Positions 1 to 64,000 of a DNA stretch of 64,000 bases are shown piece after piece (position 1 is the stretch's first letter; every line of letters begins with the position of its first letter). Source of the DNA: Crossaster papposus (taxonomy: Eukaryota > Echinodermata > Asteroidea > Velatida > Solasteridae); contig JBAIAA010000261.1 of assembly GCA_037893245.1 (NCBI GenBank), positions 2,356,001 through 2,420,000 of the forward strand, in the 5' to 3' direction. Both the position numbers and the translations under genes were made by a program. Under the pieces are notes generated by a model that saw only the letters and a program-made list of their open reading frames with translations, did not search any database and had not been told where the DNA came from.

Positions 1-620
1 TTTCTTACGGAATTAAGATAATCACAGGAGTTTATCCACCCGCGCACTTCTCTGTTTTAGCCACCGTACAATAGTTGTACGTGACTAAAATAATCCGGTG
101 ATCATCACCGTTTATGAATCTGGCCCAATGAGGAGCTAGTACTATAGTATGCATGCGTAGAATATTGGATTAGGTCTGATAACCCTATGCATGATAGCTA
201 CTGCTGCTGTTTATATTTGTATGACTACCTGTTAATTCTTGGCATACCTTGACTTGTACGAAACCTGTTCATAAATTACCCTTTTGTATTTAGATACAAA
301 TTATATATATATTCTTTTGAAATATTTTTGATAATAACACTTCTTTATCCAATTCCGGTTGCTCTGGTTCTCTTAGTTCTGTGGCGCTGTTTCCTAATAT
401 TATATTTTTTATTATAGTACCACTTGATAACAGTAATAGCAAACCCAAAAATTAGTGATACAAAATAACTATAGTTTGAATATTTAGTTGTTTTTGTCCA
501 TCTTGAACAAGGTTTTCCGCAACGCGACATTGCGGGTCTAGTATGAATGATACCCGTTTAAATGTGAATACGCATATCGTTTTGGAATACGCGGTTCTAG
601 ATTTTGGATCCAAGTAAGAT
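1..620. repeat. Intronic segment, diverged direct copy of 14403-15010
   Basis: Starting at the first base, this stretch matches 14403-15010 with small indels. The match stops near 612, where the downstream copy continues into the second arm of a fold-back structure. I see no exon in it. It is therefore the left part of a mobile or duplicated element whose complete form is near 14830-15255. Confidence 0.75.
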
Positions 621-908
621 TTGGTGTTGGTTTCACAAAAAAAGTGATTAGCACAAAAAGTCTTGCTCAGTACTAATAACAGGTTACCAACAACAAAACC
701 TTTATGTGCTTTTCATACAAAGCAAACACCAGCTGAATACCAGTAATTAACCTGAACATTTGGTTTGTAACCTTTTTTTGTCAAGGAAGAATGTTCATGC
801 TAAGCACATTTTGTGCTTACAAGGTTGTGATTCGTATTGAAAGTAATGTAAATGTACAGGTGTCAGTACAAATACGTAATTTATCGATGGGTTTCGTTGT
901 CTTTGCAG
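621..908 (+). other. Intron segment leading to the first EGF exon
   Basis: This is the upstream intron module shared by EGF exons: a stretch rich in T after TTTGTAACC, then a conserved AAGCACA block, and a pyrimidine-rich acceptor ending TTTGCAG at 908. The same order of blocks precedes the EGF exons at 4892, 6350, 16794, 18384 and 21762. This supports common descent of exon and flanking intron. Confidence 0.6.
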
Positions 909-1013
909 ATGAATGTTTAGAAAACTCGGATAACTGCACATGCACCAACATGACGGGATCCTATGTGTGTGAATGTGATGAAGGCTACACTGGCAATGGC
1001 ACAGCGTGTACAG
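909..1013 (+). CDS. EGF-like domain exon 1 (compact six-cysteine form)
   Basis: The exon is 105 nt (35 codons), bounded by TTTGCAG and GTATGTT and in phase 1-1. It begins DEC and has six cysteines in the EGF order. The cysteine 2 to 3 gap is only one residue (DNCTC), whereas the related exon at 4892 has six. The segment CTNMTGSYVC fits the C-x-[DN]-x4-[FY]-x-C pattern of calcium-binding EGF domains, and the domain ends GYTGNGTAC. The usual D-V at the start of calcium-binding EGFs is absent, so only part of the calcium site is present. EGF domains of this type act as rigid, calcium-stabilised spacers or binding modules outside the cell. The sister exons at 6350 and 18384 are 12 nt shorter in frame. 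Confidence 0.85.
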
Positions 1014-1165
1014 GTATGTTAGAGAGCAATCGCAGAATACCCCGCCACGCAAAAGTAAGCGAAGAGCCGCAGAGAAGAGAATATCACGAGAGGGCGCAGT
1101 TTTTCCCAGCAAACAATGTCGTAAACAAAAATCGTAGAGCGCCCGGTATCAATCAATGACCATAG

Positions 1166-2276
1166 GGGTGCATGTGACTAAATCAGTGAAAATGACTGCG
1201 CGCGAGCTCATTAATATTTTGTGATCCCTCCGGTAATTTTGAATAAGAGGTCCCTGGGGCCTATACATTGGACTGATTGTAGAAATAATTGTGGAAATCA
1301 AGAATTGGTGACCCGTGGCTTCCAACTCGGGGGATTTCGTTCACAGAAAAGACCAATACCAGGGTCTATTTCGCATAGAGGCGGGGGGCTACATTGATAC
1401 CTGGGCCCAGAGCTGGGCCACCAGTTTAGGGGTGGTTTGTGCGGAGAGGAGTATAAAAAAAAATTCATTCGGTCAACCCCTATAAATTTGAAAAGAAAAT
1501 TGTTCTAGGAGTCTTAATCTTTGATTTCCAGTCAAAAAAATATGGCCACTCTACTCATGAGCGTCACCAGGCGGCGCTCTTTCTTTCAATTTTTGTGTTG
1601 GTTACAATGAGCGCCGTATTTAGTGTAGTAGAACCTATATGAATCAAAGATGGCGGCGCACTAAACTGTAGCACGCCATTTTACGCGCCATTTTAGAACA
1701 GCAAGTCCACCGCATTTATTTTTTTGAAGTGGTTACTGTATTTTAGGTAAATTGTCATTGTTTTGAGTCCCATTTTTCTTACCAAAGGCCCCAGTAAGTG
1801 CTATTAAAGGGTGCATGTGACTAAATCAGTGAAAATGACTGCGCGCGAGCTCATTAATATTTTGTGATCCCTCCGGTAATTTTGAATAAGAGGTCCCTGG
1901 GGCCTATACATTGGACTGATTGTAGAAATAATTGTGGAAATCAAGAATTGGTGACCCGTGGCTTCCAACTCGGGGGATTTCGTTCACAGAAAAGACCAAT
2001 ACCAGGGTCTATTTCGCATAGAGGCGGGGGGGCTACATTGATACCTGGGCCCAGAGCTGGGCCACCGGTTTAGGGGTGGCTTGTGCGGATAGGAGTATAA
2101 AAACAAATTCATTCGGTCAACCCCTATAAATTTGAAAAGAAAATTGTTCTAGGAGTCTTAATCTTTGATTTCCAGTCAAAAAAATATGGCCACTCTACTC
2201 ATGAGCGTCACCAGGCGGCGCTCTTTCTTTCAATTTTTGTGTTGGTTACAATGAGCGCCGTATTTAGTGTAGTAGA
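1166..2276 (+). mobile_element. TRIM-like element: two long direct repeats around a short core
   Basis: Two near-identical direct repeats, 1166-1635 and 1809-2279 (offset 643-644 bases), flank a core of about 173 bp. Each repeat contains a TATA-like GAGTATAAAA (near 1450 and 2093). The whole unit is bracketed by ACCATAG at 1159-1165 and 2277-2283. The paralogous intron at 18746-18752 has a single ACCATAG with no insert and looks like an empty site. Short LTR-like repeats, a tiny core without coding capacity and a 4-7 bp target duplication suggest a terminal-repeat retrotransposon in miniature. The ends are not the usual TG...CA, so another non-autonomous element with an internal duplication is possible. 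Confidence 0.5.
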
Positions 2277-2283
2277 ACCATAG

Positions 2284-2700
2284 AGCGCCGCGCAGTATAG
2301 TGGCGACGATCTTTGGTATCAATTCTCACGGTCGGAGGCTGTTACACCTATTGCACACGCCGTTGGGCAAAGGGGTAGCCCTCCATTCAATTTGTACAGG
2401 GAATTACGTGTTTTCTATATTTTTTTACAGTAATAAAAACATGCATACTTTTTTTTCCGGTGTATCGTGGGAGATTTTGTTACTTCATAAAACAATGAAA
2501 TTTGGAAATATTTTGGTGTAGTGTTAAATAGATATTAGACAATAATTGATTATTTAGATTTTTTCACATAGACCACAACACTATTTATTGCTACTCATTC
2601 CCCTTTGAGTCCAGAGGGGGTGATAACTAACAGCCACCACTGACCAATCAGAGACAAGAAACAGGGCCCGGTGACGTCATCCCGACCGCGAGAATGACCC
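2284..2700. other. Intron segment without recognised gene
   Basis: After the shared block AGAGCGCCGC at 2283, this copy of the EGF-intron module carries about 380 bp that are missing from the sister modules at 6720 and 18780. There is a short pyrimidine run and no coding similarity that I recognise. It is probably another insertion, because it replaces the left tip of the fold-back element that follows. Confidence 0.4.
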
Positions 2701-3194
2701 AAAAACTTTACAACTACATTTTTTCATATTTTTACCTGATGAAGGAAGCCGAAATCTCGCTCATGTCTTCCTTGTGTGGAACTACAGATCGTCATAGGTT
2801 ATTAAAAGTTAATGTGACTTAAGGCAACTTTTTTACAGAAAATAAATTGCAAATCCACGCTTTTGGACGTGAACATCATGTACGAACTTCCTACGTGCGT
2901 GCGCGTGCACGCGCGAGGCCGGCTCATCAGTCGTACAGCTACAGTAGGCCGCATGGCGCAGCTGCCGGGTACACGCGCACGCACGTAGAAAGTTCGTGCA
3001 TTAGGATCACGTCAAAAAGAGTGGATTTGCAATTTATTTTATGTAAATAAGTAGCCCAAAGACACATTCGCTTTTTGTAACCCATGACGATCTGTAATTC
3101 CAGACACAAGAAAGACATAAGCGAGATTACGGCTTCCTTCATCAGGTAAAATTATGAAAAAAATGTCGTTGTAAAACTTTTCGCTATGGCAGGA
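2701..3194. mobile_element. Fold-back element copy 1 (about 0.5 kb)
   Basis: The two halves are imperfect inverted repeats centred near 2945. The left arm has ACCTGATGAAGGAAGCC at about 2736, and its complement GGCTTCCTTCATCAGGT is at about 3131. The right tip ends CGCTATGGCAGGA, but the matching left tip present in the sister copies has been replaced here. The centre is a GC-rich purine-pyrimidine stretch (GTGCGCGTGCACGCGCG). It looks like a non-autonomous fold-back transposon (long-TIR MITE). No coding capacity is seen. Confidence 0.65.
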
Positions 3195-3347
3195 GAAGTT
3201 TGTTGTACACAACGGAGGAGTCCAACCTGGGCTAGGTGGAACAAACTCGCACGCAATGCAAATTGATATGATAGGGGATTGCGTAAAAACGTCTGTTTTC
3301 CTTCCTCCATGATCTAAAGGAGGTTCCCCGAAGCGGATACGCTTCAT

Positions 3348-3432
3348 CAACAGGCAAGTTGATTTACACGATAAAGTACTGTATCGTCAGCATATTGTGG
3401 TAAATGAGACATGTACACAGAACGGAAGGTCA
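3348..3432 (-). pseudogene. Reverse-transcriptase fossil fragment (non-LTR type)
   Basis: Read on the minus strand, the stretch carries the reverse-transcriptase palm motif QYADDTVLY followed by the start of a helix. It has no intact frame beyond this. The same fossil recurs at 5050-5190, 7408-7492, 16070-16246, 16955-17100 and 19440-19530. Confidence 0.55.
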
Positions 3433-3437
3433 AAAAG

Positions 3438-4358
3438 TATGAAGCAGAATCAGTGTCAAAAAGATCGGACGTGTTTTTACAACTCGGATGCCTTCCTAAT
3501 TCGGATGCCTTCCTAATTCGGATGCTTTTTGCAAACTCGGATGCTTTTCTAATTCGGATGAATTCGTAATTCGGATGCTTTTTGTAAACTTGGATGCTTT
3601 TTTTAATTCGGATGCTTTTTTAATTTGGATGCTTTTTTAATTTGGATGCTTTTTTTAATTTGGATGCTTTTTTTAATTTGGATGCTTTTTTTAATTTGGA
3701 TGCTTTTTGTGATCTCGTATGCTTTTTGTGATCTCGTATGCTTTTTGTGATCTCGTATGCTTTTTGTGATCTCGTATGCTTTTTTAATTCCAATGCTTTT
3801 CTAGTTCGGATGCTTTCTATAAACTCGGATGCTTTCTATAAACTCGGATGCTTTTTTAATTCTGATGCTTTTCTATTTTGAATGCTTTTTGTAAACTCGG
3901 ATGCTTTTTGCAAACCGAACATATTCACAAATCGGATGCTTTCCCAATCCGGCACTAGGGTGGCCCTGAAAGAACATCACACATCTCAAATTCTGCGATA
4001 TCGAGCATTCTGCGCGAATTTGAATGATGACAAAAATGTTGTCGCATATCTAAGCATATATCTGAGATGTGAAGGATTTTATTTTATTGTATATTTCTGC
4101 ACAGATTTATGTGATGGCGAATATTTTCTGCGGAGATTTTTGAAAAGTTGCATAATTTTATTTTAGATTTCAAGTTCCCCGCAGATTTCTCAGTACGCAA
4201 ATTTGTGCAATGTCGCACGAATGGGCACATACATGTACATTTCCATTGCACATTTCTGCGCAGCTATGTTGCACTCACGTACAGCACATTTATATGCAGA
4301 TTTATGTGCACATTTCTGCGATGTCAGCACATACATGTAAAGTTTAATTTGTATCGCA
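3438..4358. mobile_element. Partial hairpin element with AT-rich minisatellite (left arm and centre)
   Basis: The first 480 bases are a degenerate tandem repeat of about 17-21 bp built on TTCGGATGCTTTT. The rest matches the centre of the complete hairpin at 7493-8758. The right arm is missing, and the sequence stops at a 30-G run (4359-4388). The copy at 19531-20298 breaks off at the same place next to another G run. Confidence 0.6.
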
Positions 4359-4359
4359 G

Positions 4360-4388
<29 letters not shown>
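4359..4388 (+). repeat. Homopolymer run of 30 G
   Basis: Thirty consecutive G residues sit exactly where the hairpin element is truncated. Its length may be unreliable in the assembly. Confidence 0.9.
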
Positions 4389-4391
<3 letters not shown>

Positions 4392-4891
4392 TGAGCCAAG
4401 TACGAACGGGTGTCTAGTGTGACTCTTCCATTTAAAAAAATATGGGTGCTCGAAATAATGAGAAATTAAATATCTGTTTTAAAGTCGTATTTTATATATT
4501 TGTTTGTTTCGACCAACATTATTTAAGCTTTTCTTCTGTATAAAATGTTTATACATTGTTCTATGAAAACTTGCAATTGCCCCATTGTTTTTAACATGCA
4601 ATGAAGCATGCTGCGACCACGTACTTTATCACAATTTTTTTGTTTTTTTGAAACTAATTTGACCCTATAAGTTACGCTAAAAATGGTTAATATATTAAAA
4701 ACTAAAAACGTTTTTTTTTACTTTGTTTTTTCTAAATGTACTAAACAATTTTCATGCTAAGCACAATTTTGTGCTTACACGTTTTATGAAATTGGCCCAA
4801 CTCCAAGGTTGTGATTCGTATTGAAAGTAATGTTAATGTACAGTTGTCAGTACAAATACGTAATTTATAATGGGTTTCGTTGTCATTGCAG
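4389..4891 (+). other. Intron segment before EGF exon 2
   Basis: AT-rich intron that matches 20330-20700 in its first 300 bases. From about 4740 it is the shared pre-exon module (AAGCACAATTTTGTGC, then TAATGTTAATGTACAG), ending in the acceptor TTGTCATTGCAG at 4891. No further exon is seen. Confidence 0.55.
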
Positions 4892-5020
4892 ATGTGAATG
4901 AATGTAGTTCAGCCAACACGAATGATTGCGCCAACGGTACAGCCACGTGCACCAACACAGCGGGATCTTATGAGTGTGACTGTAATGTAGGCTACATTGG
5001 CAATGGCACAGTGTGTGAAG
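4892..5020 (+). CDS. Calcium-binding EGF-like domain exon 2
   Basis: The exon is 129 nt (43 codons) in phase 1-1, between TTGTCATTGCAG and GTTAGTTT. It opens with DVNEC, has six cysteines, and contains CTNTAGSYEC, which satisfies the calcium-binding EGF pattern (C-x-N-x4-Y-x-C), so the calcium site appears complete. It ends GYIGNGTVC. It has two sequons (NGT in the Cys2-3 loop and NGT near the end). The exon at 16794 is a close paralogue, with a few substitutions such as SAD for SAN and CNN for CTN. A calcium-stabilised rod segment outside the cell is the expected role. I consider the exon intact. Confidence 0.92.
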
Positions 5021-5049
5021 GTTAGTTTGGTTTGGTTAGTTTGGTGCTT

Positions 5050-5190
5050 ATGTTGTAGCAATTAGGATCTCGTTTTGCACACTCCAAGTATAAATCATAT
5101 CCAAATCATTCTGCAAAAGGTCTTCATTAACATGCAAGTTGATAACACGATAAAGTACTGTATCGGCAGCATATTGTGGTATTAAAAGGA
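5050..5190 (-). pseudogene. Antisense reverse-transcriptase fossil just after EGF exon 2
   Basis: On the minus strand the stretch translates as a non-LTR reverse-transcriptase piece: QYAADTVLYRVINL followed by LLQNDLDMIYTWSVQN. The catalytic YADD is degraded to YAAD. It starts about 30 bases after the splice donor. The same arrangement follows the EGF exons at 16794 and 21762 and the half exon at 15951, so this fragment was in the ancestral EGF intron before the modules were duplicated. Confidence 0.6.
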
Positions 5191-6349
5191 GACGACTGTA
5201 CACAGAATGGAAGGTCAAAAACATCCAGTTGGTAGACTCACAAAAAGATCATGACCTGAGCGTGCATATACGTTAAACCAATCTAATGTATCAAACCACA
5301 GAATGTACACCAAGACGTTGGATAAACACTATCTACGGCCCCAGATATTATATATACGGCTGTTTTGTCTACAAAAGTACAGATGGGTGCACTAGCCTAA
5401 TTCAAGCCCCATTGAAACCAAGTTTCATGCAAACCGACATCACTGGGGTTTCTCAAACAACAATCAGATTATTATCTCGGCCTTTATCTTTCCATTTCTT
5501 TTCAATTTTGGGTGGGTTAGCTAGCCAATTACATTTGTTAATATTCAAACCCAAAGAAACTCACCTCCCGAAAAGTGATACTTTTCCAGCCTGCACGCAG
5601 CCATTTCACAAATTGCATCCCTCCACCTTTTAGGGCAATTATTAAGTCCCATTTTTTAACCTTAATTTTATCAAGTCTGCCATCAGATTGAAGATAAAAA
5701 ACCAGGGAGTTTATCCTAGGCTATATCCCCCTTTTTTTTTTTTAACAAACGGCCTCCTCCAAAAAAATATTGTGGAGGCACATTTCATCCTACACTATAT
5801 TTACCCAATCCTCCCCCCTTATTTTGTACCAAACGGCCTCCTTTAAATAAAAAATGGGTGGGGGGGGGGGGGGGGGGGGGGGCACATTTCATGCTAATGA
5901 GCTTGCGTAGAAAGTCTTACTTCAATTAGGGTAGTGCACCCCGATGTATATAACATGCTGTCATTGGCCAAACATATTCCCCTCCACTTGTTGGGCAGGG
6001 GTTGGGAGAGGATTGGAGGATTTTGTGTTGGTTTCAAATAAGGTAGACAAAAAAGTGATTAGCACAAAGTCTTGCTCAGTAATAACAGGTTACCAACAAA
6101 ACCTTTATGTGCTTTTCATACAAAGCAAACACCAGCTGAATACCAGTCACAAACAATAAGCATAACCTGAACATTTTGTTTGTAACCCTTTTTTGTCAAG
6201 GAAGAATGTTCATGCTAAGCACATTTTGTGCTTACATGTTTTGTGAAATTGGTCTAACTTTAAGGTTGTGATTCATATTGAAAGTAATGTTAAGGTACAG
6301 TTGTCAGTACAAATACGTAATTTATCGATGCGTTTCGTTGTCTTTGCAG
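5191..6349 (+). other. Intron between EGF exons 2 and 3, repeat-derived blocks only
   Basis: It contains blocks that recur in other introns: a block around CTACGGCCCCAGATAT (also near 9709, 17346 and 21224), a block around CAGGGAGTTTATCCTAGGC (also near 10231 and 17750), and a block around TAGTGCACCCCGATGTATAT (also near 9942, 10376, 15396 and 17967). A 23-G run lies at 5860-5882. The short open frames seen here are not conserved in sense or length. The acceptor at 6349 reads TTTGCAG. Confidence 0.6.
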
Positions 6350-6442
6350 ATGAATGTTCAGCAAACTCGGATAATTGCACATGCACAACGGGATCATGTA
6401 AATGTGATGAAGGCTACACTGGCGATGGCACAGCGTGTACAG
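6350..6442 (+). CDS. EGF-like domain exon 3 (shortened)
   Basis: The exon is 93 nt (31 codons) in phase 1-1, from TTTGCAG to GTACGTT. It has six cysteines in DEC, DNC, TC, SC, KC and AC positions. Compared with exon 1 it lacks 12 nt, exactly four codons, in the Cys3-Cys4 region, and an extra Cys (GSCKC) takes the place of the Tyr/Val-Cys turn. The Asn and Tyr of the calcium-binding signature are gone, so calcium binding is doubtful. The copy at 18384 has the same translation, so the short form has been duplicated without disruption. At 31 residues it is very short for an EGF domain, so correct folding is uncertain. Confidence 0.75.
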
Positions 6443-6750
6443 GTACGTTAGGGAGCAATCGCAGAATACCCTGCCACGCAAAATTAACCCCCCAAATTAA
6501 GCGGATACGGGGTGGATCGGAAGCGAAGAGCCGCAGAGAAGAGAATATCACGTGAGGGCGCAGTTTTTCCTAGCAAACAGTGTCGTAAACAAAAATCGTA
6601 GAGCCCCGCAAGGCTTTGGGGGTGGGACTAGCCTAGGTTGGATCGACGACGTCGTTCTTAAGCTTCATTGCCTTATACGACTGATGTCCAGGGTATCAAT
6701 AAAAAAACATAGAGCGCCGCACAGCGGCGACGATCTTTAGTATCAATGTA

Positions 6751-7249
6751 TCCTGCCATAGCAAAAAACTTTACAACATTTTTTCATATTTTTACCTGAT
6801 GAAGGAAGCCAAAATCTCGCTCGTGTCTTCCTTGTTTCTGGAACTACAGATCGTCATAGGTTATTAAACGTTAATGTGACTTAAGGCAACTTTTTTACAG
6901 AAAATAAATTGAAAATCCACGCTTTTGGACTTGAACATCATGTACGAACTTCCTACGTGCGTGCGCGTGCGAGGCCGGCTCATCAGTCGTACAGTAGGCC
7001 GCGTGGCGCGGCCGCCGGGTATACACGCGCACGCACGTAGAAAGTTCGTGCATTAGGATCACGTCAAAAAGCGTGGATTTGCAATTTATTTTATGTATTA
7101 AATAAGTAGCCCAAAGACACATTCGCTTTTTGTAACCCATGACGATCTGTAATTCTAGACACAAGAAAGACATAAGCGAGATTTCGGCTTCCTTTATCAG
7201 GTAAAAATATGAAAAAATGTCGTTGTAAAATTTGTTCGCTATGGCAGGA
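6751..7249. mobile_element. Fold-back element copy 2, both tips present
   Basis: It starts TCCTGCCATAGC and ends GCTATGGCAGGA, perfect inverted termini of 12 bp that extend into long imperfect arms. The total is 499 bp. The central GC-rich region is a shorter version of that in copy 1. It has no coding capacity and lies in the same relative place (after the short EGF exon) as copies 1 and 3. Confidence 0.7.
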
Positions 7250-7407
7250 GAAGTTTGTTGTACACAACGGAGGAGTCCAACCTGGGCTAGGTGGGACAAA
7301 CTCGCACGCAATGCAAATTGATATGATGGGCGATTGCGTAAAAACTTCTGTTTTCCTTCCTCCATGGTCTAAAGGAGGTCCCCCGAAGCGGATCCGCTTC
7401 ATCAACA

Positions 7408-7492
7408 GGCAAGTTGATTTACACGATAAAGTACTGTATCGTCAGCATATTGTGGTAAATGAGACATGTACACAGAACGGAAGGTCAAAAAG
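7408..7492 (-). pseudogene. Reverse-transcriptase fossil fragment
   Basis: Minus-strand remnant with the Q-Y-A-D-D-T-V-L-Y core, truncated directly at the left end of the large hairpin element that follows. Confidence 0.5.
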
Positions 7493-8758
7493 TATGAAGC
7501 AGAATCAGTGTCAAAAACATCGGACGTGTTTTTACAACTCGGATGCCTTCCTAATTCGGTTGCTTTTTGCAAACTCGGATGCTTTTCTAATTCGGATGAA
7601 TTCGTAATTCGGATGAATTCGTAATTCGGATGAATTCGTAATTCGGATGCTTTTTGTAAACTTGGATGATTTTTGTAAACTTGGATGCTTTTTTAATTCG
7701 GATGCTTTTCTAATTCGGATGCTTTTCTAGTTCGGATGCTTTTTGTGATCTCGAAGTCGAATGCTTTTTGTGATCTCGAATGCTTTTCTAGTTTGGATGC
7801 TTTTTATAAACTCTGATGGTTTTTAAATTCTGATGCTTTTCTATTTTGAATGCTTTTTGTAAACTCGGATGCTTTTTGCAAACCGAACATATTCACAAAT
7901 CGGATGCTTTCCCAATCCGACACTAGGGTGGCCCTGAAAAGTTCACACATCGCAAATTCTGCGATATCGAGCATTCTGCGCGAATTTGAATGATGACAAA
8001 AAGGTTGTCGCATATATCTAAGCATATATGTATCCGAGATGTGAAAGATTTTATTTTATTGTAGATTTCTGCACAGATTTATGTGATGGCGAATATTTTC
8101 TGCGCAGATTTTTGAAAAGTCGCATATTTTCAATCTCAAGTTCTGTGCAGATTTCTCAGTACGCAAATTTGTGCGATGTCGCACAGATGGGCACCTACAT
8201 ACACATTTTCATTTCACAGTTCTGCGCAGCTATGTCGCAATCACGGACAGCACATTTATATGCAGATTTATGTGCACATTTGTGCGATGTCAGCCCATAA
8301 AGTTAAATTTCTTAGTTCAATATTCGCCATCACATAAATCTGTGCAGAAATCTGCAATAAAATCTTTCACATCTACATGTTTATATGCGATAACATGTTT
8401 GTCATCGTTCAAATTCGCTCAGAATTCCGATATCGCAGAATCTGTGATGTGTAATGTCCTTTCAGGGCCACCGTAGTGCCAGATTGGGAAAGCATCCGAT
8501 TTGCGAATATGCACGGTTTGTAAAAAGCATCCCAGTTTACAAAAAGCATTCAAACTAGAAAAGCATCCGAGTTTATAAAAATCATCCGAACTAGAAAAGC
8601 ATCTGAATTACAAAAGCATCGGAATTAAAAAAAGCATCCGAGTTTACAAAAAGCATTCGAGTTTACAAAAAGCATCTGAATTAGGAATGCATCCAAATTA
8701 GGAAAGCATCGAGTTGTAAAAACACGTCTGATCTTTTTGACACTGATTCTGCTTCATA
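7493..8758. mobile_element. Complete 1.27-kb hairpin element containing a minisatellite in both arms
   Basis: The left arm begins TATGAAGCAGAATCAGTGTC and the right arm ends GACACTGATTCTGC..CATA. Both arms carry the 17-21 bp GGATGCTTTT repeat, in opposite orientation (7540-7900 and 8520-8710). They also share an inner block, with AATCCGACACTAG..TGGCCC on the left and GGGCCACC..TAGTGCCAGATT on the right. The loop is near 8100-8325. This is the only full copy; partial copies are at 3438, 15445 and 19531. No protein frame is credible. It is best seen as a non-autonomous fold-back transposon whose arms have expanded by tandem repetition. Confidence 0.65.
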
Positions 8759-8783
8759 AAAAACAAACAAATTAAACATAACT

Positions 8784-8893
8784 AGTCTGAGTTACTGGAC
8801 TCTAGTTATCGCTTTTTTAACATTTGGACATTATCTGGCGCTAAATGTCCAAATGTTAAAAAAGCGATAACTAGAGTCCAGTAACTCGTAACT
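8784..8893. mobile_element. 109-bp palindromic element copy 1
   Basis: A near-perfect inverted repeat: GAGTTACTGGACTCTAGTTA on the left is matched by TAACTAGAGTCCAGTAACTC on the right, with an inner arm TTTTTTAACATTTGGACATT and a loop TCTGGCGCTA. Its sister at 15672-15780 has cleaner tips (AGTCCGAG...CTCGGACT). It is a minimal MITE-like hairpin. Confidence 0.7.
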
Positions 8894-9400
8894 AAAACAT
8901 ACCCTCTACCAGTATGTGCATGATCCTTTGAAAGTTACCCGTTGTCGCCGGTTGGTCAGATAACTACTTATACACAGCCACTGTAAAGTGTTGCCACAAT
9001 GTCTTCAAGTAACTCGGACTAAAACATACCCTCTACCAGTATGAGCATGATCCCTTGAAAGTTACCCGTTGTTGTCGGTTGGTCAAATACACAGCCACTG
9101 CAAAGTGTTGCCACAATGTCTTCAATATCTTTTTAAAATGTGGGGTCTTTGTATGATAACAGTGTTTAAATAGTGTATAACAAATGTTGTAACACACCGG
9201 GAACCTTTACGTGTGTTTATGTAATGTAGCCTACGCTGGTCAAAAAGGTAAAAAACAAACAAATTAATTATACCCTCTCCCAGTATGAGCATGATCCCTT
9301 AAAAGTTACCGTTGTCGCCGGTTGGTCAGATAACTACTTATACACAGCCACTGTAAAGTGTTGCCACAATGTCTTCAATATCTTTAAATAGTGTGGAGTC
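8894..9400. repeat. Intronic direct repeats of about 120 bp
   Basis: Copies begin with CCCTCT(A/C)CCAGTATG at about 8902, 9033 and 9264 and run to a block AAGTGTTGCCACAATGTCTT. Related copies lie at 15788 and 16264. The first two are adjacent and separated by a half of the 109-bp palindrome tip (AGTAACTCGGACT at about 9008). No function is evident. Confidence 0.65.
9191..9240 (+). pseudogene. Relic of an EGF exon, 3' half, disrupted
   Basis: The start matches the half exon at 15951 (AACACACCGGGAACCTTTAC), which encodes the NTPGTFTC turn of an EGF domain. After GTGTGTTTAT the frame meets a TAG, and the donor is lost. It is an EGF exon that has been destroyed inside a repeat-rich intron. Confidence 0.55.
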
Positions 9401-10738
9401 TTTTTATATAACAGTGTTTGTATGTAACAGTGTTCAAAAAAGTCTAGAACTATTGGGGCCGGGGCGGCTTGGAACACACTCTAACCGAAACCGGTTGTGA
9501 GACTCACTAAAAGATTATGACCTTGAACAAATTGACGAATAGCAGTGGACTGTTGAATTTTGAAATAAGAAATATTCAACTGTTTAGCTTCGAACGCAAG
9601 AGCATCGTCGAGTCGATCCGCAGCAGCCATACTGAGCATGCATGTACGTTAAACCAATCTATATCAAACCACAGAAAGTGCACCAAGACTTTGGATAAAC
9701 ACTATCTACGGCCCCAGATATATACGGCTGTTTTGTCTACAAAAACACAGATGGGTGCACTAGCCTCGTTCAAGCCCTATGAAACCAGTGTAAAATCAAT
9801 AACGTTGAGGGCCAAGTTTTATGCAAACCGACATCACTGGGGTTTCTCAAACAACAATCGGATTATTATCTCGGCCTTTATCTTTCCATTTCTTTTCAAT
9901 TTTGGGTGGATGCGTATAAATTCTCCCTTCAATTAGGGTAGTGCACCCCGATGTATATAACATGCTGTCACTGGCCAAACATATTCCCCCTCCACTTGTT
10001 GGACAGGGGGCGGGGAAGGGGGAAGGTAAAGGACCCCCCCCCCCCCCCATCAGTTTGTTGTGCCACTCAAACAAAAATGTTTATCGCCCGATGTAATAAA
10101 TTAGAGAAAATAAAAGGTATCTCAATAATACACCATTTTACAAATGGCATCCCTCCAAGTTCTAGTGCAATTAGGACCTATTTCCCAACTGTAATTTTAT
10201 CAAGTCTGCCATCAGATTGAAGCTAAAAAACCAGGGAGTTTATCCTAGGCTATATTTACACAATCCACCTCTTTTTTTCTTTTTTTTTGCAAACGGCCTC
10301 CTTTTCCTAACAAAATTGTGGGGCCACATTTCATGCTAATGAGCTCGCGTATAAATTCTCCCTTTAATTAGGGTAGTGCACCCCGATGTTTGTAACAAGC
10401 TGTCATTGGCCAAACATATTCCCCCTCCACTTGTTGGATCGGACAGGGGGAGGGGGGAGGTAAAGGACCCCTTCCTCACCCCTCTTCCAGTTTGTTGTGC
10501 CACTCAAACAAAAATTTGTATCACCCGATGTAATAAATTAGAGACATAAAAGGTATCTCAATAATACACCAGCGTAAGATTTTGTGTTGGTTTCAGAGAA
10601 GATGGACAAAAAGGTGATTAGCACAAACAAGTCTTGCTCAGTAAAAACAGGTTACCAATTACGGTGCTCTTTTCATCCAAAGCACACACCAGCTAAATAC
10701 CAGTCACAAACAATAAACATAACCTGAACTTTGGTGTT
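9401..10738 (+). other. Intron segment of duplicated non-coding blocks
   Basis: It holds copies of intron blocks also found at 5290-5990 and 17180-18060. A block starting GTATAAATTCTCCC at about 9915 and again at about 10350 makes a tandem duplication of roughly 435 bp. A 15-C run is at 10034-10048. The 139-residue open frame at 9517-9936 is not preserved in the parallel copy at 17160, so I do not call it a gene. Confidence 0.55.
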
Positions 10739-11853
10739 TTTTTTGTTTTTTTTATAAATTAAACCCTGCTCAAGGGAACAAGAAGCTTGTTGAAAAAACT
10801 ACCGCTAGAGTTCATAATTTGTGAGCAGGTGGCTTATTAAGGAAAACATTATGTACAATATTCTTAAAAGATTGGCTAGATATAGCAGCAACAGCAGAAG
10901 AAGGTAGCGAGTTCCAAAGTCTAACATAAGTTGCTGTGAAGGACCTCTGATGTTGTGAGGTTCGTGACTTTGGAAGGACAACTGTATATTGGTGGGATGC
11001 AGATGACTGCCTAGTAGAGCGACGTGCTGTGAGCTGGGGTACTTTGAGACTGTCGAGTGGATGAGGCAAAGGAGAAAACTGTATTTTCCTGAAAACCGTT
11101 AGACCAGCAACCTGCCTGCGATGACTAAGAGGCTGAATACCAAGCTCTGTATGAAGATACGGTGGAATTGAAATTATGGCTTTGTTTTGAAGTCTGTCAA
11201 GAACCTCCAGATTTGATTTGCAGCTGTTCCCCAAGTTGGACTGCAGTATTCCAGATTTGGTCTGATGAATGACTTGTAGATGGTAGCAGAAGTTCTATTG
11301 TCCAGGTTATTCCACTTCGCTTTCCGCATCATGCCTAATTTTCTACTAGAGGTGAGAGCAAGGTTACCGATATGTTGCATCCAGGAAAGTTTAGTATCCA
11401 ATGTGACTCCCAAATTTTGATAGAGTCCACATCTTTTAGTTGACCGCCTAGGAAGGTTAATTGGGGGTGGAGTGGGTCTATAGATCTTGATCGTGATATG
11501 ATAATAGACTGGGTTTTCAATGCATTGAATGTAAGTTTCCATTTCTCTGCCCGTGACGCTAGCTGGGTGAGGTCTCGTTGAAGTGATGCTGCACATTCTA
11601 ATCTCTGACCTGGTGATTTGATTGTAGAGAGTAATGTACAGTCATCTGCGTAGCTTATCATTGTGTTTTCAAGGTTTGCGGTGATGTCGCTAGTATTATG
11701 AGAAAAAGAGTGGGGCCAAGCACACTCCCCTGGGGTACTCCGGACATAATGGGCGTTTTGCGTGAGGGTTGACCTCCAACTAATACTTGCTGAGACATGT
11801 TGGTCAGGTATGATCTGAACCAGGATAGAAGCTTGCCAGTAATCCCACAGTTT
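10739..11853 (-). mobile_element. 5'-truncated non-LTR retrotransposon (CR1/Jockey-like), broken ORF2
   Basis: On the minus strand, reading from 11850 down, the translation gives a palm entry (WFRSYL), the motif SGVPQGSVLGP (about 11711-11745), the catalytic SYADDCTLL (about 11635-11661), then FLGVxLD-type and YKSFIRPNLEYCSPTWG (about 11290) segments. A C-terminal VRLWNSLPSSA segment and a stop near 10812 follow. Frameshifts separate these pieces, so no product is expected. The 3' end is an A-rich tail (T-rich on the + strand, about 10739-10755). The element splits a conserved intron block: AACCTGAACTTTGG lies on one side and CTGTAACCCTTTTTTTGTC on the other. That block is continuous at 21585-21615. 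Confidence 0.85.
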
Positions 11854-12010
11854 TCTGTAACCCTTTTTTTGTCAAGGAGGAATTTTTATGCTTAGAAGCA
11901 CAATCTTGTGCACATTTTATGAAAGTGGTCCAACTTTGTGATTCGTATTGAATGTAATGTTAATGTACAGTTGTCAGTACAAATTTATCGAAGGGTTTTC
12001 TTTATAAAAT
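11854..12010 (+). other. Orphan EGF-intron module without its exon
   Basis: The conserved upstream module (GTAACCCTTTTTTTGTCAAGG, then AATGTTAATGTACAGTTGTC) is present, but where an acceptor and EGF exon should follow at about 12000 the sequence turns into unrelated AT-rich DNA. An EGF exon was probably lost here. Confidence 0.5.
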
Positions 12011-12224
12011 TATACTTTTCAGAATAATTACAGGATATCTAGTGCAATCATTTTGCTGAATGCCTAGAATCATTACTTACTTTCAAATGAGTAAGATATT
12101 TCTTAATAATTCGGTAGTAAATATTTTCGATTTCTGCAAATGGTGTATACTACCTTTAACAAGCACTATATGTACAAAAGTTATAAAAATCTGTTTGGAG
12201 CTAATGTGGCATATCAGGCTGGTG

Positions 12225-12432
12225 TAAATTTCTGGTTTTTGTGGCATTTTCGTGGCATTCCATGCCAGTCTATCGCAGCTGATGCCAGTACCTATTTGCA
12301 CTCCTGGGTGGAGAGAGGCAAATGGGGGTGAAGTGGCTTGCTCAAGGACTCAAGCACATGGCCAGAAGCTGAATTCAAACTACTGACTCTCAGGTGATGA
12401 GTCACAATCCCCAATCCCTAGGCCACAATCCC
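12225..12432 (-). mobile_element. tRNA-derived SINE, decayed
   Basis: On the minus strand a tRNA-like head is visible: TGGCCTAGGGATTGG (12411-12425) resembles an RNA polymerase III A box, and AGTTTGAATTC (12371-12381) resembles a B box. A core CCTTGAGCAAGCCACTT and TTTGCCTCTCTCCACCCAGG follow, as found in widespread invertebrate SINE2 families. The boxes carry substitutions, so it is probably inactive. The borders are approximate. Confidence 0.6.
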
Positions 12433-12476
12433 CAACAAGGGCTGTACTCTACTTGGCAAATCATTGTGTCGTTAGT

Positions 12477-12902
12477 GATACGGCACGGTGATACGGCACG
12501 GTGATACGGCACGGTGATACGGCACGGTGATACGGCACGGTGATACGGCACGGTGATACGGCACGGTGATACGGCACGGTGATACGGCACGGTGATACGG
12601 CACGGTGATACGGCACGGTGCTACGGCACGGTGCTACGGCACGGTGATACGGCACGGTGATACGGCACGGTGATACCGCACGGTGATACCGCACGGTGAT
12701 ACCGCACGGTGATACGGCACGGTGATACCGCACGGTGATACCGCACGGTGATACCGCACGGTGATACCGCACGGTGATACCGCACGGTGATACCGCACGG
12801 TGATACCGCACGGTGATACCGCACGGTGATACCGCACGGTGATACCGCACGGTGATACCGCACGGTGATACCGCACGGTGATACCGCACGGTGATACCGC
12901 AC
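12477..12902 (+). repeat. Minisatellite of 13-bp units, about 33 copies
   Basis: The unit is GATACGGCACGGT in the first half and GATACCGCACGGT in most of the second half, with a few GCTACGG units near 12619-12640. In the second variant every unit junction is a small palindrome (CGGT-GAT-ACCG and ACCG-CA-CGGT). The array ends about 36 bases before the EGF exon at 12939. Open frames that run through it on the minus strand are repeat artefacts. Confidence 0.95.
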
Positions 12903-12938
12903 ATACCGCATGCTAGAATTTGATTTCTTGATGTTCAG

Positions 12939-13067
12939 ATGTGGACGAGTGCCAAGATGACACTACCTGTGATGCTGTGAGCCAGATGTGCGTCAACGAA
13001 GAGCCTTACTTCACTTGTAATTGCAAGCCTGGATTCGAAAGTGAAAGTAGCAACAGCTCCTGCTCAG
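12939..13067 (+). CDS. Calcium-binding EGF-like domain exon 4 (distinct subtype)
   Basis: The exon is 129 nt (43 codons) in phase 1-1, between GATGTTCAG and GTTAGCAG. It opens with DVDEC, has six cysteines and contains CVNEEPYFTC, which fits C-x-N-x4-F-x-C, so calcium binding is likely. It ends FESESSNSSC, with an NSS sequon. It differs clearly from the other EGF exons, and its upstream intron lacks their shared module. It is therefore an older or independent EGF of the same protein. Its acceptor tract is short: only about 36 bases separate it from the 13-bp minisatellite, and they must hold the branch point and pyrimidine tract. Confidence 0.9.
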
Positions 13068-14402
13068 GTTAGCAGCCTTTCCTGTCAGGCCTGTATACCT
13101 CAGGCCCTTTGGAAACTTTACAAAGTTCACAGAAACACACTTTTCCAACCCCCCTATTTTTCCCAAACATTGCAAAATTCAGTACAGCATCCTGGATGGC
13201 TCTAAATAAGATGTCAGAGTGGGTCCCTTGATTTCTTTGTTCCAAATGGCTATTGGGATGTAAAAAAAGCAAAACTTGGTTCAAAGAATGAATGCGCACA
13301 CCCATTCCAAAATGTATATTCCTGTAGAGACATGGCATTGTTCTTTCCTTTGTTCCTGTACTTTAAAGGGAAATTCCAGGCTCAATAATATTTATTAATA
13401 TATTAATAATATATAGTCTAAAAGAATATATGGTAACATACTGACTCCGCAGAGAATTTGTTTTGATTGGTTATCGAGAACGACTCAACGTTTACCCGCG
13501 TGTTTACCCGCCGAAATTCCAACACGTTACTCACGCGTTGGCCTAAAACGTTCTGGTGTGACAGGGCCATTTCTGTAGTAGCGCGTCGGCTTTTTATACA
13601 ACTAATCATGTGGTTGTTGCAGTACGCTGGTACGCGTTGGAACGCGCTACTCGCGCGCTGGGCAGTGGTTCATTAGTCGTCGAGCGCGTTACTAACGCGT
13701 TAGTGGACACGCTGAAATCACGGTTCCACTTGACTTTTTCTGTGGAAGTTCAGCGTTTGACATCGTATCAACTATTTTTAACGTGCTACTCACGCGTTGG
13801 CCTAAAACGTTCTGGTGTGACAGGGCCATAAACAGCAGCTGATCTAAGCACTCTTTATGAATTCGGGCCTAGATTTGTACGTTCGATTATCAAATGTTTG
13901 TTTACAGCCAGTCGAAATACCTGATGATACTGACGTATTTGTCGATCTGTTAGTTTCAATTCAATGCACTATCATTGAAATGTGAACGAAAATTTGCTCT
14001 AAAATTAATGCTAGTGCTGCCGCCATTTTGTTTTGCCGCCATTAGTTACCATTTTTCTGTTGGCCTGCTTGTGGGACGGACGTATGGTCATGGATCTGCT
14101 GTTATCATTGAAATAGCACAGGAAGAACTGTTTTCCTACCTTTTACACACTCAATGAGACCCATTTTCTGGTCATGAGTAAAAATTATCAGCGTGTTATT
14201 TTCGACATGGCAACCCTCACACTAGTGTCAACTGAGCTGATCACTGCAGAGCACAGCGATATGCGTGTTTTCGAAGATAGATATGCCCTTTTATTCAGCA
14301 TATTACGTAATCCGCTGTGAATAGAATGATGTACGGCTAGACCATTAAACATCGGCTAAGCAGGAACTTGTAGGCCTACATGGCTGGATAAACAGCCAAT
14401 TA
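13068..14402 (+). other. Intron; CpG-rich repeats, no gene recognised
   Basis: A 47-bp motif occurs twice (13524-13570 and 13782-13830, both ending GTTCTGGTGTGACAGGGCCA), and a looser third form lies at about 13637-13662 (AACGCGCTACTCGCGCGCTG). The area is unusually rich in ACGCGT-type words compared with the surroundings. It could be a MITE remnant; I could not define its ends. Around 13385-13420 is an AT palindrome. The open frame at 13975-14157 shows no domain. Confidence 0.45.
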
Positions 14403-15255
14403 TTTTCTTACGGAATTAAGATAATCACAGGAGTTTATCCACCCGCGCACTTCTCTGTTTTAGCCACCGTACAATAGTTGTACGCGACTAAAATATAAAT
14501 CCGGTGATCATCACCGTTTATGAATCTGGCCCTATGAGGAGCTAGTATGCATGCGTAGAATATGGGATTAGGTGTGATAACCTTACGCATGATAGCTACT
14601 GCTGCTGTTTATATTTTTATGACTACCTGTTAATTCTTGGCATACCTTGACTTGTACGAAACCTGTTCATAAATTACACTTTTGTATTTAGATACAAATT
14701 ATATATATATTCTTTTGAAATATTTTTGATAATAAAACTTCTTTATCCAATTCCGGTTGCTCTGGGTCTCTTAGTTCTGTGGCGCTGTTTCCTAATATTA
14801 TATTTTTTATTATAGTACCACTTGATAACAGTAAAAGCAAACCCCAAAATTAGTGATACAAAATAACTAGGTTTGAATATTTAGTTGTTTTTTTCATCTT
14901 GAACAAGGTTTTCCGCAACGCGACATTGCGGGTCTAGTATGATACCCGTCTAAATGTGAATACGCATATCGTTTTGGAATACGCGGTTCTAGATTTTGGA
15001 TCCAAGTTGGCAAATCTCGGGCCGAATACGCGGCAAATTAACAATTTAAAACAGTATTCAGCCCGATATTTGCCCACGCTAGTCCGAATCTAGTACCGCG
15101 TATTCCCAAACGTGTTCTTAAAACAATATGTGAGACTCATTTACACGGGTATCATGCTAGGCCGCAATGTCGCGTTGCAGAAAACTCTGTTTAAGATGGA
15201 AATAATTAAATATTCAAACCTAGTTGTTTTGATCACTTGTTGGGTTTGCTCTTAT
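14403..15255. mobile_element. Fold-back element, more complete copy of the segment at 1-620
   Basis: 14403-15010 repeats 1-620. It then turns back on itself: TTCCGCAACGCGACATTGCG (about 14912) is mirrored by GCCGCAATGTCGCGTTGCAG (about 15161), and ACTAGGTTTGAATATTTA (about 14866) by AAATATTCAAACCTAGTT (about 15207). The hairpin centre is near 15035. No protein is encoded. Confidence 0.6.
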
Positions 15256-15444
15256 GAAAACACATGATTCAAAGAGATCACAATTATTTTTTTTTATCCA
15301 AATCATTCTTGAGTTTAGAACAAAAATTGTGGGGGGTGGGGGGGCACATTTCATGCTAATGAGCTCGTGTATAAATTTTTCCTTCAATTAGGGTAGTGCA
15401 CTCCGATGTATATAACATGCTGTCACTGGCCAAACATATTCCTA

Positions 15445-15650
15445 CTTGAAAAGCATCCGAATTAAAAAAGCATCCGAATTAAAAAAAGCATCCGAGTTTA
15501 CAAAAGCATCCGAATTACGAATTCATCCGAATTAGGAAAGCATTTGAGTTTGCAAAAAGCATTCGAATTAGGAATGCATCCAAATTAGAAAAGTATTCGA
15601 GTTGTAAAAACACGTCCGATCTTTTTGACACTGATTCTGCTTTATAAAAA
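15445..15650. mobile_element. Partial hairpin element, right-arm end only
   Basis: Tandem AAAAGCATCCGAATT units followed by ACACGTCCGATCTTTTTGAC and CTGATTCTGC match the right end of the hairpin at 7493-8758. As in that copy, the 109-bp palindrome follows directly, so the two elements were duplicated together. Confidence 0.6.
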
Positions 15651-15671
15651 ACAAACAAATTAAACATACCT

Positions 15672-15780
15672 AGTCCGAGTTACTGGACTCTAGTTATCGC
15701 TTTTTTAACATTTGGACATTATCTGGCGCTAAAGGTCCAAATGTTAAAAAAGCGATAACTAGAGTCCAGTAACTCGGACT
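15672..15780. mobile_element. 109-bp palindromic element copy 2
   Basis: It runs from AGTCCGAGTTACTGGACTC to GAGTCCAGTAACTCGGACT, an almost perfect palindrome with a 10-12 base loop. One base differs between the inner arms (AGGTCC against TGGACA). Confidence 0.75.
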
Positions 15781-15950
15781 ACAACATACTCTCTCCCAGT
15801 ATGAGCATGATCCCTTGAAAGTTACCTGTTGTTGTTGGTTGGTCAAATACACAGCCACTGTAAAGTGTTGCCACAATGTCTTCAATATCTTTTTAAAATG
15901 TTGGGTCTTTGTATGATAACAGTGTTTAAATAGTGTAGAACAAATGTTGT

Positions 15951-16017
15951 AACACACCGGGAACCTTTACGTGTGAATGTAATAGAGGCTACATGGGTAA
16001 TGGCACAACGTGTACAG
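15951..16017 (+). pseudogene. Half EGF exon with intact donor, 5' half lost
   Basis: The frame reads NTPGTFTCECNRGYMGNG and ends TTCT before an intact GTTAGTTC donor. The upstream half with DxDEC and the first three cysteines is missing: the frame meets TAG at 15936 and there is no acceptor. The downstream intron is the normal EGF-module intron. The upstream half seems to have been replaced when the 120-bp repeats and hairpin elements moved in. A similar, worse relic is at 9191. Confidence 0.7.
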
Positions 16018-16069
16018 GTTAGTTCTGTTTGAAAAAAGTACATTTTCAAATATAACGGTGCTTACCGTA

Positions 16070-16246
16070 TGTTGTGGAAATTATGATCTTGTTTTGCACA
16101 CTCCAATTATAAATCACATCTAAATCATTCTGCAAAATGTCTTTATCAATAGGCAAGTTGATAACATGATAAAGTACTGTTTCGTCAGCATATTGTACGT
16201 GGTACATGTAAATGAGACTGTACACAGAACGGAAGGTCAAAAACAA
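16070..16246 (-). pseudogene. Antisense reverse-transcriptase fossil, longest copy
   Basis: The minus-strand frame has QYADETVLYHVINLPIDKD then ILQNDLDVIYNWSVQNK, which is the catalytic palm and following helix of a CR1/L2-like non-LTR reverse transcriptase. The second catalytic Asp is changed to Glu (YADE), so it would be inactive. It lies just downstream of an EGF-module splice donor. Confidence 0.65.
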
Positions 16247-16249
16247 ACA

Positions 16250-16793
16250 AACAAATTAATTATACCCTCTCCCAGTATGAGCATGATCCCTTAAAAGTTA
16301 CCCGTTGTCGCCGGTTGGTCAGATAATTACACAGCCACTGTAAAGTGTTGCCACAATGTCTTGAATATCTTTAAATAGTGTGGGGTCTTTATATGTAACA
16401 GTGTTTGTATGTAACAGTGTTAAAAAAGTCTAGAACTATTCCGGCCGGGGCGGCTTAGAACACACTCTTAAACCGAAAACGGTTGGGAGACTCACAAAAA
16501 GATCATGACATTGAATGAATTGACGAATAGCAGTGGACTGTTGAAATTTGAAAAAATAAGTTGATCCGCAGCAGCCATACCGAGCGTGCATACATACGTT
16601 AAACCAATCTAATAGTTTGTAACCCTTTTTTTGTCAAGGAACAATTTTCATGCTAAGGACAATTTTGTGCTTACATGTACACGTTTTATGAAATTGGCTC
16701 AACTCCAAGGTTGTAATTTGTATTGAAAGTAATGTTAATGTACAGTTGTCAGTACAAATACGTAATTTATAATGGGTTTCTTTGTCATTGCAG
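16250..16793 (+). other. Intron segment before EGF exon 5
   Basis: It contains a further 120-bp repeat (from about 16264) and then the shared EGF pre-exon module, starting GTAACCCTTTTTTTGTCAAGG at about 16619, and the acceptor TTTGTCATTGCAG at 16793. Confidence 0.55.
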
Positions 16794-16922
16794 ATGTGAA
16801 TGAATGTAGTTCAGCCGACATGAATGATTGCGCCAACGGTACGGCCACGTGCAACAACACAGCGGGATCCTATGAGTGTGACTGTAATGTAGGCTACATT
16901 GGCAATGGCACAGTGTGTGAAG
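16794..16922 (+). CDS. Calcium-binding EGF-like domain exon 5 (paralogue of exon 2)
   Basis: The exon is 129 nt in phase 1-1, with acceptor CATTGCAG and donor GTTAGTTT. It encodes DVNEC, six cysteines and CNNTAGSYEC, a complete calcium-binding signature. It differs from the exon at 4892 in only a handful of bases. Together with the next exon it forms the second copy of a two-exon block (4892 with 6350, and 16794 with 18384). Extracellular spacer function is expected. It is intact. Confidence 0.92.
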
Positions 16923-16954
16923 GTTAGTTTTGTTTGGTTAGTTTGGTGCTTATG

Positions 16955-17100
16955 TTGTAGCAATTAGGATCTCGTTTTGCACACTCCAAGTATAAATCGT
17001 ATCCAAATCATTCTGCAAAAGGTATTCATCAACATGCAAGTTGATAACACGATAAAGTACTGTATCAGCAGCATATTGTGGTATTAAAAGGAGACGACTG
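16955..17100 (-). pseudogene. Antisense reverse-transcriptase fossil after EGF exon 5
   Basis: Same position and similar sequence as the fragment after EGF exon 2. On the minus strand the pieces LQNDLD and QYA-DTVLY are recognisable. It is useful as a marker that the block was duplicated with its intron. Confidence 0.55.
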
Positions 17101-18383
17101 TACACAGACTGGAAGGTCAAAAACATCCGGTTTGAAGACTCACAAAAAGATCATGACCTGGAACGAAGAGACGAATAGCAGTGGACTGTTGAATTTTGAA
17201 ATAAGAAATATTCAACTGTTTAGCTTCAAACGCAAGAGCATCGTCGAGTCGATCCGCAGCAGCCATACTGAGCGTGCGTATACGTTAAACCAATCTAATG
17301 TATCAAACCACAGAATGTACACCAAGACGTTGGATAAACACTATCTACGGCCCCAGATATATACGGCTGTTTTGTCTACAAAAGTACAGATGGGCGCACC
17401 ATAGAGCAAGGAACAGCCTAATTCAAGCCCCATTGAAACCATTGTAAAAGCAATAACGTTGAGGGCCAAGTTTCATGCAAACCGACATCACTGGGGTTTC
17501 TCAAATAACAATCAGATTATTATCTCGGCCTTTATCTTTCCATTTCTTTTCAACTTTGGGTGGGTTAGCTAGCCAATTACATTTGTTAATATTCACACCA
17601 AAAGAAACTCACCTCCCGAAAAGTGATACTTTCCCAGCCTGCACGCAGCCATTTTACAAATTGCATCCCTCCACCTTTTAGGGCAATTATTAAGTACCAT
17701 TTTTCAACCTTAATTTTATCAAGTCTGCCATCAGATTGAAGCTCAAAAACCAGGGAGTTTATCCTAGGCTATATCCCCCTCTTTTTTTTTAACAAACGGC
17801 CTCCTCCAAATATATTGTGGGGGCACATTTCATCCTACACTATATTTACCCAATCCTCCCCCCTTATTTTGTACCAAACGGCCTCCTTTAAAAAAAAAAT
17901 GTGGGGGGGGGGGGGGGCACATTTCATGCTAATGAGCTTGCGTAGAAAGTCTTACTTCAATTAGGGTAGTGCACCCCGATGTATATAACATGCTGTCATT
18001 GGCCAAACATATTCCCCTCCACTTGTTGGGCAGGGTTGGGAGAGGATTGGAGGATTTTGTGTTGGTTTCAAATAAGATAGACAAAAAAGTGATTAGCACA
18101 AAGTCTTGCTCAGTAATAACAGGTTACCAACAAAACCTTTATGTGCTTTTCATACAAAGCAAACACCAGCTGAATACCAGTCACAAACAATAAGCATAAC
18201 CTGAACATTTTGTTTGTAACCCTTTTTTGTCAAGGAAGAATGTTCATGCTAAGCACATTTTGTGCTTACATGTTTTGTGAAATTGGTCTAACTTTAAGGT
18301 TGTGATTCATATTGAAAGTAATGTTAAGGTACAGTTGTCAGTACAAATACGTAATTTATCGATGCGTTTCGTTGTCTTTGCAG
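17101..18383 (+). other. Intron between EGF exons 5 and 6
   Basis: It matches 5230-6349 with indels, including a 15-G run (17903-17917) in place of the 23-G run. It has one notable 17-19 bp insertion, ACCATAGAGCAAGGAACAG at about 17399. The acceptor TTTGCAG ends at 18383. No exon is seen. Confidence 0.6.
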
Positions 18384-18476
18384 ATGAATGTTCAGCAAAC
18401 TCGGATAATTGCACATGCACAACGGGATCATGTAAATGTGATGAAGGCTACACTGGCGATGGCACAGCGTGTACAG
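18384..18476 (+). CDS. EGF-like domain exon 6 (shortened, twin of exon 3)
   Basis: The exon is 93 nt in phase 1-1 from TTTGCAG to GTACGTT, and its translation is identical to the exon at 6350, including the unusual GSCKC in place of the longer Cys3-Cys5 region. Retention of identity and frame suggests a recent duplication. The calcium-binding Asn and aromatic residue are missing. The flanking pre-exon module and downstream fold-back element are also duplicated. Confidence 0.75.
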
Positions 18477-18790
18477 GTACGTTAGGGAGCAATCGCAGAA
18501 TACCCTGCCACGCAAAATTAACCCCCTAAATTAAGCGGATACGGGGTGGATCGGAAGCGAAGAGCCGCAGAGAAGAGAATATCACGTGAGGGCGCAGTTT
18601 TTCCTAGCAAACAGTGTCGTAAACAAAAATCGTAGAGCCCCGCAAGGCTTTGGGGGTGGGACTAGCCCAGGTTGGATCGACGACGTCGTTCTTAAGCTTC
18701 ATTGCCTTATACATGTACGACTGACGTCCAGGGTATCAATCAAAGACCATAGAGCGCCGCACAGCGGCGACGATCTTTGGTATCAATGTA

Positions 18791-19284
18791 TCCTGCCATA
18801 GCGAAAAACTTTACAACAACATTTTTTCATATTTTTACCTGATGAAGGAAGCCGAAATCTCGCTCATGTCTTCCTTGTGTCTGGAACTACAGATCGTCAT
18901 GGGTTATTAAAAGTTAATGTGACTGAAGGCAACTTTTTTACAGAAAATAAATTGCAAATCCACGCTTTCGGACGTGAACATCATGTACGAACCTCCTACG
19001 TGCGTGCTCGTGCACGCGCGAGGCCGGCTCATCAGTCGTACAGTAGGCCGCGTGGCGCGGCTGCCGGGTACGCGCGCACGCACGTAGAAGGTTCGTGCAT
19101 TAGGATCACGTCAAAAAGCGTGGATTTGCAATTTATTTTATGTAAATAAGTAGCCCAAAGACACATTCGCTTTTTGTAACCCATGACGATCTGTAATTCC
19201 AGACACAAGAAAGACATAAGCGAGATTTCGGCTTCCTTTATCAGGTAAAATTATGAACAAATGTCGTTGTAAAATTTGGCAGGA
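18791..19284. mobile_element. Fold-back element copy 3
   Basis: It starts TCCTGCCATAGCGAAAAACT. The right tip reads AAAATTTGGCAGGA, with the inner TCGCTAT lost. Arms and GC-rich centre are as in the copies at 2701 and 6751. The neighbouring ACCATAG at 18746 is the uninterrupted site that in the first module received the TRIM-like insertion. Confidence 0.65.
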
Positions 19285-19439
19285 GAAGTTTGTTGTACAC
19301 AACGGAGGAGTCCAACTTGGGCTAGGTGGGACAAGCTCGCGCGCAATGCAAATTGATATGATAGGGGATTGCGTAAAAACGTCTGTTTTCCTTCCTCCAC
19401 CATGGTCTAAAGGATTTCCCCCGAAGCGGATACGCTTCA

Positions 19440-19530
19440 TCAACAGGCAAGTTGATAACACGATAAAGTACTGTATCATCAGCATATTGTGGTAAATGAG
19501 ACATATGTACACAGAACGGAAGGTCAAAAA
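19440..19530 (-). pseudogene. Reverse-transcriptase fossil fragment
   Basis: The minus-strand frame contains LPQYADDTVLYRVINLPVD with the catalytic YADD kept, then leaves similarity. It is a short relic without coding potential. Confidence 0.55.
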
Positions 19531-20298
19531 GTATAAAGCAGAATCAGTGTCAAATAGATCGGACGTGTTTTTACTACTCGGATGCAGTTCCTAATTCGGC
19601 TGCATTTTTAATTCGAATGCTTTTTGCAAACTCGGATGCTTTTCTAATTCGGATGAATTCGTAATTCGGATGCTTTTTGTAAATTTGGATGCTTTTTTAA
19701 TTTGGATGCTTTTTTAATTTGGATGCTTTTTTACTTCATATGCTTTTTTAATTCGGATGCTTTTCTAATTTGGATGCTTTTCTAGTTCGGATGCTTTTTG
19801 CGATCTCATATGCTATTTTAATTTGAATGCTTTTCTAGTTCGGATGCTTTCTATAAACTCGGATGCTTTTTTAATTCTGATGCTTTTCTAGTTTGAATGC
19901 TTTTTGTAAATGCTTTAATTGTGCAAACCGAACATATTCACAAATTGATGCTTTCCCAATCCGGCACTAGAGTGGCCCTGAAAGGACATCACACTTCGCA
20001 AATTCTGCAATATCACGCTTTCTGCGCGAATTTGAACGATGACAAAAATGTTATCGCATATATCTAAGGATATCTGAGATGTGAAAGATTTTATTGTAGA
20101 TTTCTGCACAGATTTATGTGATGGCGAAAATTTTCTGCGCAGCTTTCTCAGTACGCAAATTTGTGTACGCGATGTTGCACGGATGGGCATGTACGATTTC
20201 ATTGCACATTTTTGCGCAACTATGTCGCACTCACGTACAGCAGATTTATGTCCACATTTCTGAGATGTCAGCACATAAAGTTCAATTTGTATCGCACA
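19531..20298. mobile_element. Partial hairpin element (left arm and centre), third copy
   Basis: It starts with CAGAATCAGTGTC, continues through the 17-21 bp GGATGCTTTT minisatellite (about 19575-19920), and ends at a 15-G run (20299-20313). The structure parallels 3438-4388. Confidence 0.6.
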
Positions 20299-20313
20299 GG
20301 GGGGGGGGGGGGG

Positions 20314-21761
20314 CAAAGAAGGGTGGGGCGAAGAAGGGCGGGGCCCAGTACGAACAGGTGTCTAGTGTGACTCTTCCATTTAAAAAATATGGGTGCTCGA
20401 AAAAATGAGAAATGAGATATCTGTTTTAAAGTCGTATTTTATATATTTGTTTGTTTCGACCAACATTATTTGAGCTTTTCTTCTGTATAAAATGCTTATA
20501 ATACATTGTTCTACGAAAACATGCAATTGCCCCATTGTTTTTAACATGCAATGAAGCATGCTGCGACCACGTACTTTATCACAATTTTTTGGTTTTTTTG
20601 AAAATAATTTGACCCTATAAGTTACGCTAAAAATGGTTAATATAATTAGAAACTAAAAACCTTTTTTGAATTTGTTTTTTTCTAAATGTACTACATGTAC
20701 TTTATTGGCTCAATCACTGGGCTATAGCTTTGAACCTAACTAGAGAACTATGAAACGGACCGACGCTGTTTTTTATTGTGAGGTATTATTACACAACATA
20801 CATTCGCGTGGAGACATGGCTTTGTTCTCTTGTACAAAATAGTTAGAAAGTCGAGCACGTTTTTCAAAATGCTCCCACTTTAACCACAATTATTTTCCTG
20901 GGTTGAAATTTCGACCCAATATACCCTATATTATACCCTAGCCCAAACACTAACCCTAACCCACATTCTAACCCTAGTTTTTGAGTAATTTAAGTACAAT
21001 CAAAAATCTAATTCGTGAAATTCCTAATGGAGACCTATTCATCTATAGAAATTACCCTTTGGAGACCTTTTCACTGCCATTGTCCCCAGTGTGTTCAAGT
21101 CTCCAGAGAGTACCGTATTTCGCACCATACATGTATATATATGTACAGTACATTTTGTATCACCGAGGTTGTGGATTTTTAAATTTTTTATTTTTTTGGG
21201 GGGAGGGGGGCGGGGGGGCTGTATGGCCCCAGACATACGGCTGTTTTGTCTACCAAAGTACCGATAGGTGCACTAGCCTAATTCAAGCCCCATTGAAACC
21301 AGTATAAAAGGTATAGGATCACCCTCTCCTGCTCCCCCTTTCTGTTTGTTGTGCCACCCAAACAAAAATGTTTATCACCCGATGTAATAAATAAGAGACA
21401 TAAAAGGTATCTCAATAATCCATCAGCGTAAGATTTTGTGTTGGTTTCAGAGAAGATAGACAAAAAGGTTATTAGCACAACAAAGTCTTGCTCATTAAAA
21501 ACAGGTTACCAACCAAACCTTTATGTGCTTTTCATTCAAAGGAAACACCAGCTGAATACCAGTCACAAACAATAAACATAACCTGAACATTTGGTTTGTA
21601 ACTCTTTTTTTGTCAAGAAGGAATTTTCATGCTAAGCACAATTTTGTGCTTACACGTTTTATGAAATTGGTCCAAGGTTGTGATTCGTATTGAAATTAAT
21701 GTTCATGTACAGTTTGTCAGTACAAATACGTAATTTATAATGGGTTTCCTTGTCATTGCAG
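20314..21761 (+). other. Intron before EGF exon 7, no further exon seen
   Basis: The first 370 bases match 4390-4740. The stretch 20700-21200 is unique in this window and includes a short run of ACCCTAA-like words at about 20930-20980. Two G runs lie near 21199-21220. From about 21590 the shared EGF pre-exon module resumes, and the acceptor CATTGCAG ends at 21761. Confidence 0.5.
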
Positions 21762-21887
21762 ATGTGGATGAATGTTCAGCCGGAACGGATGATTGCGCCG
21801 ACGGTACGGCCACGTGCAACAACACAGTGGGATCCTTTACGTGTGCATGTATTGAAGGCTACTCTGGCGACGGCAAAACGTGTGCAG
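21762..21887 (+). CDS. Calcium-binding EGF-like domain exon 7, last EGF before the HYR array
   Basis: The exon is 126 nt (42 codons) in phase 1-1, between CATTGCAG and GTTAGTTT. It begins DVDEC, has six cysteines, contains [10 protein letters not shown] (complete calcium-binding pattern with Phe) and ends GYSGDGKTC. It is related to exons 2 and 5 but one codon shorter and more diverged. Its split Gly codon is in the same phase as the HYR exons, so a direct EGF-to-HYR splice to 24795 keeps the frame across an intron of 2907 bases. Confidence 0.92.
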
Positions 21888-23083
21888 GTTAGTTTGTTTA
21901 AAATAAAAAATACATTTTTAAATAGAACGGTGCTTATGTTGTAGCAATTATGATCTTGTTTTGCGCACTCCAAGTAAAAATCATATCTAAATCATTCTGT
22001 TAAATGGGTCATTGCACACTAAAGTGCCACATTTAGCTTGTAATGAGTTATGACATTTATTGTGGCTAAATATAACAAGATGAAAATAAAATAACGTTGC
22101 AACCTAAACAAAATTGTTTATCACCCGATGTAATGAATAAGAGACATAAAAGGTATCTCAATAATACATCAGCGTAAGATTTTGTGTTGTTTCAGAGAAG
22201 ATAGACAAAAAGGTTATTAGCACAACAAAGCCTTGCTCAGTAAAAACAGGTTACCAACCAAACCTTTATGTGCTTTTTATGCAAAGGAAACACCAGCTGA
22301 ATACCAGTCACAAACAATAAACATAACCTGAACATTTGGTTTGTAAGCTTTTTTTTTGTCAAGGAAGAATTTTCATGCTAAGCAAATGTTTGTGCTTATG
22401 TAGCCCAGAAAATTGGTCCGCTTACAAGATTAAATAAAAGAAAAAGAATTTAGTCATGGGGATACTAGCTAATTAAAAATCTGTACCAGGGATCTTAAGT
22501 GAAAAGGCGCGAGGAGATAATATTTAGGAGATACAGACAGGGATTTTAGTTCCGCACAAATTACCAAAAAAAATAAATTATTTGTCACTCTAAAACTTAA
22601 CATGCAGTCTATAGGACTACACTTAAAAATAAAGCAAGAATGAATCAAAATGTCAGATAACCAGGTTCACACAACAAATAATAATTTAGATGATTTATGT
22701 AATGGAACAAAAAAAGAAGAAATTATTCAAAGAAGAGGAAAAAAGCTTTTGGCTAAATATAAAAAAATTAGCAAAAAGAATAAAATGTGTCAAAACAAAA
22801 ATCAACTGAACGAAAGAATCAGAATCTAAATTTATGAAAACCAACACAGCATTAAAGCAGGTCACAAGAAAACAACCTGCAAAACCCAAGGAGAAGAACA
22901 AATGCAAAGAAAATAAGTACAGTATAATACATGTAGCTGGACACACGCAGGTTAAGATAAAACACATCTGCATGGCTATAAACAGTTGGGGCCAAAAGCT
23001 CCAGGGAAACCAAAACAAATCTTAATCCTCTGCTGGGCCAAGGCATGTCAAAACCTACGCTCTAGCCTACGGCGCTCTACGAT
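21888..23083 (+). other. Intron after EGF exon 7
   Basis: It begins with the usual post-exon module and a truncated reverse-transcriptase fossil. A second partial pre-exon module follows (about 22107-22400, a direct repeat of about 21359-21640), which breaks off at about 22400 without an exon. The segment from 22430 to 23080 is A-rich on the + strand and holds nothing I recognise. Confidence 0.5.
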
Positions 23084-24324
23084 CTTTAGTCCAGGAAAAA
23101 TAAGTTTTTACCTCAAACAAATTGTAACAAAACAAATTTCACCACAATGCATTTCTAAAAGGTCCCCACAATGACATATTAAAAGTCTTTAAAAATTAAA
23201 TTGGTGGAAATATGACTAATTTGCATAAATCGTTAATCCCTGCCGCGTAATATATTTATTCCCATATTTGGGTAGGCCTATATAATATATTTTTTTTTTA
23301 AATGAAAAGTTTATTTGGGTGATTCTACTTACATATCCCTACTTCGATAACATTTTCTAAAGCGTATAAGTGACTGAATAGTTATGAGAACATGGTAATT
23401 ATCCAAAACGACAACTTTGTGACCCTATAAATGTGCGTACATTACACTGTCTCCAGATATTCTCCAGTAGTCAGTATTGGTGAGCTTCAAATTCACCAGG
23501 TTGCTTACTGGCACAGTTATCATTATTATTAAAACCTTATGGAAAATCATATGAACAATGAGAACATTGTGATATTTAGCCCAGCAAACCAAAACTGGGA
23601 AAAATGGTTTGTGCATAAACTGGGCGAAAAAGAAGTTAAAGGGTTACTTAACATGGGAGACTTGAACAAGTTCAAGAAAATCCTCAAAATACATTCTAAT
23701 GTAGATATAATTATTGTAAGCAACAAAAATCTTTAATTTGGGGGGTTTCCTTGACCTTGTTCAAGTCTCTCACCTTAGGTAACGCTTTACCTACTTGTTA
23801 GCCCAATTTATGGACACACGATTTCCCCCCAGTTGTTGTTTGCTGGGCTAAATATCACAATGATATCATTGTTCATAATGATTTTTCATAAGGTTTCAAT
23901 AGGATAAGTGTGTCAGTAAGCAACTTGGTGAATTTGAAGCTCGTCTATACTGACTACTTGATGATATCTGGAGACAAGTAAAATTATAGTCATTTTGAAT
24001 CATTACTCAATTTTCAAAATTATTCAGTCACTTACATGCTTTAGAAAATGTTATCGAAGTAAGGATGTGTAAAGTAGAATCACCAAAATAAACTTTTCGA
24101 AAAATAAAAATAAAATATATACCCAAATATGGGAATAAAAATATTACACAGCAGGGATTAACGATTTATGCAAATTAGACATATTTCCACCACTTGGATT
24201 TTTAAAGATTTTTAGTATGTAATTCTAGGGACCTTATGGAAGTGCACTGTGGTGAAAAAAGATTTGTTACAATTTTGTTGAGGTGAACAATACAAAATTT
24301 TGTATTTGACTGGACTACTTTGAG
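23084..24324. mobile_element. 1.24-kb inverted repeat (arms about 600 bp)
   Basis: The arms mirror each other around a centre near 23715. Examples are GAGACTTGAACAAG (about 23659) with CTTGTTCAAGTCTCTC (about 23756), GATTAACGATTTATGC on the right with GCATAAATCGTTAATCCC on the left, and CTTTAGTCCAG with CTGGACTACTTTGAG at the outer ends. The arms differ by many substitutions and small indels, so it is not recent. The short open frame at 23539-23736 lies across one arm and is not convincing as a gene. It is probably a fold-back transposon. Confidence 0.65.
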
Positions 24325-24794
24325 CAAAATGCATCTGTTTTGGAGAAGCTGCATTATTTTCGTTTGCTGCCCTCTGTTGTTAAATTTTATATACTCAGGA
24401 AGTCCATTGACCCAGCTTACCAATGGTGTATAATGCATGTGGGGTTTCCATCACGATTTTCTGAGAAAAAAACAACGCAACAATTTTTTTGTTGGGGGGT
24501 GGGGACAAAATATCACCATTAATCATGGCTGATCGTAACGCGGAAATACTAGCATAGTTATTTGCCGAAGGTGACTCCGATATTTTTTTTTAAAAAGAAG
24601 TCTATATCACGTGGCTGTCGTCCTTACAGCAATACTCTGTTCCTTGCTCTATGGTATTATACAGGACAATATTTAAAAACCATCTTCATTGAAAGGTACT
24701 GCATTATTTTGTATTTACTTGTACTTACAAAATAGAAATCTATTGTTTTTTGTACCAAGCTTATTTTATTTTTGTTTTTGATTCTGCGTTACAG
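24325..24794 (+). other. Intron end and left junction of the HYR array
   Basis: Unique sequence gives way at about 24575 to the array spacer (AAAAAGAAGTCTATATCAC, then GGCTGTCGTCCTTACAG). Compared with every later spacer there is an extra segment of about 33 bases at about 24631-24661 within the CCTTACAGGACAATATT block. The acceptor is GCGTTACAG ending at 24794. Confidence 0.6.
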
Positions 24795-25067
24795 ATGAAG
24801 AAAGCCCTAACATCACATGTCCCGAGTCAGTCACGGATATGTTTACGGATATGGGAGTTTCGAGTGCTGTAGTTGAGTGGTCACAAGAACCATCGGCTAC
24901 TGATAATGTGGATGACTTAACTGCAAGTAACATAACTTGTACCGATGATTCTGGCAAACTGGTGATGTCAAATGGCACATTCAATTTGGGCACAACGACA
25001 GTCACGTGCAATGTGTCTGATGCAGCTGAGAATTCAGACAATTGCACATTCAAGATCACAATCCTTG
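24795..25067 (+). CDS. HYR (hyalin repeat) domain exon, copy 1
   Basis: The exon is 273 nt in phase 1-1: a split-codon Asp, 90 full codons and one base of the next Gly codon. HYR features over residues 1-91: PNITCP at the start, V-E-W near residue 29, P-x-A-x-D at 33-37, Cys at 9, 49, 72 and 84, G-T-T-x-V-x-C before the third Cys, and a closing CTFKITIL strand. HYR is an immunoglobulin-like fold used in cell adhesion and matrix proteins such as sea-urchin hyalin. Residues N6, N46, N60 and N83 are in N-x-T sequons. This first copy is the most distinct: N73 replaces D73, creating a fifth sequon (NVS), and codon 81 is TCA rather than TCG. Divergence at the array edge is typical of tandem arrays. 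Confidence 0.96.
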
Positions 25068-25959
25068 GTAAGAGAGATAGTGGTTCTCTATTCTCGATTG
25101 ACCGTTTTTGCTGCATTTTCTATTTTAATTAGAGATATGCAAGCAGTGAATGCTGATGGTTACAATAAATTTGGCAAATCAGTTGGAGAAGAATCACTGA
25201 TTGAACTTGATGGCATATGCCAAACATTAGGTTTTTAAACAGTTCGCAGCAATCTTTTCAAAAATTACGCTTGTAATACCAACCTTCTACAATCGCTGAC
25301 AGTATGTTATGCAAACATCCATTCTTCTCATAACCTGCTCGTTGCTTTTTACTGTCTCCTTGCATGCTTTTGCGTCTTGATTAGCATAGAAATGATACTT
25401 ATTAACAGAGCACAGTATTTTGGTCAAAAACATCAGGCAAATGGACGGTTTATTTATTTTTTCATTTTCTTTTAAAAAGAAGTCTATTATATCACCTGGC
25501 TGTCGTCCGGATTAAACTCGGTGGCATATGCCAAACATTAGGTTTTTAAACAGTTCACAGCAATTTTTTCAAAAATTATCCTTGTAATACCAACCTACAA
25601 TCGCTCACAGTACCTTATGCAAACATTTATTCTTCTCATAACCTGCTCGTTGTTTTTTACTGTCTCCTTGATTGCTTTTGCGTCTTTAATTAGCATTGAA
25701 ATGGTACTTATTAATATAGAGCACAGTATTTTAGTCAAAAAACTTCAGGCAAAATAATAGTTGGTTCATTTATTTATTTATTCATTTTTTTTTTAAAGTC
25801 TCTTATATCACCTGGCTGTCGTCCTTACAGGACAATATTAAAAACCATCTTTAATGAAAGGTACTGCATTATTTTGTATTTACTTGTACTTACAAAATAG
25901 AAATCTATTGTTTTTTGTACCAAGCTTATTTTATTTTTGTTTTTGATTCTGCGTTGCAG
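25068..25959 (+). repeat. Reference long spacer with two intronic sub-repeats
   Basis: After the donor comes a conserved block that could be read as an exon-like frame (25135-25238), then sub-repeat 1 and sub-repeat 2 of about 310 bp. Both sub-repeats contain the palindrome GGCATATGCC, a GTTTTTAAACAGTTC block, a CATAACCTGCTCGTT block and a T-rich tract, and end ATCACCTGGCTGTCGTCC. A TTTA microsatellite precedes the end of sub-repeat 2. The last 150 bases before the acceptor (from about CAATATTAAAAACCATC) occur once per unit and appear almost unchanged in all 37 units. Confidence 0.85.
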
Positions 25960-26232
25960 ATGAAGAAAGCCCTAACATCACATGTCCCGAGTCAGTCACG
26001 GATATGTTTACGGATATGGGAGTTTCGAGTGCTGTAGTTGAGTGGTCACAAGAACCATCGGCTACTGATAATGTGGATGACTTAACTGCAAGTAACATAA
26101 CTTGTACCGATGATTCTGGCAAACTGGTGATGTCAAATGGCACATTCAATTTGGGCACAACGACAGTCACGTGCGATGTGTCTGATGCAGCTGAGAATTC
26201 GGACAATTGCACATTCAAGATCACAATCCTTG
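25960..26232 (+). CDS. HYR domain exon, copy 2
   Basis: Matches the array consensus protein (T18, E11, D73). The acceptor reads GCGTTGCAG, not GCGTTACAG, a mark shared only with copies 3 and 4. It begins a run of three units spaced exactly 849 bp apart. Confidence 0.96.
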
Positions 26233-26808
26233 GTAAGAGAGATAGTGGTTCTCTATTCTCGATTAACCGTTTTTGCTGCATTTTCTATTTTACTTAGAGA
26301 TATGCAAGCAGTGAATGCTGATGGTTACAATAAATTTGGCAAATCAGTTGGAGAAGAATCACTGATTGAACTTGATGGCATATGCCAAACATTAGGTTTT
26401 TAAACAGTTCGCAGCAATCTTTTCGAAAATTACGCTTGTAATACCAACCTACAATCGCTCACAGTACGTTATGCAAACATTTATTCTTCTCATAACCTGC
26501 TCGTTGCTTTTTACTGTCTCCTTGATTGCTTTTGCGTCTTTAATTAGCATTGAAATGATACTTATTAATATAGAGCACAGTATTTTGGTCAAAAAACTTC
26601 AGGCAAAATAATAGTTGGTTTATTTATTTATTTATTTTTTAAAAGTCTCTTATATCACCTGGCTGTCGTCCTACTACAGGACAATATTAAAAACCATCTT
26701 TAATGAAAGGTACTGCATTATTTTGTATTTACTTGTACTTACAAAATAGAAATCTATTGTTTTTTGTACCAAGCTTATTTTATTTTTGTTTTTGATTCTG
26801 CGTTGCAG

Positions 26809-27081
26809 ATGAAGAAAGCCCTAACATCACATGTCCCGAGTCAGTCACGGATATGTTTACGGATATGGGAGTTTCGAGTGCTGTAGTTGAGTGGTCACAA
26901 GAACCATCGGCTACTGATAATGTGGATGACTTAACTGCAAGTAACATAACTTGTACCGATGATTCTGGCAAACTGGTGATGTCAAATGGCACATTCAATT
27001 TGGGCACAACGACAGTCACGTGCGATGTGTCTGATGCAGCTGAGAATTCGGACAATTGCACATTCAAGATCACAATCCTTG
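26809..27081 (+). CDS. HYR domain exon, copy 3
   Basis: Appears identical to copy 2 in exon and flanks, including the GTTGCAG acceptor, so the 849-bp unit was duplicated very recently. Confidence 0.96.
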
Positions 27082-27657
27082 GTAAGAGAGATAGTGGTTC
27101 TCTATTCTCGATTAACCGTTTTTGCTGCATTTTCTATTTTACTTAGAGATATGCAAGCAGTGAATGCTGATGGTTACAATAAATTTGGCAAATCAGTTGG
27201 AGAAGAATCACTGATTGAACTTGATGGCATATGCCAAACATTAGGTTTTTAAACAGTTCGCAGCAATCTTTTCGAAAATTACGCTTGTAATACCAACCTA
27301 CAATCGCTCACAGTACGTTATGCAAACATTTATTCTTCTCATAACCTGCTCGTTGCTTTTTACTGTCTCCTTGATTGCTTTTGCGTCTTTAATTAGCATT
27401 GAAATGATACTTATTAATATAGAGCACAGTATTTTGGTCAAAAAACTTCAGGCAAAATAATAGTTGGTTTATTTATTTATTTATTTTTTAAAAGTCTCTT
27501 ATATCACCTGGCTGTCGTCCTACTACAGGACAATATTAAAAACCATCTTTAATGAAAGGTACTGCATTATTTTGTATTTACTTGTACTTACAAAATAGAA
27601 ATCTATTGTTTTTTGTACCAAGCTTATTTTATTTTTGTTTTTGATTCTGCGTTGCAG

Positions 27658-27930
27658 ATGAAGAAAGCCCTAACATCACATGTCCCGAGTCAGTCACGGA
27701 TATGTTTACGGATATGGGAGTTTCGAGTGCTGTAGTTGAGTGGTCACAAGAACCATCGGCTACTGATAATGTGGATGACTTAACTGCAAGTAACATAACT
27801 TGTACCGATGATTCTGGCAAACTGGTGATGTCAAATGGCACATTCAATTTGGGCACAACGACAGTCACGTGCGATGTGTCTGATGCAGCTGAGAATTCGG
27901 ACAATTGCACATTCAAGATCACAATCCTTG
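27658..27930 (+). CDS. HYR domain exon, copy 4
   Basis: Last of the GTTGCAG-acceptor trio. Its downstream spacer switches to the long class with two sub-repeats. Confidence 0.96.
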
Positions 27931-28825
27931 GTAAGAGAGATAGTGGTTCTCTATTCTCGATTAACCGTTTTTGCTGCATTTTCTATTTTACTTAGAGATA
28001 TGCAAGCAGTGAATGCTGATGGTTACAATAAATTTGGCAAATCAGTTGGAGAAGAATCACTGATTGAACTTGATGGCATATGCCAAACATTAGGTTTTTA
28101 AACAGTTCGCAGCAATCTTTTCAAAAATTACGCTTGTAATACCAACCTTCTACAATCGCTGACAGTATGTTATGCAAACATTTATTCTTCTCATAACCTG
28201 CTCGTTTCATTTTTACTGTCTCCTTGCATGCTTTTGCGTCTTTGATTAGCATAGAAATGATACTTATTAACAGAGCACAGTATTTTGGTCAAAAACGTCA
28301 GGCAAATGGACGGTTTATTTATTTTTTCATTTTTTTTAAAAAGAAGTCTATTATATCACCTGGCTGTCGTCCGGATTAAACTCGGTGGCATATGCCAAAC
28401 ATTAGGTTTTTAAACAGTTCGCAGCAATTTTTTCAAAAATTACGCTTGTAATACCAACCTACAATCGCTCACAGTACGTTATGCAAACATTTATTCTTCT
28501 CATAACCTGCTCGTTGTTTTTTTACTGTCTCCTTGATTGCTTTTGCGTCTTTAATTAGCATTGAAATGATACTTATTAATATAGAGCACAGTATTTCGGT
28601 CAAAAAACTTCAGGCAAAATAATAGTTGGTTTATTTATTTATTTATTCATTTTTTTTTTTAAAGTCTCTTATATCACCTGGCTTTCGTCCTTACAGGACA
28701 ATATTAAAAACCATCTTTAATGAAAGGTACTGCATTATTTTGTATTTACTTGTACTTACAAAATAGAAATCTATTGTTTTTTGTACCAAGCTTATTTTAT
28801 TTTTGTTTTTGATTCTGCGTTACAG

Positions 28826-29098
28826 ATGAAGAAAGCCCTAACATCACATGTCCCAAGTCAGTCACGGATATGTTTACGGATATGGGAGTTTCGAGTGCTG
28901 TAGTTGAGTGGTCACAAGAACCATCGGCTACTGATAATGTGGATGACTTAACTGCAAGTAACATAACTTGTACCGATGATTCTGGCAAACTGGTGATGTC
29001 AAATGGCACATTCAATTTGGGCACAACGACAGTCACGTGCGATGTGTCTGATGCAGCTGAGAATTCGAACAATTGCACATTCAAGATCACAATCCTTG
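28826..29098 (+). CDS. HYR domain exon, copy 5
   Basis: Carries K11 in place of E11 and N82 in place of D82 (SNNCTF). The N83 sequon is kept. Its downstream intron is the only one with a transposon insertion (29163-29819), 64 bases after the donor. Confidence 0.96.
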
Positions 29099-29162
29099 GT
29101 AAGAGAGATAGTGGTTCTCTATTCTCGATTAACCGTTTTTGCTGCATTTTCTATTTTACTTA

Positions 29163-29819
29163 GGGGCCGTCCAAAGTTTTCAACATTTTAATGGTCGTAC
29201 AAAGCGTACGACGGGGGGAGGGGGGTCGGAGGCCGCGTACGACTTTAAATTGTGAATAAAATGTTGATTTTGTACCGTACAATCAGCAAAAGGTAATTAT
29301 ATAATTGGTTTTGTTTCCTTCTTTTTTTTATCTCGAAAGAATTTTCAACGTTAAAATCAGAAGCGATACAAAGTCCGCTGTTCAAAAATGATTGCTTCGG
29401 CAGGTATAACAGCTATTGTGCAACTCCGAGAAAAAACCCCGATGCGTCCCTGGCTAGCTATACGTAGCTTGCCAGGATGAGATACTTTTGACGCCGCCCG
29501 CACTACATGCCGCGGCGACCGAGTTGTCAATGATTTTGTATAGCGCAACGTTAACCATGCGGTGTACATACACACATTGATGCCCTAGCCCTGAATAAGC
29601 GCCCGAATGTGCCAAACGTGAATGAATAACCTTTGAAACGACTGTACTGCGACTCGTTCCCACAGCTGTGCATGGACATCGTGCACGCAATGCCCCACCG
29701 CGCCCTACCGGTGTTTGGACTAAATGTTGAAAAGTACTACTTTGGGGGGAGGGAGGGGGGTCTTGAAAAGTAGTACGCTCTGTACGACCTTAAAAATGTT
29801 GACAACTTTGGACGGCCCT
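29163..29819. mobile_element. Non-autonomous TIR DNA transposon in the intron after HYR copy 5
   Basis: The ends are inverted repeats of about 37 bp: GGGCCGTCCAAAGTTTTCAA on the left and TTGACAACTTTGGACGGCCC on the right, continuing to GGTCGTAC/GTACGACC. TTA at 29160-29162 and 29820-29822 forms a 3-bp target duplication, while all other units have a single CTTAGAGATATG at this place. Just inside each end is a GGGGGGAG-type purine run in the same orientation. At 657 bp with no transposase it is a MITE. The TTA duplication fits the PIF/Harbinger superfamily, but the assignment is tentative. Confidence 0.85.
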
Positions 29820-30643
29820 TTAGAGATATGCAAGCAGTGAATGCTGATGGTTACAATAAATTTGGCAAATCAGTTGGAGAAGAATCACTGATTGAACTTG
29901 ATGGCATATGCCAAACATTAGGTTTTTAAACAGTTCGCAGCAATCTTTTCGAAAATTACGCTTGTAATACCAACCTTCTACAATCGCTGACAGTATGTTA
30001 TGCAAACATTTATTCTTCTCATAACCTGCTTGTTTCATTTTTACTGTCTCCTTGCATGCTTTTGCGTCTTTGATTAGCATAGAAATGATACTTATTAACA
30101 GAGCACAGTATTTTGGTCGAAAAACGTCAGGCAAATGGACGGTTTATTTATTTTTTCATTTTTTTTTTTAAAGAAGTCTATTATATCACCTGGCTGTCGT
30201 CCAGATTGAACTCGGTGGCATATGCCAAACATTAGGTTTTTAAACAGTTCGCAGCAATTTTTTCAAAAATTACGCTTGTAATACCAACCTACAATCGCTC
30301 ACAGTACGTTATGCAAACATTTATTCTACTCATAACCTGCTCGTTGTTTTTTACTGTCTCCTTGATTGCTTTTGCGTCTTTAATTAGCATTGAAATGATA
30401 CTTATTAATATAGAGCACAGTATTTTGGTCAAAAAACTTCAGGCAAAATAATAGTTGGTTTATTTTATTTTATTTTATTTATTTTTTTAAGTCTCTTATA
30501 TCACCTGGCAGTCGTCCTTACATAAAAACCATCTTTAATGAAAGGTACTGCATTATTTTGTATTTACTTGTACTTACAAAATAGAAATCTATTGTTTTTT
30601 GTACCAAGCTTATTTTATTTTTGTTTTTGATTCTGCGTTACAG

Positions 30644-30916
30644 ATGAAGAAAGCCCTAACATCACATGTCCCGAGTCGGTCACGGATATGTTTACGGATA
30701 TGGGAGTTTCGAGTGCTGTAGTTGAGTGGTCACAAGAACCATCGGCTACTGATAATGTGGATGACTTAACTGCAAGTAACATAACTTGTACCGATGATTC
30801 TGGCAAACTGGTGATGTCAAATGGCACATTCAATTTGGGCACAACGACAGTCACGTGCGATGTGTCTGATGCAGCTGAGAATTCGGACAATTGCACATTC
30901 AAGATCACAATCCTTG
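30644..30916 (+). CDS. HYR domain exon, copy 6
   Basis: Consensus protein; a silent change at S12 (TCG) is private to this copy. It is followed by a short 859-bp unit. The upstream spacer has a longer TTTTA run in place of TTTA. Confidence 0.96.
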
Positions 30917-31502
30917 GTAAGAGAGATAGTGGTTCTCTATTCTCGATTAACCGTTTTTGCTGCATTTTCTATTTTACTTAGAGATATGCAAGCAGTGAAT
31001 GCTGATGGTTACAATAAATTTGGCAAATCAGTTGGAGAAGAATCACTGATTGAACTTGATGGCATATGCCAAACATTAGGTTTTTAAACAGTTCGCAGCA
31101 ATCATTTCGAAAATTACGCTTGTAATACCAACCTTCTACAATCGCTGACAGTATGTTATGCAAACATTTATTCTTCTCATAACCTGCTCGTTTCATTTTT
31201 ACTGTCTCCTTGATTGCTTTTGCGTCTTTGATTAGCATTGAAATGATACTTATTAATATAGAGCACAGTATTTTGGTCCAAAAACTTCAGGCAAAATAAT
31301 AGTTGGTTTATTTATTTATTTATTTTTTATTTTTTTTAAAGTCTCTTATATCACCTGGCTGTCGTCCTTACAGGACAATATTAAAAACCATCTTTAATGA
31401 AAGGTACTGCATTATTTTGTATTTACTTGTACTTACAAAATAGAAATCTATTGTTTTTTGTACCAAGCTTATTTTATTTTTGTTTTTGATTCTGCGTTAC
31501 AG

Positions 31503-31775
31503 ATGAAGAAAGCCCTAACATCACATGTCCCGAGTCAGTCACGGATATGTTTACGGATATGGGAGTTTCGAGTGCTGTAGTTGAGTGGTCACAAGAACCG
31601 TCGGCTACTGATAATGTGGATGACTTAACTGCAAGTAACATAACTTGTACCGATGATTCTGGCAAACTGGTGATGTCAAATGGCACATTCAATTTGGGCA
31701 CAACGACAGTCACGTGCGATGTGTCTGATGCAGCTGAGAATTCGGACAATTGCACATTCAAGATCACAATCCTTG
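31503..31775 (+). CDS. HYR domain exon, copy 7
   Basis: First copy with the silent P33 codon CCG, which marks the A type. It opens an A-B dimer series with period 2336 bp (copies 7 to 11). Confidence 0.96.
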
Positions 31776-32671
31776 GTAAGAGAGATAGTGGTTCTCTATT
31801 CTCGATTGACCGTTTTTGCTGCATTTTCTATTTTACTTAGAGATATGCAAGCAGTGAATGCTGATGGTTACAATAAATTTGGCAAATCAGTTGGAGAAGA
31901 ATCACTGATTGAACTTGATGGCATATGCCAAACATTAGGTTTTTAAACAGTTCGCAGCAATCATTTCGAAAATTACGCTTGTAATACCAACCTTCTACAA
32001 TCGCTGACAGTATGTTATGCAAACATTTATTCTTCTCATAACCTGCTCGTTTCATTTTTACTGTCTCCTTGCATGCTTTTGCGTCTTTGATTAGCATAGA
32101 AATGATACTTATTAACAGAGCACAGTATTTTGGTCGAAAAACGTCAGGCAAATGGACGGTTTATTTATTTTTTCATTTTTTTTTTAATGAAGTCTATTAT
32201 ACCACCTGGCTGTCGTCCAGATTGAACTCGGTGGCATATGCCAAACATTAGGTTTTTAAACAGTTCGCAGCAATTTTTTCAAAAAATTACGCTTGTAATA
32301 CCAACCTACAATCGCTCACAGTACGTTATGCAAACATTTATTCTACTCATAACCTGCTCGTTGTTTTTTACTGTCTCCTTGATTGCTTTTGCGTCTTTAA
32401 TTAGCATTGAAATGATACTTATTAATATAGAGCACAGTATTTTGGTCAAAAAACTTCAGGCAAAATAATAGTTGGTTTATTTATTTATTTATTCATTTTG
32501 TTTTTTAAAGTCTCTTATATCACCTGGCTGTCGTCCTTACAGGACAATATTAAAAACCATCTTTAATGAAAGGTACTGCATTATTTTGTATTTACTTGTA
32601 CTTACAAAATAGAAATCTATTGTTTTTTGTACCAAGCTTATTTTATTTTTGTTTTTGATTCTGCGTTACAG

Positions 32672-32944
32672 ATGAAGAAAGCCCTAACATCACATGTCCC
32701 GAGTCAGTCACGGATATGTTTTCGGATATGGGAGTTTCGAGTGCTGTAGTTGAGTGGTCACAAGAACCATCGGCTACTGATAATGTGGATGACTTAACTG
32801 CAAGTAACATAACTTGTACCGATGATTCTGGCAAACTGGTGATGTCAAATGGCACATTCAATTTGGGCACAACGACAGTCACGTGCGATGTGTCTGATGC
32901 AGCTGAGAATTCGGACAATTGCACATTCAAGATCACAATCCTTG
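32672..32944 (+). CDS. HYR domain exon, copy 8
   Basis: B type: S18 replaces T18 (MFSDMG) and P33 is CCA. The following spacer has GTTCGAAGCAATCTTTTAG, seen after the other B copies too. Confidence 0.96.
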
Positions 32945-33838
32945 GTAAGAGAGATAGTGGTTCTCTATTCTCGATTAACCGTTTTTGCTGCATTTTCTAT
33001 TTTACTTAGAGATATGCAAGCAGTGAATGCTGATGGTTACAATAAATTTGGCAAATCAGTTGGAGAAGAATCACTGATTGAACTTGATGGCATATGCCAA
33101 ACATTAGGTTTTTAAACAGTTCGAAGCAATCTTTTAGAAAATTACCCTTGTAATACCAACCTTCTACAATCGCTGACAGTATGTTATGCAAACATCCATT
33201 CTTCTCATAACCTGCTCGTTTTATTTTTACTGTCTCCTTGCATGCTTTTGCGTCTTTGATTAGCATAGAAATGATACTTATTAACAGAGCACAGTATTTT
33301 GGTCAAAAACGTCAGGCAAATGGACGGTTTATTTATTTTTTCATTTTTTTTAAAAAGAAGTCTATTATATCACCTGGCTGTCGTCCGGATTAAACTCGGT
33401 GGCATATGCCAAACATTAGGTTTTTAAACAGTTCGCAGCAATTTTTTCAAAAATTACGCTTGTAATACCAACCTACAATCGCTCACAGTACGTTATGCAA
33501 ACATTTATTCTTCTCATAACCTGCTCGTTGTTTTTTACTGTCTCCTTGATTGCTTTTGCGTCTTTAATTAGCATTGAAATGGTACTTATTAATATAGAGC
33601 ACAGTATTTTAGTCAAAAAACTTCAGGCAAAATAATAGTTGGTTTATTTATTTATTTATTTTTTATTTTTTTTAAAGTCTCTTATATCACCTGGCTGTCG
33701 TCCTTACAGGACAATATTAAAAACCATCTTTAATGAAAGGTACTGCATTATTTTGTATTTACTTGTACTTACAAAATAGAAATCTATTGTTTTTTGTACC
33801 AAGCTTATTTTATTTTTGTTTTTGATTCTGCGTTACAG

Positions 33839-34111
33839 ATGAAGAAAGCCCTAACATCACATGTCCCGAGTCAGTCACGGATATGTTTACGGATATGGGA
33901 GTTTCGAGTGCTGTAGTTGAGTGGTCACAAGAACCGTCGGCTACTGATAATGTGGATGACTTAACTGCAAGTAACATAACTTGTACCGATGATTCTGGCA
34001 AACTGGTGATGTCAAATGGCACATTCAATTTGGGCACAACGACAGTCACGTGCGATGTGTCTGATGCAGCTGAGAATTCGGACAATTGCACATTCAAGAT
34101 CACAATCCTTG
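33839..34111 (+). CDS. HYR domain exon, copy 9
   Basis: A type (CCG, T18), 2336 bp after copy 7, with matching flanks. Confidence 0.96.
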
Positions 34112-35007
34112 GTAAGAGAGATAGTGGTTCTCTATTCTCGATTGACCGTTTTTGCTGCATTTTCTATTTTACTTAGAGATATGCAAGCAGTGAATGCTGA
34201 TGGTTACAATAAATTTGGCAAATCAGTTGGAGAAGAATCACTGATTGAACTTGATGGCATATGCCAAACATTAGGTTTTTAAACAGTTCGCAGCAATCAT
34301 TTCGAAAATTACGCTTGTAATACCAACCTTCTACAATCGCTGACAGTATGTTATGCAAACATTTATTCTTCTCATAACCTGCTCGTTTCATTTTTACTGT
34401 CTCCTTGCATGCTTTTGCGTCTTTGATTAGCATAGAAATGATACTTATTAACAGAGCACAGTATTTTGGTCGAAAAACGTCAGGCAAATGGACGGTTTAT
34501 TTATTTTTTCATTTTTTTTTTAATGAAGTCTATTATACCACCTGGCTGTCGTCCAGATTGAACTCGGTGGCATATGCCAAACATTAGGTTTTTAAACAGT
34601 TCGCAGCAATTTTTTCAAAAAATTACGCTTGTAATACCAACCTACAATCGCTCACAGTACGTTATGCAAACATTTATTCTACTCATAACCTGCTCGTTGT
34701 TTTTTACTGTCTCCTTGATTGCTTTTGCGTCTTTAATTAGCATTGAAATGATACTTATTAATATAGAGCACAGTATTTTGGTCAAAAAACTTCAGGCAAA
34801 ATAATAGTTGGTTTATTTATTTATTTATTCATTTTGTTTTTTAAAGTCTCTTATATCACCTGGCTGTCGTCCTTACAGGACAATATTAAAAACCATCTTT
34901 AATGAAAGGTACTGCATTATTTTGTATTTACTTGTACTTACAAAATAGAAATCTATTGTTTTTTGTACCAAGCTTATTTTATTTTTGTTTTTGATTCTGC
35001 GTTACAG

Positions 35008-35280
35008 ATGAAGAAAGCCCTAACATCACATGTCCCGAGTCAGTCACGGATATGTTTTCGGATATGGGAGTTTCGAGTGCTGTAGTTGAGTGGTCACAAG
35101 AACCATCGGCTACTGATAATGTGGATGACTTAACTGCAAGTAACATAACTTGTACCGATGATTCTGGCAAACTGGTGATGTCAAATGGCACATTCAATTT
35201 GGGCACAACGACAGTCACGTGCGATGTGTCTGATGCAGCTGAGAATTCGGACAATTGCACATTCAAGATCACAATCCTTG
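35008..35280 (+). CDS. HYR domain exon, copy 10
   Basis: B type (S18, CCA), exactly 2336 bp after copy 8. Confidence 0.96.
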
Positions 35281-36174
35281 GTAAGAGAGATAGTGGTTCT
35301 CTATTCTCGATTAACCGTTTTTGCTGCATTTTCTATTTTACTTAGAGATATGCAAGCAGTGAATGCTGATGGTTACAATAAATTTGGCAAATCAGTTGGA
35401 GAAGAATCACTGATTGAACTTGATGGCATATGCCAAACATTAGGTTTTTAAACAGTTCGAAGCAATCTTTTAGAAAATTACCCTTGTAATACCAACCTTC
35501 TACAATCGCTGACAGTATGTTATGCAAACATCCATTCTTCTCATAACCTGCTCGTTTTATTTTTACTGTCTCCTTGCATGCTTTTGCGTCTTTGATTAGC
35601 ATAGAAATGATACTTATTAACAGAGCACAGTATTTTGGTCAAAAACGTCAGGCAAATGGACGGTTTATTTATTTTTTCATTTTTTTTAAAAAGAAGTCTA
35701 TTATATCACCTGGCTGTCGTCCGGATTAAACTCGGTGGCATATGCCAAACATTAGGTTTTTAAACAGTTCGCAGCAATTTTTTCAAAAATTACGCTTGTA
35801 ATACCAACCTACAATCGCTCACAGTACGTTATGCAAACATTTATTCTTCTCATAACCTGCTCGTTGTTTTTTACTGTCTCTTTGATTGCCTTTGCGTCTT
35901 TAATTAGCATTGAAATGATACTTATTAATATAGAGCACAGTATTTTGGTCCAAAAACTTCAGGCAAAATAATAGTTGGTTGATTTATTTATTTATTTTTT
36001 ATTTTTTTTAAAGTCTCTTATATCACCTGGCTGTTGTCCTTACAGGACAATATTAAAAACCATCTTTAATGAAAGGTACTGCATTATTTTGTATTTACTT
36101 GTACTTACAAAATAGAAATCTATTGTTTTTTGTACCAAGCTTATTTTATTTTTGTTTTTGATTCTGCGTTACAG

Positions 36175-36447
36175 ATGAAGAAAGCCCTAACATCACATGT
36201 CCCGAGTCAGTCACGGATATGTTTACGGATATGGGAGTTTCGAGTGCTGTAGTTGAGTGGTCACAAGAACCGTCGGCTACTGATAATGTGGATGACTTAA
36301 CTGCAAGTAACATAACTTGTACCGATGATTCTGGCAAACTGGTGATGTCAAATGGCACATTCAATTTGGGCACAACGACAGTCACGTGCGATGTGTCTGA
36401 TGCAGCTGAGAATTCGGACAATTGCACATTCAAGATCACAATCCTTG
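36175..36447 (+). CDS. HYR domain exon, copy 11
   Basis: A type. First member of a four-exon block that recurs 4360 bp later as copies 15-18. The spacer after it is of the kind found after B copies, so the block may have arisen by exchange within an A-B pair. Confidence 0.96.
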
Positions 36448-37341
36448 GTAAGAGAGATAGTGGTTCTCTATTCTCGATTGACCGTTTTTGCTGCATTTTC
36501 TATTTTACTTAGAGATATGCAAGCAGTGAATGCTGATGGTTACAATAAATTTGGCAAATCAGTTGGAGAAGAATCACTGATTGAACTTGATGGCATATGC
36601 CAAACATTAGGTTTTTAAACAGTTCGAAGCAATCTTTTAGAAAATTACCCTTGTAATACCAACCTTCTACAATCGCTGACAGTATGTTATGCAAACATCC
36701 ATTCTTCTCATAACCTGCTCGTTTTATTTTTACTGTCTCCTTGCATGCTTTTGCGTCTTTGATTAGCATAGAAATGATACTTATTAACAGAGCACAGTAT
36801 TTTGGTCAAAAACGTCAGGCAAATGGACGGTTTATTTATTTTTTCATTTTTTTTAAAAAGAAGTCTATTATATCACCTGGCTGTCGTCCGGATTAAACTC
36901 GGTGGCATATGCCAAACATTAGGTTTTTAAACAGTTCGCAGCAATTTTTTCAAAAATTACGCTTGTAATACCAACCTACAATCGCTCACAGTACGTTATG
37001 CAAACATTTATTCTTCTCATAACCTGCTCGTTGTTTTTTACTGTCTCTTTGATTGCCTTTGCGTCTTTAATTAGCATTGAAATGATACTTATTAATATAG
37101 AGCACAGTATTTTGGTCCAAAAACTTCAGGCAAAATAATAGTTGGTTGATTTATTTATTTATTTTTTATTTTTTTTAAAGTCTCTTATATCACCTGGCTG
37201 TTGTCCTTACAGGACAATATTAAAAACCATCTTTAATGAAAGGTACTGCATTATTTTGTATTTACTTGTACTTACAAAATAGAAATCTATTGTTTTTTGT
37301 ACCAAGCTTATTTTATTTTTGTTTTTGATTCTGCGTTACAG

Positions 37342-37614
37342 ATGAAGAAAGCCCTAACATCACATGTCCCGAGTCAGTCACGGATATGTTTACGGATATG
37401 GGAGTTTCGAGTGCTGTAGTTGAGTGGTCACAAGAACCGTCGGCTACTGATAATGTGGATGACTTAACTGCAAGTAACATAACTTGTACCGATGATTCTG
37501 GCAAACTGGTGATGTCAAATGGCACATTCAATTTGGGCACAACGACAGTCACGTGCGATGTGTCTGATGCAGCTGAGAATTCGGACAATTGCACATTCAA
37601 GATCACAATCCTTG
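37342..37614 (+). CDS. HYR domain exon, copy 12
   Basis: A type (CCG, T18), second member of the first 4360-bp block; its downstream spacer has CCAATCTTCTACAATCG where most have CCAACC, a mark shared with copy 16. Confidence 0.96.
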
Positions 37615-38509
37615 GTAAGAGAGATAGTGGTTCTCTATTCTCGATTGACCGTTTTTGCTGCATTTTCTATTTTACTTAGAGATATGCAAGCAGTGAATGC
37701 TGATGGTTACAATAAATTTGGCAAATCAGTTGGAGAAGAATCACTGATTGAACTTGATGGCATATGCCAAACATTAGGTTTTTAAACAGTTCGCAGCAAT
37801 CATTTCGAAAATTACGCTTGTAATACCAATCTTCTACAATCGCTGACAGTATGTTATGCAAACATTTATTCTTCTCATAACCTGCTCGTTTCATTTTTAC
37901 TGTCTCCTTGCATGCTTTTGCGTCTTTGATTAGCATTGAAATGATACTTATTAACAGAGCACAGTATTTTGGTCGAAAAACGTCAGGCAAATGGACGGTT
38001 TATTTATTTTTTCATTTTTTTTAAAAAGAAGTCTATTATATCACCTGGCTGTCGTCCGGATTAAACTCGGTGGCATATGCCAAACATTAGGTTTTTAAAC
38101 AGTTCGCAGCAATTTTTTCAAAAATTACGCTTGTAATACCAACCTACAATCGCTCACAGTACGTTATGCAAACATTTATTCTTCTCATAACCTGCTCGTT
38201 GTTTTTTACTGTCTCTTTGATTGCCTTTGCGTCTTTAATTAGCATTGAAATGATACTTATTAATATAAAGCACAGTATTTTGGTCCAAAAACTTCAGGCA
38301 AAATAATAGTTGGTTTATTTATTTATTTATTTTTTATTTTTTTTAAAGTCTCTTATATCACCTGGCTGTCGTCCTTACAGGACAATATTAAAAACCATCT
38401 TTAATGAAAGGTACTGCATTATTTTGTATTTACTTGTACTTACAAAATAGAAATCTATTGTTTTTTGTACCAAGCTTATTTTATTTTTGTTTTTGATTCT
38501 GCGTTACAG

Positions 38510-38782
38510 ATGAAGAAAGCCCTAACATCACATGTCCCGAGTCAGTCACGGATATGTTTACGGATATGGGAGTTTCGAGTGCTGTAGTTGAGTGGTCACA
38601 AGAACCGTCGGCTACTGATAATGTGGATGACTTAACTGCAAGTAACATAACTTGTACCGATGATTCTGGCAAACTGGTGATGTCAAATGGCACATTCAAT
38701 TTGGGCACAACGACAGTCACGTGCGATGTGTCTGATGCAGCTGAGAATTCGGACAATTGCACATTCAAGATCACAATCCTTG
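38510..38782 (+). CDS. HYR domain exon, copy 13
   Basis: A type. The intron just after the donor reads CTCGAATAACCG rather than CTCGATT, a mark shared only with copy 17. A short 859-bp unit follows. Confidence 0.96.
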
Positions 38783-39368
38783 GTAAGAGAGATAGTGGTT
38801 CTCTATTCTCGAATAACCGTTTTTGCTGCATTTTCTATTTTACTTAGAGATATGCAAGCAGTGAATGCTGATGGTTACAATAAATTTGGCAAATCAGTTG
38901 GAGAAGAATCACTGATTGAACTTGATGGCATATGCCAAACATTAGGTTTTTAAACAGTTCGCAGCAATCATTTCGAAAATTACGCTTGTAATACCAACCT
39001 TCTACAATCGCTGACAGTATGTTATGCAAACATTTATTCTTCTCATAACCTGCTCGTTTCATTTTTACTGTCTCCTTGCATGCTTTTGCGTCTTTGATTA
39101 GCATTGAAATGATACTTATTAATATAGAGCACAGTATTTTGGTCCAAAAACTTCAGGCAAAATAATAGTTGGTTTATTTATTTATTTATTTTTTATTTTT
39201 TTTAAAGTCTCTTATATCACCTGGCTGTCGTCCTTACAGGACAATATTAAAAACCATCTTTAATGAAAGGTACTGCATTATTTTGTATTTACTTGTACTT
39301 ACAAAATAGAAATCTATTGTTTTTTGTACCAAGCTTATTTTATTTTTGTTTTTGATTCTGCGTTACAG

Positions 39369-39641
39369 ATGAAGAAAGCCCTAACATCACATGTCCCGAG
39401 TCAGTCACGGATATGTTTACGGATATGGGAGTTTCGAGTGCTGTAGTTGAGTGGTCACAAGAACCGTCGGCTACTGATAATGTGGATGACTTAACTGCAA
39501 GTAACATAACTTGTACCGATGATTCTGGCAAACTGGTGATGTCAAATGGCACATTCAATTTGGGCACAACGACAGTCACGTGCGATGTGTCTGATGCAGC
39601 TGAGAATTCGGACAATTGCACATTCAAGATCACAATCCTTG
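39369..39641 (+). CDS. HYR domain exon, copy 14
   Basis: A type, closes the first 4360-bp block. Its spacer (AACATCAGGCAAATGG, and ACAGTACCTTATGC in the second sub-repeat) resembles that after copy 1, pointing to exchange with the array start. Confidence 0.96.
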
Positions 39642-40534
39642 GTAAGAGAGATAGTGGTTCTCTATTCTCGATTGACCGTTTTTGCTGCATTTTCTATTTT
39701 ACTTAGAGATATGCAAGCAGTGAATGCTGATGGTTACAATAAATTTGGCAAATCAGTTGGAGAAGAATCACTGATTGAACTTGATGGCATATGCCAAACA
39801 TTAGGTTTTTAAACAGTTCGCAGCAATCATTTCGAAAATTACGCTTGTAATACCAACCTTCTACAATCGCTGACAGTATGTTATGCAAACATTTATTCTT
39901 CTCATAACCTGCTCGTTTCATTTTTACTGTCTCCTTGCATGCTTTTGCGTCTTGATTAGCATAGAAATGATACTTATTAACAGAGCACAGTATTTTGGTC
40001 AAAAACATCAGGCAAATGGACGGTTTATTTATTTTTTCATTTTCTTTTAAAAAGAAGTCTATTATATCACCTGGCTGTCGTCCGGATTAAACTCGGTGGC
40101 ATATGCCAAACATTAGGTTTTTAAACAGTTCACAGCAATTTTTTCAAAAATTATCCTTGTAATACCAACCTACAATCGCTCACAGTACCTTATGCAAACA
40201 TTTATTCTTCTCATAACCTGCTCGTTGTTTTTTACTGTCTCCTTGATTGCTTTTGCGTCTTTAATTAGCATTGAAATGGTACTTATTAATATAGAGCACA
40301 GTATTTTAGTCAAAAAACTTCAGGCAAAATAATAGTTGGTTCATTTATTTATTTATTCATTTTTTTTAAAAAGTCTCTTATATCACCTGGCTGTCGTCCT
40401 TACAGGACAATATTAAAAACCATCTTTAATGAAAGGTACTGCATTATTTTGTATTTACTTGTACTTACAAAATAGAAATCTATTGTTTTTTGTACCAAGC
40501 TTATTTTATTTTTGTTTTTGATTCTGCGTTACAG

Positions 40535-40807
40535 ATGAAGAAAGCCCTAACATCACATGTCCCGAGTCAGTCACGGATATGTTTACGGATATGGGAGTTT
40601 CGAGTGCTGTAGTTGAGTGGTCACAAGAACCGTCGGCTACTGATAATGTGGATGACTTAACTGCAAGTAACATAACTTGTACCGATGATTCTGGCAAACT
40701 GGTGATGTCAAATGGCACATTCAATTTGGGCACAACGACAGTCACGTGCGATGTGTCTGATGCAGCTGAGAATTCGGACAATTGCACATTCAAGATCACA
40801 ATCCTTG
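40535..40807 (+). CDS. HYR domain exon, copy 15
   Basis: A type; corresponds to copy 11 at an offset of 4360 bp. Confidence 0.96.
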
Positions 40808-41701
40808 GTAAGAGAGATAGTGGTTCTCTATTCTCGATTGACCGTTTTTGCTGCATTTTCTATTTTACTTAGAGATATGCAAGCAGTGAATGCTGATGGT
40901 TACAATAAATTTGGCAAATCAGTTGGAGAAGAATCACTGATTGAACTTGATGGCATATGCCAAACATTAGGTTTTTAAACAGTTCGAAGCAATCTTTTAG
41001 AAAATTACCCTTGTAATACCAACCTTCTACAATCGCTGACAGTATGTTATGCAAACATCCATTCTTCTCATAACCTGCTCGTTTTATTTTTACTGTCTCC
41101 TTGCATGCTTTTGCGTCTTTGATTAGCATAGAAATGATACTTATTAACAGAGCACAGTATTTTGGTCAAAAACGTCAGGCAAATGGACGGTTTATTTATT
41201 TTTTCATTTTTTTTAAAAAGAAGTCTATTATATCACCTGGCTGTCGTCCGGATTAAACTCGGTGGCATATGCCAAACATTAGGTTTTTAAACAGTTCGCA
41301 GCAATTTTTTCAAAAATTACGCTTGTAATACCAACCTACAATCGCTCACAGTACGTTATGCAAACATTTATTCTTCTCATAACCTGCTCGTTGTTTTTTA
41401 CTGTCTCTTTGATTGCCTTTGCGTCTTTAATTAGCATTGAAATGATACTTATTAATATAGAGCACAGTATTTTGGTCCAAAAACTTCAGGCAAAATAATA
41501 GTTGGTTGATTTATTTATTTATTTTTTATTTTTTTTAAAGTCTCTTATATCACCTGGCTGTTGTCCTTACAGGACAATATTAAAAACCATCTTTAATGAA
41601 AGGTACTGCATTATTTTGTATTTACTTGTACTTACAAAATAGAAATCTATTGTTTTTTGTACCAAGCTTATTTTATTTTTGTTTTTGATTCTGCGTTACA
41701 G

Positions 41702-41974
41702 ATGAAGAAAGCCCTAACATCACATGTCCCGAGTCAGTCACGGATATGTTTACGGATATGGGAGTTTCGAGTGCTGTAGTTGAGTGGTCACAAGAACCGT
41801 CGGCTACTGATAATGTGGATGACTTAACTGCAAGTAACATAACTTGTACCGATGATTCTGGCAAGCTGGTGATGTCAAATGGCACATTCAATTTGGGCAC
41901 AACGACAGTCACGTGCGATGTGTCTGATGCAGCTGAGAATTCGGACAATTGCACATTCAAGATCACAATCCTTG
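41702..41974 (+). CDS. HYR domain exon, copy 16
   Basis: Corresponds to copy 12 at 4360 bp. It has a private silent change, K55 as AAG, so the two blocks are not a perfect assembly echo. Confidence 0.96.
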
Positions 41975-42869
41975 GTAAGAGAGATAGTGGTTCTCTATTC
42001 TCGATTGACCGTTTTTGCTGCATTTTCTATTTTACTTAGAGATATGCAAGCAGTGAATGCTGATGGTTACAATAAATTTGGCAAATCAGTTGGAGAAGAA
42101 TCACTGATTGAACTTGATGGCATATGCCAAACATTAGGTTTTTAAACAGTTCGCAGCAATCATTTCGAAAATTACGCTTGTAATACCAATCTTCTACAAT
42201 CGCTGACAGTATGTTATGCAAACATTTATTCTTCTCATAACCTGCTCGTTTCATTTTTACTGTCTCCTTGCATGCTTTTGCGTCTTTGATTAGCATTGAA
42301 ATGATACTTATTAACAGAGCACAGTATTTTGGTCGAAAAACGTCAGGCAAATGGACGGTTTATTAATTTTTTCATTTTTTTTAAAAAGAAGTCTATTATA
42401 TCACCTGGCTGTCGTCCGGATTAAACTCGGTGGCATATGCCAAACATTAGGTTTTTAAACAGTTCGCAGCAATTTTTTCAAAAATTACGCTTGTAATACC
42501 AACCTACAATCGCTCACAGTACGTTATGCAAACATTTATTCTTCTCATAACCTGCTCGTTGTTTTTTACTGTCTCTTTGATTGCCTTTGCGTCTTTAATT
42601 AGCATTGAAATGATACTTATTAATATAAAGCACAGTATTTTGGTCCAAAAACTTCAGGCAAAATAATAGTTGGTTTATTTATTTATTTATTTTTTATTTT
42701 TTTTAAAGTCTCTTATATCACCTGGCTGTCGTCCTTACAGGACAATATTAAAAACCATCTTTAATGAAAGGTACTGCATTATTTTGTATTTACTTGTACT
42801 TACAAAATAGAAATCTATTGTTTTTTGTACCAAGCTTATTTTATTTTTGTTTTTGATTCTGCGTTACAG

Positions 42870-43142
42870 ATGAAGAAAGCCCTAACATCACATGTCCCGA
42901 GTCAGTCACGGATATGTTTACGGATATGGGAGTTTCGAGTGCTGTAGTTGAGTGGTCACAAGAACCGTCGGCTACTGATAATGTGGATGACTTAACTGCA
43001 AGTAACATAACTTGTACCGATGATTCTGGCAAACTGGTGATGTCAAATGGCACATTCAATTTGGGCACAACGACAGTCACGTGCGATGTGTCTGATGCAG
43101 CTGAGAATTCGGACAATTGCACATTCAAGATCACAATCCTTG
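42870..43142 (+). CDS. HYR domain exon, copy 17
   Basis: Corresponds to copy 13 at 4360 bp, with the same CTCGAATAACCG intron mark, followed by an 859-bp unit. Confidence 0.96.
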
Positions 43143-43728
43143 GTAAGAGAGATAGTGGTTCTCTATTCTCGAATAACCGTTTTTGCTGCATTTTCTATTT
43201 TACTTAGAGATATGCAAGCAGTGAATGCTGATGGTTACAATAAATTTGGCAAATCAGTTGGAGAAGAATCACTGATTGAACTTGATGGCATATGCCAAAC
43301 ATTAGGTTTTTAAACAGTTCGCAGCAATCATTTCGAAAATTACGCTTGTAATACCAACCTTCTACAATCGCTGACAGTATGTTATGCAAACATTTATTCT
43401 TCTCATAACCTGCTCGTTTCATTTTTACTGTCTCCTTGATTGCTTTTGCGTCTTTGATTAGCATTGAAATGATACTTATTAATATAGAGCACAGTATTTT
43501 AGTCCAAAAACTTCAGGCAAAATAATAGTTGGTTTATTTATTTATTTATTTTTTATTTTTTTTAAAGTCTCTTATATCACCTGGCTGTCGTCCTTACAGG
43601 ACAATATTAAAAACCATCTTTAATGAAAGGTACTGCATTATTTTGTATTTACTTGTACTTACAAAATAGAAATCTATTGTTTTTTGTACCAAGCTTATTT
43701 TATTTTTGTTTTTGATTCTGCGTTACAG

Positions 43729-44001
43729 ATGAAGAAAGCCCTAACATCACATGTCCCGAGTCAGTCACGGATATGTTTACGGATATGGGAGTTTCGAGTG
43801 CTGTAGTTGAGTGGTCACAAGAACCGTCGGCTACTGATAATGTGGATGACTTAACTGCAAGTAACATAACTTGTACCGATGATTCTGGCAAACTGGTGAT
43901 GTCAAATGGCACATTCAATTTGGGCACAACGACAGTCACGTGCGATGTGTCTGATGCAGCTGAGAATTCGGACAATTGCACATTCAAGATCACAATCCTT
44001 G
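43729..44001 (+). CDS. HYR domain exon, copy 18
   Basis: A type; corresponds to copy 14 at 4360 bp and starts the second A-B dimer series. One T is missing from the intron run after the donor (GCATTTCTATT at about 44048), which joins two open frames by chance. The exon itself is unchanged. Confidence 0.96.
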
Positions 44002-44896
44002 GTAAGAGAGATAGTGGTTCTCTATTCTCGATTGACCGTTTTTGCTGCATTTCTATTTTACTTAGAGATATGCAAGCAGTGAATGCTGATGGTTACAATA
44101 AATTTGGCAAATCAGTTGGAGAAGAATCACTGATTGAACTTGATGGCATATGCCAAACATTAGGTTTTTAAACAGTTCGCAGCAATCATTTCGAAAATTA
44201 CGCTTGTAATACCAACCTTCTACAATCGCTGACAGTATGTTATGCAAACATTTATTCTTCTCATAACCTGCTCGTTTCATTTTTACTGTCTCCTTGCATG
44301 CTTTTGCGTCTTTGATTAGCATAGAAATGATACTTATTAACAGAGCACAGTATTTTGGTCGAAAAACGTCAGGCAAATGGACGGTTTATTTATTTTTTCA
44401 TTTTTTTTTTAATGAAGTCTATTATACCACCTGGCTGTCGTCCAGATTGAACTCGGTGGCATATGCCAAACATTAGGTTTTTAAACAGTTCGCAGCAATT
44501 TTTTCAAAAAATTACGCTTGTAATACCAACCTACAATCGCTCACAGTACGTTATGCAAACATTTATTCTACTCATAACCTGCTCGTTGTTTTTTACTGTC
44601 TCCTTGATTGCTTTTGCGTCTTTAATTAGCATTGAAATGATACTTATTAATATAGAGCACAGTATTTTGGTCAAAAAACTTCAGGCAAAATAATAGTTGG
44701 TTTATTTATTTATTTATTCATTTTGTTTTTTAAAGTCTCTTATATCACCTGGCTGTCGTCCTTACAGGACAATATTAAAAACCATCTTTAATGAAAGGTA
44801 CTGCATTATTTTGTATTTACTTGTACTTACAAAATAGAAATCTATTGTTTTTTGTACCAAGCTTATTTTATTTTTGTTTTTGATTCTGCGTTACAG

Positions 44897-45169
44897 ATGA
44901 AGAAAGCCCTAACATCACATGTCCCGAGTCAGTCACGGATATGTTTTCGGATATGGGAGTTTCGAGTGCTGTAGTTGAGTGGTCACAAGAACCATCGGCT
45001 ACTGATAATGTGGATGACTTAACTGCAAGTAACATAACTTGTACCGATGATTCTGGCAAACTGGTGATGTCAAATGGCACATTCAATTTGGGCACAACGA
45101 CAGTCACGTGCGATGTGTCTGATGCAGCTGAGAATTCGGACAATTGCACATTCAAGATCACAATCCTTG
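44897..45169 (+). CDS. HYR domain exon, copy 19
   Basis: B type (S18). The intron mark TATTTTATTTAG, in place of TATTTTACTTAG, is shared with copies 21 and 23 but not with B copies 8 and 10. Confidence 0.96.
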
Positions 45170-46063
45170 GTAAGAGAGATAGTGGTTCTCTATTCTCGAT
45201 TAACCGTTTTTGCTGCATTTTCTATTTTATTTAGAGATATGCAAGCAGTGAATGCTGATGGTTACAATAAATTTGGCAAATCAGTTGGAGAAGAATCACT
45301 GATTGAACTTGATGGCATATGCCAAACATTAGGTTTTTAAACAGTTCGAAGCAATCTTTTAGAAAATTACCCTTGTAATACCAACCTTCTACAATCGCTG
45401 ACAGTATGTTATGCAAACATCCATTCTTCTCATAACCTGCTCGTTTTATTTTTACTGTCTCCTTGCATGCTTTTGCGTCTTTGATTAGCATAGAAATGAT
45501 ACTTATTAACAGAGCACAGTATTTTGGTCAAAAACGTCAGGCAAATGGACGGTTTATTTATTTTTTCATTTTTTTTAAAAAGAAGTCTATTATATCACCT
45601 GGCTGTCGTCCGGATTAAACTCGGTGGCATATGCCAAACATTAGGTTTTTAAACAGTTCGCAGCAATTTTTTCAAAAATTACGCTTGTAATACCAACCTA
45701 CAATCGCTCACAGTACATTATGCAAACATTTATTCTTCTCATAACCTGCTCGTTGTTTTTTACTGTCTCTTTGATTGCCTTTGCGTCTTTTATTAGCATT
45801 GAAATGATACTTATTAATATAGAGCACAGTATTTTGGTCCAAAAACTTCAGGCAAAATAATAGTTGGTTGATTTATTTATTTATTTTTTATTTTTTTTAA
45901 AGTCTCTTATATCACCTGGCTGTTGTCCTTACAGGACAATATTAAAAACCATCTTTAATGAAAGGTACTGCATTATTTTGTATTTACTTGTACTTACAAA
46001 ATAGAAATCTATTGTTTTTTGTACCAAGCTTATTTTATTTTTGTTTTTGATTCTGCGTTACAG

Positions 46064-46336
46064 ATGAAGAAAGCCCTAACATCACATGTCCCGAGTCAGT
46101 CACGGATATGTTTACGGATATGGGAGTTTCGAGTGCTGTAGTTGAGTGGTCACAAGAACCGTCGGCTACTGATAATGTGGATGACTTAACTGCAAGTAAC
46201 ATAACTTGTACCGATGATTCTGGCAAACTGGTGATGTCAAATGGCACATTCAATTTGGGCACAACGACAGTCACGTGCGATGTGTCTGATGCAGCTGAGA
46301 ATTCGGACAATTGCACATTCAAGATCACAATCCTTG
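46064..46336 (+). CDS. HYR domain exon, copy 20
   Basis: A type (CCG, T18), about 2335 bp after copy 18. Confidence 0.96.
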
Positions 46337-47232
46337 GTAAGAGAGATAGTGGTTCTCTATTCTCGATTGACCGTTTTTGCTGCATTTTCTATTTTACTTA
46401 GAGATATGCAAGCAGTGAATGCTGATGGTTACAATAAATTTGGCAAATCAGTTGGAGAAGAATCACTGATTGAACTTGATGGCATATGCCAAACATTAGG
46501 TTTTTAAACAGTTCGCAGCAATCATTTCGAAAATTACGCTTGTAATACCAACCTTCTACAATCGCTGACAGTATGTTATGCAAACATTTATTCTTCTCAT
46601 AACCTGCTCGTTTCATTTTTACTGTCTCCTTGCATGCTTTTGCGTCTTTGATTAGCATAGAAATGATACTTATTAACAGAGCACAGTATTTTGGTCGAAA
46701 AACGTCAGGCAAATGGACGGTTTATTTATTTTTTCATTTTTTTTTTAATGAAGTCTATTATACCACCTGGCTGTCGTCCAGATTGAACTCGGTGGCATAT
46801 GCCAAACATTAGGTTTTTAAACAGTTCGCAGCAATTTTTTCAAAAAATTACGCTTGTAATACCAACCTACAATCGCTCACAGTACGTTATGCAAACATTT
46901 ATTCTACTCATAACCTGCTCGTTGTTTTTTACTGTCTCCTTGATTGCTTTTGCGTCTTTAATTAGCATTGAAATGATACTTATTAATATAGAGCACAGTA
47001 TTTTGGTCAAAAAACTTCAGGCAAAATAATAGTTGGTTTATTTATTTATTTATTCATTTTGTTTTTTAAAGTCTCTTATATCACCTGGCTGTCGTCCTTA
47101 CAGGACAATATTAAAAACCATCTTTAATGAAAGGTACTGCATTATTTTGTATTTACTTGTACTTACAAAATAGAAATCTATTGTTTTTTGTACCAAGCTT
47201 ATTTTATTTTTGTTTTTGATTCTGCGTTACAG

Positions 47233-47505
47233 ATGAAGAAAGCCCTAACATCACATGTCCCGAGTCAGTCACGGATATGTTTTCGGATATGGGAGTTTCG
47301 AGTGCTGTAGTTGAGTGGTCACAAGAACCATCGGCTACTGATAATGTGGATGACTTAACTGCAAGTAACATAACTTGTACCGATGATTCTGGCAAACTGG
47401 TGATGTCAAATGGCACATTCAATTTGGGCACAACGACAGTCACGTGCGATGTGTCTGATGCAGCTGAGAATTCGGACAATTGCACATTCAAGATCACAAT
47501 CCTTG
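47233..47505 (+). CDS. HYR domain exon, copy 21
   Basis: B type with the TATTTTATTTAG intron mark. Its downstream spacer has small private deletions (ATTCTTATAACC in place of ATTCTTCTCATAACC near 47760, plus one base near 47698). Confidence 0.96.
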
Positions 47506-48396
47506 GTAAGAGAGATAGTGGTTCTCTATTCTCGATTAACCGTTTTTGCTGCATTTTCTATTTTATTTAGAGATATGCAAGCAGTGAATGCTGATGGTTA
47601 CAATAAATTTGGCAAATCAGTTGGAGAAGAATCACTGATTGAACTTGATGGCATATGCCAAACATTAGGTTTTTAAACAGTTCGAAGCAATCTTTTAGAA
47701 AATTACCCTTGTAATACCAACCTTCTACAATCGCTGACAGTATGTTATGCAAACATCCATTCTTATAACCTGCTCGTTTTATTTTTACTGTCTCCTTGCA
47801 TGCTTTTGCGTCTTTGATTAGCATAGAAATGATACTTATTAACAGAGCACAGTATTTTGGTCAAAAACGTCAGGCAAATGGACGGTTTATTTATTTTTTC
47901 ATTTTTTTTAAAAAGAAGTCTATTATATCACCTGGCTGTCGTCCGGATTAAACTCGGTGGCATATGCCAAACATTAGGTTTTTAAACAGTTCGCAGCAAT
48001 TTTTTCAAAAATTACGCTTGTAATACCAACCTACAATCGCTCACAGTACGTTATGCAAACATTTATTCTTCTCATAACCTGCTCGTTGTTTTTTACTGTC
48101 TCTTTGATTGCCTTTGCGTCTTTTATTAGCATTGAAATGATACTTATTAATATAGAGCACAGTATTTTGGTCCAAAAACTTCAGGCAAAATAATAGTTGG
48201 TTGATTTATTTATTTATTTTTTATTTTTTTTAAAGTCTCTTATATCACCTGGCTGTTGTCCTTACAGGACAATATTAAAAACCATCTTTAATGAAAGGTA
48301 CTGCATTATTTTGTATTTACTTGTACTTACAAAATAGAAATCTATTGTTTTTTGTACCAAGCTTATTTTATTTTTGTTTTTGATTCTGCGTTACAG

Positions 48397-48669
48397 ATGA
48401 AGAAAGCCCTAACATCACATGTCCCGAGTCAGTCACGGATATGTTTACGGATATGGGAGTTTCGAGTGCTGTAGTTGAGTGGTCACAAGAACCGTCGGCT
48501 ACTGATAATGTGGATGACTTAACTGCAAGTAACATAACTTGTACCGATGATTCTGGCAAACTGGTGATGTCAAATGGCACATTCAATTTGGGCACAACGA
48601 CAGTCACGTGCGATGTGTCTGATGCAGCTGAGAATTCGGACAATTGCACATTCAAGATCACAATCCTTG
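48397..48669 (+). CDS. HYR domain exon, copy 22
   Basis: A type, third A member of the second dimer series. Confidence 0.96.
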
Positions 48670-49565
48670 GTAAGAGAGATAGTGGTTCTCTATTCTCGAT
48701 TGACCGTTTTTGCTGCATTTTCTATTTTACTTAGAGATATGCAAGCAGTGAATGCTGATGGTTACAATAAATTTGGCAAATCAGTTGGAGAAGAATCACT
48801 GATTGAACTTGATGGCATATGCCAAACATTAGGTTTTTAAACAGTTCGCAGCAATCATTTCGAAAATTACGCTTGTAATACCAACCTTCTACAATCGCTG
48901 ACAGTATGTTATGCAAACATTTATTCTTCTCATAACCTGCTCGTTTCATTTTTACTGTCTCCTTGCATGCTTTTGCGTCTTTGATTAGCATAGAAATGAT
49001 ACTTATTAACAGAGCACAGTATTTTGGTCGAAAAACGTCAGGCAAATGGACGGTTTATTTATTTTTTCATTTTTTTTTTAATGAAGTCTATTATACCACC
49101 TGGCTGTCGTCCAGATTGAACTCGGTGGCATATGCCAAACATTAGGTTTTTAAACAGTTCGCAGCAATTTTTTCAAAAAATTACGCTTGTAATACCAACC
49201 TACAATCGCTCACAGTACGTTATGCAAACATTTATTCTACTCATAACCTGCTCGTTGTTTTTTACTGTCTCCTTGATTGCTTTTGCGTCTTTAATTAGCA
49301 TTGAAATGATACTTATTAATATAGAGCACAGTATTTTGGTCAAAAAACTTCAGGCAAAATAATAGTTGGTTTATTTATTTATTTATTCATTTTGTTTTTT
49401 AAAGTCTCTTATATCACCTGGCTGTCGTCCTTACAGGACAATATTAAAAACCATCTTTAATGAAAGGTACTGCATTATTTTGTATTTACTTGTACTTACA
49501 AAATAGAAATCTATTGTTTTTTGTACCAAGCTTATTTTATTTTTGTTTTTGATTCTGCGTTACAG

Positions 49566-49838
49566 ATGAAGAAAGCCCTAACATCACATGTCCCGAGTCA
49601 GTCACGGATATGTTTTCGGATATGGGAGTTTCGAGTGCTGTAGTTGAGTGGTCACAAGAACCATCGGCTACTGATAATGTGGATGACTTAACTGCAAGTA
49701 ACATAACTTGTACCGATGATTCTGGCAAACTGGTGATGTCAAATGGCACATTCAATTTGGGCACAACGACAGTCACGTGCGATGTGTCTGATGCAGCTGA
49801 GAATTCGGACAATTGCACATTCAAGATCACAATCCTTG
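49566..49838 (+). CDS. HYR domain exon, copy 23
   Basis: B type, the last copy with S18. The downstream spacer has a private change, AACGTCGGGC near 50202. Confidence 0.96.
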
Positions 49839-50732
49839 GTAAGAGAGATAGTGGTTCTCTATTCTCGATTAACCGTTTTTGCTGCATTTTCTATTTTATT
49901 TAGAGATATGCAAGCAGTGAATGCTGATGGTTACAATAAATTTGGCAAATCAGTTGGAGAAGAATCACTGATTGAACTTGATGGCATATGCCAAACATTA
50001 GGTTTTTAAACAGTTCGAAGCAATCTTTTAGAAAATTACCCTTGTAATACCAACCTTCTACAATCGCTGACAGTATGTTATGCAAACATCCATTCTTCTC
50101 ATAACCTGCTCGTTTTATTTTTACTGTCTCCTTGCATGCTTTTGCGTCTTTGATTAGCATAGAAATGATACTTATTAACAGAGCACAGTATTTTGGTCAA
50201 AAACGTCGGGCAAATGGACGGTTTATTTATTTTTTCATTTTTTTAAAAAAGAAGTCTATTATATCACCTGGCTGTCGTCCGGATTAAACTCGGTGGCATA
50301 TGCCAAACATTAGGTTTTTAAACAGTTCGCAGCAATTTTTTCAAAAATTACGCTTGTAATACCAACCTACAATCGCTCACAGTACGTTATGCAAACATTT
50401 ATTCTTCTCATAACCTGCTCGTTGTTTTTTACTGTCTCTTTGATTGCCTTTGCGTCTTTTATTAGCATTGAAATGATACTTATTAATATAGAGCACAGTA
50501 TTTTGGTCCAAAAACTTCAGGCAAAATAATAGTTGGTTGATTTATTTATTTATTTTTTATTTTTTTTAAAGTCTCTTATATCACCTGGCTGTTGTCCTTA
50601 CAGGACAATATTAAAAACCATCTTTAATGAAAGGTACTGCATTATTTTGTATTTACTTGTACTTACAAAATAGAAATCTATTGTTTTTTGTACCAAGCTT
50701 ATTTTATTTTTGTTTTTGATTCTGCGTTACAG

Positions 50733-51005
50733 ATGAAGAAAGCCCTAACATCACATGTCCCGAGTCAGTCACGGATATGTTTACGGATATGGGAGTTTCG
50801 AGTGCTGTAGTTGAGTGGTCACAAGAACCGTCGGCTACTGATAATGTGGATGACTTAACTGCAAGTAACATAACTTGTACCGATGATTCTGGCAAACTGG
50901 TGATGTCAAATGGCACATTCAATTTGGGCACAACGACAGTCACGTGCGATGTGTCTGATGCAGCTGAGAATTCGGACAATTGCACATTCAAGATCACAAT
51001 CCTTG
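50733..51005 (+). CDS. HYR domain exon, copy 24
   Basis: Last copy with the P33 CCG codon. It is followed by three short units of 858-859 bp. Confidence 0.96.
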
Positions 51006-51590
51006 GTAAGAGAGATAGTGGTTCTCTATTCTCGATTGACCGTTTTTGCTGCATTTTCTATTTTACTTAGAGATATGCAAGCAGTGAATGCTGATGGTTA
51101 CAATAAATTTGGCAAATCAGTTGGAGAAGAATCACTGATTGAACTTGATGGCATATGCCAAACATTAGGTTTTTAAACAGTTCGCAGCAATCATTTCGAA
51201 AATTACGCTTGTAATACCAACCTTCTACAATCGCTGACAGTATGTTATGCAAACATTTATTCTTCTCATAACCTGCTCGTTTCATTTTTACTGTCTCCTT
51301 GCATGCTTTTGCGTCTTTGATTAGCATTGAAATGATACTTATTAATATAGAGCACAGTATTTTGGTCCAAAAACTTCAGGCAAAATAATAGTTGGTTTAT
51401 TTATTTATTTATTCATTTTTTTTTAAAAGTCTCTTATATCACCTGGCTGTCGTCCTTACAGGACAATATTAAAAACCATCTTTAATGAAAGGTACTGCAT
51501 TATTTTGTATTTACTTGTACTTACAAAATAGAAATCTATTGTTTTTTGTACCAAGCTTATTTTATTTTTGTTTTTGATTCTGCGTTACAG

Positions 51591-51863
51591 ATGAAGAAAG
51601 CCCTAACATCACATGTCCCGAGTCAGTCACGGATATGTTTACGGATATGGGAGTTTCGAGTGCTGTAGTTGAGTGGTCACAAGAACCATCGGCTACTGAT
51701 AATGTGGATGACTTAACTGCAAGTAACATAACTTGTACCGATGATTCTGGCAAACTGGTGATGTCAAATGGCACATTCAATTTGGGCACAACGACAGTCA
51801 CGTGCGATGTGTCTGATGCAGCTGAGAATTCGGACAATTGCACATTCAAGATCACAATCCTTG
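51591..51863 (+). CDS. HYR domain exon, copy 25
   Basis: Consensus protein with P33 CCA. Its downstream spacer has CCTAACCAGGAC in place of CCTTACAGGAC, also found after copy 26. Confidence 0.96.
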
Positions 51864-52449
51864 GTAAGAGAGATAGTGGTTCTCTATTCTCGATTAACCG
51901 TTTTTGCTGCATTTTCTATTTTACTTAGAGATATGCAAGCAGTGAATGCTGATGGTTACAATAAATTTGGCAAATCAGTTGGAGAAGAATCACTGATTGA
52001 ACTTGATGGCATATGCCAAACATTAGGTTTTTAAACAGTTTGCAGCAATCATTTCGAAAATTACGCTTGTAATACCAACCTTCTACAATCGCTGACAGTA
52101 TGTTATGCAAACATTTATTCTTCTCATAACCTGCTCGTTTCATTTTTACTGTCTCCTTGCATGCTTTTGCGTCTTTGATTAGCATTGAAATGATACTTAT
52201 TAATATAGAGCACAGTATTTTGGTCAAAAAACTTCAGGCAAAATAATAGTTGGTTTATTTATTTATTTATTCATTTTTTTTTTAAAGTCTCTTATATCAC
52301 CTGGCTGTCGTCCTAACCAGGACAATATTAAAAACCATCTTTAATGAAAGGTACTGCATTATTTTGTATTTACTTGTACTTACAAAATAGAAATCTATTG
52401 TTTTTTGTACCAAGCTTATTTTATTTTTGTTTTTGATTCTGCGTTACAG

Positions 52450-52722
52450 ATGAAGAAAGCCCTAACATCACATGTCCCAAGTCAGTCACGGATATGTTTA
52501 CGGATATGGGAGTTTCGAGTGCTGTAGTTGAGTGGTCACAAGAACCATCGGCTACTGATAATGTGGATGACTTAACTGCAAGTAACATAACTTGTACCGA
52601 TGATTCTGGCAAACTGGTGATGTCAAATGGCACATTCAATTTGGGCACAACGACAGTCACGTGCGATGTGTCTGATGCAGCTGAGAATTCGGACAATTGC
52701 ACATTCAAGATCACAATCCTTG
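52450..52722 (+). CDS. HYR domain exon, copy 26
   Basis: Carries K11 in place of E11. It is the second copy in the array to do so; the next is copy 29. Confidence 0.96.
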
Positions 52723-53308
52723 GTAAGAGAGATAGTGGTTCTCTATTCTCGATTAACCGTTTTTGCTGCATTTTCTATTTTACTTAGAGATATGCAAGCA
52801 GTGAATGCTGATGGTTACAATAAATTTGGCAAATCAGTTGGAGAAGAATCACTGATTGAACTTGATGGCATATGCCAAACATTAGGTTTTTAAACAGTTC
52901 GCAGCAATCATTTCGAAAATTACGCTTGTAATACCAACCTTCTACAATCGCTGACAGTATGTTATGCAAACATTTATTCTTCTCATAACCTGCTCGTTTC
53001 ATTTTTACTGTCTCCTTGCATGCTTTTGCGTCTTTGATTAGCATTGAAATGATACTTATTAATATAGAGCACAGTATTTTGGTCAAAAAACTTCAGGCAA
53101 AATAATAGTTGGTTTATTTATTTATTTATTCATTTTTTTTTTAAAGTCTCTTATATCACCTGGCTGTCGTCCTAACCAGGACAATATTAAAAACCATCTT
53201 TAATGAAAGGTACTGCATTATTTTGTATTTACTTGTACTTACAAAATAGAAATCTATTGTTTTTTGTACCAAGCTTATTTTATTTTTGTTTTTGATTCTG
53301 CGTTACAG

Positions 53309-53581
53309 ATGAAGAAAGCCCTAACATCACATGTCCCGAGTCAGTCACGGATATGTTTACGGATATGGGAGTTTCGAGTGCTGTAGTTGAGTGGTCACAA
53401 GAACCATCGGCTACTGATAATGTGGATGACTTAACTGCAAGTAACATAACTTGTACCGATGATTCTGGCAAACTGGTGATGTCAAATGGCACATTCAATT
53501 TGGGCACAACGACAGTCACGTGCGATGTGTCTGATGCAGCTGAGAATTCGGACAATTGCACATTCAAGATCACAATCCTTG
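53309..53581 (+). CDS. HYR domain exon, copy 27
   Basis: Consensus protein. The spacer after it is the first of the 1072-1073 class, with a 95-bp deletion joined at GCAATCATTACTGTC (about 53763). Confidence 0.96.
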
Positions 53582-54381
53582 GTAAGAGAGATAGTGGTTC
53601 TCTATTCTCGATTAACCGTTTTTGCTGCATTTTCTATTTTACTTAGAGATATGCAAGCAGTGAATGCTGATGGTTACAATAAATTTGGCAAATCAGTTGG
53701 AGAAGAATCACTGATTGAACTTGATGGCATATGCCAAACATTAGGTTTTTAAACAGTTCGCAGCAATCATTACTGTCTCCTTGCATGCTTTTGCGTCTTT
53801 GATTAGCATAGAAATGATACTTATTAACAGAGCACAGTATTTTGGTCGAAAAACGTCAGGCAAATGGACGGTTTATTTATTTTTTCATTTTTTTTTTAAA
53901 AAGAAGTCTATTATATCACCTGGCTGTCGTCCAGATTGAACTCGGTGGCATATGCCAAACATTAGGTTTTTAAACAGTTCACAGCGTTCTTAAAAAAATT
54001 ATCCTTGTAATACCAACCTACAATCGCTCACAGTACGTTATGCAAACATTTATTCTTCTCATAACCTGCTCGTTGTTTTTTACTGTCTCCTTGATTGCTT
54101 TTGCGTCTTTAATTAGCATTGAAATGATACTTATTGATATAGAGCACAGTATTTTGGTCAAAAACTTCAGGCAAAATAATAGTTGGTTTATTTATTTATT
54201 TATTCATTTTTTTTTTTAAGTCTCTTATATCACCTGGCTGTCGTCCTTACAGGACAATATTAAAAACCATCTTTAATGAAAGGTACTGCATTATTTTGTA
54301 TTTACTTGTACTTACAAAATAGAAATCTATTGTTTTTTGTACCAAGCTTATTTTATTTTTGTTTTTGATTCTGCGTTACAG

Positions 54382-54654
54382 ATGAAGAAAGCCCTAACAT
54401 CACATGTCCCGAGTCAGTCACGGATATGTTTACGGATATGGGAGTTTCGAGTGCTGTAGTTGAGTGGTCACAAGAACCATCGGCTACTGATAATGTGGAT
54501 GACTTAACTGCAAGTAACATAACTTGTACCGATGATTCTGGCAAACTGGTGATGTCAAATGGCACATTCAATTTGGGCACAACGACAGTCACGTGCGATG
54601 TGTCTGATGCAGCTGAGAATTCGGACAATTGCACATTCAAGATCACAATCCTTG
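54382..54654 (+). CDS. HYR domain exon, copy 28
   Basis: Consensus protein, flanked on both sides by 1072-1073 class spacers. Confidence 0.96.
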
Positions 54655-55453
54655 GTAAGAGAGATAGTGGTTCTCTATTCTCGATTAACCGTTTTTGCTG
54701 CATTTTCTATTTTACTTAGAGATATGCAAGCAGTGAATGCTGATGGTTACAATAAATTTGGCAAATCAGTTGGAGAAGAATCACTGATTGAACTTGATGG
54801 CATATGCCAAACATTAGGTTTTTAAACAGTTCGCAGCAATCATTACTGTCTCCTTGCATGCTTTTGCGTCTTTGATTAGCATAGAAATGATACTTATTAA
54901 CAGAGCACAGTATTTTGGTCAAAAACGTCAGGCAAATGGACGGTTTATTTATTTTTTCATTTTTTTTAAAAAGAAGTCTATTATATCACCTGGCTGTCGT
55001 CCGGATTAAACTCGGTGGCATATGCCAAACATTAGGTTTTTAAACAGTTCGCAGCAATTTTTTTTAAAATTACGCTTGTAATACCAACCTACAATCGCTC
55101 ACAGTACGTTATGCAAACATTTATTCTTCTCATAACCTGCTCGTGGTTTTTTACTGTCTCCTTGATTGCTTTTGCGTCTTTAATTAGCATTGAAATGATA
55201 CTTATTAATATAGAGCACAGTATTTCGGTCAAAAAACTTCAGGCAAAATAATAGTTGGTTTATTTATTTATTTATTCATTTTTTTTTTAAAGTCTCTTAT
55301 ATCACCTGGCTGTCGTCCTTACAGGACAATATTAAAAACCATCTTTAATGAAAGGTACTGCATTATTTTGTATTTACTTGTACTTACAAAATGGAAATCT
55401 ATTGTTTTTTGTACCAAGCTTATTTTATTTTTGTTTTTGATTCTGCGTTACAG

Positions 55454-55726
55454 ATGAAGAAAGCCCTAACATCACATGTCCCAAGTCAGTCACGGATATG
55501 TTTACGGATATGGGAGTTTCGAGTGCTGTAGTTGAGTGGTCACAAGAACCATCGGCTACTGATAATGTGGATGACTTAACTGCAAGTAACATAACTTGTA
55601 CGGATGATTCTGGCAAACTGGTGATGTCAAATGGTACATTCAATTTGGGCACAACGACAGTCACGTGCGATGTGTCTGATGCAGCTGAGAATTCGGACAA
55701 TTGCACATTCAAGATCACAATCCTTG
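55454..55726 (+). CDS. HYR domain exon, copy 29
   Basis: K11, with two silent marks: T50 as ACG and G61 as GGT. The same combination returns in copy 35. Confidence 0.96.
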
Positions 55727-56526
55727 GTAAGAGAGATAGTGGTTCTCTATTCTCGATTAACCGTTTTTGCTGCATTTTCTTTTTTACTTAGAGATATGCA
55801 AGCAGTGAATGCTGATGGTTACAATAAATTTGGCAAATCAGTTGGAGAAGAATCACTGATTGAACTTGATGGCATATGCCAAACATTAGGTTTTTAAACA
55901 GTTCGCAGCAATCATTACTGTCTCCTTGCATGCTTTTGCGTCTTTGATTAGCATAGAAATGATACTTATTAACAGAGCACAGTATTTTGGTCAAAAACGT
56001 CAGGCAAATGGACGGTTTATTTATTTTTTCATTTTTTTTTTAAAGAAGTCTATTATATCACCTGGCTGTCGTCCGGATTAAACTCGGTGGCATATGCCAA
56101 ACATTAGGTTTTTAAACAGTTCGCAGCAATTTTTTTTTAAATTACGCTTGTAATACCAACCTACAATCGCTCACAGTACGTTATGCAAACATTTATTCTT
56201 CTCATAACCTGCTCGTTGTTTTTTACTGTCTCCTTGATTGCTTTTGCGTCTTTAATTAGCATTGAAATGATACTTATTAATATAGAGCACAGTATTTTGG
56301 TCCAAAAACTTCAGGCAAAATAATAGTTGGTTTATTTATTTATTTATTCATTTTGTTTTTTAAAGTCTCTTATATCACCTGGCTGTCGTCCTTACAGGAC
56401 AATATTAAAAACCATCTTTAATGAAAGGTACTGCATTATTTTGTATTTACTTGTACTTACAAAATAGAAATCTATTGTTTTTTGTACCAAGCTTATTTTA
56501 TTTTTGTTTTTGATTCTGCGTTACAG

Positions 56527-56799
56527 ATGAAGAAAGCCCTAACATCACATGTCCCAAGTCAGTCACGGATATGTTTACGGATATGGGAGTTTTGAGTGCT
56601 GTAGTTGAGTGGTCACAAGAACCATCGGCTACTGATAATGTGGATGACTTAACTGCAAGTAACATAACTTGTACCGATGATTCTGGCAAACTGGTGATGT
56701 CAAATGGCACATTCAATTTGGGCACAACGACAGTCACGTGCGATGTGTCTGATGCAGCTGAGAATTCGGACAATTGCACATTCAAGATCACAATCCTTG
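56527..56799 (+). CDS. HYR domain exon, copy 30
   Basis: K11 plus a private L23 in place of S23. The following intron is also slightly different (AACCTTTTTTGCTGAATT). It is one of the more diverged copies. Confidence 0.96.
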
Positions 56800-57379
56800 G
56801 TAAGAGAGATAGTGGTTCTCTATTCTCGATTAACCTTTTTTGCTGAATTTTCTATTTTACTTAGAAATATGCAAGCAGTGAATGCTGATGGTTACAATAA
56901 ATTTGGCAAATCAGTTGGAGAAGAATCACTGATTGAACTTGATGGCATATGCCAAACATTAGGTTTTTAAACAGTTCGCAGCAATCTTTTCGAAAATTAC
57001 GCTTGTAATACCAACCTACAATCGCTGACAGTACGTTATGCAAACATTTATTCTTCTCATAACCTGCTCGTTGTTTTTTACTGTCTCCTTGATTGCTTTT
57101 GCGTCTTTAATTAGCATTGAAATGATACTTATTGATATAGAGCACAGTATTTTGGTCAAAAACTTCAGGCAAAATAATAGTTGGTTTATTTATTTATTTA
57201 TTCATTTTTTTTTTTAAGTCTCTTATATCACCTGGCTGTCGTCCTTACAGGACAATATTAAAAACCATCTTTAATGAAAGGTACTGCATTATTTTGTATT
57301 TACTTGTACTTACAAAATAGAAATCTATTGTTTTTTGTACCAAGCTTATTTTATTTTTGTTTTTGATTCTGCGTTACAG

Positions 57380-57652
57380 ATGAAGAAAGCCCTAACATCA
57401 CATGTCCCGAGTCAGTCACGGATATGTTTACGGATATGGGAGTTTCGAGTGCTGTAGTTGAGTGGTCACAAGAACCATCGGCTACTGATAATGTGGATGA
57501 CTTAACTGCAAGTAACATAACTTGTACCGATGATTCTGGCAAACTGGTGATATCAAATGGCACATTCAATTTGGGCACAACGACAGTCACGTGCGATGTG
57601 TCTGATGCAGCTGAGAATTCGGACAATTGCACATTCAAGATCACAATCCTTG
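57380..57652 (+). CDS. HYR domain exon, copy 31
   Basis: Private I58 in place of M58. Its spacer is the longest without a transposon (unit 1385 bp, three sub-repeats) and has two private changes, GATCGCATATGCC and GGTTTTCAAAC. Confidence 0.96.
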
Positions 57653-58764
57653 GTAAGAGAGATAGTGGTTCTCTATTCTCGATTAACCGTTTTTGCTGCA
57701 TTTTCTTTTTTACTTAGAGATATGCAAGCAGTGAATGCTGATGGTTACAATAAATTTGGCAAATCAGTTGGAGAAGAATCACTGATTGAACTTGATCGCA
57801 TATGCCAAACATTAGGTTTTCAAACAGTTCGCAGCAATCATTACTGTCTCCTTGCATGCTTTTGCGTCTTTGATTAGCATAGAAATGATACTTATTAACA
57901 GAGCACAGTATTTTGGTCAAAAACGTCAGGCAAATGGACGGTTTATTTATTTTTTCATTTTTTTTTTAAAGAAGTCTATTATATCACCTGGCTGTCGTCC
58001 GGATTAAACTCGGTGGCATATGCCAAACATTAGGTTTTTAAACAGTTCGCAGCAATTTTTTTTAAAATTACGCTTGTAATACCAACCTTCTACAATCGCT
58101 GACAGTATGTTATGCAAACATTTATTCTTCTCATAACCTGCTCGTTTCATTTTTACTGTCTCCTTGCATGCTTTTGCGTCTTTGAATAGCATAGAAATGA
58201 TACTTATTAACAGAGCACAGTATTTTGGTCGAAAAACGTCAGGCAAATGGACGGTTTATTTATTTTTTCATTTTTTTTTTAAAAAGAAGTCTATTATATC
58301 ACCTGGCTGTCGTCCAGATTGAACTCGGTGGCATATGCCAAACATTAGGTTTTTAAACAGTTCACAGCGTTCTTAAAAAAATTATCCTTGTAATACCAAC
58401 CTACAATCGCTGACAGTACGTTATGCAAACATTTATTCTTCTCATAACCTGCTCGTTGTTTTTTACTGTCTCCTTGATTGCTTTTGCGTCTTTAATTAGC
58501 ATTGAAATGATACTTATTGATATAGAGCACAGTATTTTGGTCAAAAACTTCAGGCAAAATAATAGTTGGTTTATTTATTTATTTATTCGTTTTTTTTTTT
58601 AAGTCTCTTATATCACCTGGCTGTCGTCCTTACAGGACAATATTAAAAACCATCTTTAATGAAAGGTACTGCATTATTTTGTATTTACTTGTACTTACAA
58701 AATAGAAATCTATTGTTTTTTGTACCAAGCTTATTTTATTTTTGTTTTTGATTCTGCGTTACAG

Positions 58765-59037
58765 ATGAAGAAAGCCCTAACATCACATGTCCCGAGTCAG
58801 TCACGGATATGTTTACGGATATGGGAGTTTCGAGTGCTGTAGTTGAGTGGTCACAAGAACCATCGGCTACTGATAATGTGGATGACTTAACTGCAAGTAA
58901 CATAACTTGTACCGATGATTCTGGCAAACTGGTGATGTCAAATGGCACATTCAATTTGGGCACAACGACAGTCACGTGCGATGTGTCTGATGCAGCTGAG
59001 AATTCGGACAATTGCACATTCAAGATCACAATACTTG
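58765..59037 (+). CDS. HYR domain exon, copy 32
   Basis: Consensus protein; private silent I90 as ATA. Confidence 0.96.
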
Positions 59038-59836
59038 GTAAGAGAGATAGTGGTTCTCTATTCTCGATTAACCGTTTTTGCTGCATTTTCTATTTTACTT
59101 AGAGATATGCAAGCAGTGAATGCTGATGGTTACAATAAATTTGGCAAATCAGTTGGAGAAGAATCACTGATTGAACTTGATGGCATATGCCAAACATTAG
59201 GTTTTTAAACAGTTCGCAGCAATCATTACTGTCTCCTTGCATGCTTTTGCGTCTTTGATTAGCATAGAAATGATACTTATTAACAGAGCACAGTATTTTG
59301 GTCAAAAACGTCAGGCAAATGGACGGTTTATTTATTTTTTCATTTTTTTTTAAAAGAAGTCTATTATATCACCTGGCTGTCGTCCGGATTAAACTCGGTG
59401 GCATATGCCAAACATTAGGTTTTTAAACAGTTCGCAGCAATTTTTTTTAAAATTACGCTTGTAATACCAACCTACAATCGCTCACAGTACGTTATGCAAA
59501 CATTTATTCTTCTCATAACCTGCTCGTGGTTTTTTACTGTCTCCTTGATTGCTTTTGCGTCTTTAATTAGCATTGAAATGATACTTATTAATATAGAGCA
59601 CAGTATTTCGGTCAAAAAACTTCAGGCAAAATAATAGTTGGTTTATTTATTTATTTATTCATTTTTTTTTTAAAGTCTCTTATATCACCTGGCTGTCGTC
59701 CTTACAGGACAATATTAAAAACCATCTTTAATGAAAGGTACTGCATTATTTTGTATTTACTTGTACTTACAAAATGGAAATCTATTGTTTTTTGTACCAA
59801 GCTTATTTTATTTTTGTTTTTGATTCTGCGTTACAG

Positions 59837-60109
59837 ATGAAGAAAGCCCTAACATCACATGTCCCAAGTCAGTCACGGATATGTTTACGGAAATGGGAGT
59901 TTCGAGTGCTGTAGTTGAGTGGTCACAAGAACCATCGGCTACTGATAATGTGGATGACTTAACTGCAAGTAACATAACTTGTACAGATGATTCTGGCAAA
60001 CTGGTGATGTCAAATGGTACATTCAATTTGGGCACAACGACAGTCACGTGCGATGTGTCTGATGCAGCTGAGAATTCGGACAATTGCACATTCAAGATCA
60101 CAATCCTTG
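59837..60109 (+). CDS. HYR domain exon, copy 33
   Basis: K11 and a private E19 in place of D19; T50 as ACA and G61 as GGT. First member of a 1925-bp dimer (copies 33-34, repeated as 35-36). Confidence 0.96.
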
Positions 60110-60689
60110 GTAAGAGAGATAGTGGTTCTCTATTCTCGATTAACCGTTTTTGCTGCATTTTCTTTTTTACTTAGAGATATGCAAGCAGTGAATGCTGATG
60201 GTTACAATAAATTTGGCAAATCAGTTGGAGAAGAATCACTGATTGAACTTGATGGCATATGCCAAACATTAGGTTTTTAAACAGTTCGCAGCAATCTTTT
60301 CGAAAATTACGCTTGTAATACCAACCTACAATCGCTGACAGTACGTTATGCAAACATTTATTCTTCTCATAACCTGCTCGTTGTTTTTTACTGTCTCCTT
60401 GATTGCTTTTGCGTCTTTAATTAGCATTGAAATGATACTTATTGATATAGAGCACAGTATTTTGGTCAAAAACTTCAGGCAAAATAATAGTTGGTTTATT
60501 TATTTATTTATTCATTTTTTTTTTTAAGTCTCTTATATCACCTGGCTGTCGTCCTTACAGGACAATATTAAAAACCATCTTTAATGAAAGGTACTGCATT
60601 ATTTTGTATTTACTTGTACTTACAAAATAGAAATCTATTGTTTTTTGTACCAAGCTTATTTTATTTTTGTTTTTGATTCTGCGTTACAG

Positions 60690-60962
60690 ATGAAGAAAGC
60701 CCTAACATCACATGTCCCGAGTCAGTCACGGATATGTTTACGGATATGGGAGTTTCGAGTGCTGTAGTTGAGTGGTCACAAGAACCATCGGCTACTGATA
60801 ATGTGGATGACTTAACTGCAAGTAACATAACTTGTACCGATGATTCTGGCAAACTGGTGATGTCAAATGGTACATTCAATTTGGGCACAACGACAGTCAC
60901 GTGCGATGTGTCTGATGCAGCTGAGAATTCGGACAATTGCACATTCAAGATCACAATCCTTG
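60690..60962 (+). CDS. HYR domain exon, copy 34
   Basis: E11 with G61 as GGT. The intron after the donor has ATTAACTGTTTTTG, a mark shared with copies 36 and 37. Confidence 0.96.
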
Positions 60963-61761
60963 GTAAGAGAGATAGTGGTTCTCTATTCTCGATTAACTGT
61001 TTTTGCTGCATTTTCTTTTTTACTTAGAGATATGCAAGCAGTGAATGCTGATGGTTACAATAAATTTGGCAAATCAGTTGGAGAAGAATCACTGATTGAA
61101 CTTGATGGCATATGCCAAACATTAGGTTTTTAAACAGTTCGCAGCAATCATTACTGTCTCCTTGCATGCTTTTGCGTCTTTGATTAGCATAGAAATGATA
61201 CTTATTAACAGAGCACAGTATTTTGGTCAAAAACGTCAGGCAAATGGACGGTTTATTTATTTTTTCATTTTTTTTTAAAAGAAGTCTATTATATCACCTG
61301 GCTGTCGTCCGGATTAAACTCGGTGGCATATGCCAAACATTAGGTTTTTAAACAGTTCGCAGCAATTTTTTTTAAAATTACGCTTGTAATACCAACCTAC
61401 AATCGCTCACAGTACGTTATGCAAACATTTATTCTTCTCATAACCTGCTCGTGGTTTTTTACTGTCTCCTTGATTGCTTTTGCGTCTTTAATTAGCATTG
61501 AAATGATACTTATTAATATAGAGCACAGTATTTCGGTCAAAAAACTTCAGGCAAAATAATAGTTGGTTTATTTATTTATTTATTCATTTTTTTTTTAAAG
61601 TCTCTTATATCACCTGGCTGTCGTCCTTACAGGACAATATTAAAAACCATCTTTAATGAAAGGTACTGCATTATTTTGTATTTACTTGTACTTACAAAAT
61701 GGAAATCTATTGTTTTTTGTACCAAGCTTATTTTATTTTTGTTTTTGATTCTGCGTTACAG

Positions 61762-62034
61762 ATGAAGAAAGCCCTAACATCACATGTCCCAAGTCAGTCA
61801 CGGATATGTTTACGGATATGGGAGTTTCGAGTGCTGTAGTTGAGTGGTCACAAGAACCATCGGCTACTGATAATGTGGATGACTTAACTGCAAGTAACAT
61901 AACTTGTACGGATGATTCTGGCAAACTGGTGATGTCAAATGGTACATTCAATTTGGGCACAACGACAGTCACGTGCGATGTGTCTGATGCAGCTGAGAAT
62001 TCGGACAATTGCACATTCAAGATCACAATCCTTG
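61762..62034 (+). CDS. HYR domain exon, copy 35
   Basis: K11, T50 ACG, G61 GGT; 1925 bp after copy 33, from which it differs at E19/D19 and the T50 codon. Confidence 0.96.
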
Positions 62035-62614
62035 GTAAGAGAGATAGTGGTTCTCTATTCTCGATTAACCGTTTTTGCTGCATTTTCTTTTTTACTTAGA
62101 GATATGCAAGCAGTGAATGCTGATGGTTACAATAAATTTGGCAAATCAGTTGGAGAAGAATCACTGATTGAACTTGATGGCATATGCCAAACATTAGGTT
62201 TTTAAACAGTTCGCAGCAATCTTTTCGAAAATTACGCTTGTAATACCAACCTACAATCGCTGACAGTACGTTATGCAAACATTTATTCTTCTCATAACCT
62301 GCTCGTTGTTTTTTACTGTCTCCTTGATTGCTTTTGCGTCTTTAATTAGCATTGAAATGATACTTATTGATATAGAGCACAGTATTTTGGTCAAAAACTT
62401 CAGGCAAAATAATAGTTGGTTTATTTATTTATTTATTCATTTTTTTTTTTAAGTCTCTTATATCACCTGGCTGTCGTCCTTACAGGACAATATTAAAAAC
62501 CATCTTTAATGAAAGGTACTGCATTATTTTGTATTTACTTGTACTTACAAAATAGAAATCTATTGTTTTTTGTACCAAGCTTATTTTATTTTTGTTTTTG
62601 ATTCTGCGTTACAG

Positions 62615-62887
62615 ATGAAGAAAGCCCTAACATCACATGTCCCGAGTCAGTCACGGATATGTTTACGGATATGGGAGTTTCGAGTGCTGTAGTTGAGTGG
62701 TCACAAGAACCATCGGCTACTGATAATGTGGATGACTTAACTGCAAGTAACATAACTTGTACCGATGATTCTGGCAAACTGGTGATGTCAAATGGTACAT
62801 TCAATTTGGGCACAACGACAGTCACGTGCGATGTGTCTGATGCAGCTGAGAATTCGGACAATTGCACATTCAAGATCACAATCCTTG
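62615..62887 (+). CDS. HYR domain exon, copy 36
   Basis: Matches copy 34 at 1925 bp. The spacer that follows has a second deletion of about 79 bp joined at ACAATCGCTTTAATTAGC (about 63325). Confidence 0.96.
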
Positions 62888-63607
62888 GTAAGAGAGATAG
62901 TGGTTCTCTATTCTCGATTAACTGTTTTTGCTGCATTTTCTTTTTTACTTAGAGATATGCAAGCAGTGAATGCTGATGGTTACAATAAATTTGGCAAATC
63001 AGTTGGAGAAGAATCACTGATTGAACTTGATGGCATATGCCAAACATTAGGTTTTTAAACAGTTCGCAGCAATCATTACTGTCTCCTTGCATGCTTTTGC
63101 GTCTTTGATTAGCATAGAAATGATACTTATTAACAGAGCACAGTATTTTGGTCAAAAACGTCAGGCAAATGGACGGTTTATTTATTTTTTCATTTTTTTT
63201 TAAAAGAAGTCTATTATATCACCTGGCTGTCGTCCGGATTAAACTCGGTGGCATATGCCAAACATTAGGTTTTTAAACAGTTCGCAGCAATTTTTTTTTA
63301 AATTACGCTTGTAATACCAACCTACAATCGCTTTAATTAGCATTGAAATGATACTTATTAATATAGAGCACAGTATTTTGGTCCAAAAACTTCAGGCAAA
63401 ATAATAGTTGGTTTATTTATTTATTTATTCATTTTGTTTTTTAAAGTCTCTTATATCACCTGGCTGTCGTCCTTACAGGACAATATTAAAAACCATCTTT
63501 AATGAAAGGTACTGCATTATTTTGTATTTACTTGTACTTACAAAATAGAAATCTATTGTTTTTTGTACCAAGCTTATTTTATTTTTGTTTTTGATTCTGC
63601 GTTACAG

Positions 63608-63880
63608 ATGAAGAAAGCCCTAACATCACATGTCCCAAGTCAGTCACGGATATGTTTACGGATATGGGAGTTTCGAGTGCTGTAGTTGAGTGGTCACAAG
63701 AACCATCGGCTACTGATAATGTGGATGACTTAACTGCAAGTAACATAACTTGTACCGATGATTCTGGCAAACTGGTGATGTCAAATGGTACATTCAATTT
63801 GGGCACAACGACAGTCACGTGCGATGTGTCTGATGCAGCTGAGAATTCGGACAATTGCACATTCAAGATCACAATCCTTG
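63608..63880 (+). CDS. HYR domain exon, copy 37, last in window
   Basis: K11 with G61 as GGT. The donor and the start of the next spacer are intact and the array evidently continues beyond the window. Confidence 0.96.
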
Positions 63881-64000
63881 GTAAGAGAGATAGTGGTTCT
63901 CTATTCTCGATTAACTGTTTTTGCTGCATTTTCTTTTTTACTTAGAGATATGCAAGCAGTGAATGCTGATGGTTACAATAAATTTGGCAAATCAGTTGGA

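Follow-up and report, generated by a model that had tools for sequence, protein, structure and literature searches.

A long tandem array of near-identical HYR exons in the sea star Crossaster papposus, homogenised together with adjoining intron and under coding constraint

Introduction

The repeat unit of the human LPA gene comprises the exons and introns for one kringle. Kringle IV type 2 is described as measuring 5.6 kb per unit, with 1-40 units per allele, and identical units have been suggested for some of the larger alleles (PMC11462820). The exon array reported here, designated HYR-A, likewise repeats large, similar protein-coding units in tandem, but it encodes another domain in another phylum, devotes one exon to each domain, has a start-to-start exon spacing of mostly 0.85-1.4 kb, and is one of several such arrays in its genome. 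In addition, the length polymorphism of LPA has been measured, whereas that of HYR-A is one that we infer.

Homogenised repeats are also found in long extracellular proteins. For example, the abalone protein VERL is described as having 22 repeats, of which repeats 3-22 are under concerted evolution, nucleotide identity within one allele being 95% or more, while repeats 1 and 2 follow a separate course (PMC2704960). VERL resembles HYR-A in being a long extracellular protein of homogenised repeats and differs in its domain and in having a described role in fertilisation. To our knowledge, the silk repeats of spider AcSp1 are not separate exons with introns. They are reported to be homogenised within the gene at the DNA level, to a mean identity of 98.7% and under functional constraint, the first and last repeats being less alike (PMC3933166). 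Intragenic DNA homogenisation under constraint is common to AcSp1 and HYR-A, although the former consists of silk repeats.

Among echinoderm proteins, hyalin is secreted into the hyaline layer and undergoes calcium-dependent gelation. Descriptions present it as a large glycoprotein built of hyalin repeats that forms an extraembryonic matrix (PMC9382459, PMC11212366), and the S. purpuratus assembly is reported to contain 21 hyalin genes (PMC11212366). HYR domains link HYR-A to sea-urchin hyalin and to further HYR proteins of echinoderms, a likeness drawn from their descriptions. Joint homogenisation of exon and intron is a feature of HYR-A that the available text of the two hyalin sources does not mention for echinoderm hyalins (PMC9382459, PMC11212366), and no report of homogenised HYR exon arrays appeared among the matches listed in the open-licence literature, judged by titles and the starts of abstracts.

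The HYR-A array

The window analysed is a 64,000-nt stretch of contig JBAIAA010000261.1 (C261:2356001-2420000). In this genome the mitochondrial code and gene order, together with a bindin exon, indicate a sea star. The original prediction had described 37 near-identical HYR exons with their introns, and 37 intact exon copies of exactly 273 bp were recovered, all on the + strand:

24795..63880, +, HYR-A array within the window: 37 exons of 273 bp each, with introns
24795..25067, +, HYR exon 1
25960..26232, +, HYR exon 2
26809..27081, +, HYR exon 3
27658..27930, +, HYR exon 4
28826..29098, +, HYR exon 5
30644..30916, +, HYR exon 6
31503..31775, +, HYR exon 7
32672..32944, +, HYR exon 8
33839..34111, +, HYR exon 9
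35008..35280, +, HYR exon 10
36175..36447, +, HYR exon 11
37342..37614, +, HYR exon 12
38510..38782, +, HYR exon 13
39369..39641, +, HYR exon 14
40535..40807, +, HYR exon 15
41702..41974, +, HYR exon 16
42870..43142, +, HYR exon 17
43729..44001, +, HYR exon 18
44897..45169, +, HYR exon 19
46064..46336, +, HYR exon 20
47233..47505, +, HYR exon 21
48397..48669, +, HYR exon 22
49566..49838, +, HYR exon 23
50733..51005, +, HYR exon 24
51591..51863, +, HYR exon 25
52450..52722, +, HYR exon 26
53309..53581, +, HYR exon 27
54382..54654, +, HYR exon 28
55454..55726, +, HYR exon 29
56527..56799, +, HYR exon 30
57380..57652, +, HYR exon 31
58765..59037, +, HYR exon 32
59837..60109, +, HYR exon 33
60690..60962, +, HYR exon 34
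61762..62034, +, HYR exon 35
62615..62887, +, HYR exon 36
63608..63880, +, HYR exon 37

These 37 copies comprise 15 distinct DNA sequences; all are free of stop codons and are bounded by an ag acceptor and a gtaaga donor. The array was predicted to occupy 24575..64000 (about 39 kb), and its exons in the window span 24795-63880, but the end at 64000 was misplaced: the array runs on beyond the window to a total of 56 near-identical copies, after which a 57th, divergent copy lies at C261:2440290 (84290 in window coordinates). The 19 further exons are also open, with the same ag and gtaaga edges. Across the 56 copies, the 15 nt preceding the exon take two forms (53 and 3 copies) and the donor region a single one, each exon is at least 97.8% identical to the reference copy, and all units are of phase 1-1. 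Protein-level variation is confined to residues 11, 18, 19, 23, 58, 73 and 82, exactly the seven positions predicted, both in the window and in all 56 copies; it amounts to eight variants, the commonest of which is encoded by 28 of the 56. Copy 57 is a mosaic, with 38 mismatches to the array, only two of which fall within nt 103-238 (0 of 5000 permutations).

Each exon encodes one 91-residue HYR domain. When three array exons were scanned singly, all three matched Pfam HYR (PF02494) at 46.0-47.2 bits (E about 4e-12), relative to a curated cut-off of 21.7 bits. Each domain is acidic (pI 4.05 in the commonest form) and carries four cysteines. There are four N-glycosylation sequons per domain, except in one copy that has five, for 225 sequons across the 56 domains. 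A PDB sequence search (up to E 10) returned three weak matches, the best of which (E 0.0031) was a bone sialoprotein-binding protein chain. An AlphaFold model of the single domain, run without an alignment, reached a pLDDT of 51 and was not used.

Flanking exons

Upstream of the array, the window contains a series of EGF-like exons:

909..1030, +, EGF-like exon (3' end approximate; EGF_CA 29.1 bits, cut-off 27)
4892..5020, +, EGF_CA exon, phase 1-1 (E 4.5e-10)
6350..6459, +, short EGF-like exon, under the Pfam cut-off (3' end approximate)
12939..13067, +, EGF_CA exon, phase 1-1 (E 6.1e-08)
16794..16922, +, EGF_CA exon, phase 1-1 (E 1.1e-09)
18384..18494, +, short EGF-like exon with the same EGF stretch as the exon at 6350 (3' end approximate)
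21762..21887, +, EGF_CA exon, phase 1-1, the last EGF exon found ahead of the HYR array (E 2e-12)

These exons were absent from the original prediction, and a second array lay outside its view. The latter, downstream of HYR-A, is also homogenised and consists of 18 copies, plus one, of a divergent 264-bp exon (HYR-B). A profile-profile comparison of 10-row and 4-row alignments matched HYR-B to HYR-A at E 6e-10, and a scan of one HYR-B copy gave no Pfam HYR match up to E 10; HYR-B is accordingly called HYR-like only. The last exon of the HYR-B array carries a donor site, and a further HYR-B-like exon lies at C261:2534443, beyond the region read.

The flanks, as far as they were scanned, revealed neither a first nor a last exon, and no signal peptide or transmembrane segment came to light. 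The 60 kb upstream yielded no Pfam domain on the + strand, and the approximately 31 kb from the last HYR-B copy onward (C261:2498601-2530000, + strand) yielded only reverse transcriptase, RNase H and integrase. Two sub-cut-off matches were also seen after the array, KH_KRR1_1st and Filamin, the Filamin match falling on an HYR-like exon. Candidate phase-1 exons 3' of the array proved to be either the HYR-like repeat or short frames that lack donors. The EGF, HYR-A and HYR-B exons could belong to more than one gene. Nevertheless, the expectation of HYR exons within a modular protein of extracellular type is borne out by the Pfam HYR matches and by the phase-1 junctions of the EGF_CA and HYR exons, and HYR-A is hyalin-like at the exon level, with 56 + 1 HYR exons in tandem and EGF_CA exons in the same phase.

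Homogenisation, nested structure and coding constraint

Over the 56 units there are 16 distinct exon sequences and 38 distinct introns. The introns fall into length classes of about 580, 720, 800, 894 and 1112 bp, and two stand outside these classes, one of 1545 and one of 1851 bp. Two larger features stand out among them:

29164..29819, strand not applicable, insertion of about 656 bp inside the sole 1545-bp intron, 3' of exon 5
54710..64000, +, nine-exon block of 9,226 bp, repeated exactly: its first copy, followed by the beginning of the second

Around the 656-bp insertion, two intron matches overlap by 4 bp, which suggests a target-site duplication. The nested unit structure that had been proposed is real in the assembly, in that the nine-exon block is followed by an exact copy; the exact match runs from 54710 to 64193 in window coordinates, 9,484 bp without a difference. 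Elsewhere in the region compared (window coordinates 24.5-145 kb), exact repeats do not exceed 3.1 kb. Because the perfect duplicate block may be assembly inflation, a cautious copy count would be 47.

The repeats are more alike inside the array than to relatives elsewhere, the nearest of which, on contigs C418 and C56, are 88-89% alike over exon and adjoining intron. Neighbouring exons are more similar to each other than expected from shuffled order (p 0.004). Among the array exons, pN/pS is 0.25 (Fisher p 0.006). Diversity at codon positions 1, 2 and 3 is 0.0078, 0.0008 and 0.0143, respectively, relative to 0.014 in the 3' flanking intron (131 nt) and 0.021 in the 5' flanking intron (240 nt), all in 54 of the 56 units. 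Second codon positions are thus about 18-fold less variable than third positions, which vary about as much as nearby intron.

These values clarify what kind of array this is. Its coding nature, as originally proposed, is supported by the pN/pS ratio and the codon-position diversities, and the latter rule out a simple non-coding satellite. The proposal that exon and intron are homogenised together holds for intron beside the exon, which is near the level of third codon positions, but whole introns are less uniform (38 forms versus 16). Likewise, the label "satellite" suits the turnover but fails on constraint, since the repeated unit is a selected exon.

Other HYR arrays in the genome

HYR arrays with differing unit lengths occur at other loci; over the several loci of the genome taken together, HYR-A included, unit sizes are 417, mostly 850-1390, 1082, 1226, 1350-4440 and about 3090 bp. 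No second haplotype of the HYR-A array was found among the best 40 of 81 and the best 150 of 1521 candidates. Contig C99 (773,666 bp) was considered and rejected: its apparent overlap is with the far end of C261, and it would not reach the HYR-A array, because it ends about 26 kb beyond the shared copy.

An independent array with a 417-bp unit is present on two collinear contigs, C849 and C533, with 53 and 53 units that differ in sequence. In a descriptive comparison of all 53 units, same-position pairs were somewhat closer than other offsets, but with three units removed from each end (47 of 53 kept) there was no positional signal (p 0.35). The near left flanks are 99.3-100% alike, whereas the right flank matches in pieces only (86-97%). 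Farther left, at a distance of 28 kb, a 1.5-kb piece is 86% alike, its sole full-length second match lying, collinear, on C533. The two contigs may be alleles or may represent a segmental duplicate.

Proposed explanation and alternatives

The most probable reading (roughly 0.7) is that a very large gene, encoding an extracellular glycoprotein of the hyalin type, has this array as its repetitive core. Exon and adjoining intron would duplicate as a unit, unequal exchange and gene conversion would hold the units near-identical, and purifying selection would remove amino-acid changes. Because every unit starts and ends in phase 1, gain or loss of units preserves the frame and alters only the length of the protein. 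We infer a single transcript, secretion, a matrix function, calcium binding and length polymorphism. The protein may serve as a long glycosylated rod, or form a gel, within an extracellular coat, candidates for which include the hyaline layer, an egg coat, and a mucus or adhesive secretion; the sea-star adhesive proteins Sfp5 and Sfp7 are described as having hyalin domains, Sfp7 also having EGF-like domains (PMC9382459).

It is a minor but real possibility that the exons instead belong to several smaller HYR genes, or form a domain reservoir shared between transcripts by alternative splicing. Neither gene end was found in the flanks scanned, HYR-type exons extend over hundreds of kb of C261, and any subset of symmetric phase-1 exons is spliceable in frame; on the other hand, the array introns are regular (576-1545 bp), with identical splice signals all along. 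Slightly less probable is a gamete- or self/non-self-recognition protein in which repeat number and sequence are themselves selected, as discussed for VERL and EBR1-type proteins. In VERL, concerted evolution is described as keeping repeats 3-22 homogenised (PMC2704960), the putative sea-urchin egg receptor EBR1_5 is reported to have seven HYR domains, three of them under positive selection (PMC5521101), and a bindin exon exists in the genome. In HYR-A, however, variation is under purifying constraint, half of the copies encoding the same protein. An EBR1-type receptor would have SEA and transmembrane domains after its run of HYR domains; no SEA domain was found in the + strand Pfam scans of the 60 kb upstream or of C261:2440001-2460000 and 2498601-2530000, stretches in which the end of the gene was not found either.

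The copy number itself is quite unlikely to be an assembly product, either of a smaller array expanded or of two haplotypes placed end to end. The exact identity of the adjacent 9,226-bp blocks would fit such inflation, and that block could be an assembly error. HYR-like arrays may also trouble the assembler, as the last copy listed of another such array on C261 sits about 2 kb from the contig end. Yet HYR-A is internal to a contig of 2.8 Mb, the 234 kb read contain no N, and its many distinct introns, one private insertion and 16 exon alleles in non-random order, together with the shortness of exact repeats beyond the single 9.2-kb block, make a pure artefact of the whole array unlikely. Finally, a silent, coding-derived satellite, with frames open only because homogenisation spreads intact copies, is very improbable: homogenisation alone keeps copies alike, but a silent array would be at odds with second codon positions so far below third positions and nearby intron, and with open frames and splice dinucleotides in 56 of 56 copies.

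Significance

At HYR-A, concerted evolution of exon and intron and purifying selection are readable in one DNA, with neutral sites alongside. Since such arrays recur at several loci of one genome, their cause is comparable across loci. It is a speculative and rather doubtful extension that HYR repeatedly becomes homogenised coding arrays, which together would supply extracellular proteins of variable length from loci across the genome. Their size would differ between individuals and be subject to selection, egg coats and allorecognition being two examples of where this might act. If repeat number does vary between animals, HYR-A would parallel the human LPA repeat in an extracellular protein of an invertebrate.

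The HYR-A Array and Its Coding Constraint

When the window was searched with the first exon of HYR-A, the array of 273-bp HYR exons, 37 exons of this length were located at 24795–63880, all on the forward strand, each bounded by ag and gtaaga and free of internal stops. Translated in the frame given by the phase-1 junction, each encodes 91 residues, and the seven positions named as variable in the original prediction (11, 18, 19, 23, 58, 73 and 82) are exactly those that vary among the 37 translations. The stretch examined comprised the window (positions 2356001–2420000), 60 kb upstream and 110 kb downstream on the same contig (JBAIAA010000261.1, hereafter C261) of the 1.02-Gb, 1841-contig assembly. 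Past the window end the array carries on, reaching 56 nearly identical copies in all, followed by a divergent 57th. A protein search of the whole genome, in which the best 150 of 1521 candidates were scored, gave 56 matches of at least 98%, all on C261; the next best (84–89%) lay on contigs C418 and C56.

All three HYR-A exons scanned against Pfam were recognized as HYR, at 46.0–47.2 bits against a cut-off of 21.7. Across the 56 copies there are eight synonymous and seven non-synonymous changes, with one third position carrying two, giving a pN/pS of 0.25 (Fisher p 0.006). With units (exon plus intron) 5 and 56 excluded for their unusual introns, mean diversity at codon positions 1, 2 and 3 is 0.0078, 0.0008 and 0.0143, and intron diversity is 0.014 in the first 131 nt after the exon and 0.021 in the 240 nt 5′ of it, falling to 0.0084 in the last 150 nt. 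Third positions are thus about as diverse as nearby intron, and second positions about 18-fold less so, although these tests are indicative, as shared ancestry of the copies makes the sites non-independent. On the minus strand, open frames of about 117–130 codons lie antisense to the HYR exons (24769–63941) and are taken to be incidental to the exon sequence.

Homogenization and Block Structure

The 56 units contain 38 distinct introns and 16 distinct exons, the latter encoding eight protein variants, the commonest of which occurs in 28 copies. Intron length classes are built by repetition of a segment of about 310 bp, and adjacent exons are more alike than in shuffled order (p 0.004). Units 29–37 and 38–46 form two 9,226-bp blocks, identical over 9,484 bp; the next longest exact repeats between window coordinates 24.5 and 145 kb are at most 3.1 kb. 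The pair is due either to a duplication that happened very recently or to an error in assembly.

Over exon and adjoining intron, relatives on C418 and C56 are 88–89% alike to HYR-A, and those on C99, C310 and C709 are 81–82% alike. Between the 57th copy and the array there are 38 differences, just two of them within nucleotides 103–238, an unevenness reached in 0 of 5000 permutations, and the 5′ part of this copy resembles a relative on C310 rather than the array. A conversion tract at the edge of an array would leave such a mosaic. The end copies of spider AcSp1 are described as likewise diverged (PMC3933166).

Upstream EGF-Like Exons and Repeats

EGF-like sequences upstream of HYR-A (window positions)
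909, exon
4892, exon, both edges clear
6350, short exon, below the EGF_CA cut-off
12939, exon, both edges clear
15945, fragment
16794, exon, both edges clear
18384, exon
21762, exon, both edges clear

Of the six EGF-like exons scanned singly (909, 4892, 6350, 12939, 16794 and 21762), five exceeded the EGF_CA cut-off, the exception being 6350. The four with clear edges have phase-1 junctions, as do the HYR exons. Farther out, the forward strand of the 60 kb upstream yielded zero Pfam domains.

This region also holds about 33 tandem copies of the 13-bp unit GTGATACCGCACG (12475–12902; 98% matches) and, in both orientations, arrays of the 17–18-bp motif TAATTCGGATGCTTTTT (3474–3910, 7539–7876, 8522–8722, 15449–15603 and 19588–19954), which sit in a mosaic of long duplicated blocks. 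For example, 5418–8111 and 17466–20146 are 92.6% alike, each with one short EGF-like exon. Two segments of about 500 bp (6751–7249 and 18806–19277) match their own reverse complement at 80–83%, resembling fold-back elements.

Other HYR and HYR-Like Arrays

Downstream array on C261
2444034–2498662 (window coordinates 88034 to about 142660, counted onward from the window start), HYR-B, a second homogenized array, of a divergent HYR-like 264-bp phase-1 exon, 18 copies plus one that is itself divergent

The 18 HYR-B copies comprise six distinct sequences, in blocks of up to 13.8 kb at 99.3%. Pfam does not recognize the exon; profile comparison aligned it with HYR-A (E 6e-10). From the last copy onward (C261:2498601–2530000), Pfam yields only reverse transcriptase, RNase H and integrase, and one more HYR-B-like exon lies at C261:2534443.

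In a genome search with PF02494, the best 150 of 1966 first-look candidates were scored and all 150 exceeded the cut-off; none of 14 control genomes matched, but the controls named in another search are prokaryotes. Among these best 150, HYR spacings on C154 are regular (1226 bp and about 3093 bp). Contigs C849 and C533 each carry an HYR array of 53 units with a period of exactly 417 bp. The two have just 6 of 61 unit sequences in common, block duplications are private to each, and their 47 inner units lack a positional match (p 0.35). On the one side that was compared the contigs run collinearly; they could be alleles or copies of a segmental duplication. That the unit counts are equal argues against length changing freely at this array, or else favours conversion that leaves the number of units unchanged. 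Finally, a third HYR-like type, 49% identical to HYR-B, has a 1082-bp period and spans C99:645763–736826 (about 85 units, estimated from spacing rather than counted) and C261:2756319–2821792, where about 2 kb separates the last listed copy from the end of the contig.

Additional Genomic Observations

The genome has a bindin exon. In the 16,330-bp mitochondrial contig, COX1 reads AAA as Asn, ATA as Ile, AGA as Ser and TGA as Trp, judged at conserved residues. Just before COX1, on the opposite strand, lie putative ND2 and ND1 frames, tRNA-Ile and the greater part of a tRNA cluster, which is the sea-star order. Together these features indicate that the organism is probably a sea star. Stop-free COX1-like open frames also occur at C8:5208663–5210009 and C8:2872001–2873343; their contig, at least 5.2 Mb long, is possibly bacterial.

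Known Systems and Predicted Function

Closest in mechanism to HYR-A is human LPA kringle IV type 2, described as a protein-coding repeat of 5.6-kb units present in 1–40 copies per allele (PMC11462820). VERL and AcSp1, as described, are likewise homogenized repeat genes, and given these precedents the kind of system is already known. No report of homogenized HYR exon arrays of this kind was found among the matches listed from the open-licence literature; what is apparently new is the hyalin-type domain, the unit number, the adjacent arrays of differing HYR subtypes, and the recurrence within one genome.

In its commonest form the HYR-A domain contains 17 acidic residues but two basic ones, along with four cysteines and four sequons. 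One copy has five sequons, for 225 in the 56 domains, which sum to about 539 kDa before glycans. A recognition role is possible, as positive selection is reported in three of seven HYR domains of a putative sea-urchin egg receptor (PMC5521101), but the HYR-A copies look constrained. Published work describes hyalin as a large glycoprotein built of hyalin repeats and forming an extraembryonic matrix, and sea-star adhesive proteins as combining hyalin, EGF-like and other domains (PMC9382459); because of these two analogies, the HYR-A protein would most likely be used as a structural coat or secretion protein.
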